This document shows positions 1 through 36,192 of a stretch of 36,192 bases of DNA, in pieces. Source of the DNA: a bacterium D16-76 (GTDB lineage Bacteria > Bacillota > Clostridia > Oscillospirales > Acutalibacteraceae); contig QZEE01000029.1 of NCBI GenBank assembly GCA_009917445.1, forward strand, positions 1 through 36,192, given 5' to 3'. Each line of letters starts with the position of its first letter. Within the stretch, counting starts at the first letter, position 1. The translations under genes and the position numbers were made by a program. The notes under the pieces were generated by a model that had not been told where the DNA came from, searched no databases, and saw only the letters and a list, made by a program, of their open reading frames with translations.

Positions 1-141
1 CGGCTGGAGATGTCCTCCCGCAATTACTACCGGCTTCGTCAGCAGGCCATTACCATTCTTTCCATTCGGCTATGGTCAGCCCCTTCGACAGATGTGGACT
101 TTTGGCTGGAAATGTTGGAGTTCTTGGAAAAAATGGAGTAA
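1..141 (+). CDS. C-terminal fragment of a sigma/ArpU-like regulator (5' truncated by window)
   Basis: Reading frame 1 is open from the first base to TAA at 139-141 and encodes 46 residues. The segment MSSRNYYRLRQQAI has the look of the recognition helix of sigma-70 region 4 or ArpU/RinA-type phage and element regulators, in which an aromatic-rich NYYRLR stretch precedes a hydrophobic helix. Only the tail is visible, so the family is an inference from about 20 residues. The next gene begins 90 bases downstream with its own promoter. Confidence 0.4.
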   Translation, partial: RLEMSSRNYYRLRQQAITILSIRLWSAPSTDVDFWLEMLEFLEKME

Positions 142-167
142 GTGACCCAAGTTGGGAAAGTGAATGG

Positions 168-196
168 TTGATTTTCAGACAAAATTATGATAAAAT
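168..196 (+). promoter_or_regulatory. Sigma-A promoter of the toxin-antitoxin pair
   Basis: TTGATT (168-173) and TAAAAT (191-196) are separated by 17 bases. Each differs from the sigma-A consensus by a single base or so. The site lies 36 bases upstream of the antitoxin start. Confidence 0.55.
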
Positions 197-231
197 AACG
201 CCAGTACACATCATAGAGAGGAGAAAGGCAC

Positions 232-501
232 ATGATCAATATACGCCCGGTATCGGATTTGCGGAATAAATTTACGGAAATTGAGCAAGCCGTAAAGCAA
301 GGGGAGCCTGTGTATTTGACCAAAAATGGGTACGGCTCGATGGTTGTGCTGAGCCTGGAGCAGTACGCTGTCTTAACAGATGAAGTGGAGAGAAAGCTGG
401 ACGAAGCGGACCGCGCTGCGTCGGCCGACCCTGTGCGGCTGTCAGAAAACGAGGTTTTTGAGGGAGTGAGGAAACGCATAGATGAGCATAGAACAGTATA
501 A
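232..501 (+). CDS. Phd/YefM-family antitoxin
   Basis: An 89-residue protein with the hallmark start of the Phd/YefM family: MINIRPVSDLRNKF, then an acidic helix and GEPVYLTKNGYGSMVVLSLEQY, the conserved beta hairpin and helix of this DNA-binding dimer. The C-terminal third (about 50-89) is charged and should be the flexible toxin-neutralising tail. The start is supported by GGAGAAA about 7 bases upstream. It overlaps the toxin gene by 20 bases, as is typical for translationally coupled TA pairs. By family analogy the antitoxin and the TA complex repress their own promoter at 168-196. The pair may stabilise the conjugative element. Confidence 0.88.
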   Translation: MINIRPVSDLRNKFTEIEQAVKQGEPVYLTKNGYGSMVVLSLEQYAVLTDEVERKLDEADRAASADPVRLSENEVFEGVRKRIDEHRTV

Positions 502-796
502 ATTGCGGTTTCTGCCTCTCTTCCGGCAGGATTTGGAGGAAATTGTTGATTACATTTCCGTACAGCTAAAGAATCCGGCAGCGGCTAACCGTTTGGTTGA
601 TGAGGTGCAGGGCGCGATACAAAAGCGAAGCACCTGCGCAGAATCCTTTGAGCCCTTCCATTCCATCCGGGAGCGGAGGCACCCCTATTACCGCATCTAT
701 GTGGGAAACTACACCATTTTCTATGTTGTGATTGGCGATGTAATGGAAATCCGGCGCATCTTGTATAGCCGCCGCAATGTGGAGCAACAGCTTTGA
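482..796 (+). CDS. ParE/RelE-family toxin
   Basis: A 104-residue protein of the RelE/ParE superfamily. Visible signatures are the N-terminal helix pair (FRQDLEEIVDYISVQL), the central HSIRERRHPYYRIYVGNYTIFYVV strand region and the terminal RRILYSRRN. Family members either cleave mRNA at the ribosome (RelE) or poison gyrase (ParE). The long DLEEIVDYI..QLKNPAAA helix favours the ParE/YoeB-like side, but the sequence alone does not decide the target. Its start lies inside the antitoxin gene, preceded by GGGAGTGAGG. No terminator is obvious after it. Confidence 0.87.
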   Translation: MSIEQYKLRFLPLFRQDLEEIVDYISVQLKNPAAANRLVDEVQGAIQKRSTCAESFEPFHSIRERRHPYYRIYVGNYTIFYVVIGDVMEIRRILYSRRNVEQQL

Positions 797-815
797 AAAC
801 AATCTTTTCGGCGTG

Positions 816-837
816 GCACAAAATTTGCACAAAATTT
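816..837 (+). repeat. Two tandem 11-bp repeats (GCACAAAATTT)
   Basis: GCACAAAATTT occurs at 816-826 and again immediately at 827-837. The pair ends 14 bases before the -35 of the conjugation-operon promoter, a position suited to a regulator binding site. No known regulator is assigned. Confidence 0.5.
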
Positions 838-851
838 GCGCTCCATAGCCG

Positions 852-880
852 ATGACACGAAAAAGGAAAAGTGCTATAAT
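852..880 (+). promoter_or_regulatory. Promoter of the conjugation (T4SS) operon
   Basis: ATGACA (852-857), 17 bases, then a perfect TATAAT (875-880). It lies about 100 bases upstream of the first T4SS gene and is the only good sigma-A promoter before the run of overlapping conjugation genes. Confidence 0.65.
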
Positions 881-909
881 GATATCGTACCAAATTGGGG
901 CCAGACCTG

Positions 910-946
910 AAAGCCGTTTCGAGCATGAGCTTGAAGCGGCTTTTTT
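910..946 (+). terminator. Leader hairpin with U-run (attenuator candidate)
   Basis: AAAGCCGTTTC (910-920) pairs with GAAGCGGCTTT (933-943) with one G-U pair and a 12-base loop, and runs straight into TTTTTT. It looks like an intrinsic terminator but sits inside the 5' leader, after the promoter at 852-880 and before the first gene at 979. This suggests conditional readthrough of the conjugation operon. Confidence 0.6.
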
Positions 947-978
947 GCTGCCCAAATTTAATATTCTGGAGGTAATTT

Positions 979-1335
979 ATGACAAAACCAAAGAAAAAAG
1001 GCCGGAAGCTGGTCACGACCTACTGGTCGCTGGTGGGGGCCGGGGCGGCGGTGCTGGTGTCGCTTCATCAAGTGTACGCAGACACTATCTGGAACCGGTT
1101 TTCCACCATCATGAAGGACGTGTACGGGCAGCTGGTGGCTATCAGCACTATCGTCGCGGTGACGGCCGCCGCCATCGCGCTGCTGGTGCGGATGATCTCC
1201 CGGAACCAGCGGGCGGTGGACGAGGCCACAAGCTGGCTCAAGCGCATTGTGGTGACGTGGATCACCCTGAACTCCCTGGGGTTTATCGTAGCGTACTTAC
1301 AGCCGTTGATCGCCGGAGGCCAGTACACAGGATGA
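979..1335 (+). CDS. Small T4SS membrane protein, VirB2/TrbC- or Maff2-like
   Basis: 118 residues with a basic N-terminus (TKPKKKGRK), one hydrophobic stretch at about 15-35 and a second at about 52-70 (QLVAISTIVAVTAAAIALLV), then a further weakly hydrophobic segment near 88-108. Size, two-helix layout and position directly upstream of a VirB6/TrbL-like gene match the pilin-like or Maff2-type subunit that opens the conjugation operon in Tn1549-related elements. GGAGG lies 8 bases upstream of the ATG. The exact family is an inference from context. Confidence 0.55.
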   Translation: MTKPKKKGRKLVTTYWSLVGAGAAVLVSLHQVYADTIWNRFSTIMKDVYGQLVAISTIVAVTAAAIALLVRMISRNQRAVDEATSWLKRIVVTWITLNSLGFIVAYLQPLIAGGQYTG

Positions 1336-1353
1336 CAGAGGGGGTAGAGCCTT

Positions 1354-3432
1354 ATGCTTGATTGGATTTTCGAGGGCATCATCACCTGGGTCAGCAGCAT
1401 AGTGGCCGAGCTGATGGACACGGTGTCGGGGCTGTTTTTGGATGCCCTGGGCACAGACATGACGGCCATGGAGGAGTATTTCCCCTTCATCAACAGCGCT
1501 TTCACAGTGCTGCAATATACGGCCTGGGCGGTGCTGTTCCTCATCACAGTATGGCAGCTCTTCCGGGTGTTCGGCGGGCCTATCACGGATGCGGAAAACC
1601 CCTGGACGCTGGTGGCCCGCAGCGCCTTGTTCGCCCTGCTCATTGGATACGCAAAGCCCATCTTCCAGCTCGTGCTGGATATTGCCCGGGCACCTTACAC
1701 GGCCCTTATGGACATCACCATGACGGCGGAGGATTTCACCTTTGCCGGGCTGGAACAGGCCCTGACTAACGGCCTGGGCACTTTTGTGGCAATCACATCC
1801 ATTATCGGGCTGCTGCTCATTGTGATTCTGGAGATCGCCCTGGGCTGGAACTATTTCAAGCTCCTGCTGGAAATGGTAGAGAGGTATATCGTAGTGGGCG
1901 TGTTGTGCTACACATCGCCCCTGGCTTTCTCCATGGGGGCCTCAAAAGCAACCTCGCAGGTGTTCCGGAGCTGGTGCCGCATGGTCGGTTCCCAGCTCCT
2001 TTTGCTCGTGATGAACGTATGGTTCCTGCGGGGGTTCAGCTCGGCCATGGGGCAGTACATCGGCGGGGGCGGGGCGCTCTCCAATGGGCAGGGCAGCGTG
2101 TTCTTGTGGCTGTTCTGCGCGTTGGCGTTCCTCAAGACCGCCCAGCGGTTTGACAGCTACTTAGCCAGTTTGGGGTTGAACGTGGCCCAGACAGGCAGCA
2201 GCATGGCTATGGAGATGATGATGGCAGCGAAAGTCATCGGCGGCATGGCCAGCGGGCCTAAGAGCGCCGGGTCTGTCTTTAAGGGCGGCAGCTCGGCAAC
2301 AGGTACATCCAGCGGCTTCGCGGGGTTTGCCAGCAAATTCAAGGGCAACTCCTATGTACGGGACGCCGTTGTGGCCGGAGGTACACCCCTGGGCGCTGGC
2401 GGCGGCGTTGGGTTTGTGGGCCGGGCCTTTGGCGGCATGGCAGCGCGGAATGGTGCGACCCTTACGGGCGAGTCCATCGCTTCTGTAGCAGGCCGTCAGC
2501 CCAATGTGTCCGGCTCTATCGGCGGCGAAATCGCCGACCGCAGCCTGGGCAATTATATGCCCCAGATGGGCGGCTATCCGCTGCATGGGACAAGCATTTC
2601 CGGCGGGCAGATTAGCACCTCAATCGTGGGCACAGATGGGCAGGCCACCGATGTGGCCATGTTCAGCGCTGCACAGTATGAGAAGCCCAGCGATCCTCAT
2701 AGCATGGTGACTGCCTCGGACGGCAGCCAGTGGTACCAGATGGCATCGGGTGCTGGTGCTAATAGTTTTTACGATTCCCCCCTGTTTACAGGCAGCGCCG
2801 GGGAAGCTGCTCAGGTGGCGGCAGCTTTCCCCGATGCGGCAGAGGGCACGACCCTGCGCACTGTGACCGACGGCGTAATGGAGGCCAGCACGGACTCTGG
2901 CAATACCATGTGGTACAACAGCGCCTATTATGACGAACCGGACGCTCCCCATTCCATCATGCAGGCCGCAAACGGCGTGGATTGGTACGCTATGCAGGCC
3001 CACGGGGTAGCCCCGGAGTTTGAGCAGGGCGAGCCTGCCCAGGCATATAACCAGGCCCAGTTCCAGGCGTTCATGCCGGGATACGGGCAGAAGGTGTTCA
3101 GCGTGGACGGCACGAACCGGGAGGAAGGCCGGGTGGAAGTCCGGCACCAGGACGGCAGCGGCACCATGTTCTTCGATACCGCCCAGTACGCCCCGCCCCG
3201 TGGGGACTACCGGGTGTACGAGGACGCCAAAGGCGGGCAGTGGTACGCGGTGCCCGGGGAGGCCACTGTGGAACGCAAGCCGGTTTTTGAAAACGGCAAG
3301 CCCGTGTATGAGGGCAGCAGCGTGAAGACGGTTTCCGTGGAAAGCGTGCGGTACAAGAACCAGCCGTCCCGGTACGCGGAGCCGAAAGCGCGGGCGGCGC
3401 TGGAGATCCGGGCGCCTAAAAGGAAGAGGTGA
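1354..3432 (+). CDS. VirB6/TrbL-like conjugation channel membrane protein
   Basis: A 692-residue protein. Residues 1 to about 300 hold several hydrophobic segments (for example TAWAVLFLITVWQLF, LGTFVAITSIIGLLLIVI, FLWLFCALAFLKT), consistent with the polytopic core of VirB6/TrbL proteins of the type IV secretion channel. Residues about 300-400 are rich in Gly, Ala and Ser. The remainder is soluble and carries three copies of a roughly 30-residue motif, each beginning near an Ala-Gln-Tyr or Ala-Tyr-Tyr and ending in a Trp-Tyr pair. The start has GAGGGGG upstream. It ends in a TGATG overlap with the hydrolase gene, so the two are probably translationally coupled. Confidence 0.75.
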   Translation: MLDWIFEGIITWVSSIVAELMDTVSGLFLDALGTDMTAMEEYFPFINSAFTVLQYTAWAVLFLITVWQLFRVFGGPITDAENPWTLVARSALFALLIGYAKPIFQLVLDIARAPYTALMDITMTAEDFTFAGLEQALTNGLGTFVAITSIIGLLLIVILEIALGWNYFKLLLEMVERYIVVGVLCYTSPLAFSMGASKATSQVFRSWCRMVGSQLLLLVMNVWFLRGFSSAMGQYIGGGGALSNGQGSVFLWLFCALAFLKTAQRFDSYLASLGLNVAQTGSSMAMEMMMAAKVIGGMASGPKSAGSVFKGGSSATGTSSGFAGFASKFKGNSYVRDAVVAGGTPLGAGGGVGFVGRAFGGMAARNGATLTGESIASVAGRQPNVSGSIGGEIADRSLGNYMPQMGGYPLHGTSISGGQISTSIVGTDGQATDVAMFSAAQYEKPSDPHSMVTASDGSQWYQMASGAGANSFYDSPLFTGSAGEAAQVAAAFPDAAEGTTLRTVTDGVMEASTDSGNTMWYNSAYYDEPDAPHSIMQAANGVDWYAMQAHGVAPEFEQGEPAQAYNQAQFQAFMPGYGQKVFSVDGTNREEGRVEVRHQDGSGTMFFDTAQYAPPRGDYRVYEDAKGGQWYAVPGEATVERKPVFENGKPVYEGSSVKTVSVESVRYKNQPSRYAEPKARAALEIRAPKRKR

Positions 3433-5210
3433 TGGCTTTGAGTGAGCCAGTCAAACAGCAGATAGGCGATGGCCAGGACAATTTTGGGCAGGCGGCGGAG
3501 AAGCTGGCCCAGGCCGTCAAGCAAGCGGGCAACACCGCTGCCAGTCAGACCGCCCACGCGGCGGCAGCCACGGTGCAGGCCGGTTCCGGCGGGGCGGCGG
3601 CAGAGGTGGCGGCAGGCTCGGCGGCGGGGCCTTGGGGCGCGGTGCTGGCAGCAGCCTGGGCCATGCGGCACACGCTTTTTAAGGTGCTGGTGTGCCTGTG
3701 CCTGGGACTGTTATTTTTCCTGGTGCTGATTGTGTCTCTGCCCTCCATTGTCACCAACTCTGTGTTCGGGCTGGACGGCAACAAGCCCATAGATGGGGCC
3801 ATGCTGCTGGGCTCTTACACTGAGATGGCAGAAGTGGTAGACCAGATAATAGAAGACGGCTACGATCAGGCGCTGGCCCAGGTGGAGGACATCATCACAT
3901 CGGGCGGGTACGATTATGACCTGTCTATGGATGCGCTTACGAATTACGCCTACACTTCCGCCGGATATGACGTATGTTACATTTTGGCGGCATACTCGGC
4001 TTCCATGGAGCAGAAGGGCACCAGCAAAGCCGATATGGAGCATAAGCTGGCTGGCGTTGTGGGGTCGATGTTTCCGGTTACAAAGGACGGGGAGGGCGAG
4101 GTGGAACAGGAAGTGGAAGCCTCCCCCGCTCCTTCGCCGTCCCCGGGGGCCACGTCCGCGCCCAGCACAGTCACGGTGAAATATGTGAAATGCACCATCC
4201 ACCCCTTTGATAACACGGTGATAGCCACGGCCTTTGGGTTGGATCTGGATGCGGAGTATGGTCTTTTCGGCATTACATACAAAGAGGCTATTGAAAATAT
4301 GGCGGCGGCCCTCAAGCGCACGCTGTATGGTTCTATTGTTGGCGGGCAGGCTGTGCCGCTGACAGATGCCGAGCTTATCGCCTTTGTAAACCGCCAGAAT
4401 TGCAGCGCCATGCGGAAGTACATATTGTCTACGGCGTTGTCCCTGGTTGGCAAGGTGCCTTACTTCTGGGGCGGCAAGTCGGCCCCCGGCTGGAATGAGG
4501 AATGGAACACGCCCCGGCTGGTGACGGCGGCGGGCTCGCCCACCAGCGGCACCATTCAGCCTTACGGGCTGGACTGCTCCGGGTTCACGGATTGGGTCTA
4601 CAAGACGGCGGTGAGGGTGAGCCTCTATGGCACCAACTGGAGCCAGTGGGACAATTCCGAGGCGGTGACAGCGGCACAGCTGCAGCCCGGGGATTTGGGG
4701 TTCCTGGGCGGCCGGGAGGACTGGACGCACGTCCTTATCTTCGCCGGTTACGGTGAGAGCGGCCAGCGGATGTGGGTACACTCCTCTGGTGGAGAGGGCG
4801 TTATCCTCAACACCCCCAGCTATGAGGGGACGCTCAGCCTGCGCCGGCCTAAATATGTGGATTTTGATGGCGTGCCACCCAGTGGAAGCGTTTCACAGGG
4901 TACGCCCATCAGCACGATCCAAGTGGATGTGACGCATTACTGCGCCTGCTCCCTCTGCTGCGGCAGCAATGCCGATGGCTTTACGGCAAGCGGGAAAAGG
5001 GCGGCCCGTGGCATGGTTGCCATGTCCAGCTACTACCCTTTCGGGACACAGATCATGATAAACGGCACCATGTACACGGTTGAAGACCGGGGCGGCTCCG
5101 GGATTGAGAACGACCGGAGCCGGGTGGATATCTTCATACCCGACCATAATGAAGCGTTAAGGCTGGGGAGATACAAAACTACCGCACAAATTTACAGGAT
5201 GGGAAGATGA
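3432..5210 (+). CDS. Conjugation cell-wall hydrolase, NlpC/P60 plus 3D domain
   Basis: 592 residues from the ATG that overlaps the previous stop codon (an in-frame GTG lies one codon upstream). Residues 1-75 are Ala-rich and cytoplasmic, followed by one transmembrane helix (LFKVLVCLCLGLLFFLVLIV). A Pro/Ser-rich linker precedes an NlpC/P60 peptidase domain with likely catalytic Cys382 (GLDCSGF) and His433 (WTHVLIF). The last 95 residues form a 3D domain: THYCACSLCCG, FTASGKRAARG, VEDRGG and RVDIF, whose aspartates are the expected catalytic or structural residues of MltA/3D folds. It should open peptidoglycan for the conjugation machine, like VirB1 proteins. It overlaps the next gene by ATGA. 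Confidence 0.85.
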   Translation: MALSEPVKQQIGDGQDNFGQAAEKLAQAVKQAGNTAASQTAHAAAATVQAGSGGAAAEVAAGSAAGPWGAVLAAAWAMRHTLFKVLVCLCLGLLFFLVLIVSLPSIVTNSVFGLDGNKPIDGAMLLGSYTEMAEVVDQIIEDGYDQALAQVEDIITSGGYDYDLSMDALTNYAYTSAGYDVCYILAAYSASMEQKGTSKADMEHKLAGVVGSMFPVTKDGEGEVEQEVEASPAPSPSPGATSAPSTVTVKYVKCTIHPFDNTVIATAFGLDLDAEYGLFGITYKEAIENMAAALKRTLYGSIVGGQAVPLTDAELIAFVNRQNCSAMRKYILSTALSLVGKVPYFWGGKSAPGWNEEWNTPRLVTAAGSPTSGTIQPYGLDCSGFTDWVYKTAVRVSLYGTNWSQWDNSEAVTAAQLQPGDLGFLGGREDWTHVLIFAGYGESGQRMWVHSSGGEGVILNTPSYEGTLSLRRPKYVDFDGVPPSGSVSQGTPISTIQVDVTHYCACSLCCGSNADGFTASGKRAARGMVAMSSYYPFGTQIMINGTMYTVEDRGGSGIENDRSRVDIFIPDHNEALRLGRYKTTAQIYRMGR

Positions 5211-5665
5211 GTATGGACGATAAAAACTACAACAATGTATATGCCATCCCGGCGAACTACACGGATTCAGGCAAGATACTGGGCGGGATGCTGGAGCTGC
5301 GCAACGCCTTGGAGGCAGGCATCCTGCTGCTTCTGGTGGGCTACCCGGAGCTGATGTGGCTTCCTGTGGCGGGCACCATCAAGATCGTCATCATGACCCT
5401 GACGCTGCTGCCCTTGGGGGTGCTGGCCGTCATGGGCATCGACGGGGATTCGCTGTTCCAGTGCCTGTGCCATGTGCTGGCCTTTGCCGGGAACCGCAGA
5501 AAAATTCACATGAAACGAGTTGGTTACCAGTATGACCCGAAAAAAGAACGCAAGAAAGATAAACGCAAAAAAACTGACCGCCCAGGGGTTCCTGCCGGTG
5601 AAGAGGATACAGCACGGCGTGGTGGAGACGGCGGACAGCCGGTATCTGAAGATACTGGAGATTGA
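5207..5665 (+). CDS. PrgI-family conjugation membrane protein
   Basis: 152 residues. The first 25 are soluble (NNVYAIPANYTDSGKILGG), followed by two adjacent transmembrane helices (about 36-82), the layout of PrgI/VirB3-like proteins that sit immediately before VirB4 in Gram-positive conjugation operons. The ATG overlaps the preceding stop (ATGA). The last 45 or so residues are highly charged (DPKKERKKDKRKK) and overlap the start of the VirB4 gene by 134 bases in another frame. This long overlap is unusual; the charged tail could be partly fortuitous coding. Confidence 0.72.
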   Translation: MSMDDKNYNNVYAIPANYTDSGKILGGMLELRNALEAGILLLLVGYPELMWLPVAGTIKIVIMTLTLLPLGVLAVMGIDGDSLFQCLCHVLAFAGNRRKIHMKRVGYQYDPKKERKKDKRKKTDRPGVPAGEEDTARRGGDGGQPVSEDTGD

Positions 5666-8048
5666 GCCTATCAACTTCATGCTGCGCTCGGAGGAGGAGC
5701 AATTCAACATCATTTCCAGCTTTGCCAGCTGGCTGAAGATATCCCCCATGCGGCTGCAATTCAAGAGCGTCACCCGCAAGGCGGATTCGGACAAGCACGT
5801 TGCCATGGTGCGCCGGGAGCTGGAGGCGGAGGAAAATGACCAGTGCCGCTCTCTGGGCGATGGGTATATCCGACTCATAAAAGACGTGGGCAGCCGGGAG
5901 GCTTTGACCCGCCGTTTTTTCCTTATCTTCCAGTATGAGGAACAGCGCCGGGGCGACAGCGCGGATGTGGGGCAGGTCTACAGCGCTTTGCAGACGGCGG
6001 AGCAGAACGCCCGGGCCTACTTCCTCCAGTGCGGCAATTCCATCCTCCAGCCCCGCGACCCGGACGAAGCTGCCGCCGAAATCCTCTATATGTTCTTTAA
6101 CCGCCAGTCCTGCGTGGATGAACCTTTCAGCAGCCGGGTAGACCGGGTGGTGCTGGACACCATGGCGGCCAAGGGGAAGGTCATTGGCATTGACCCTATC
6201 CCCAAGATCAACATGGCAAACTTCCTGGCCCCCCGGGGCATCGATCTGACCCACTTTAACTACACCATCATGGACGGCCTGTACTACGCCTTCCTTTACA
6301 TCAAGGCCGACGGCTACCCCAGCATGGTGCGGGCCGGGTGGATGTCCGCCCTGATAAACGCGGGGGAGGGCATCGACGTGGACGTGCATCTGCGCCGGGA
6401 GAACCGCAGCCGCACCATCGACAAGGTGGCCCAGCGGATTCGCCTGAACCGCACCAAGCTCAAGAGTATGCAGGACACCAGCACGGACTACGAAGAGCTG
6501 ACGAACTCCATCCAGGCCGGGTATTTCATCAAGCAGGGCATTGCCAACAACAACGAGGACTTGTTTTATATGTCTGTGTTCATCACCGTTTCGGCCCGCA
6601 GCTATGATGAGTTGGCCTGGCGCAAGCAGCAGATGGTGGATATGCTGAAATCCATGGACATGCAAGTTTCAGATTGCCGTTTTCAGCAGGAAGCCGCGCT
6701 GAAATCTGTGATGCCCTTCCTGCACCTGGACGCCTCCCTGGAGCGCAAGTCCCAGCGGAATGTGCTCACCAGTGGGGCGGCGTCCACCTATATGTTCACC
6801 AGCTTTGAGATGTCCGACGACACGGGCGTGCTGCTGGGGGTCAACCGGCACAATAACTCGCTGTGCATCGTGGACTTGTTCGACACCCGCAAAAACAAGA
6901 ACGCCAACCTGAACCTGTTGGGCACCAGCGGCGCCGGCAAAACCTTCACCCTCCAACTGTTGGCTCTGCGCATGCGGATGCGGGGTATTCAGTGCTACAT
7001 TCTGGCCCCCATCAAGGGCCACGAGTTTCGGCGGGCCTGTAACCGTATCGGCGGGCAGTATGTGAAGATAGCGCCCGGTTCGCCCCACTGCATCAATGTC
7101 ATGGAGATACGGCACACAGTCTCCCCGGAAATGGAGCTGATCGACGGCGACAGCGGGGAGGAGGATTCCATGCTGGCCCGCAAAATCCAGCAGCTCATGA
7201 TCTTCTTCTCCCTGCTCATCCCCGACATGACCAACGAAGAGGAGCAGATGCTGGACGAAGCGCTCATCAAGACCTATGCGGACTTCGGCATCACCCACGA
7301 TAATGACAGCCTGTATCTGAACGCCAAGGCCAGCCCACCCAGGATGAAGAAAATGCCTATCTTGGGCGACCTCCACAAGAACCTGCTGGAGAACCCCATG
7401 ACCAAGCGGGTGGCCATTATCGTCAGCCGGTTCGTGACCGGCTCGGCCCAATCCTTCAACCAGCAGACCAATGTGGATCTGAGCAACAAATATATTGTGC
7501 TCGATCTGTCCGAGCTCAAAGGCAAGCTGCTGCCTGTGGGCATGATGATCGCCCTGGATTACGTCTGGGACAATGTGAAGGCTGACCGCACCAAGAAGAA
7601 AGCCATCATGATCGACGAGATATGGCAGCTGGTGGGCGCGTCCTCCAATAAGCAGGCCGCCGACTTCTGCCTGACTATCTTCAAGACCATCCGTGGCTTC
7701 GGCGGCGCGGCCATTTCCGCCACCCAAGACCTTTCGGATTTCTTCGGTTTAGAGGACGGCAAGTACGGGCGGGCCATTATCAACAACTCCAAGAACAAGA
7801 TTATCCTGAACCTGGAGCCGGATGAAGCCCGCTATGTGCAAGAGGTGCTGAAGCTGACTAAGACGGAAACCCGCTCCATCACCCGGTTCGAGCGGGGCGA
7901 GGCGCTGGTTTACTCCAATAATAACAAGGTGCCTGTGGTTATCAAGGCTTCCCGGGAGGAGCAGGAGATGATCACTACTGACCGGGCAGAGCTGGAGGCC
8001 ATTTTGAAGGAAAAGCAGAGAAATGCGCATAAATCCGGGAATGCGTGA
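5532..8048 (+). CDS. virB4: VirB4/TraE-type conjugation ATPase
   Basis: 838 residues from ATG 5532; a TTG four codons upstream is possible, and neither start has a strong ribosome binding site. The N-terminal domain contains LKILEIEPINF and IISSFASWL, typical of clostridial TraE/VirB4 proteins. The P-loop is GTSGAGKTF (about residues 464-472) and Walker B is AIMIDEIWQ (about 690-697). Further motifs are QSFNQQTNVDLSNKYIVLDLSEL and ATQDLSDF. The protein powers assembly and DNA transfer by the type IV secretion system at the inner face of the membrane. It is the last gene of the tightly overlapping T4SS run; repeats and a terminator follow it. Confidence 0.92.
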   Translation: MTRKKNARKINAKKLTAQGFLPVKRIQHGVVETADSRYLKILEIEPINFMLRSEEEQFNIISSFASWLKISPMRLQFKSVTRKADSDKHVAMVRRELEAEENDQCRSLGDGYIRLIKDVGSREALTRRFFLIFQYEEQRRGDSADVGQVYSALQTAEQNARAYFLQCGNSILQPRDPDEAAAEILYMFFNRQSCVDEPFSSRVDRVVLDTMAAKGKVIGIDPIPKINMANFLAPRGIDLTHFNYTIMDGLYYAFLYIKADGYPSMVRAGWMSALINAGEGIDVDVHLRRENRSRTIDKVAQRIRLNRTKLKSMQDTSTDYEELTNSIQAGYFIKQGIANNNEDLFYMSVFITVSARSYDELAWRKQQMVDMLKSMDMQVSDCRFQQEAALKSVMPFLHLDASLERKSQRNVLTSGAASTYMFTSFEMSDDTGVLLGVNRHNNSLCIVDLFDTRKNKNANLNLLGTSGAGKTFTLQLLALRMRMRGIQCYILAPIKGHEFRRACNRIGGQYVKIAPGSPHCINVMEIRHTVSPEMELIDGDSGEEDSMLARKIQQLMIFFSLLIPDMTNEEEQMLDEALIKTYADFGITHDNDSLYLNAKASPPRMKKMPILGDLHKNLLENPMTKRVAIIVSRFVTGSAQSFNQQTNVDLSNKYIVLDLSELKGKLLPVGMMIALDYVWDNVKADRTKKKAIMIDEIWQLVGASSNKQAADFCLTIFKTIRGFGGAAISATQDLSDFFGLEDGKYGRAIINNSKNKIILNLEPDEARYVQEVLKLTKTETRSITRFERGEALVYSNNNKVPVVIKASREEQEMITTDRAELEAILKEKQRNAHKSGNA

Positions 8049-8220
8049 TGCGTAAAACGTATTTTGGAGAAAATGAGTATGGACGTTCTAAATGCGTATA
8101 AAGCCGAAAAAAGGGCCTGTTTATAGGGAAAAACAGGCCCTTTTGGGGATAAAAACGGGAAAAACCCAGTTAAATACGCATTTCAAGGCAAATGAGTATT
8201 TATATGAAAATGCGTACAAA
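8021..8220 (+). repeat. Cluster of 9-12-bp AAATG[CA]GTA repeats around a terminator
   Basis: Related copies are AAATGCGCAT (8021-8030), AATGCGTGATGCGTAAAA (8040-8057), AAATGAGTAT (8071-8080), AAATGCGTATA (8090-8100), the inverted AAATACGCATTT (8172-8183), AAATGAGTATTT (8190-8201) and AAATGCGTACAAA (8208-8220). The spacing is irregular. They flank the terminator at 8109-8144 and look like a protein-binding array. Confidence 0.55.
8109..8144 (+). terminator. Intrinsic terminator after virB4
   Basis: AAAAGGGCCTGTTT (8109-8122) and AAACAGGCCCTTTT (8131-8144) form a perfect 14-bp stem with an 8-base loop. The 3' arm ends in a U-run. The stem can act in both directions because the 5' arm begins with A residues. 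Confidence 0.85.
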
Positions 8221-8237
8221 TCAAGGAGGTGCTGCCC

Positions 8238-8783
8238 ATGCTGCTGCAAGAAGAACAGTATGTGGTAAACTGGCTGGCCCAATATGGGGCTTTGCCCCGC
8301 GCCCAGGTGGTGCGGATGCTGCAAAAGCCCGCCGGGACAGCCGAGAAAATCTTGAAAAGCCTACTGCGCCGGGGGCAGGTGGAGGAAATTTCCGGCGGGT
8401 ACTACCTGGGTCTGGACAGCATGTGCAAGCCTGACCAGCGGACGATTTTGGCGGTGTGGGTGCTGCTGAAGTTTATCAAACAGGTGGAACCTATGGCCCA
8501 CTACCCGGCGGTGTACCCCTCCCAGATCTTCTTTTTGAAGGAGAACGTGGGGTATGAGATCGTGGTGCTGTACGAGGGGGAGCAAAGCCTGCTGCGGCTT
8601 TTGCAGCCCCAGGAGGACTTGAAATATATCGTCGTACTGCCCCATATCTCCATGGCGGGCAGTTTAAGGCTGCCCAAAGTACCCTGCCTGTTCGCCACGG
8701 TAGACTTTCAGGGCGGCGAGGAGCCGGAAATTCTGTTTTACTCGGAGGAAAAAGTACATGAAGGTATTCTTGGAAGTGCTTGA
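8238..8783 (+). CDS. DUF5697-like conjugative-element protein with a winged-helix look
   Basis: 181 residues from ATG 8238, chosen because AAGGAGG (8223-8229) is spaced 8 bases from it; an upstream in-frame GTG lies inside that site. The N-terminus (EEQYVVNWLAQYGALPRAQVVRML, then EKILKSLLRRGQVEEISGGYYLG) has the pattern of a winged-helix domain. The C-terminal half (AHYPAVYPSQIFFLKENVGYEIVVLYEG) matches my memory of the DUF5697 family found beside virB4 in Tn1549-like elements. The role is unknown; a replication-relaxation or regulatory function is possible. It overlaps the next gene by 26 bases. Confidence 0.72.
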   Translation: MLLQEEQYVVNWLAQYGALPRAQVVRMLQKPAGTAEKILKSLLRRGQVEEISGGYYLGLDSMCKPDQRTILAVWVLLKFIKQVEPMAHYPAVYPSQIFFLKENVGYEIVVLYEGEQSLLRLLQPQEDLKYIVVLPHISMAGSLRLPKVPCLFATVDFQGGEEPEILFYSEEKVHEGILGSA

Positions 8784-11700
8784 TAAGATCGACCGCAAGT
8801 TAAAACGCATGGCGGAGCAGCTGGAAACCACCCGCTGGCTGGCCGATGCCGGGCAGTTTGGTGCGGCTTATGAACACGCCATGCGTCTGGAGGACACGGC
8901 GGAGCGGCTTACGCTGCTGACACGGGTGTTGCCCTGCTATACGGGCAAGCCCAACGCCCGGTCGGAGGTGGAGAAGGTTATCCTCACCTCCGGCGCGGAC
9001 GGCAAGGCCACCACGAAACTGCTGCCCTACGGCACCTACATTGTCCACCAGCGCCGGGGCGGCAACGGGCGCGAGCTCATCGACGACTTCGAGGTGCAGA
9101 TCACCGAGGCCGGCGAGACCTACAGCTACAGCAAGACCAACCCCATGAAGGTCGGGCAGTTTAAGATCGTCAAGACTTCAGAAGATAATATCGTCGAGGG
9201 CCTGCAGTTCGAGGTGACCCGGCTGGTTGATGGGTATTCCAAAATCTACACCACGGACAGCCAAGGCTTGATACTCACGGAGAACCTGCCCATCTATGAG
9301 GATATTGAGGGCACAAAACTCTTCCAGTATACCATCGAAGAGGTGGAAACGCCTGTGCGCTATGTTCAGCCGGAGAGTCAGACCGTGACGCTCACCGAGG
9401 GCAGCACGGCCCAGGTGTCCTTCCACAATATTCTGAAGAAATTCACGCTGTCCGTGGACAAGGATGACCGGGAGATCGGCAGCCCCCAAGGTGACGGTAC
9501 GCTGGCCGGGGCTTGGTATGGGATGTTCCGGGACGGCGAGCTGGTTGACCGCTACCAGACCGACACGGAAGGCAAGTTCACCACCAAGGAGTACATCTGC
9601 GGCTACAACTGGGAGCTGCGGGAAATTGACCCCTCCGAGGGCTACCTGCTGGATGAGGAATCCCACCACGTCCCGGCAGAGCCTGACAATTTCACGGAAG
9701 AGCACAACCCCATCGACATGGCCGTCACCGAGCAGGTAAAGCGGGGCGGTATCGCCATCGAGAAACGCGACCTGGAGTCTGGCTTGCTCACCCCGCTGGG
9801 CGGGGCCAGCCTGGACGGCACCACTTTTGAAATCACCAACCTGAGCAAGAACCCGGTGAAGGTGGGCGAGGGCGAGTTTGCCCCCGGTGAGGTGGCGCTG
9901 ACCCTGGTAATTGAGAACGGCAAGGCCCAGAGCGAGCCGGACGCCCTGCCCTACGGCAGTTACTCTATCCAGGAGGTCAAGGCGGGCGAAGGCTACCTGC
10001 TCACCGACGGCGAGCCCCGGGAGTTTACCATCCGGGAGGACGGACAGCTGGTGGAGTACAAGGAGGGCGACGCCTGGTACAACCAGGTCAAGCGCGGCGA
10101 CCTGGAGTTCGTCAAGGTGGCGGAGGACGATATGCACCGCCTGGCGGGCGTGCCCTTCAAGCTTACCAGCCAGACCACCGGCGAAAGCCATGTCGTGGTC
10201 ACGGACAAAAATGGCCAGGCCAGTACCGCAAGCGAATGGAACGCGCACTCTGAAAAGACCAATTTCAACGATACCGCCGAGTTTGGCGGCTATGATGACT
10301 TGGCGGGCGTGTGGTTCGGCCTGACCACCGAGGGCACCATGGTGGACGTAGACGACACGCTGGGCGCGCTGCCCTATGACCTGTATACGTTGGATGAAGT
10401 GCGCTGCCCGGACAATGAGAACTACTCGCTGGTGCATATCGAGGATATTGCCATCACGCGCAATATGGTGATGATCAATTTGGGCACCATCGACGACAAG
10501 TACGAGGAGCAGCCTGCCATCTCCACCACGGCTGCCGGGGCTGACGGTGGTAAGACTATCGGCGCGGAGCAGGACATTGTGCTTGTCGATTCCGTTGCTT
10601 ACTCTGGACTGACCCCCGGCAAAAAGTACACTCTCAAGGGCGTGCTCATGGACAAGGCCACGGGGGAAAAACTGCTGGTGGATGGCAAAGAGGTCATAGC
10701 GGAGAAGGAGTTCACCCCCAAGCAGCCCAGCGGTGTGGAGGAGATGCCCTTCACCTTCGACGCCCGGCAGCTGAGCGGCCATGACATCGTGGTTTTCGAG
10801 GAGCTCTATATGGATTCTAAGCTGGTGACAGACCACAAGGATATCGAGGACACCGACCAGACCGTGAAGGTGGAGGAGCCCCATCTCAAGACTACTGCCA
10901 CAATCAACGGCGAGAAGGTTGTTGACTGGCAGGGCGAGGTCACCTTGACGGACACGGTACTGTATACGGGCCTGACCCCTGGCAAGAAATATCAGGTCAA
11001 AGGCGTGCTCATGGATAAATCTACCGGGGACAAGCTGCTGATCGATGGCAAAGAGGTCACGTCTGAGGCGGAGTTCACCCCGGACAGCCCTAACGGCAGC
11101 GTGGAGATGGCGTTCAAGTTTGACATCACTGGCCTGCAGGGCAAGAGCATCGTGGCCTTTGAGGCCCTCTACAAAGACGGTATCGAGTTGGCTGTTCACG
11201 CGGATATCAACGATGAAGACCAGACGGTAAAGGTTGACGGGCCGGAAATCGGCACCAAGGCCACCGGCGAGCCCTTGCTTATCGAAGATGAACAGATCAC
11301 TGCCGAGGCACAGTTTGTGGCGGAAGAGGCTGACGGCACTGTGGAAGTGTCATTTGTTTTCGACGCTGCCGCGCTGCGCAGCAAGGATGTAGTAGTTTTT
11401 GAGACCCTATACCGGGACGGCCTGGAGGTCACGTCCCATGCGGACATCAACGATGAGGGCCAAACTGTACAGATTCATAACCCGGAAATCGGCACCAAAG
11501 CTGCTGTTGACGGGGAAAAGCAGGCGGAGCCCCTCAAGGAGATCACCCTGGTGGATGAGGTCGCGTATTCTGGTCTGACGCCAGGCAAGGGGTACACTAT
11601 TAAGGGCGTACTCATGGACAAGGCCACCGGCGAAAAGCTGCTGGTGGATGGCAAAGAGGTCACCGCCACAACGGAATTTACCCCCGATGAGCCCTCCGGC

Positions 11701-12372
11701 ACCGTGAATGTGCCCTTTACCTTTGACGCTTCCGGCCTGCAGGGCAAGAACGTGGTGGTGTTTGAGACGCTTTACCATCGGGACATCGAACTGGCTGTCC
11801 ATGCAGACATTGAAGATGCGGACCAGACTGTTTCCTTTGGCGCCCCGGAGCTGAAGACCACAGCGACAATCGGCGGCAAGAAAGAGGCCGCACCCTCCAA
11901 GGAGCTTGTGCTGGAGGACGTGGTGGCCTATAAGGGCCTGACCCCGGGCAAGGAGTACACCGTGAAGGGCGTACTGATGGACAAGTCCACAGGGAAGAAA
12001 TTCCTGGTGGGCGATAAGGAAGTCACAGCAGAAGCCACGTTTACCCCGGAGAAGCCGGATGGTGAGGTCAACGTCACCTTCAAGTTTGACGGCAGCGCCA
12101 TCAAGAAGAAAACGGGGCTGGTAGTCTTTGAGACGCTCTGTCTGGGCGAGACGGAAATCGCAGCTCATGCTGACCTGGAGGACAAAGGCCAGACCGTGAC
12201 CATCGCGCCTCCGACCGGGGACACGGATATCCCCAAAACAGGAGACACCCGGAATATCCTTTTGCCCATGCTCTCACTGGGCGGGGCGGTTGCCGGCCTC
12301 GTAGGACTGGCTCTGGTTCGGCGCAGAAAAACGAGGCTCTCCCAGACTGGCTCAGAAAGTGATGATGACTAA
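8758..12372 (+). CDS. Chimera: DUF6100-like N-terminus fused to a headless VaFE-repeat sortase-anchored pilin
   Basis: A 1204-residue frame that appears to join two genes. Residues 1 to about 76 (IDRKLKRMAEQLETTRWLAD, AMRLEDTAERLTLLTRVLP) match a small cytoplasmic element protein I recall as DUF6100. After SEVEKVI (about 8980) the sequence becomes a SpaA/Cna-B-like adhesin (DGKATTKLLPYGTYIVHQ). Prealbumin-like domains occupy about 80-585. Five VaFE/thioester-type repeats follow, starting at 10519, 10885, 11248 (short), 11488 and 11851. IPKTG (about 12230), a hydrophobic helix and RRRK form a sortase sorting signal. No signal peptide is present, so the product is unlikely to reach the surface. 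This is best read as a deletion fusion, real or from assembly. Confidence 0.8.
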   Translation: MKVFLEVLDKIDRKLKRMAEQLETTRWLADAGQFGAAYEHAMRLEDTAERLTLLTRVLPCYTGKPNARSEVEKVILTSGADGKATTKLLPYGTYIVHQRRGGNGRELIDDFEVQITEAGETYSYSKTNPMKVGQFKIVKTSEDNIVEGLQFEVTRLVDGYSKIYTTDSQGLILTENLPIYEDIEGTKLFQYTIEEVETPVRYVQPESQTVTLTEGSTAQVSFHNILKKFTLSVDKDDREIGSPQGDGTLAGAWYGMFRDGELVDRYQTDTEGKFTTKEYICGYNWELREIDPSEGYLLDEESHHVPAEPDNFTEEHNPIDMAVTEQVKRGGIAIEKRDLESGLLTPLGGASLDGTTFEITNLSKNPVKVGEGEFAPGEVALTLVIENGKAQSEPDALPYGSYSIQEVKAGEGYLLTDGEPREFTIREDGQLVEYKEGDAWYNQVKRGDLEFVKVAEDDMHRLAGVPFKLTSQTTGESHVVVTDKNGQASTASEWNAHSEKTNFNDTAEFGGYDDLAGVWFGLTTEGTMVDVDDTLGALPYDLYTLDEVRCPDNENYSLVHIEDIAITRNMVMINLGTIDDKYEEQPAISTTAAGADGGKTIGAEQDIVLVDSVAYSGLTPGKKYTLKGVLMDKATGEKLLVDGKEVIAEKEFTPKQPSGVEEMPFTFDARQLSGHDIVVFEELYMDSKLVTDHKDIEDTDQTVKVEEPHLKTTATINGEKVVDWQGEVTLTDTVLYTGLTPGKKYQVKGVLMDKSTGDKLLIDGKEVTSEAEFTPDSPNGSVEMAFKFDITGLQGKSIVAFEALYKDGIELAVHADINDEDQTVKVDGPEIGTKATGEPLLIEDEQITAEAQFVAEEADGTVEVSFVFDAAALRSKDVVVFETLYRDGLEVTSHADINDEGQTVQIHNPEIGTKAAVDGEKQAEPLKEITLVDEVAYSGLTPGKGYTIKGVLMDKATGEKLLVDGKEVTATTEFTPDEPSGTVNVPFTFDASGLQGKNVVVFETLYHRDIELAVHADIEDADQTVSFGAPELKTTATIGGKKEAAPSKELVLEDVVAYKGLTPGKEYTVKGVLMDKSTGKKFLVGDKEVTAEATFTPEKPDGEVNVTFKFDGSAIKKKTGLVVFETLCLGETEIAAHADLEDKGQTVTIAPPTGDTDIPKTGDTRNILLPMLSLGGAVAGLVGLALVRRRKTRLSQTGSESDDD
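10519..12210 (+). repeat. Five VaFE (TQ ester-bond type) protein repeats, third one truncated
   Basis: Repeats of about 121 residues begin at 10519, 10885, 11488 and 11851, each running from a TTA/TKA strand through SGLTPGKKYTLKGVLMDK to a D.DQTV end. The Thr and Gln expected for an intramolecular ester cross-link are visible in most. The third repeat (11248-11487) is only 80 residues long: about 123 bases are missing between GTKA and TGE. Confidence 0.8.
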
Positions 12373-12378
12373 ATAACA

Positions 12379-12423
12379 ATGCTTTTTGAGCATGACAATA
12401 TAATAGAAATGCTGAAAAAGCAT
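12379..12423 (+). other. Hairpin downstream of the pilin frame
   Basis: ATGCTTTTT (12379-12387) is complementary to AAAAAGCAT (12415-12423), with an inner AGCAT/ATGCT extension and one G-G mismatch. It lies just after the stop at 12372. It is A/T-rich and lacks a classical U-run, so it is either a weak terminator or a 3'-end stabiliser. Confidence 0.4.
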
Positions 12424-12431
12424 CCTTTCTC

Positions 12432-12460
12432 TTGACTCCATATCCTGGGCGTGATATAAT
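12432..12460 (+). promoter_or_regulatory. Strong sigma-A promoter of the structured RNA
   Basis: TTGACT (12432-12437), 17 bases, perfect TATAAT (12455-12460). It sits 230 bases before the next coding start, implying a long untranslated leader or a separate small RNA. Confidence 0.75.
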
Positions 12461-12466
12461 ATAAAT

Positions 12467-12660
12467 GTAAAATCGTATGCGTTCAGGCTCTCGGTTGGAT
12501 AGCGTACCGGGACGGGTCAGAGAGTGGCTCACAATAGCGCAGCGTCGGCGGGGCGACCCGCTGGTTTGAAGACAAGGCCGGAAGGCTGCATAGAACACGA
12601 TGGGTCATTTGCTATCCAGATGGCTCCGTGTTCTTTGCGGGCTTCCGGCTTTTTTATTTT
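12467..12660 (+). ncRNA. Structured RNA with nested terminal hairpin and pseudoknot potential, upstream of the DUF3268 gene
   Basis: A transcript from the promoter at 12432-12460 would fold into a 5' stem CTCTC (12488-12492)/GAGAG (12520-12524), a GC-rich hairpin near 12541-12562, and a large terminal hairpin. That hairpin has outer arms GCCGGAAG (12577-12584)/CTTCCGGC (12642-12649) and inner arms AGAACACG (12592-12599)/CGTGTTCT (12627-12634), and is followed by TTTTTTATTTT. The apical loop GCTATCCA (12611-12618) is perfectly complementary to TGGATAGC (12496-12503), so an 8-bp long-range pseudoknot is possible. I recall a candidate RNA motif named after DUF3268 but could not check it. The U-run makes it a free small RNA or an attenuator for the downstream genes. 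Confidence 0.65.
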
Positions 12661-12689
12661 CATTTTTGGTTTTAGAAAGGGTTTTCACT

Positions 12690-13133
12690 ATGAAAAAGAA
12701 TAAAAAATTACATAAATCCAAGCAACAGATGCGCTGCCCGTACTGCGGCAGCCCCGTTGTTTTCCGCAGCGCCGATGGCATTTACCGGGAGAACAGCAAG
12801 GGGGCTATGCTATACGTATGCAGCCGCTACCCTGAGTGTAACGCCTATGTGCGTGCCCATCCCGGCTCTAACCAGCCCATGGGCAGCCTGGCTGACCCGG
12901 AACTGCGCACCCTGCGGCGCAGGGCCCACTATTATTTCGACCAGCTTCATAAATCCGGGCGCATGAGCCGGTCTGACGCCTACCGCTGGCTGGCGGACAA
13001 AATGCGGACGCCGTTGAAGGATGCGCACATTGGGAATTTACGGGAGTATTACTGCAGGCAGGTGATTGAAGAGAGCAGGCGGGTCTTAGGCCCGCAAGTT
13101 AAGGAGAAGCCGGAGAGGAGGGGCGCGTCATGA
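12690..13133 (+). CDS. DUF3268 zinc-finger-containing protein
   Basis: 147 residues from ATG 12690 (AGAAAGG 9 bases upstream); the longer open frame from 12600 runs through the RNA hairpin and is not credible. A topoisomerase-type zinc ribbon is visible: MRCPYCGSPVVF (two Cys) and YVCSRYPECNAYV (two Cys). It is followed by a helical region (LRTLRRRAHYYFDQL, SRSDAYRWLADKM) typical of DUF3268 proteins of conjugative elements and phages. Nucleic-acid binding is likely; the biological role is not known. It overlaps the sigma factor gene by ATGA. Confidence 0.78.
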   Translation: MKKNKKLHKSKQQMRCPYCGSPVVFRSADGIYRENSKGAMLYVCSRYPECNAYVRAHPGSNQPMGSLADPELRTLRRRAHYYFDQLHKSGRMSRSDAYRWLADKMRTPLKDAHIGNLREYYCRQVIEESRRVLGPQVKEKPERRGAS

Positions 13134-13675
13134 AGTTGACGAAGGAGCAGCAGAAAAAAGTGGAGGAGAATATGGGCTTGGTGTACAAGGTGCTGGGGGA
13201 CAAGCTGGGCGGCCAGCAGGCTGTAGGCTGCCACACCCGGGAGGATCTGTTCCAGATCGGGTGCATTGGGCTGTGCAAGGCCGTGGCCACGGATAAGGGC
13301 GGCACGTTTTCTACATACGCTTACAAGCTGATCTGGCATGAGATTTGCGATGCTCTGAATTATGCCAATCGGCGGCGGGTGGAGATCGTACAGGAAGAGC
13401 CATATGTGGAGGTATCTGTGCAGGCCGAAGAGAAGCTCACTGAACTGCGGCTGGATATGTTCTCTGTGATCGGGTCAGCCAGACGGACGGCCCCGCCCTC
13501 TACCATCAAGGGGCTGGATGCTATGCTGCTCATGGCCAGGGGCTATACCTGCCGGGAGATCGGCGAGAGGTTGGGGGCCAGCGACAACCTGGTGACCGCC
13601 TGGGTGTCGAAGGCGAGAAAGTACCTGAAGGGCCGGCCGCAGTCCGCAATAACGATGGAAGAGTACGTTGCGTAA
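13130..13675 (+). CDS. Sigma-70-like RNA polymerase sigma factor of the element
   Basis: 181 residues. Sigma region 2 is recognisable: KKVEENMGLVYKVL, EDLFQIGCIGLCKAV, then FSTYAYKLIWHEICDAL, the core-binding and -10 recognition helices. The C-terminal part (LLMARGYTCREIGERLGASDNLVTAWVSKARKYL) is a region 4-type helix-turn-helix. It is coupled to the zinc-finger gene by an ATGA overlap. It probably directs transcription of element genes, perhaps including transfer or pilin genes. A strong terminator ends this transcription unit 8 bases after the stop. Confidence 0.82.
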   Translation: MKLTKEQQKKVEENMGLVYKVLGDKLGGQQAVGCHTREDLFQIGCIGLCKAVATDKGGTFSTYAYKLIWHEICDALNYANRRRVEIVQEEPYVEVSVQAEEKLTELRLDMFSVIGSARRTAPPSTIKGLDAMLLMARGYTCREIGERLGASDNLVTAWVSKARKYLKGRPQSAITMEEYVA

Positions 13676-13682
13676 ATAGACG

Positions 13683-13724
13683 AAGGGTGCTGGAACCAGA
13701 GACGGTTTCAGCACCCTTTTTTAC
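13683..13724 (+). terminator. Intrinsic terminator after the sigma factor gene
   Basis: A 15-bp stem (13683-13697 with 13704-13718, one G-U pair), a 6-base loop and a U-rich tail (ACCCTTTTTTACTTT). It lies directly downstream of the sigma factor gene. Confidence 0.85.
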
Positions 13725-13739
13725 TTTGGAGGGATTCTT

Positions 13740-14120
13740 TTGAAGAAGTTATTAAAGAAGATGTGCGTTCCTGTGCTTGTGATGGGGGCGGTTTTTATCC
13801 TGTTCCAGTTTGTACTGTTCATTGGGTATGTACCCACGGAGTCCATGGAGCCGACGATCCATAAGGGAAGCTATATTGTGGGCACGAGGATATTGGGGGA
13901 GTTGAAGGTGGGAGATGTCATTGTGTTCCGGCATGAGGGGAGGCTGTTGGTGAAGAGGATTAAGGCGGTGGGTGGGGATATGGTCATCCATAAGGGGAAA
14001 AAGATGGTTGTGCCGGGGGGATGTTTTTATGTGGTGGGGGACAACCGGGAAGTGTCCAGTGATTCAAGGATTTGGGAAGAGCCATTTGTATCCTTAAAAA
14101 ATGTTATAGCATTTATTTGA
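13740..14120 (+). CDS. Minimal type I signal peptidase
   Basis: 126 residues from a TTG start, supported by GGAGGG 6 bases upstream. It has one N-terminal transmembrane helix (VLVMGAVFILFQFVLFIGYV). The S26 boxes are clear: TESMEPTI with nucleophile Ser35, VKRIKAVGGD with general base Lys72, and GDNREVSSDSR. It is shorter than housekeeping signal peptidases but keeps both catalytic residues. Dedicated signal peptidases often accompany sortase-assembled pili, so it may once have served the pilin 1.4 kb upstream. No sortase is seen. The 3' end overlaps the convergent BlaI-like gene by 8 bases. Confidence 0.9.
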   Translation: MKKLLKKMCVPVLVMGAVFILFQFVLFIGYVPTESMEPTIHKGSYIVGTRILGELKVGDVIVFRHEGRLLVKRIKAVGGDMVIHKGKKMVVPGGCFYVVGDNREVSSDSRIWEEPFVSLKNVIAFI

Positions 14121-14472
14121 TTTCTGAATTATCATTCCGCAAATTCAAAATAATTTTCTGTATGATTTTTCTCTGTTCAGCTCTTTCAAATCGGTTTAGG
14201 TAATGTGAGCCACATGTAAATGGGCTCATTTTTTTAGCAAAGTGGAGCTGTTCCCACTCCCGAGATGAATCCGTGGTGGCAATATACCAACCAGATCCTT
14301 GAGTTGGTTGAATAATCTGATTCTTCCGTTTCATCCTCCATAATGAATACCGGGCTGTAAAGCGGAAGGAAAAAAGATGGTCATTGAGTAGAGTATCAAG
14401 GTTAAAAGGGCGCCCAGTTTTCCAATATAATTGTAGAACACTGCGTTGGGAATTTGTTAAAAAAAACCTCAT
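14113..14472 (-). CDS. Short BlaI/MecI-like winged-helix regulator
   Basis: 119 residues on the minus strand. The start is supported by GAGGTG about 6 bases upstream of the ATG. The N-terminus (LTNSQRSVLQLYWKTGRPFNLDTLLN) parallels that of the BlaI-like protein at 16323-16757 (SELALLQILWNSPRPLNKQEILE). It is followed by a likely recognition helix and wing (RYSLWRMKRKNQIIQPTQGSGWYIATTDSSREW). It should be a DNA-binding repressor-like protein without its own M56 partner adjacent. The match is by eye and modest; the gene is AT-rich compared with DNA to its left, suggesting a junction near 14110. Confidence 0.5.
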   Translation of the reverse strand: MRFFLTNSQRSVLQLYWKTGRPFNLDTLLNDHLFSFRFTARYSLWRMKRKNQIIQPTQGSGWYIATTDSSREWEQLHFAKKMSPFTCGSHYLNRFERAEQRKIIQKIILNLRNDNSEIK

Positions 14473-14620
14473 TGTAACACCTCAAAATCAACGGAAAAGA
14501 AACACCAAAACCGTGATTCACTTTATAATATTGCATAAACGAGATATTTCACCTTATTCAAGGCTTTTAAAATGTCTATCCATGCAAAAAATAAGGGTAT
14601 TGTTATGGATGGGTGATGAA

Positions 14621-14938
14621 ATGAAGAATTATGCAGCCTTTATCAGAAATCGAATTACTGAACTGCGCTTGAAAAAGGATGTTTCAGAATATCAGATGAG
14701 TTTAGATATCGGGAAAAACCGGAACTATATTCAAGGAATATCAGCAGGGAAATCGCTGCCATCTATGGAAGCCTTTATAAATATCTGTGACTACTGCGGC
14801 ATCACACCCATGATGTTCTTCGATGATGAAAACGATTATCCTCAGTTAGTGCATCAGGCACTTTTTGAAATGCGTGACTTGGGTGAGGAGGATCTGAAGA
14901 TGTTGATTGGGCTTATACGGAGACTTCATAAGAAGTAG
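14621..14938 (+). CDS. XRE-family helix-turn-helix regulator
   Basis: 105 residues from ATG 14621; an in-frame ATG four codons upstream (14609) is an alternative, and the longer frame from 14384 is not credible because it overlaps the divergent BlaI-like gene. The HTH is YAAFIRNRITELRLKKDVSEYQMSLDIGKNRNYIQGISAGKS in pattern: a Cro/C1 fold with a recognition helix near residues 28-40. The tail ends in EEDLKMLIGLIRRLHKK, a common feature of small clostridial XRE proteins. Transcribed divergently from the gene at 14113-14472. Confidence 0.75.
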   Translation: MKNYAAFIRNRITELRLKKDVSEYQMSLDIGKNRNYIQGISAGKSLPSMEAFINICDYCGITPMMFFDDENDYPQLVHQALFEMRDLGEEDLKMLIGLIRRLHKK

Positions 14939-14958
14939 AATAATATTATATTTAAGTC

Positions 14959-14993
14959 GGACGGCGCAGGAAGCCTTTATTCCTGCGCCGTCC
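14959..14993. terminator. Bidirectional hairpin between convergent transcripts
   Basis: GGACGGCGCAGGAA (14959-14972) and TTCCTGCGCCGTCC (14980-14993) make a perfect 14-bp stem with a 7-base loop. It lies between the XRE gene (plus) and the end of the BlaI/M56 operon (minus), so it probably stops both. Confidence 0.8.
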
Positions 14994-15013
14994 TTTCGAC
15001 ATATTTTGCTTTT

Positions 15014-15142
15014 TTAGGGGAGATCGATCCAGTAGGGATCTTCCCAGCGTCCGCGTGTCTCATTCCAACGGCGATACTGATTGACGCCATTTAGAATCCG
15101 GAATTTTGTCACAATGACATCAGCATAAGGTACTATACCCAT
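15014..15142 (-). CDS. 42-residue microprotein downstream of the M56 gene
   Basis: A short gene encoding 42 residues, supported by a perfect GGAGG 5 bases before the ATG and by position 17 bases after the M56 stop codon in the same direction. It begins MGIVPYADVIVTKFRI and ends in an aromatic, charged stretch (QYRRWNETRGRWEDPYW). No signal peptide or membrane helix is visible. I recall similar small clostridial proteins with an RRWN..RG.W.DP.WID pattern but know no function. It could modulate the adjacent M56 sensor or repressor. Confidence 0.6.
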   Translation of the reverse strand: MGIVPYADVIVTKFRILNGVNQYRRWNETRGRWEDPYWIDLP

Positions 15143-15159
15143 AAAAACCTCCAAATAGT

Positions 15160-16326
15160 TTACTGCTCTCGTATTTCAAATCCCGCATCAATGAGTAAAG
15201 CTGCGGAGTTCCGTTCCACTATATCAATCAACTGGTTATTTCTAACTAAGGAAAAAGTCCCATCGACATTTTCAACCAAATAAGTGTCATCTGCTGTGTA
15301 CTCTTCAAAAACTCCGTTCTCTGTAACCTCTTCAATTTCCTCCTTAGGTGCCTCATAGCGCGGCTGAATCACAAAGGAATAAGAGAACACCATGAGCACC
15401 GCCATGATGATACTGGTAACAACCAAGGCTAAGGCAGACAACTTGGGCTTATGTTCATAGTTCAGTATGGCGTCTGCACGCTGCAGCAGGTTTTTCTCCT
15501 TGTTATGCGCCAGTTCCGCTATAGCAAACATGGAAAAGTCAGGTGCATCTTTTTTGTCAGCAAAACAGATAGTCTTTTCCATTGTACGCAAATAACTAAC
15601 TCGATCTTCCAATTCCCTCTTGCTAGCTATGGATAAATCGCATTTCAGTTCCAGTGTTTGGTTTAAGTCATGCTTGAGCAGATAGACAAGCGGGTTCCAC
15701 CAAAAAGCACTCCGCAATAGTTCTACTAAAAGTTTTACCCAAATGTCATGGTTTTTCCAATGAGTAAATTCATGCTCCAATGCGTTGCTGAAATCCTCGC
15801 TGGAATATGGATAAGCAGGAAACAGTACGATGGGTTGGAAAAAACCGGTCACAGCGGGTGATTGCACAACATTGGTCACATAGATGGTGAATTTTGGTAT
15901 ATGCAACCGTGATGCAGCTTCCTGCGCTTCTGCAAAAGGTTCGTCATCCTCCTCGACTGGGACAAAGGATGCCAAAAGACGCCTGAATCTTCCATATGTC
16001 CTAAGAAAACGAACAAGGAAAAATAGAGTGCCAAGACCCCACAGTATACCAAGAATCAGGATTGGTGTGACAGCAAGCCCAGCCACTGGAGATTTTAAGA
16101 AATAATCCACCGAGTTAATTAGGTCAATTCCCGTAACAACATGGGTAAACGACAACATCTCAAGAGGAAAGAAGCAGCGAAGAAGGGCACAGACAATCAC
16201 ACAGACCAGCGGCCAGACACCAAAACACACAACCAAGCGTCGGCTCCTGCGGCACAACCATAGCAATAGAAAAAATAGGCTGCTCCACAGCACGGCCATC
16301 GAAAAAGAGTAAATCGAAAAGGTCAC
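15160..16326 (-). CDS. M56 (BlaR1-type) membrane metalloprotease sensor
   Basis: 388 residues from GTG 16326, which overlaps the repressor stop by GTGA. Four or so hydrophobic segments surround a cytoplasmic M56 zinc protease domain with HEFTH (His185, Glu186, His189) and a downstream LELKCDL segment. After the last helix (about 300-322) there is only a short extracellular tail of about 65 residues, not the penicillin-binding sensor domain of BlaR1. It therefore senses something other than beta-lactam. By family analogy, activation would lead to cleavage or inactivation of the co-encoded BlaI-like repressor. Its tail resembles that of the M56 protein at 35059-36144. Confidence 0.82.
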   Translation of the reverse strand: MTFSIYSFSMAVLWSSLFFLLLWLCRRSRRLVVCFGVWPLVCVIVCALLRCFFPLEMLSFTHVVTGIDLINSVDYFLKSPVAGLAVTPILILGILWGLGTLFFLVRFLRTYGRFRRLLASFVPVEEDDEPFAEAQEAASRLHIPKFTIYVTNVVQSPAVTGFFQPIVLFPAYPYSSEDFSNALEHEFTHWKNHDIWVKLLVELLRSAFWWNPLVYLLKHDLNQTLELKCDLSIASKRELEDRVSYLRTMEKTICFADKKDAPDFSMFAIAELAHNKEKNLLQRADAILNYEHKPKLSALALVVTSIIMAVLMVFSYSFVIQPRYEAPKEEIEEVTENGVFEEYTADDTYLVENVDGTFSLVRNNQLIDIVERNSAALLIDAGFEIREQ

Positions 16327-16757
16327 TCCTCATCGCTCCCTTTGTTTTCTTCCCGTTTCTTCTTAATGAGCTTCTCGATTCCAACCAGCACTGGTTCTGT
16401 ACCAGCGTCAGGAGAAAGCTCCATCAAAGCAGCGAGGATTTCCGGGATGTCCGTAGCCTGATAATCCTGCGTAGTATGCACCTGCAGGGCCAAAAATTCA
16501 TTGCGGGAAACGGTAGGCGCATACCGCCGCGCGTTTTTCCGGCCCATGCCTAGGTTATCCACTGGGACAAGATACTCTTTTGCGATTAGCTCGTTGATAA
16601 GGATGTGGAAAGAGTTTTTTGCAAACAACGGATTTTCTTCATCTTCCATAGCTTTTTCCAGAATCTCTTGCTTATTAAGAGGACGTGGAGAGTTCCATAG
16701 GATTTGCAAGAGAGCCAGTTCGGAAGAAGTAACAGAGGAACTGGGGCGCTTTGGCAT
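16323..16757 (-). CDS. BlaI/MecI-like transcriptional repressor
   Basis: 144 residues with GGAGGTG upstream of the ATG. A winged-helix domain is visible (SELALLQILWNSPRPLNKQEILE, then FHILINELIAKEYLVPV). The C-terminal helices around LAALMELSPD and GIEKLIKKKRE would dimerise. First gene of a minus-strand operon with the M56 protease and the 42-residue protein. Its strong promoter faces away from the solute-binding protein promoter in the same intergenic region, so one repressor may control both directions. Confidence 0.8.
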   Translation of the reverse strand: MPKRPSSSVTSSELALLQILWNSPRPLNKQEILEKAMEDEENPLFAKNSFHILINELIAKEYLVPVDNLGMGRKNARRYAPTVSRNEFLALQVHTTQDYQATDIPEILAALMELSPDAGTEPVLVGIEKLIKKKREENKGSDEE

Positions 16758-16912
16758 AATTTTTTAACACCTCCTCAATTGAAAAATTTGTGGAATTGAA
16801 AATGAGCAGGGAGAACACAGACTACCTGTAATTCATCTCAAAAGTTAAGGAAACAGAGTTTTCCACGCCATCGTATAGGATACAATTCCTCTCACTCTCA
16901 TATTCAAAAAAT

Positions 16913-16941
16913 ATTATACTGTTTTTCGAGCCTTATGTCAA
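16913..16941 (-). promoter_or_regulatory. Consensus promoter of the BlaI/M56 operon
   Basis: On the minus strand a perfect TTGACA (complement of 16936-16941), 17 bases and a perfect TATAAT (complement of 16913-16918). A TTTTTCGAG sequence lies in the spacer (16922-16930, plus-strand reading) and recurs at 16971-16979, a possible operator pair. Confidence 0.8.
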
Positions 16942-17010
16942 CACTACATGATAAAAAATTTTGAATGGGATTTTTCGAGATAGAACAAAATATTTTTTCT
17001 ATCTTGTATG

Positions 17011-17045
17011 TTGACAAAATAGATGTAACGTGATAATATTATCAC
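17011..17045 (+). promoter_or_regulatory. Promoter of the peptide locus with a 16-bp palindromic operator over the -10
   Basis: TTGACA (17011-17016), 17 bases, TAATAT (17034-17039). GTGATAATATTATCAC (17030-17045) is a perfect palindrome covering the -10, an ideal position for a repressor. Both this and the divergent promoter carry TGTA shortly before TGTTGACA, hinting at a shared regulator such as the BlaI-like protein next door. Confidence 0.65.
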
Positions 17046-17126
17046 AAATAGAACCCGCAAAAAACTGGATGGAATATTCCAGAGAAGGCGCGTACTACCT
17101 TTAGATTTTGATAGGAGGTTGTGAAA

Positions 17127-18641
17127 ATGTGCCCCCAAAAGGCAGTTTCTTTACTAATGGCATTTCTTGTTTTGGTTGCTGTGCTTTGTTCATGCAGCCA
17201 GGAGCAGAAACCCAAGTCAGATGAACAGTCAGGAACCAGTTCTGTATCCCTTTCTCAGGCAGAAAATGACACGGAAGAAAGTCCTGTTCCGGATACAAAG
17301 GACGCGAAACAAAAACTGACTTTCCTCACAACCTTTGAACACAACTATGCCGGCCTGAAGCCCTGGGTGGAAGATTTCGCACGGCTGAACCCGGGTGTGG
17401 AGACAGAAATTGAATATGGACTGGATTCTCTCTCATCGGAAAGTCAGTGGGATAATTACCGTACCCGTTGGACAACGGAGGTTATGAGTGGGGAAGCCCC
17501 GGACATTCTCCTAGATGAAGGATACATAAATCCCGCCCAATACGAGCAGAGCGGCCTAATGTATGACATCTATGAATGGATGGACAAAGACCCGGATTTT
17601 CAGGACACGGATTATTTCCACAACCTGTTTGAAGCCTTTGAGGTCAACGGTCACCTCTATACCTTACCGGTGACGTATTACTTTCAGTTCGTGTATCTCA
17701 ATGACGCCTTACTACAAGCCTCGGGCAAGCAGCTGAACCAGTGGGACAAAATCAACTATAGGGATATCATGGAAATCTACCACAGCGTGGAGAAGCAGGG
17801 GCTACTGGCAGAAGACTTCACGCTGGAATACATGGATACGCAGCCCGCTTACAGTATGTTTTTGAACACCGAACTGGTGGATTATGTAAGCTTGGAAGAT
17901 CGTTCTACCACATTGGAGTCGCCTGAGTTTATCGAATACCTAACTGCAACCAAGGATATCCCAACTAAGCGCAAGGCTTCCGACGGCTTGGCTATGGTCG
18001 GCGGGCGGGCCCAGTACATGATGAAAGAATTTGCCAAATCCAATGCGGAGGGGAACACATCGTTGATGATGGATTTAAACATTTCCTTGGACGGCTGGAT
18101 TGACCACATGGACGAGTTGGTGCCAGGCTGCGCTGGGCCCTTTGTCCTCACGTCAGTGCAGGGTACGCAGTCCTTCTATCCAGAACTGAAAGTCTGTGTG
18201 CCCACCAGTTGTAAAAACCCGGAACTGGCCTGGAAGTTTTTGAAATTCATGATTGCCCCGCCAGAGGTGCCCGCCTATGGCCAGCGTTGGTTCCCAGAAG
18301 GTAGTGTGGATTTGAGCAAGACCTTCCCAGTGACAAATCGTGAAAATTTCCGAACCTTTGCGAAGCTCTACTCGCAGGGTGCCAACTATGTGCAAGAAAC
18401 CGGCGGTGCTCCCTGGCCGGAGGATTTCGATCTGATATCCGCCGACTGCCCCGTCACCGACGAACTGCTGAATAAGTTGGAGATCATCATCGAGGGCATC
18501 ACCAAAACCACCGACCGCTTCGGTCCTTTGCGGGATTTGATGCTACCTGAGCTTCAGGAGTATTACGAAACGGACACTGTGACTGCGGAACAGTGCGCGA
18601 AGCGGCTCCAAGAGATTGCGGATTTGTATTTGCAGGAATAA
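17127..18641 (+). CDS. Solute-binding lipoprotein 1 of a CUT1-type ABC importer
   Basis: 504 residues from ATG 17127, preferred over GTG 17121 because AGGAGG (17113-17118) is 8 bases from the ATG and only 2 from the GTG. The signal sequence ends in a lipobox (VLCSC), then a Ser/Glu-rich linker. The mature part has family-1 extracellular solute-binding features: FARLNPGVETEIEYG, SGEAPDILLDEGY, GHLYTLPVTYYFQ and NPELAWKFLKFMI. This family usually binds oligosaccharides. It is related to lipoprotein 2 at 27815, including the same C-terminal pattern (EQCAKRLQE, EECAKQLQE). No permease is adjacent on this side; the shared permeases lie 5 kb downstream. First gene after the palindromic promoter and probably co-transcribed with precursor 1. 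Confidence 0.85.
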   Translation: MCPQKAVSLLMAFLVLVAVLCSCSQEQKPKSDEQSGTSSVSLSQAENDTEESPVPDTKDAKQKLTFLTTFEHNYAGLKPWVEDFARLNPGVETEIEYGLDSLSSESQWDNYRTRWTTEVMSGEAPDILLDEGYINPAQYEQSGLMYDIYEWMDKDPDFQDTDYFHNLFEAFEVNGHLYTLPVTYYFQFVYLNDALLQASGKQLNQWDKINYRDIMEIYHSVEKQGLLAEDFTLEYMDTQPAYSMFLNTELVDYVSLEDRSTTLESPEFIEYLTATKDIPTKRKASDGLAMVGGRAQYMMKEFAKSNAEGNTSLMMDLNISLDGWIDHMDELVPGCAGPFVLTSVQGTQSFYPELKVCVPTSCKNPELAWKFLKFMIAPPEVPAYGQRWFPEGSVDLSKTFPVTNRENFRTFAKLYSQGANYVQETGGAPWPEDFDLISADCPVTDELLNKLEIIIEGITKTTDRFGPLRDLMLPELQEYYETDTVTAEQCAKRLQEIADLYLQE

Positions 18642-18794
18642 TTTGCGCAGCAGAGAGTATTCTAAGTAGCAATTTGTCGAAATTCTGGCTCCTGCTCAAA
18701 GATATAAAATGGAAAGACTTTCTTGAATTTTGCAGCCAGCTATTTCCACATAAAGATTTCTGAAATTACATTTAGTAATGAAAGGATTGATTGT

Positions 18795-19004
18795 ATGAAA
18801 AAAGCACTGATTTCCCAGAGAAAAGGTGATTCCATGAAAACGTACATGGACTTAAGATGGGTAGCATGTACATGTTCCTGCCTGAACATGTGTTATTGCA
18901 CCTGCGGCGTATCGCAGGAAAGTGCGCATAACGGTCATGTTTCAGCTACTCTAACCCCTGCTTCTGGTTCAAATCCATCTTCAGAAGTGCAGGCCAGATT
19001 CTAA
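18795..19004 (+). CDS. Cys-rich RiPP precursor peptide 1
   Basis: 69 residues from ATG 18795 (AAAGGA 7 bases upstream). This start is preferred over ATG 18834 because it supplies a leader KKALISQRKG that matches KKKLGKSQREG in precursor 2. The leader (about 1-24) is followed by a six-Cys block CTCSCLNMCYCTC and a Ser/Thr/Asn/Gly-rich tail. Size, Cys clustering and position just before a CcpM-like radical SAM gene fit the CLI_3235-type Cys-rich precursor class of clostridia. The expected modification is a radical SAM-dependent thioether or similar bond at Cys; its nature is not known. The two tails differ, so the two products should differ. Confidence 0.78.
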   Translation: MKKALISQRKGDSMKTYMDLRWVACTCSCLNMCYCTCGVSQESAHNGHVSATLTPASGSNPSSEVQARF

Positions 19005-19294
19005 AATCGTTTCGTAATATGGCAGCGAGATTAGCATGATTTAGTTATACTCAAGTTGTATGTGGTTAATTATGGCTGGCCGTGATTTACAAAGTAGTAT
19101 AATTAGAAAGTGAAAAGCTCGCGTGGAATCTTGAGGTGTGTTTTCAGATGCGATTTGTTGAAATGTATGTATAATTCAGACAATCTCTAATCAGATTTTC
19201 ACACCAGGTTTTACATGTCAGTTACGAAGGAAGCTGGTTGCGAACGGATTGCAACCAGCTTCTCCATATATATTTTACCAGGAGATGTTTGTCC
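19005..19294 (+). other. 290-base spacer between precursor 1 and its maturase
   Basis: AT-rich, no credible coding frame. It contains two TATAAT sequences (19098-19103 and 19170-19175) without matching -35 boxes, and near its end a 12-bp hairpin (listed separately). Such a gap after a precursor gene usually lets the precursor be made in excess over the enzymes. Confidence 0.5.
19230..19262 (+). terminator. Hairpin between precursor 1 and the maturase
   Basis: GAAGCTGGTTGC (19230-19241) pairs perfectly with GCAACCAGCTTC (19251-19262) across a 9-base loop. There is no continuous U-run (TCCATATATATTTTA follows), so it is a leaky terminator, an mRNA processing signal or a 3'-end stabiliser for the precursor message. 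Confidence 0.6.
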
Positions 19295-20671
19295 ATGCCT
19301 TATATTCAATTTGAACTTCCTATAGGAGAATATGTTTACGAGCGAAATCAAAATAAGGTATACACTATATCCAAGTTTGGTTATGAGCAAGGCAGTATTC
19401 AAAGCGATAATGACATGCAGACTTGGCTTGAAAGAAGAAATATAGATACATCCAACAGTATCGAGACTATTGAAAATCCTGAGACTGATGAACTAGACAA
19501 ACTTCTGCAAACAGATGTAGCATTCATCACTCTTCAGGTTACACAAAATTGCAATTTACGGTGCAGCTATTGTGCATATTCTGGCGCGTACTATAATAGA
19601 ACCCATAATAAAAAGACGATGTCCTTCGCGGTCGCCAAAAAGGCGGTTGATTTTCTTCTCAGTCATTCAACTGCATCTGATGACATTTCTGTAGGCTTTT
19701 ATGGCGGAGAACCGTTGTTGGAATTTGGATTGATAAAAGAGGTTGTTGCGTATACTGAATCTGTTTGTTGGGGAAAAAATGTTTCATATGCCATAACAAC
19801 AAATGCCACACTTTTAAAAGGCGAAATCTTAGATTTTCTGGTTGAAAAAAATTTCAAGGTCATGATTAGTCTGGATGGACCAAAAGAAGTACATGACCAG
19901 AACCGTGTTTTTTCTGACGGACGCGGTTCCTATGATATTGTTATGCGCAACATAGCAAATATAAAAAAGCTGTATCCCATATTTTATAAGCAGGTGATGA
20001 CTAACACGGTATTAAGTCCAGATGAAGATTATCAGTGTGTGCAACGCTATTTTGATACAGATGCCGTTGTGTCCGAACTTAACTCTCGGCTCTCATTGAT
20101 TTCCACCCAAGACATAAAAGAGGAAATAAACTATCCAGACCGATTATACATAACCCAAAATGAGGAACTTGTAAAGGTGATGCTCTACATGCTGGGGAAA
20201 CTGGATAAAAGATTGGTTTCCAAAATATACCTGTCTCTTGCTGACAAAATCTGTGAGTCATATGAATCTTTGAAATTGAAAGGGACTGTTTCAAAATGTG
20301 CACATCCAGGTGGGCCCTGCACACCTGCTAAGCACAGACTATTTATAGATGTTGATGGTAATTTCTATCCATGTGAGCGAGTGTCAGAATGCCCTCGAAC
20401 GGAAATTGGAAATCTTGAGACGGGTTTTGACGTTCAACAAATTAAGGACTGTATGAATGTCGGAAAATTAACTGAAACTGCTTGTAAGAACTGCTGGGCT
20501 TTCCTGCACTGTAACCAGTGTATTGCAAGTTGTCTTGACAGAAATGTTTTTTCCTCTGGGAAAAGGCTGCAGGAATGCAATAGGTCTCGTGCAGGAGCAT
20601 TAGATAATATAAAAAATGTTGTTTTTTTACAACACTATGGATTTGACTTTGAAAGGTGGTATATCAAATGA
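19295..20671 (+). CDS. CcpM-like radical SAM peptide maturase 1
   Basis: 458 residues from ATG 19295 (GGAGATG upstream); homology of the first residues with maturase 2 (MPYIQF, MSYIVF) fixes the start. The radical SAM motif is C86-x3-C90-x2-C93 (CNLRCSYC) after TLQVTQN. GFYGGEPLLEF and ISLDGPKEVHDQNR are SAM-fold motifs. A Cys-rich C-terminal auxiliary-cluster domain follows (FYPCERV, CKNCWAFLHCNQCIASC, LQECN), as in SPASM maturases. It belongs to the Cys-rich peptide maturase group I recall as CcpM (TIGR04068). It would form carbon-based cross-links on precursor 1 using SAM and Fe-S clusters in the cytoplasm. The stop overlaps the next start (ATGA). Coding DNA is notably AT-rich. Confidence 0.88.
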   Translation: MPYIQFELPIGEYVYERNQNKVYTISKFGYEQGSIQSDNDMQTWLERRNIDTSNSIETIENPETDELDKLLQTDVAFITLQVTQNCNLRCSYCAYSGAYYNRTHNKKTMSFAVAKKAVDFLLSHSTASDDISVGFYGGEPLLEFGLIKEVVAYTESVCWGKNVSYAITTNATLLKGEILDFLVEKNFKVMISLDGPKEVHDQNRVFSDGRGSYDIVMRNIANIKKLYPIFYKQVMTNTVLSPDEDYQCVQRYFDTDAVVSELNSRLSLISTQDIKEEINYPDRLYITQNEELVKVMLYMLGKLDKRLVSKIYLSLADKICESYESLKLKGTVSKCAHPGGPCTPAKHRLFIDVDGNFYPCERVSECPRTEIGNLETGFDVQQIKDCMNVGKLTETACKNCWAFLHCNQCIASCLDRNVFSSGKRLQECNRSRAGALDNIKNVVFLQHYGFDFERWYIK

Positions 20672-21726
20672 GCAGAATGCTTATTTATCCGGCTGATAGA
20701 AGGTGCCTTCCCCTTTTGGAGTTCAAAAATGCGCTGAATGTTGAAGATTTATATTTGGCTACACCTGTTGGCACAGAGTTAAACAGCCCGCTTTTTTCTT
20801 CCAGATGTGCTTATGGTGATGACTTGCCTCGAATTACTGTTATACATGATAAATATCCTACCCAACCAGTAGAATATGTCTTGCTGTTCTATAATCTATC
20901 AGTTTCAAAAGAAGATTATCAACGCATAATTGATGTTTATCTAGCACAAGGAAGTCAAATTTACTTATCAGAGGATATGCCGAAAGATTTATTGTCCCAT
21001 AACGTAAAGTATATGAGTTCTACAAGCAGCGATTGTGTTGATTTAGAAAAATTCCCATTTGATAGAATTTTTCCCATTTCCACACCTACATTGGCGATTG
21101 TAGGTGCTGGCGTGAATTGCAGCAAGTTTGATCTGTTGACAGCGCTTACTATATTTTTTAATAAAGAGGGTTACAAGGTGATGAGCCTTTCTGGTTCAGA
21201 ACTTTCGTGCTTCTGGAACATAATGCTACTTCCTGGTTTTCTATACGAAAACATCTCTCTAGAGAATAAAACCCTTATGTTTAACCATTATCTTTATGAC
21301 ATGGTGTTAAGAGAAAAACCAGATATAGTCATGATTGATGTTCCTGGAGGTGTTACAGCAATCAATCCATACGAGTATAAGTATGCAGGAGAAATAGCTC
21401 AAGTGATCACAGGTGCAATCGAGGTTGACTTGGGGATATATAGCGTATATGCCCATTCGTATTCAAAAGAGTTTTTTGAAATTCTGACTGCACAATGCAA
21501 ATATAAGTGTGGCTTTGAACCGTATTTGTTCCATATAGCAAATACAGATTTCCGCGTTGATCCAGATTCTAAAAAAACTGTTTTCAGATCTGCAAAAAAA
21601 GAATTTGTTGCAGAAGAACTCATAAAGGCCAGAAAGACCATGACAGAACGAGTTTTTTCGCTTTTTGATGAAAAAACACCTGGACAAATACTAGAACAAA
21701 TATATTCTTTTTTTACGGGAGCTTAG
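20668..21726 (+). CDS. TIGR04066-like peptide maturation protein 1
   Basis: 352 residues from the ATG overlapping the maturase stop. It starts MSRMLIYPADRRCLPLLEF, matching MKLLVYPMNKSLAPLGRY in its paralogue at 30745. A nucleotide-binding-like middle region is visible: PTLAIVGAGVNCSKFDLLTAL resembles a Walker A loop with Lys followed by Phe instead of Thr/Ser, and KPDIVMIDVPGGV resembles Walker B. I recall this group as the peptide maturation system protein TIGR04066, always next to CcpM. The function is unknown; a degenerate P-loop that binds the enzyme or peptide is one possibility. Confidence 0.78.
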   Translation: MSRMLIYPADRRCLPLLEFKNALNVEDLYLATPVGTELNSPLFSSRCAYGDDLPRITVIHDKYPTQPVEYVLLFYNLSVSKEDYQRIIDVYLAQGSQIYLSEDMPKDLLSHNVKYMSSTSSDCVDLEKFPFDRIFPISTPTLAIVGAGVNCSKFDLLTALTIFFNKEGYKVMSLSGSELSCFWNIMLLPGFLYENISLENKTLMFNHYLYDMVLREKPDIVMIDVPGGVTAINPYEYKYAGEIAQVITGAIEVDLGIYSVYAHSYSKEFFEILTAQCKYKCGFEPYLFHIANTDFRVDPDSKKTVFRSAKKEFVAEELIKARKTMTERVFSLFDEKTPGQILEQIYSFFTGA

Positions 21727-21730
21727 CTAT

Positions 21731-21976
21731 ATGGATAGGGAAATGATTCAAAACGAAATTCAGCACTTGCTCATGTATTGCCAGGGGACTATTGATAATG
21801 AAAATGAAAATTTCTTTTCTCCTTCCACGGGCTTTTCAGGGAGGGATATTGTATTTGTTTTACTTGAGTTTCAAAAAAAACATCCGTACGATTTGAATTT
21901 AGTGATTGAGCACATAGAAGGCTTTACTCTTCGTTCTATCGTCGATGCTTTGTATTTGGTGCTATCAGGGGAGTAG
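21731..21976 (+). CDS. Acyl-carrier-related peptide maturation protein 1
   Basis: 81 residues, starting 4 bases after the previous gene with GGGAG upstream. A small all-helical protein with an acyl-carrier-like pattern (GRDIVFVLLEFQKKHPYDLNLVIEHIEG..LRSIVDAL). The DSL phosphopantetheine site of true ACPs reads DIV here, so the attachment serine is missing. I recall the group as the peptide maturation system acyl carrier-related protein (TIGR04069). It may be a docking or scaffold protein for the maturase. Its paralogue is at 31837-32091. Confidence 0.72.
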   Translation: MDREMIQNEIQHLLMYCQGTIDNENENFFSPSTGFSGRDIVFVLLEFQKKHPYDLNLVIEHIEGFTLRSIVDALYLVLSGE

Positions 21977-22102
21977 CTAATGCTTCATATGGAACATATG
22001 AGGCAAGTTATGTTGACAATCGCGCTCTGGAACAGCCATCTTGTAATGGTGATTGCTAAATTCGGATAAGCTTTCTAAAATATAAGCCAGAAGGAGAACC
22101 TT

Positions 22103-23806
22103 ATGAAAAGAGGCAAGATTGCCCCTCATATGCAACGTATTTTTTCCTATCTTAAACCCTTCAAAAGGGAATTCCTGCTGGTTGGCCTGACCATGCTGAT
22201 TTCTGTTACCGTGGGTTTCCTTCAGCCGCTGGTCATCCAGTCCATCACAGACAATGGTATGCTTCAGCAAAATATGAGGGTGATTGTCCGCTCGGTACTG
22301 GCACTGGCTGGTCTTGTTATAGTGAACCAGGCCATTGACCTGTGGCAGACCCGCATCTTTGCTGACGTACATAACAAGTCCTACTATCTGGTGTTCCACC
22401 AAGTTTTTGAGAAACTCCTTCACTTGAAAAAATCTTATTTTGAGGACAAGAACAATACAGAAATCCTGAGTTTCCTGCAAATGGATGTGTCGCAGGTTTC
22501 CTCCATTACAGACCGCTACATGGTTATGAGCGCCAGCTACATCTTCCGTATCATCAGCGGCTTGGTCGGTCTGTTTGTGATAAGCTGGAAGCTGGCCCTG
22601 GTGGTATTGGCCATGGTGCCCGTGAAGTTCTTTCTTGTGAAAGGCATGTCCAAGCGCCGGGAAAAGGCCATGGATGAGATGATCGAATCCAGCAGGGACT
22701 TTTCCCGGTGGTTTGGAGATAACCTGAATGGCGTTGACGAAATAAAGCTATGGAACCTATTCCAGTCTAGGGAAAAAATTTTTGCGGAGAAGCAGCGGGA
22801 ACTTCTGAAATTAGAGAAGAAGGGCACGATGATCGATGGCTGGAACAGCTTCTGGGAAGTGTTGCTGGAGTGGTCAGTAACCATTGTGCTATACCTGCTG
22901 GGCGGCTGGCTCATCTGTACGGGCAGCTTGACCATAGGCGCGGTGTTTGCGTTTTCCAGCTATTCCGGCTATGTGACCGGGCCTGTGTCCGCACTTATCA
23001 ATTTGAAAATGTACTTTGCCCGCATCATGCCTTCGGCTCGCAGGCTGTTCCAGTTTCTCGACATGGAAACAGAGCCAGATGCTGGTAAAAAGACTACTGA
23101 TAATGAGCCGCTAAAATTGGAGTTTCGGGATGTGGCGTTCTGTTATGAGGAAAACCGTCCTATCCTGCAAGGCGTGAATTTCACAGTGGAACCTGGTGAA
23201 AAAGTCGCCATTATCGGCCAGAATGGCAGCGGAAAATCAACCATCCTTAACATACTTCTGCGATTCTACCAGCCCGACGCCGGACAAGTGCTGGCGGACG
23301 GGATAGATGTGAATTGCCTGTCTCTGGAGGATTATCGCAGCCTATTTTCCGTGGTCAGCCAGGAGCCTTACCTATTTTTAGGCAACATTTTGGAAAACAC
23401 AGATTTAACCGGAGAGGCCACTGAGGAACAATTGTGTGCTGCCTTAAAAGATAGTGGCGTGGCAAGCTACATAACCCGTATGCCCGATGGGGAAAAGACC
23501 CAGATTGGCCGCAACGGGGCAAAGCTCTCTGGCGGTGAAAAGCAGAAACTGGCGGTGGCCCGCGCCTTGCTGAAAGATGCGTCGGTGGTAATTTTAGATG
23601 AAGCTACCTCTGGGTTTGACGTGGAATCGGACGCCTATCTGCATGACATCATCGTGAACCAGATGCAGGAAAAATCTGTAATCATGATTACCCATCACTA
23701 TAATAATTTGGAGGGGATGGACAGGGTGTATCGGTTAGAGGATGGCGTGCTATCGGAAGTCCACGAAATGGGAGAGGGGGTCAATTTCGATGAGGAAGAA
23801 AAATAG
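22103..23806 (+). CDS. ABC exporter (fused TMD-NBD), probable peptide exporter
   Basis: 567 residues with AAGGAGA upstream of the ATG. The N-terminal half has about six transmembrane helices of the type I exporter fold. The ATPase half shows IIGQNGSGKST (Walker A, about 369-379), VVSQEPYLF (Q-loop), LSGGEKQK (signature, about 474), VVILDEATSGFD (Walker B) and ITHHYN (H-loop). There is no N-terminal C39 peptidase domain, so leader removal must come from elsewhere, plausibly the S8 protease at 32095. Its position between module A and the importer genes suggests it secretes the mature Cys-rich peptides. It overlaps the next gene by 17 bases and is more GC-rich than module A. Confidence 0.85.
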   Translation: MKRGKIAPHMQRIFSYLKPFKREFLLVGLTMLISVTVGFLQPLVIQSITDNGMLQQNMRVIVRSVLALAGLVIVNQAIDLWQTRIFADVHNKSYYLVFHQVFEKLLHLKKSYFEDKNNTEILSFLQMDVSQVSSITDRYMVMSASYIFRIISGLVGLFVISWKLALVVLAMVPVKFFLVKGMSKRREKAMDEMIESSRDFSRWFGDNLNGVDEIKLWNLFQSREKIFAEKQRELLKLEKKGTMIDGWNSFWEVLLEWSVTIVLYLLGGWLICTGSLTIGAVFAFSSYSGYVTGPVSALINLKMYFARIMPSARRLFQFLDMETEPDAGKKTTDNEPLKLEFRDVAFCYEENRPILQGVNFTVEPGEKVAIIGQNGSGKSTILNILLRFYQPDAGQVLADGIDVNCLSLEDYRSLFSVVSQEPYLFLGNILENTDLTGEATEEQLCAALKDSGVASYITRMPDGEKTQIGRNGAKLSGGEKQKLAVARALLKDASVVILDEATSGFDVESDAYLHDIIVNQMQEKSVIMITHHYNNLEGMDRVYRLEDGVLSEVHEMGEGVNFDEEEK

Positions 23807-24644
23807 TGCCTTTTGGCTCTTTCTTCTGCCCAGCCTGCTGGGGGTGCTGCTGTTCTACGCCATCCCCTTCCTGTTCTCCCTGTACTACGCTTTGGTAGAC
23901 AACATGGGAGCCCAGAAATTCGTAGGCACGCAGAACTTTATCGACACCCTGACAAATTCCCTGTTCCAATCTGCGGCACGAAATACAATCGTTTTTATTA
24001 TACTTTCTGTCCCCTTGAGCATGGCCCTTTCCCTGTTTTTATCCCTGTGCCTGCAGGGCATGAAAAAGGGCCGCGCCCCTGCCACCATGCTGATGCTCTT
24101 GCCCCTGGTAGTGCCCTCGGGCACAATCGTGTACTTCTGGAAGGTGCTTTTTGACGCCAATGGGTTAGTCCAAAAATGCCTGCTGCAAATGGGCTTCCAG
24201 CACGAGGTAGTGGCCCAGAACGGCTGGGCCATGGGCGTCCTGGTGGTGGTCTTCCTGTGGAAGAACGTGAGCTACAACATCGTGCTGTTCTGGTCGGGAC
24301 TGAACTGGATCCCCAAGACTTATTATGAACAGATGGCCCTGGAGGGGGCGGGCAGGTGGAAACAATTCACCAACGTGACCTGGATCTATCTTTCGCCCAC
24401 TACCTTTGTTGTGCTGCTCATGAGCATCGTAAACTCCTTCAAGGTGTTCAAGGAGGTCTACATGCTCTACGGCGCATACCCCAGCCCGGACATCTATATG
24501 CTCCAGCATTACATGAATAACCAGTTTTTGTCACTAAATATGCAAAAATTATCCAGCGCGGCGTACATCTTATTCTTGGTGATTGGGATTGTACTCCTAA
24601 TTGTATTCTATGCACAAAAACGCGTCACGGACGCCTACCAGTAA
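23790..24644 (+). CDS. CUT1-type ABC permease (MalF-like)
   Basis: 284 residues from ATG 23790, chosen because the protein then begins RKKNSAFWLFLLPSLLGVLLFY, a normal first helix, and AGAGGGGG lies upstream; the longer frame from 23742 reads into the exporter gene. Six hydrophobic segments are visible. The EAA-type loop that touches the ATPase is present (YEQMALEGAGRWKQFTNVTWIYLSPT). These subunits import sugars or related solutes captured by a lipoprotein, here the products of 17127 and 27815. It is followed after 12 bases by the second permease. Confidence 0.87.
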   Translation: MRKKNSAFWLFLLPSLLGVLLFYAIPFLFSLYYALVDNMGAQKFVGTQNFIDTLTNSLFQSAARNTIVFIILSVPLSMALSLFLSLCLQGMKKGRAPATMLMLLPLVVPSGTIVYFWKVLFDANGLVQKCLLQMGFQHEVVAQNGWAMGVLVVVFLWKNVSYNIVLFWSGLNWIPKTYYEQMALEGAGRWKQFTNVTWIYLSPTTFVVLLMSIVNSFKVFKEVYMLYGAYPSPDIYMLQHYMNNQFLSLNMQKLSSAAYILFLVIGIVLLIVFYAQKRVTDAYQ

Positions 24645-24656
24645 GGAGGGGGTTTT

Positions 24657-25529
24657 GTGAAAAGCAGACATATCCCCTCCATGATCTGCATCATGGTCTC
24701 GGCGGCTGTGGCCGTGTTCCCTATCGTGTTCATCTTCGCTAATTCCTTCATGGGCGGCGGGGAAATCGTCAGCCGCTACTCGTCAGAAATCATGGAATCC
24801 AACGCCGGGGACTTCACCTCCCACGGCATCCATTTCGTGCAGTTTGGGCTGCTACCGGAAACATTTACGCTGGATCAATACAGGCAGCTCCTGCTGGAAA
24901 GCCCCGGCTATCTGCGCATGTTCTGGAACTCGGTGCTGCTGGTGGTGCCGGTGCTCATCGGCCAGTGCGTCATCGCGCCGCTGGCGGCCTACGCCTTCGA
25001 GAACATCAAGTGGAAATATAAAGAAGCTATCTTTTTTATGTACATCATCGTCATGCTCATGCCCACGCAGATTTTGCTGGTGCCAAACTTCATCGTGGCG
25101 GGCTGGCTCAACATCCGCGAAAGCTATCTGGCCATCATCCTGCCGGCGCTGTTCCACCCGCTGGGAGTGTTCCTCATCCGGCAGCAGCTGAAAAACTTCC
25201 CGAAAGAGTGCCTGGAGGCCGCTGTCCTGGACGGGGCCGGGCCCTGGCGCACCTACTGGTACATCGTGCGGCCCAACTTGAAATCAGTGGTGGCGGCGCT
25301 GGTGGTGCTGCTGTTTGCGGACAACTGGAACATCGTGGACCAGGCGGTTGTTTTTATCAAAAACACCTTCGATAATCCCCTGTCCGTGTACCTGGGCAAC
25401 GTGGTGACAGGCGACCCGGGCATGTTCTTCGCCGTGTCGGTGTTCTACCTGATACCGGCGCTGCTGGTGTTCCTTTTGGGGCAGGACTATCTCACGGAGG
25501 GCATCGCGCTGTCCAGCGTGAAATCTTAA
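24657..25529 (+). CDS. CUT1-type ABC permease (MalG-like)
   Basis: 290 residues from a GTG start with a strong AAGGAGGGGG site 4 bases before it. Six transmembrane segments and the EAA loop (CLEAAVLDGAGPWRTYWYIVRPNLKS) are present. An unusually long first extracellular loop lies between helices 1 and 2 (about residues 30-75). Together with the MalF-like permease it should form the channel heterodimer of the shared importer. Confidence 0.87.
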   Translation: MKSRHIPSMICIMVSAAVAVFPIVFIFANSFMGGGEIVSRYSSEIMESNAGDFTSHGIHFVQFGLLPETFTLDQYRQLLLESPGYLRMFWNSVLLVVPVLIGQCVIAPLAAYAFENIKWKYKEAIFFMYIIVMLMPTQILLVPNFIVAGWLNIRESYLAIILPALFHPLGVFLIRQQLKNFPKECLEAAVLDGAGPWRTYWYIVRPNLKSVVAALVVLLFADNWNIVDQAVVFIKNTFDNPLSVYLGNVVTGDPGMFFAVSVFYLIPALLVFLLGQDYLTEGIALSSVKS

Positions 25530-25541
25530 AGGAGGGGCTTC

Positions 25542-25964
25542 ATGGTAAGGAAGGGCAGGCACCATGCGGTGCAGGTGGAACGGGAGCCGTCCATGAAAAC
25601 CTCCCGGGTCGTATATCTGTGTATTACGGCGATATATTTTCTTGTGGTGGTAGGGGCCACGGTTTACAGCCTCACCGCTTACCAGGAGCAGCTTCCCCAG
25701 GTGGAGCTGATAAATCCGGAGGGTGGGCTGCTGCCCCCGGAATGCCTTTCAGAGGGGCCGGATGGGAAAATACTGAACACGGTGGAGCGCCAGGACGGCC
25801 CCTGGGGCAAACGGTATGTTATCAAGCAAATGACGGTTTATTCATATCAGGAGCGGCCAGATGGAGAGCTCTTTGTCTATGAGGCTCTAAGCAACGAAAA
25901 CCCAGTGGTACGCAGTACTACAGCAGATTTCTTGTGGGATGGCATGGAAGTCCGGATTTTGTGA
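25542..25964 (+). CDS. Single-pass membrane protein of unknown function in the importer operon
   Basis: 140 residues with AAAGGAGGGG upstream of the ATG. A short basic cytoplasmic start is followed by one transmembrane helix (VVYLCITAIYFLVVVGATVYSL, about 22-44) and about 95 external residues ending in an RSTTADFLWDGMEVRIL pattern, faintly reminiscent of the last strand of membrane-fusion proteins. I do not recognise the family. It lies between the second permease and the ATPase gene and is transcribed with them, so an accessory role at the importer or exporter is the best guess. ATPase start 25978 follows 13 bases later. Confidence 0.7.
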   Translation: MVRKGRHHAVQVEREPSMKTSRVVYLCITAIYFLVVVGATVYSLTAYQEQLPQVELINPEGGLLPPECLSEGPDGKILNTVERQDGPWGKRYVIKQMTVYSYQERPDGELFVYEALSNENPVVRSTTADFLWDGMEVRIL

Positions 25965-25977
25965 GAAGGAGAAAGAT

Positions 25978-27147
25978 ATGGCAGGTTTGCAGCTAAAAAA
26001 TATGAAGAAGATTTATCCGCACAGTGCCAATACTCGCAAAGGGACAGAGAAGAAGACAAACCTTCAGATCACCGATGAGGGTGTTGTGGCGGTGCAGGAG
26101 TTCAATCTTGATATTGCCGACAAGGAGTTTATCGTGCTGGTAGGCCCATCGGGCTGCGGCAAGACCACCACTCTGCGCATGGTGGCCGGGCTGGAAGAGA
26201 TCACCGCAGGAGAATTGTATATCGACGGCAAGCTCATGAACAACGTGGAGCCCAAAGACCGGGACATCTCCATGGTGTTCCAGAGCTACGCCTTGTACCC
26301 GCACCTGAAGGTCTGGGAAAACATCGGCTTCCCCCTAAAGCTGCGGAAAATGGACAAGAAAAGCATCCAGAAGCGGGTAAAGGAGGTGGCGCGGATACTG
26401 GGCCTGACGGAATATCTGGACCGCAAGCCCAAGGAGCTTTCCGGCGGGCAGAAGCAGCGGGTGGCTATCGGCCGGGCCATTGTGCGGGAGCCAAAGGTAC
26501 TCTTGATGGACGAACCTCTTTCGAACCTGGACGCGAAGCTGCGCAACCACATGCGCACGGAGATTATAAAACTTAGACAAAAAATTAATACGACTTTTAT
26601 CTATGTTACCCACGATCAGACGGAGGCCATGACCCTGGGCGACCGCATCGTCATTATGAAGGACGGGTTCATCCAGCAGATCGGTACGCCCCAGGCGGTC
26701 TTCGACCACCCGGCGAATCTGTTTGTGGCGGGGTTCATTGGTACGCCGCAGATGAACTTTTTCGACGGCGAATTGCTCCACGACGAGGGCGGCTACCGCA
26801 TCACAGTGGAGGGCCAGCCCATGGCGCTGCCCCTGGAGAAGCAGAACCGCCTGGCGGCCGGGAGCGTGCAGCCCCAGAAGATCACCGTGGGCGTGCGGCC
26901 TGACTACTTGTACCCCGCCGAGGACGGGAAAGGGCTTGCCGCCAAAGTGGACGTGACGGAAATGATGGGCAGCGAGGTGCATGTACACTGCTCGGTGGGC
27001 GGGAAGGAAGCTGTGCTCATTGTGCCTACTGTGAATAAGGATGGCCGGCACTTCCAGCCGCCTGGGGTGAGGGAACAAATCTCCATTGGGTTTAGCGCCC
27101 AGCTGTGCCATTTATTTGGTGAGGATGAGCGGAACTTAGTGGAGTAA
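25978..27147 (+). CDS. MalK/MsmK/UgpC-type ABC ATPase
   Basis: 389 residues from ATG 25978 (AGAAGGAGAAAG upstream); the longer frame from 25939 overlaps the preceding gene. Motifs are GPSGCGKTT (Walker A, about 56), FQSYALYPHLKV (Q-loop), LSGGQKQR (signature, about 154), LLMDEPLSNLDAKLR (Walker B and D-loop) and VTHDQTEAM (H-loop). It has the C-terminal regulatory OB-fold extension of MalK-like proteins (GVRPDYLYPAEDGKG). An insertion of about 25 residues (HSANTRKGTEKKTNLQITDE) between the first strand and GVVAVQEF is not usual for the family. It energises the two CUT1 permeases. This is the last gene of the transport block. Confidence 0.9.
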   Translation: MAGLQLKNMKKIYPHSANTRKGTEKKTNLQITDEGVVAVQEFNLDIADKEFIVLVGPSGCGKTTTLRMVAGLEEITAGELYIDGKLMNNVEPKDRDISMVFQSYALYPHLKVWENIGFPLKLRKMDKKSIQKRVKEVARILGLTEYLDRKPKELSGGQKQRVAIGRAIVREPKVLLMDEPLSNLDAKLRNHMRTEIIKLRQKINTTFIYVTHDQTEAMTLGDRIVIMKDGFIQQIGTPQAVFDHPANLFVAGFIGTPQMNFFDGELLHDEGGYRITVEGQPMALPLEKQNRLAAGSVQPQKITVGVRPDYLYPAEDGKGLAAKVDVTEMMGSEVHVHCSVGGKEAVLIVPTVNKDGRHFQPPGVREQISIGFSAQLCHLFGEDERNLVE

Positions 27148-27541
27148 ACACACGTTGCTCATCCTGATGGAAATAGACCAGTCCATAGATTCCCTTAATT
27201 TCAAAACAATTCACATATGGTGTCAACACAAGCATCCACTGTAGTGCTTGTGAGGACATATAGGCCGAACCAACTCTTATTCAGCGGCCACACACCCATT
27301 CCAACCTTTTATCTGGATTTGCCGCCCAGATGGTTCTTTGTGATGGGGCAAAGAAACAGCTTTCTGCTGTTCTCCGAAGAATTCCAGAACTTTGTATACA
27401 CAGTACTTTCTTTAACTCTTTTGTGCTCCTTAAATGATTTTGCAAAAAAGGAAAGGAATAATTGTATATACAGTTTTAGGCACGACATAGGGGGCTGCTG
27501 ATGCAGTCGCTCTAAATATCTAACGTAGGAGGCCGAATTAT
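27148..27541 (+). promoter_or_regulatory. 394-base control region before precursor 2
   Basis: No credible gene. It holds two near-identical 15-base elements 70 bases apart, TTTGTATACACAGTA (27391-27405) and ATTGTATATACAGTT (27461-27475), each with a TGTA..TACA dyad. A weak promoter candidate overlaps the second: TTGCAA (27440-27445), 17 bases, TGTATA (27463-27468). A TAGGAGG ribosome binding site (27526-27532) ends the region. Module B therefore probably has its own regulated promoter. Confidence 0.45.
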
Positions 27542-27745
27542 ATGGCTAAGAAGAAGTTAGGTAAATCCCAGCGCGAAGGTATGCTCAATACGTTCATTGA
27601 GGCCCGGTGCGCCTGCGGTTCTTGCAGGTGTACAGTCTGCGGCGGATGCAGCCACTCGAATGATGGCGAAATGCGGATGAACGGGCAAACGAGCAACTCT
27701 TATAGTATCCTCACGGGATACTTCAACACACTGGGCGCCATGTAA
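27542..27745 (+). CDS. Cys-rich RiPP precursor peptide 2
   Basis: 67 residues with TAGGAGG 9 bases upstream. The basic leader MAKKKLGKSQREG continues through MLNTFIEAR and is followed by the six-Cys block CACGSCRCTVCGGC. A Ser/Asn/Gly/Met-rich tail ends in YFNTLGAM. The leader shares KK..L..SQR[KE]G with precursor 1, while the Cys spacing differs (CxCxxCxCxxCxxC against CxCxCxxxCxCxC). KLGK near the start and the Cys block fit my memory of CLI_3235-type precursors (TIGR04065). Likely substrate of the maturase at 29329; the solute-binding gene lies between them. Confidence 0.82.
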   Translation: MAKKKLGKSQREGMLNTFIEARCACGSCRCTVCGGCSHSNDGEMRMNGQTSNSYSILTGYFNTLGAM

Positions 27746-27760
27746 ATATTCAATAGGAGA

Positions 27761-27800
27761 GGCTGGGTGGAGCAACAATCAGCCCAGCCATTCTTTTATT
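27761..27800 (+). terminator. Hairpin after precursor 2
   Basis: GGCTGGG (27761-27767) pairs with CCCAGCC (27783-27789), extended by a G-U pair, and is followed by ATTCTTTTATT. A leaky terminator or attenuator that would let the precursor be made in excess of the lipoprotein and maturase downstream; it occupies the same position as the hairpin at 19230 in module A. Confidence 0.6.
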
Positions 27801-27814
27801 ATCGGAGGAAAAAT

Positions 27815-29278
27815 ATGAGGCGGAATAGATGCAAATTTCGAATCGGTTGTCTGTTGATGGCTATGTTCTTTTGTGTAAGCCTTTCTGCTTGTCAAAACGA
27901 CCAAGATGACAAATTCGATGCCATCGTAAGCGCTCAAAAGGCAGCTAACGAGCAGGCCCAGTCATTCCCAAGCACAGCGCAAAAATCGGAAGAAACACCT
28001 TCCCAGGCACCCGAGGCAGAAAAAAAGCAGCTCAGCGGCGAGCTGCGGATATCCCTGCCCATGCGGGATGCAGGACTTGTGCAGCGGTCGAAAGAATTTA
28101 AAGAGCTGTATCCCGATGTGAAAATCACCTTCGATTGTATCGTGGACGACATCAGTGCTGGTATCCCTGGCGATTATACGACGCGGTATATCCAGAAAAC
28201 GGTGACCGAGTTGTCTGGAGGCGATGCCGCGGACATCGTTGACCTAGGGTTTGTATCTTTCTATAAATATGGGGCCACTGGGCTTTTCGAGGATTTGAAT
28301 GTGTTGATGGCGGAAGACCCGGCGTTTGACCGGGAAGACCTGTACACGAACATTCTGGATGCTTTGGAGGACAAGGAGGGGAAACTGTACGCCCTGCCGG
28401 CTACTTTCCGATTTAATGTGATGATCTTAAATGATTACATTATGTATGAGCTGGATATGGATGTGGAAGAAGCCTTCAAAGAGGGGGCCGATTACCGGGA
28501 CTTAATCGACCTGTACTGGCAAGCGGTAGACGCTGGTGCAATCAGGCCCGGTGATAAAGCGGGAGGATGTTTTTTTGCGGCCGGGCAAAACAAAAACTTC
28601 TTTGAGGGGTATGTTTTCCCCCGGTTCTTAGACGAGAAGGCCGGGGAAGCCCATTTTGAAACCCCGGAATTTATAGAATACTTAAAAATGACAGATGGGC
28701 TGCCTTTTGAAAAAACTGTTGCGCAAGGGGGAACCTATCCATACGATTGGCCGAATTTTGGGACAGACGATTACTTTTGCCAGCAGCTTCCGGCTATGCC
28801 CACGCATTTGGGGAATATTGAACACAATTCGCTGGCTGGCAGTACGGGGGCCATTTTTTATAAGGGGCGCGATGGGGATATCCCCTTTACGGCGGCCAGT
28901 TTGCTGGCTATACCGAAAGGCGCGGATAAGGAGCTGGCTTGGGAGTTCCTGAAGTTTGTGATAGAGGAAAAGGAATTTCCGGAGGATCTGGATATCTATA
29001 ACCCAAATATCATGCTACAGTATTTTGGCCCCTATAATTACGCGGTGCCCATCAACCGCAACAATTATCAAAAGCTTTATGGGGCGGCTTTTTCCCCCAA
29101 CCTGGCTGAAAAATTTGATGCGTACCAGCAGACATTGAACCGGCGCGTGGGCAACAGCACAGAGCTAATGGAAAACCTGCAGGATATTCTTATCAGCTAC
29201 TATGACAACCACATAATCAGTGCCGAGGAGTGCGCCAAACAGCTGCAGGAACGGGCGTGGATATATCTGAACGAATAA
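27815..29278 (+). CDS. Solute-binding lipoprotein 2 of the CUT1-type importer
   Basis: 487 residues from ATG 27815 (GGAGG 6 bases upstream); the longer frame from 27767 runs through the hairpin. Signal peptide with lipobox LSAC, then a Gln/Ser/Glu-rich linker. The mature domain has EFKELYPDVKITFDC, GGDAADIVDLGF, EGKLYALPATFRFNV and KELAWEFLKFVIEE, the family-1 solute-binding pattern. It is a diverged paralogue of lipoprotein 1 with the same C-terminal helix (SAEECAKQLQERAWIYLNE). Two lipoproteins of different sequence but one set of permeases imply two ligands entering one channel. It lies between precursor 2 and its maturase, tying the importer genetically to the peptide system. Confidence 0.85.
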   Translation: MRRNRCKFRIGCLLMAMFFCVSLSACQNDQDDKFDAIVSAQKAANEQAQSFPSTAQKSEETPSQAPEAEKKQLSGELRISLPMRDAGLVQRSKEFKELYPDVKITFDCIVDDISAGIPGDYTTRYIQKTVTELSGGDAADIVDLGFVSFYKYGATGLFEDLNVLMAEDPAFDREDLYTNILDALEDKEGKLYALPATFRFNVMILNDYIMYELDMDVEEAFKEGADYRDLIDLYWQAVDAGAIRPGDKAGGCFFAAGQNKNFFEGYVFPRFLDEKAGEAHFETPEFIEYLKMTDGLPFEKTVAQGGTYPYDWPNFGTDDYFCQQLPAMPTHLGNIEHNSLAGSTGAIFYKGRDGDIPFTAASLLAIPKGADKELAWEFLKFVIEEKEFPEDLDIYNPNIMLQYFGPYNYAVPINRNNYQKLYGAAFSPNLAEKFDAYQQTLNRRVGNSTELMENLQDILISYYDNHIISAEECAKQLQERAWIYLNE

Positions 29279-29328
29279 AGAGAAGCCGTTGCACGCTTGT
29301 TTGATTTATAGACAAAGGAGATGAAACC

Positions 29329-30732
29329 ATGTCGTATATTGTTTTTGACACGCCTGGGCCGCATGCATTCGTGTATGACCGGGAAACAAACCGGGTGATC
29401 TATATCTCGCACGCGGATGCAGAGAGTTTGCATCAGGCCCTGGAAACAGGGGAAACAAATCCCACGCTGCAGAAATATCAACAAAAAGGGATATGTTGTC
29501 CCAGCATTTTGAAGGACATAGAACACCCCACTGTCCCCATGATGGAAGAGATCGCCAGCAGCCAGTTAGAAGACCTTTTACTGCAAGTCACACAGAACTG
29601 CAACCTGCGCTGTGAATATTGTACATATTCAGGCAAGTATTATAACCGTACCCATTCCTCTAAGCATATGAGTTTTGAGGTTGCCAGCCGGTCTGTAGAT
29701 TTCTTTATGGAGCGGGCCAAGGATAAAAATTCAGTTGTCATTGGCTTCTATGGCGGAGAACCTCTATTGGAGTTTGAGCTTATAAAGAGGGTTGTAAGTT
29801 ATGTAGAGGAAAACTACGGTGAGAAAAAGGTTTCTTATGGAATGACCACAAACGGGACTCTTTTGACAGAAGATATCGTGCGCTTTTTGATAGAAAAGCA
29901 CTTCAATATCATCATTAGCCTTGACGGCCCAAAAGACCAGCACGACAAATACCGGCGCTTTGTTTCTGGGAAGGGCTCCTTTGACGTGGTGATGGAAAAC
30001 ATGCAGCGCATCCGAACCCGACATCCGGTGTTTTACCAAAATCTCCGCACAAATACAGTCGTTACACCGGATAAAGACATGGAGGCTTTAGAGGCTTTTT
30101 TGAACAAGGACGAACAACTGGAAGGGATGACCCCCGGTATTTCGATGCTTAATGACAGTGGGAATAAAGAAGAGTTTGCTTTTGGCCCAGAAAACCGCGT
30201 GGTTAACGAAAGAGAACGGGCAAAGCTGATGCTTTACTTATTAGACCAACTTGAAGAGGAACAGGTAGCTAAGACACATAGGCGCTACTTGGATGACTTG
30301 ATTTTCCTCTGCAAAACGAACCAGTCGATTGGAAAAATGACAGAGACAGCCCATCATGCAGGCCCGTGTACGGTAGGCGTCCGGAAAACATTTGTGGACG
30401 TACAAGGGAATATATATCCCTGCGAGAAAGTTGGCGAAGTTCCAGCCATGCGGCTTGGAAATGTCTTTGAAGGGTTTGATTTGGATCAGGTCAAGCGGCT
30501 GACCAATATAGGGGCGTTGACTGAGACGGAGTGCAAGGACTGCTGGGCACTGCACCATTGCACCATCTGCTTAAGCCGTTGTATAGAAAAAGATGTTATG
30601 TCCCGCAAGGCCAAGCTGCGCCATTGTGCGGAGAGTAAAGCAGAAGCACTTACAAAAATGCGAGATCTTTGCTTTTTACAGTTGGAAGGGTTGGATTTTG
30701 AAAAATTGAGAAGCCTTCAGATGGCTAAATGA
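29329..30732 (+). CDS. CcpM-like radical SAM peptide maturase 2
   Basis: 467 residues with AAAGGAGATG upstream. The radical SAM motif is C91-x3-C95-x2-C98 (CNLRCEYC), then YYNRTHSSKHMSFE, GFYGGEPLLEFELI and ISLDGPKDQHDKYR. The C-terminal auxiliary-cluster region has HHAGPC, NIYPCEKV, CKDCWALHHCTICLSRC and LRHC. Clearly paralogous to maturase 1 along its full length, including the first 25 residues that may bind the leader. DNA is more GC-rich than that of maturase 1, so the two are not a recent duplication. Expected to modify precursor 2 in the cytoplasm. Confidence 0.88.
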   Translation: MSYIVFDTPGPHAFVYDRETNRVIYISHADAESLHQALETGETNPTLQKYQQKGICCPSILKDIEHPTVPMMEEIASSQLEDLLLQVTQNCNLRCEYCTYSGKYYNRTHSSKHMSFEVASRSVDFFMERAKDKNSVVIGFYGGEPLLEFELIKRVVSYVEENYGEKKVSYGMTTNGTLLTEDIVRFLIEKHFNIIISLDGPKDQHDKYRRFVSGKGSFDVVMENMQRIRTRHPVFYQNLRTNTVVTPDKDMEALEAFLNKDEQLEGMTPGISMLNDSGNKEEFAFGPENRVVNERERAKLMLYLLDQLEEEQVAKTHRRYLDDLIFLCKTNQSIGKMTETAHHAGPCTVGVRKTFVDVQGNIYPCEKVGEVPAMRLGNVFEGFDLDQVKRLTNIGALTETECKDCWALHHCTICLSRCIEKDVMSRKAKLRHCAESKAEALTKMRDLCFLQLEGLDFEKLRSLQMAK

Positions 30733-30744
30733 TGGAGGATGGAT

Positions 30745-31824
30745 ATGAAACTGCTTGTTTACCCCATGAACAAATCCTTGGCACCTTTGGGACGATATGC
30801 AGACATGGTGACGGATTATGACCAGGTGATCCCAGTGGCCCCCAGGAGTTTCGGCTATGGAACCGGCGATATGGCCGTTGTAGATGGTGGAATGGAAAGC
30901 GGGGTTAATATCACATATGACTTGAAAGCCGCTTTGGAGGCATGTGATGCTGCTTTCTTAGATTACTGTCCTACTGCTAATTTGGATGGAAAACAATATA
31001 TGGATGTGATCCAAAGTTTGGTAAATACCGGAAGACGAGTATCGATTTCAGATGACTTACAGGATTTTCTGGTACGCCATGGCTACGAGACGATAAAAAA
31101 GCTGCCCATAGAAATCCTTGAATATAACAAAAACAACATAGTTTTAAACGAAGAAAAACGGCTGTTGGACTTATCAGTACCTTGCATTTTTGTGTTCGGT
31201 TCTGGTGATCTCACAAACAAATTTGACATACAACTGGGACTGCGCAAGGCTTTTCAAAAAGCAGGGTATACCGTCATGCAGCTTGGTACCAAAAAGTACA
31301 GTTCACTTTTTGGCTTCGACCCATTGCCTAAATTCATTTTGGAGTCAGGGGATTCCCAGCAAAAGGTTTTGGATTTTAACCACTATGTCTATGAAAAAGC
31401 CAAATCTGACAATGCAGATGTGGTTATCATCGGCATCCCAGGGGGCATTATGCCCAACAATCCTTATCAGTTTACAGAGTTTGGGGAACCGGCTTTTCTC
31501 ATAGGCAACGCGCTAAAGTCAGATATTTCCATCCTAAGCCTATACTGTGCCCCTTATCCCCAGGAAGTCTTGCAATATCTTCTTAACATATGTAAGTATC
31601 GTTTCGGTTCGCCCACCCACTATATAAGTCTGGCGTGCCAAGATATGATGGTTTCTCCCGAGACTTTGGAATTCCAAACGTTATCCATTCCAGTAAAACG
31701 TATAAATGACGACATTCTTCCCCAGGTCACTTGTCTGGGGGCCAAAGTATTTGCCGCAATGGACACGGAAGGTATGAACCATGTGGCAAAACAGATAATA
31801 GCTGAATTGAGTGAAAATATCTAG
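30745..31824 (+). CDS. TIGR04066-like peptide maturation protein 2
   Basis: 359 residues from ATG 30745, preferred over ATG 30739 because GGAGG (30734-30738) is correctly spaced only from the later codon. It begins MKLLVYPMNKSLAPL. PCIFVFGSGDLTNKFDIQLGLRKAF in pattern is a degenerate P-loop region, and NADVVIIGIPGGI a Walker B-like strand, as in paralogue 1. Role unknown; strictly clustered with the maturase and ACP-related genes in both modules. Confidence 0.78.
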   Translation: MKLLVYPMNKSLAPLGRYADMVTDYDQVIPVAPRSFGYGTGDMAVVDGGMESGVNITYDLKAALEACDAAFLDYCPTANLDGKQYMDVIQSLVNTGRRVSISDDLQDFLVRHGYETIKKLPIEILEYNKNNIVLNEEKRLLDLSVPCIFVFGSGDLTNKFDIQLGLRKAFQKAGYTVMQLGTKKYSSLFGFDPLPKFILESGDSQQKVLDFNHYVYEKAKSDNADVVIIGIPGGIMPNNPYQFTEFGEPAFLIGNALKSDISILSLYCAPYPQEVLQYLLNICKYRFGSPTHYISLACQDMMVSPETLEFQTLSIPVKRINDDILPQVTCLGAKVFAAMDTEGMNHVAKQIIAELSENI

Positions 31825-31836
31825 GGAGGGAAAAGG

Positions 31837-32091
31837 ATGACAAAGGAAATGGTGCGGGAAAGTATACGGCAGCATCTAGCCGCCTGTAAGCCTACCCCTA
31901 TTGAAGACGAAGGAGTTTCCATTTTCGGTGAACAACAAAAGTTTGAGGCGCGGGATCTGGTGTATCTTTGTCTGCAAATGAAAAGGCAGTATGGATGTGA
32001 TTTGAACCCAATCGTTCAGCAGATTAAAACATGTTCCGTTCGTGAACTGACAGATGTGTTTTGGCCGGCGTTGCGTGAAAAGTCGGCATGA
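31837..32091 (+). CDS. Acyl-carrier-related peptide maturation protein 2
   Basis: 84 residues with AGGGAGG upstream. Helical and ACP-like (ARDLVYLCLQMKRQYGCDLNPIVQQIKT), with DLV where ACPs have DSL, so no phosphopantetheine serine. Paralogue of 21731-21976. It sits 3 bases before the protease gene, closing module B. Confidence 0.72.
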   Translation: MTKEMVRESIRQHLAACKPTPIEDEGVSIFGEQQKFEARDLVYLCLQMKRQYGCDLNPIVQQIKTCSVRELTDVFWPALREKSA

Positions 32092-32094
32092 TAC

Positions 32095-33126
32095 ATGAGA
32101 AAGAATGAAGAAATGGCTATAGCTGTGATCGACAACTGGATCTCCCCCACGAGCCTACATGAAAAAACTGGACGAAACATTCAGGCAATGCAGTTACAGG
32201 ACGGAAAGTGCATCCCCCAAACAGATACAGGCAGTAGCAACTCACACGGCACCATCTGCGCCTCCATCCTGGTCGAAGCTTTGCCGGAACATATCCATCT
32301 CACAGGCTACTCCTGCCCCGGCGATGATGGACGGCCTTCGTTGGATGGGGTTTGCACGGCACTTGAAATCTGCCTGGAGAAACGGCCTGCATATATCAGT
32401 ATGAGTATCGGCAGCGAAAACTGGCTGGAAACGGAAAAACTAGCTGAATTGACAAAAAAGCTTGCTGATGCGGGCACCTATATCTTTGCCGCCTGCGCCA
32501 ACAAAGGGCATATCACTTTCCCGGCAGCATACCCGTGGGTGCTCGGCGTGCGCTACGAGGCTGGAATTTCTGGGCTTTATCGGGAGGAAAACTCGCCCAT
32601 TGGGTGCAACATTGTCGTAGGCGATTTTTCTTCCTGCGTGCTGGACAAAATGGCCGAAGAAAATCCTTTCTTTGAGTGCCGCACTAATAGTATGGCTGCC
32701 CCGTATGCCCTGGGCAAAATAGTCTCAGAGGCGGTTTCTTTGTCTGACTTTCCACGATGGATAGGCCAGAAAACAGCAGAGATGCCGAAGGAACTGCCCA
32801 TGCCTGTTGTGGTGGTCACTGGCACTGTGGGAAGAATGAAGGAACTACTAGCCTTGCTCCAGAAGGAAAGCTATCAGGCAGTGCTGCTCACAGACCGGGC
32901 AAAAACAGATTGGGTTGATATGGTTTTACATGTTGAGGCCGAGGACTTTGCGGCGTGGGTGAAGCCACTGGCAGAAGCCGGAATTTTGCTGCTGGACGTG
33001 TCGGGAGAGTTGGCAAAGTTGAAACATTTCAGCGACTATGATGTTGATTTGGGGCAAAAAGACACGAAAAAAGCCTACATAGAGATACTACAGTTTTTTG
33101 GAACTGCCGAGGAGAAAGGAGGATAA
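32095..33126 (+). CDS. Subtilisin-like (S8) protease, candidate leader peptidase
   Basis: 343 residues. The catalytic triad is visible: Asp13 (AVIDNWIS), His51 (SNSHGTICASIL) and Ser199 (TNSMAAPYALG), with oxyanion Asn136 (AACANKG). No signal peptide, so it should act inside the cell, consistent with cutting the leader before export by an ABC exporter that lacks its own peptidase. After residue 222 it carries an extra domain (PVVVVTGTVGRMKELLALLQ, then GILLLDVSGEL) that resembles the degenerate P-loop region of the TIGR04066-like neighbours. Its start has a weak ribosome binding site and may be coupled to the preceding gene; ATG 32113 is an alternative. Only one copy serves both modules. Confidence 0.82.
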   Translation: MRKNEEMAIAVIDNWISPTSLHEKTGRNIQAMQLQDGKCIPQTDTGSSNSHGTICASILVEALPEHIHLTGYSCPGDDGRPSLDGVCTALEICLEKRPAYISMSIGSENWLETEKLAELTKKLADAGTYIFAACANKGHITFPAAYPWVLGVRYEAGISGLYREENSPIGCNIVVGDFSSCVLDKMAEENPFFECRTNSMAAPYALGKIVSEAVSLSDFPRWIGQKTAEMPKELPMPVVVVTGTVGRMKELLALLQKESYQAVLLTDRAKTDWVDMVLHVEAEDFAAWVKPLAEAGILLLDVSGELAKLKHFSDYDVDLGQKDTKKAYIEILQFFGTAEEKGG

Positions 33127-33252
33127 GTCAGATTACCCGGGTAGAGGCGACATTAACGCAACAAGGAGTGAACAAGTATTTTCCCTTCTCAACACTGCAG
33201 CAAACTGCGGCGCTGAAAAAGTGAATAAACTTGGTAAGCCTGCCTTAAAAAC

Positions 33253-33287
33253 AAGCCTGCGACAGAGGGTTTCTGCACAGGCTTTTT
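33253..33287 (+). terminator. Intrinsic terminator of module B
   Basis: AAGCCTG (33253-33259) pairs with CAGGCTT (33278-33284), with an inner CAGA/TCTG helix and TTTTT at the end. It lies 127 bases downstream of the protease stop. Confidence 0.7.
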
Positions 33288-33331
33288 GGTCTTACCAGGG
33301 CTTACCGCAAGGAGAAGTATCTAATGGTACA

Positions 33332-33370
33332 AAAGGCAGCGGCCTCACGCACAATGAGGCCGCTGCCTTT
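33332..33370. terminator. Perfect 16-bp bidirectional terminator hairpin
   Basis: AAAGGCAGCGGCCTCA (33332-33347) and TGAGGCCGCTGCCTTT (33355-33370) with a 7-base loop. A-run on one side and U-run on the other suit termination in both directions, between the end of module B and the convergent XRE gene. Confidence 0.85.
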
Positions 33371-33397
33371 CTATATGTGAAGGAGGGTTGCCAAAAA

Positions 33398-33946
33398 TCA
33401 CTCCTGCACTGCCTGTATCATAGATTCCAATAGGTTCAGCACAAACCGCTGCTTTTCAGGGGGCAGCGCGGCAATCTGGCTCTGGAGCATACTGGCTTTT
33501 TGTGGTGCGGCGGCGTCCAGGTTGTCCATAAAGGCCGCGTCAGCAGACATGCCAAGCGCATTCAGTAATTTAAGGCATGTCTCCAATTTTGGTATCTTCC
33601 CGCCATTTTCAATCAGCCCTAAATAAGCAGAGGTTACACCTACGCGCTTTGCAAGCTCCGGACGCTCTATATCCTTTTCCTCCCGAAACTGTTTGATCCT
33701 CTCTCCAAACTTTTCAAGCCGCAAAGAGCTTCCTTGCACAGAAGCCATTTCATACGCGCTGCGCCCTACAAGGAAATCAATCGTTACCCCAAAGAAATCA
33801 GCAAGCAGGGCAAGGGTTTCGATATCCGGTTCCGTCGATTCCTGTTCATAGGAGAAAACCCGCCTTGCAGTCAGCCCGGTTAAGGACGCCAGTTTTTCCT
33901 GGGAAAGCTTCTGGCTTTCCCGCAGCATCCGCAAATTTTTCACCAT
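33398..33946 (-). CDS. Regulator with two XRE helix-turn-helix domains
   Basis: 182 residues with two Cro/C1 domains in tandem. The first is at about 1-60 (LRMLRESQKLSQEKLASLTGLTARRVFSYEQ in pattern). The second is at about 80-135 (IKQFREEKDIERPELAKRVGVTSAYLGLIENGGKIP), followed by a helical tail (PPEKQRFVLNLLESMIQAV). Two different HTHs in one chain suggest binding to bipartite operators. Upstream, between 33947 and 34084, lies an inverted repeat CACTA/TAGTG that it may recognise. Confidence 0.82.
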   Translation of the reverse strand: MVKNLRMLRESQKLSQEKLASLTGLTARRVFSYEQESTEPDIETLALLADFFGVTIDFLVGRSAYEMASVQGSSLRLEKFGERIKQFREEKDIERPELAKRVGVTSAYLGLIENGGKIPKLETCLKLLNALGMSADAAFMDNLDAAAPQKASMLQSQIAALPPEKQRFVLNLLESMIQAVQE

Positions 33947-34040
33947 AGAATATCCGCCATCCCGTCACCAGAATCTTACTATTTCAGTATAGCAGTTGGA
34001 GAAGAAAAGAAAAACAACAAAATTTGTGTAAAAAATGCTA

Positions 34041-34069
34041 TTGACACTACTCTATTAGTGGTTTATTAT
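34041..34069 (+). promoter_or_regulatory. Strong plus-strand promoter reading antisense into the XRE gene
   Basis: Perfect TTGACA (34041-34046), 17 bases, TATTAT (34064-34069). The spacer holds an inverted repeat CACTA..TAGTG (34045-34060). No plus-strand gene begins until 34535, so the transcript would be antisense to the gene at 34085-34396 and then read into the HTH/M56 operon. Confidence 0.5.
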
Positions 34070-34084
34070 TATAACCATAGAGCC

Positions 34085-34396
34085 TTATTTTTCCTCCTGC
34101 CGGATTTCTCGAAGCAAGGCAAGAATCGCCTCCCTGGCTCTGGAATTACGCAGGCAGGAAAGTTCTGATACCATCCTATCTCCAGCCTTATCCCATGGCT
34201 CCCGGACATTCGTGCGTCCTATGAGATAATCAACAGAGACATCAAAATAATCCGCAATCCGTATCAGTGTAGAGAACTTAGGTTCATTGATTCCTGCTTC
34301 GTATTGCTGGTAGGTAGACTGCGGAATGCCTAATTCGCCCGCCATCTCAAGCTGGCTGAAGCCTTTTTCATGTCTGAGATGTTTGAGGTTTTGCAC
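34085..34396 (-). CDS. XRE-family regulator
   Basis: 103 residues from a GTG start with GGAGGGG upstream. A typical Cro/C1 domain at about 1-62: LRHEKGFSQLEMAGELGIPQSTYQQYEAG in pattern, then LIRIADYFDVSVDYLIGRT. The tail has SCLRNSRAREAILALLREI. Likely autorepressor: its own promoter has repeated ATCGTA elements downstream of the -10. Confidence 0.82.
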   Translation of the reverse strand: MQNLKHLRHEKGFSQLEMAGELGIPQSTYQQYEAGINEPKFSTLIRIADYFDVSVDYLIGRTNVREPWDKAGDRMVSELSCLRNSRAREAILALLREIRQEEK

Positions 34397-34434
34397 ATTT
34401 ACCCCTCCTGTACGATGCTATCTATACGATATGT

Positions 34435-34463
34435 ATTGTACAGATATTTTAAGCGGTTTTCAA
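34435..34463 (-). promoter_or_regulatory. Promoter of the XRE gene with repeated elements
   Basis: On the minus strand TTGAAA (complement of 34458-34463), 17 bases, TACAAT (complement of 34435-34440). Between it and the start codon the motif ATCGTA appears twice (TATCGTATAG, CATCGTACAG), a plausible autoregulatory operator. Confidence 0.65.
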
Positions 34464-34534
34464 ACTGAAATGAAGGATATAACCTTATTTAAGGATATTG
34501 ACAAAAATAATGCAGAGAGGGGATGTGGTAGGGC

Positions 34535-35062
34535 ATGACGATGGATGAGATTTGTTGTTATGAATTGGCCTATCAGATTCGCCTTTACCTTGATATATGC
34601 AGAATAAGTGAATCGCAATTTGCCGAAGCTGTCTCCATCCCTTGCAAAGATATCACCCATTTTTTGATACATCAACAACCGGATCTGTCTATAGCTCAGA
34701 TTTCCCAAATCTGCGATATGTTACACATTTCTTTGGATTCATTGGTTAGAGGGCCTGTTGAAGAAAGAAATTTCAGCATTCTTTTAAAGAAATGCGCTTT
34801 GGTGGGAAAGTGGAAAGGTACAGTTTTTTATGATGCCTGCCTTTTCTTTCTGAAACGGTGGCAGAGAAAAAACATCTCTTCTGCCTGTTTGGATCGCTAT
34901 ACACAGTGGTTCATCTATTTCTGCTCAACAGATGAAACCTCCGTATATAGCAATGAGTGTGCCTTCCGGGCTGTCCCATCCACTGTCTGCTTCACCAGAA
35001 AAATTTCAGAAAAGAAAGCGGAAAAGCTAAAACAGATCATAGAGGATTCCAAGAAAAAATGA
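34535..35062 (+). CDS. HTH regulator coupled to an M56 protease gene
   Basis: 175 residues (ATG 34541 is a possible alternative start). The N-terminal 70 residues look like a divergent XRE domain (LDICRISESQFAEAVSIPCKDITHFL, ISQICDMLHISLDSLVRG). The remaining 100 residues match nothing I know and contain aromatic and Cys residues. The TGA overlaps the M56 start (ATGA), so the two are translationally coupled like BlaI/BlaR1 pairs, but with an XRE-like instead of a BlaI-like repressor. The M56 protein may inactivate it upon sensing a signal. Confidence 0.65.
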   Translation: MTMDEICCYELAYQIRLYLDICRISESQFAEAVSIPCKDITHFLIHQQPDLSIAQISQICDMLHISLDSLVRGPVEERNFSILLKKCALVGKWKGTVFYDACLFFLKRWQRKNISSACLDRYTQWFIYFCSTDETSVYSNECAFRAVPSTVCFTRKISEKKAEKLKQIIEDSKKK

Positions 35063-36144
35063 CCGTCACGATCCATTCCATCCTTAACAGCGCGCTGTGG
35101 GGCCTGTTGCTTTCCTTGGCCTTGTCGCTGTTGAGCCGAAACAAACACTTCCTCTGCCGGTTGGGGACGGCGCCTCTCACCATTCTGGCTATCGTCTGCC
35201 TGGTTCGCTGCTGTATACCTGTGGAGTTCCAGGCCACCCAGGAAGTGGGGACAGCGGCACTCAATCGTCTGCACCAGCTTATCGGCGGGGCGGCGGGCTC
35301 GCTTCTCCCGGAACCATGGCTTTTTAGGCTATGGTCTGTTGGAGCCATCGCGGGGGCTGTTCTGTGGGTGCCCGGGTACACATACAGGCTTCTTGCAGCC
35401 CACAAGCTGCCAGGCTCACAAGATAACCGCATAGAAAAATTCCGTTTTCAGCACAATATCCCCAGCCTGCGTGTATCCATATCAACAAATGTATCTACTC
35501 CCTGTGTTATAGGGATTTGGCGGGGGACTATCCTGCTCCCCGACACTACCTACACGGCAAAACAGCTAGAATTGATTTTACAGCACGAATACTCCCATAT
35601 CCGGCACCATGACGGCCTGCGGGATCTCCTGCTCCGGGTGCTCTGCACCATCTTCTGGTGGAATCCGGGTGTCCACATCTGCCGGGTTGTTATCACGCGT
35701 CTCTGCGACCACCGCTGTGACAGGGAGGTTTTGGACGTAGCCCGCCCCAGCGCCAAACGCTATTATTGCAGGACACTCCTGGTTTTCGCCAGCAGCCGGC
35801 CCGGCTCCTCCGGACAGCTTGCCGCGTCCTCCTTGAAAAGCCGGTTTTATTTGATTTTATATAGCACAGGCAAACAAAGAAGGGCCTGGGCAGCTCTGGT
35901 TATTCTGTTGGTTGTCACACTTTGGCTGCTCAGTTACCTGGTAATTTTTCAGCCCGCCTATCAACCTGAAAGCCTCGACTATACAGATTTCGCACTTGAA
36001 AGCGGCACCATTACCCTGCGCAATGACGGGCGTTATGTCCTCGAAACCGAACAGGGGGAAGTGCAGCTTACTCGTGAAACCGCACAAGCCATGCTTGCGG
36101 ACGGGTTCCGCATGGAAATAAGGCACCACCGCACAAAACAATAG
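35059..36144 (+). CDS. Second M56 (BlaR1-type) membrane metalloprotease sensor
   Basis: 361 residues from ATG 35059, which overlaps the HTH stop; the longer frame from 34957 lies within the HTH gene. N-terminal transmembrane helices, an M56 domain with HEYSH (His176, Glu177, His180), FWWNPGVHIC and a CDREVLD segment, then a final helix (WAALVILLVVTLWLLSYLVIF). A short external tail of about 60 residues (SGTITLRNDGRYVLE, then AQAMLADGFRMEIR) resembles the tail of the M56 protein at 15160 (DGTFSLVRNNQLIDI, then AALLIDAGFEIRE). No penicillin-binding domain. Confidence 0.8.
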   Translation: MTVTIHSILNSALWGLLLSLALSLLSRNKHFLCRLGTAPLTILAIVCLVRCCIPVEFQATQEVGTAALNRLHQLIGGAAGSLLPEPWLFRLWSVGAIAGAVLWVPGYTYRLLAAHKLPGSQDNRIEKFRFQHNIPSLRVSISTNVSTPCVIGIWRGTILLPDTTYTAKQLELILQHEYSHIRHHDGLRDLLLRVLCTIFWWNPGVHICRVVITRLCDHRCDREVLDVARPSAKRYYCRTLLVFASSRPGSSGQLAASSLKSRFYLILYSTGKQRRAWAALVILLVVTLWLLSYLVIFQPAYQPESLDYTDFALESGTITLRNDGRYVLETEQGEVQLTRETAQAMLADGFRMEIRHHRTKQ

Positions 36145-36192
36145 ACACCGAGGAAGAGATAGTGATATAATAGACACATGAATAAACAAATA

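Follow-up and report, generated by a model that had tools for sequence, protein, structure and literature searches.

In the order Oscillospirales, genes for CcpM-type radical SAM maturases are linked to genes for family-1 solute-binding proteins (SBPs) more often than chance would give. The window analyzed here, a 36,192-nucleotide stretch of DNA from bacterium D16-76 of that order, probably an inhabitant of the gut, carries two CcpM-type modules that pair a peptide precursor with an SBP. This pairing recurs in other families, a sign that cells may capture the peptides they make, or the cargo of those peptides. The explanation we favor, to which we give somewhat less than an even chance, is that such loci consist of cassettes of precursor and SBP: the lipoproteins would bind the mature peptide or a cargo and feed a transporter made of SBP, MalF, MalG and an adaptor, for retrieval or sensing.

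The gene row of the window

Open reading frames and family searches placed 16 genes between positions 17,121 and 33,126, every one on the forward strand (Table 1). As a sequence-only reading had proposed, two CcpM-type modules flank a single exporter and a single, complete importer of the CUT1 type, which are common to both; each module comprises a precursor, a radical SAM enzyme (rSAM), a TIGR04066 protein, an ACP-like protein and an SBP lipoprotein of its own. The module inventory of that reading held, with two amendments. ORF140 and a single subtilase also stand in the row, and the label "ACP-related" comes from gene position and from the resemblance of the two proteins (28% identity), since neither of them matched the ACP-related family TIGR04069 or any other NCBIfam model at an E-value of 0.01.

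Table 1. Features of the row and its upstream flank (positions in the window)
Feature	Position	Strand	Evidence
BlaR1-like M56 sensor	15160..16326	-	PF05569 2.6e-24
BlaI-like repressor	16323..16757	-	PF03965 6.1e-7
Candidate promoter TTGACA-17-TAATAT	17011..17045	+	overlapped by palindrome
SBP1, family-1 solute-binding lipoprotein, module 1	17121..18641	+	PF01547 8.3e-12, PF13416 1.8e-11
Precursor 1, leader MKKALISQRKGDSMKTYMDLRW and Cys-rich core	about 18795..19004	+	heuristic precursor search
rSAM1, CcpM-type radical SAM maturase	19238..20671	+	TIGR04068 499.9 bits, cut-off 500
TIGR04066-like protein, module 1	20656..21726	+	169.6 bits, under cut-off 200
ACP-like protein, module 1	21731..21976	+	28% to module 2 protein, E 9e-16
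ABC exporter, common to modules	22103..23806	+	MsbA-type matches under equivalog cut-offs
MalF-like CUT1 permease	23742..24644, likely start near 23790	+	UgpA 1.6e-25, under equivalog cut-off
MalG-like CUT1 permease	24657..25529	+	UgpE 5.4e-21, under equivalog cut-off
ORF140, one TM segment and domain like C-terminal part of HlyD-type adaptors	25542..25964	+	hhalign
MalK/UgpC-type ATPase	25939..27147	+	NF008653 441.7 bits, cut-off 432
Precursor 2, MAKKKLGKSQREG... and Cys-rich core	27542..27745	+	heuristic precursor search
SBP2, solute-binding lipoprotein, module 2	27767..29278	+	PF01547 3e-6; LSAC lipobox
rSAM2, CcpM-type maturase	29329..30732	+	TIGR04068 494.2 bits, cut-off 500
TIGR04066 protein, module 2	30739..31824	+	252.8 bits, above cut-off 200
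ACP-like protein, module 2	31837..32091	+	similarity to module 1 protein
Subtilase-like protease, probable leader peptidase	32095..33126	+	QhpE 5.6e-16, PF00082 0.003, both under cut-off

The importer set comprises an SBP, two permeases and a UgpC/MalK ATPase, recognized with the Pfam family SBP_bac_1 and a UgpC model matched above its cut-off. The MalF and exporter genes overlap; with a MalF start near 23,790 they share about 17-20 bp. ORF140 matched an alignment of seven adaptor-like proteins (hhalign 97.5%, E 7.6e-12); in PDB profile searches, the TIGR04066 protein and ORF140 reached best E-values of 0.05 and 0.06, and these matches were set aside. The SBP1 lipobox (LCSC) was assigned by eye, as our regular expression for lipoboxes did not flag it. 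An AlphaFold model of SBP2, built from three sequences, had a pLDDT of 34 and was left out of the evidence. The precursors, identified with our own heuristic, are Cys-rich and carry a basic leader. Over its last 56 residues precursor 1 is 33% identical (E 9e-9) to the precursor of locus L071 in genome G010, whose exporter is 88% identical to that of the window. Searched in the whole genome, rSAM1 scored 500 against TIGR04068, and a scan of genome contigs with rSAM2 gave three loci, one of them relevant. An Rfam search at the gathering threshold returned no match. Upstream of SBP1, the perfect palindrome GTGATAATATTATCAC (17,030-17,045) overlaps the candidate promoter and has one site in its own genome, allowing up to two mismatches.

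Identity between the modules is 40% for rSAM, 26% for the TIGR04066 proteins and 25% for the SBPs. The modules are thus old relative to each other, and we rejected a recent duplication. Doubled CcpM sets alone are not unusual: G505 (L090) holds two in 20 kb and G172 (L089) holds three. The doubled, interleaved cluster had been thought undescribed. The doubling itself has these precedents; for an SBP or importer with CcpM we found no earlier description among the open-access matches listed, judged by title and the start of the abstract.

Linkage of precursors, maturases and binding proteins

In a sample of 318 good genomes from the class Clostridia, 20 had a TIGR04066 match (E 1e-3, counting weak ones). 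Every one of the 13 precursors detected in SBP-positive loci of the window's order adjoins an SBP gene, and in G143 six SBPs are interleaved with three precursors. In L089 and L169, precursors do not adjoin an SBP. One antisense match (L067, 15796-16092) was dropped from the precursor set, and the survey of locus neighborhoods covered L219-L221 in part.

We first counted an SBP match anywhere in a locus. By this loose measure 14 of 49 CcpM loci were positive, no different from three of 20 arbitrary 20-kb stretches (p 0.36), which were hand-chosen round coordinates, eight of them from G022 and two on contigs with a CcpM locus of their own. Against SCIFF flanks (20 of 26 listed places), none of which was positive, the loci did differ (p 0.0067). 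The 49 loci are 53 minus L064, L072, L074 and L228, which have no complete pair of rSAM and TIGR04066 genes; kept apart from them were L079-L083 (TIGR04066-like, in another layout), L033-L034, and further TIGR04066 matches that scored weakly, were fragments or fell in frames some 600 residues long.

A stricter comparison, devised after this result, scored loci and control genes for an SBP gene on the same strand and no more than 1.2 kb away, at 60, 40, 28 and 20 bits. Within the order of the window, such a gene lay near the core genes of 11 of 18 CcpM loci, compared to 2/211 controls at 60 bits and 8/209 at 20-28 bits. Even at the laxest threshold p is about 1e-9, with kinship ignored and with an SBP profile that was trained on the SBPs of these and related loci and favors them. 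Other Clostridia gave 2/31 loci versus 0/186 controls (p 0.02). No SBP lay within 8 kb in seven of the 18 loci of the order or in 28 of the 31 elsewhere.

Recurrent, syntenic co-occurrence in distant hosts, which had been predicted for a single system, was found: MalF-MalG genes with an SBP lie near CcpM genes in five families (f1, f16, f26, f51 and f46). In two of the five, importer genes and exporter-operon genes overlap by 4 bp. The overlap in G143 is between MalF and the protease gene; in G040, successive genes of the row MalF-MalG-HlyD-MacB-exporter-protease overlap by 4 bp each, apart from one 15-bp gap. Several genomes have clusters with a diverged importer of their own, and the window's genome has two importer copies, one of them a close chromosomal copy.

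Comparison with G010 points to exchange at the SBP. Module 2 of the window is close to its G010 counterpart in rSAM (94% identity), TIGR04066 (89%), ACP-like protein (81-83%) and subtilase (75-76%), with dS of 0.54-0.93, whereas the SBPs are 53-54% identical with saturated dS, and identity steps near the SBP 3' end. One SBP gene thus looks replaced on a conserved core. Joint exchange of precursor and SBP was not seen in G010 because the precursor upstream of the replaced SBP lies off the contig.

Both the pairing and the apparent replacement resemble toxin-immunity pairs. NisI-type lipoproteins catch their peptide at the cell surface, and the SBPs could likewise be cognate immunity proteins of antibacterial peptides, with the transporter and its HlyD- or MacB-like partners clearing the peptide, and with orphan SBPs in relatives without CcpM as acquired immunity. 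Such self-protection fits several observations: in a number of loci, genes for HlyD- or MacB-like proteins stand downstream of MalFG; G001 and G005, which have no TIGR04066 match, carry eight and 11 SBP matches, orphans of a kind that the tree places among the cluster SBPs; and the BlaR1-like/BlaI-like pair divergent from SBP1 has counterparts adjoining an SBP1 relative in G001. A CcpM product, SacP23 of Paenibacillus polymyxa, is reported to be active against MRSA (PMC10731318). Sequestration, however, needs no complete importer with an ATPase, and, with 28 of 31 loci outside the order showing no SBP in the surrounding 8 kb, the SBP cannot be a general immunity protein of CcpM peptides. We consider self-protection unlikely, though well within reason.

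Binding proteins and importers outside CcpM clusters

Among 29 genomes of the same genus, the importer is present in 13, all of which also have the SBP family, and CcpM in four (the CcpM figure excludes G004 and G009, whose TIGR04066 matches were weak and fell in long frames or in a fragment). In trees, CcpM-linked SBPs and permeases form no clade. Both observations count against a role confined to the modified peptides. We also asked whether the orphans are decayed clusters. This was not generally supported, because CcpM remnants occurred in only four of 33 SBP/importer loci (L138, L144, L227 and L228), with more distant rSAM matches in L213 and L229.

The same distribution would suit nutrient uptake, in which the SBP ligands are glycans or other solutes that have nothing to do with the peptide, and peptide loci captured the genes as co-expression pays. 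The SBP family itself points this way, as do the closest PDB sequences to SBP1, CbpC (1.6e-8) and then 2uvh, named as sugar-binding (1.2e-5). Thirteen same-genus importer loci were fetched and proteins of seven scanned (10 proteins). Gene neighbors differed between these loci: the L141 importer adjoins genes for a GH127 glycosidase and a fucose-isomerase-like protein (the latter under cut-off), and in L134 a polysaccharide deacetylase gene lies directly upstream of MalF. No sugar gene was found among the linked-cluster proteins scanned, a subset of all such proteins, and no glycosidase gene was recognized in the window's cluster. Nor does uptake of an unrelated solute predict an SBP neighbor for each precursor, the interleaving in G143, or recurrence in five families with differing gene orders. 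We judge it distinctly unlikely.

The link between CcpM and importer was to be regarded as chance if related clusters consistently lacked the importer and its closer homologues lay in sugar operons with glycosidases. Pointing toward this are the genes beside L141 and L134, the many outside loci without an SBP, and an importer commoner than CcpM. Within the seven of 13 loci scanned, the pattern did not clearly emerge; since syntenic co-occurrence also recurs, one system is supported.

An importer that is widespread in the genus and present twice in the producer could instead be the receptor of the peptide, with the SBPs guarding it in producers. The maltose ABC transporter is such a receptor for garvicin ML (PMC4985602). 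A target would not need the diverged importers that several clusters carry for themselves, and we regard this as very improbable.

Proposed cassettes and known systems

We favor a RiPP locus in which exchangeable cassettes of precursor and cognate SBP would sit on a CcpM-type maturation core, together with a common exporter, a protease for the leader, and a MalF/MalG(/MalK) transporter that is fed by the SBPs and includes an HlyD-type adaptor piece. CcpM would modify the peptides, as judged by homology, the subtilase would trim them, and export would follow. The mature peptide, alone or with a substance it carries, would then be bound by the matching SBP and handed on to the transporter of the locus or its close chromosomal copy. 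Precursor and SBP would move together, transport would run inward, and its purpose would be retrieval or signaling. The sequence-only reading had preferred scavenging or signaling to a simple bacteriocin; the single system stood, while the return of peptide or cargo is inferred, and immunity or nutrient uptake fits the same facts. CUT1 importers are not known to take up peptides of such size.

The core resembles CcpM/CLI_3235-type clusters (TIGR04068, TIGR04066, TIGR04069), which combine a radical SAM maturase, TIGR04066 protein, ACP-like gene, subtilase and ABC exporter; the SacP23 and Roseburia intestinalis L1-82 clusters are examples (PMC10731318, PMC4573289). SacP23, like the window, has a Cys-rich precursor (PMC10731318). 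In the accessible parts of these sources, the gene lists of both clusters name no SBP or importer, whereas the window pairs each precursor with an SBP and adds a full importer.

The enterococcal lipoproteins PrgZ and TraC bind pheromones and recruit the chromosomal Opp permease (PMC7117660). In that system, element-encoded binding proteins set specificity and use a common chromosomal permease, an arrangement that the window's genetic layout may share.

The window's importer is CUT1, in contrast to the Opp-type permease. PrgZ/TraC systems handle unmodified pheromones and have no RiPP enzymes. In LanI-type immunity (NisI), a lipoprotein gene is paired with the peptide gene, as appears to be the case here, but NisI is no SBP and the window adds an importer with an ATPase. 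By sequence the importer is built like CUT1 sugar importers (UgpAEC, MalEFGK), with SBP, two permeases and UgpC-type ATPase. It differs in its HlyD-type adaptor piece, in the MacB-like protein found in other loci, and in having, across the genus, many scattered SBPs for each importer.

A broader proposal, which we hold to be doubtful, is that swappable cassettes set private peptide-receptor pairs served by a distinct transporter (SBP, MalF, MalG, HlyD-type adaptor and MacB-like protein), and that relatives without CcpM keep orphan SBP arrays and this importer so that they can use, or withstand, the peptides of others.

CcpM clusters recur in clostridia, and the part their peptides play is largely obscure. 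If each peptide has a paired binding protein, its ligand could be tested with one purified protein. If true, a class regarded as bacteriocins may include peptides that their producers take back or sense, and a function would be suggested for a lipoprotein family and an unusual importer of several genera in the window's order.

Solute-binding protein genes at CcpM loci

The TIGR04066 protein was matched in 12 of 148 relatives at E 1e-3, in 22 of 391 genomes of the class, and, at E 1e-10, in 19 of 394 of the order; the samples partly overlap. With the window, 52 fetched loci made a set of 53, and in 49 of these a CcpM-type radical SAM maturase (rSAM) is encoded beside TIGR04066 (CcpM loci). Eleven of the 18 CcpM loci in the window's order (8 of 12 genomes; families f1, f16, and f26) carry a same-strand gene for a family-1 solute-binding lipoprotein (SBP) within 8 kb, every one within 1.2 kb of the rSAM or TIGR04066 gene. 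Outside the order the count was 3 of 31 loci (3 of 15 genomes), two within 1.2 kb. As controls, SBP genes occurred in 0 of 20 SCIFF maturase flanks and 3 of 20 arbitrary 20-kb stretches; the overall CcpM-locus count did not differ from that of the arbitrary stretches (p 0.36). On a stricter measure, picked after the loose one had been used, the 11 of 18 loci were set against individual genes from 20 control loci of the same order, of which 2 of 211 qualified at 60 bits and 8 of 209 at 20-28 bits (p 1e-12 to 1e-9, kinship ignored). Among the matches listed (title and start of abstract), we found no description of CcpM clusters with an SBP or importer in the open-access literature, and the CcpM gene lists in the accessible parts of two papers (PMC10731318, PMC4573289) contain neither.

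A heuristic for small ORFs with a basic leader and clustered cysteines, applied to cluster stretches, gave 13 precursors across the order's SBP-positive loci: two in the window, three in L067, and one each in L066, L068, L071, L073, L076, L155, L156, and L228 (counted here and excluded from the 49, as its contig ends shortly after the rSAM start). An SBP gene adjoins all 13, at spacings of 21 to 387 bases. No precursor was obtained in L070, whose contig starts within the SBP gene, or in L157. Outside the order, the precursors of L089 and L169 do not adjoin an SBP gene, and the heuristic gave none in L099. One genome, G143, has six SBPs and three precursors in a single row.

Layout of the window locus and its counterparts

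The window makes up one entire contig, C71, of 36,192 bases. The SBP2 lipobox was detected by pattern and that of SBP1 recognized by eye. ORF140, the small protein encoded between MalG and MalK, has a single membrane segment and aligned, at 97.5% in hhalign, with the C-terminal portion of the HlyD-type adaptors that sister loci encode. BlaR1- and BlaI-like genes lie upstream of SBP1 and divergent from it, and a promoter-like site of SBP1 overlaps a perfect 16-base palindrome that is the one such site in the genome at ≤2 mismatches. An SBP1 relative in genome G001 (L217) also adjoins a BlaR1/BlaI-like pair.

Features and gene rows (gaps in bases in parentheses; window gaps are accurate to a few codons, some start codons having been picked by eye; the exporter and precursor 2 are each listed in two successive rows)
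Feature	Coordinates	Content
Window, left of locus	3429-14120	Conjugative-element-like genes: TraG-type P-loop protein, NlpC/P60 protein, large SpaA/TQ-domain surface protein, sigma factor, signal peptidase
Window, left flank	15160-16757	BlaR1-like M56 gene with BlaI-like partner
Window locus	17121-33126	All genes on + strand
Module 1		SBP1 (153) precursor 1 (284) rSAM1 (-16) TIGR04066 (4) ACP-like (126) exporter
Shared row		exporter (-20) MalF (12) MalG (51) ORF140 (16) MalK (394) precursor 2
Module 2		precursor 2 (66) SBP2 (50) rSAM2 (6) TIGR04066 (12) ACP-like (3) subtilase
Module 2 TIGR04066	30739-31824	Modeled protein
Window, right flank	34957-36144	BlaR1-like M56 gene
L070 (G010)	1558-2960	Module 2 rSAM gene broken into two frames
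L071	7493-10874	AgrB, LytTR regulator, GHKL kinase within CcpM cluster
L138	5356-5577	rSAM remnant near MalF-MalG-ORF140
L144	9101-9572	rSAM remnant near MalF-MalG-ORF140; SBP remnant also in locus
G040		SBP (16) MalF (-4) MalG (15) HlyD (-4) MacB (-4) exporter (-4) subtilase
G143		exporter (3) subtilase (-4) MalF (-4) MalG
G583		TIGR04066 (31) SBP (22) MalF (-4) MalG (19) HlyD

Compared with module 2 of genome G010 (contig C133, L070), window module 2 is 94% identical in rSAM, 89% in TIGR04066, 83% in the ACP-like protein, and 76% in the subtilase, but merely 53% in the SBP. For the same pair, dS was 0.54-0.93 in the core (rSAM over its first 257 codons) and saturated in the SBP, and third-position identity was 0.61-0.76 and 0.41, respectively. 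Nucleotide identity steps up from ~0.6 to 0.82 within the final 130 bases of the SBP gene, reaches ~0.9 in rSAM, and drops again to 0.55-0.57 where the subtilase gene has its 3′ end. This pattern looks like that of a replaced SBP gene; the G010 contig lacks the region upstream of its module 2 SBP.

MalF and MalG, parts of a CUT1-type importer, are encoded inside the cluster both in the window and in G022, G040, G143, and G583; in G010, a fragment of MalG lies at the edge of a contig, and the sequence in the expected MalF place is unrelated. A later search added two genomes: in G172 (f51), an SBP-MalF-MalG-HlyD-MacB-type set shares the strand of the CcpM genes at a distance of 6.4 kb, and in G200 (f46), an SBP-MalF-MalG-HlyD set lies ~15 kb from them, with two opposite-strand genes between; in G694 such a set lies on a different contig from the CcpM loci. 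Gene orders vary among these genomes. HlyD and MacB-like assignments rest on Pfam for some proteins and on our own profiles for others; the MacB-like proteins encoded in L066 and L148 show a one-plus-three pattern of membrane segments and, by Pfam, no ATPase domain. In G172 (L089, L256), three consecutive CcpM sets are followed by sensor- and regulator-like genes (judged by eye) and then by SBP, MalF, MalG, HlyD-, and MacB-like genes. MalF-MalG-HlyD-type sets also occur in L145, L146, L148, and L153, with no CcpM genes found within the fetched stretches; L148 and L153 include an SBP, and L146 and L148 a MacB-like protein. These sets are an importer subfamily with adaptor proteins.

Relatives without CcpM and candidate roles

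SBP1 matches at E 1e-8 numbered 11 in G005, 8 in G001, 8 in G010, 6 in G023, and 4 in the window's own genome, a few being two pieces of a single gene. Many stand alone or in tandem amid seemingly unrelated genes, as judged by eye; FtsX-type permease genes lie near orphan SBP genes in L211 and L215. MalF proteins with ≥70% identity to that of the window were found in 11 further genomes of the genus, and a twelfth, G025, gave partial matches; the own genome has a second copy, 91% identical, on contig C54. At six such loci, L134-L139 (the C54 copy included), no SBP was found adjoining MalF. Among 29 same-genus genomes, the SBP family was present in all 13 importer genomes and alone in one more (p 2e-7, kinship ignored), and CcpM in four, each also with the importer (p 0.03). 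Across the 148 relatives, in sets we compiled with importer type judged from neighbors only at fetched loci, six genomes had CcpM and an adaptor-type importer, three only CcpM, and 14 only the importer (p 2e-4). The presence of SBPs and importer in CcpM-less relatives counts against a RiPP-only role.

In trees, linked copies (those in CcpM loci) form no clade, with at least 10 changes forced for 62 SBPs (25 linked) and at least five for 28 MalF proteins (7 linked); the CcpM link was therefore gained or lost repeatedly. The linked label is somewhat clustered for SBPs (14 changes versus 19.6 in shuffles) and not for MalF (7 versus 6.3). The rSAM remnants of L144 and L138 are perhaps relics of lost CcpM modules.

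The precursor-SBP pairing and this repeated capture ask for an explanation in which the peptide takes part. Most simply, the SBP would recognize it and, as the locus contains a complete importer, uptake would be the first guess. The layout recalls PrgZ and TraC, element-encoded binding proteins that are reported to confer specificity while relying on a permease encoded in the chromosome (PMC7117660). Peptide binding by the SBP with uptake through the importer is, from gene arrangement, the likeliest of three readings, at somewhat below even odds. Nearly as good, if itself unlikely, is that the SBP lipoproteins protect against the peptide: the orphan SBPs of CcpM-less relatives resemble orphan immunity genes, and antibacterial activity has been reported for one CcpM peptide (PMC10731318). 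Sugar uptake by SBP and importer accords with the SBP protein family and with two importer loci that adjoin carbohydrate-related genes (the L134 neighbor being too weak to alter the weights); the precursor-SBP pairing does not favor it, and we consider it rather doubtful. The AgrB, LytTR, and GHKL genes of L071 suggest control by a peptide signal.

The TIGR04066 protein and possible acyl transfer

A structure model of the module 2 TIGR04066 protein (pLDDT 66, three sequences) matches the DUF1611 structures 2obn and 2g0t (E about 1e-5) and the N-acetyltransferase DgcN, 7xrj (5e-4), at low TM-scores of about 0.3-0.4. Beside the rSAM, L066 encodes two AMP-binding-type proteins (PF00501 at 3e-5, below cut-off, and 3e-69), and L067 one, which itself matched nothing in Pfam and was assigned from its similarity to the 3e-5 protein of L066. 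The model matches, the ACP-like protein, and the AMP-binding-type proteins together hint, tentatively, at an acyl transfer step, and the DUF1611/DgcN likeness provides a lead to the role of the TIGR04066 family.
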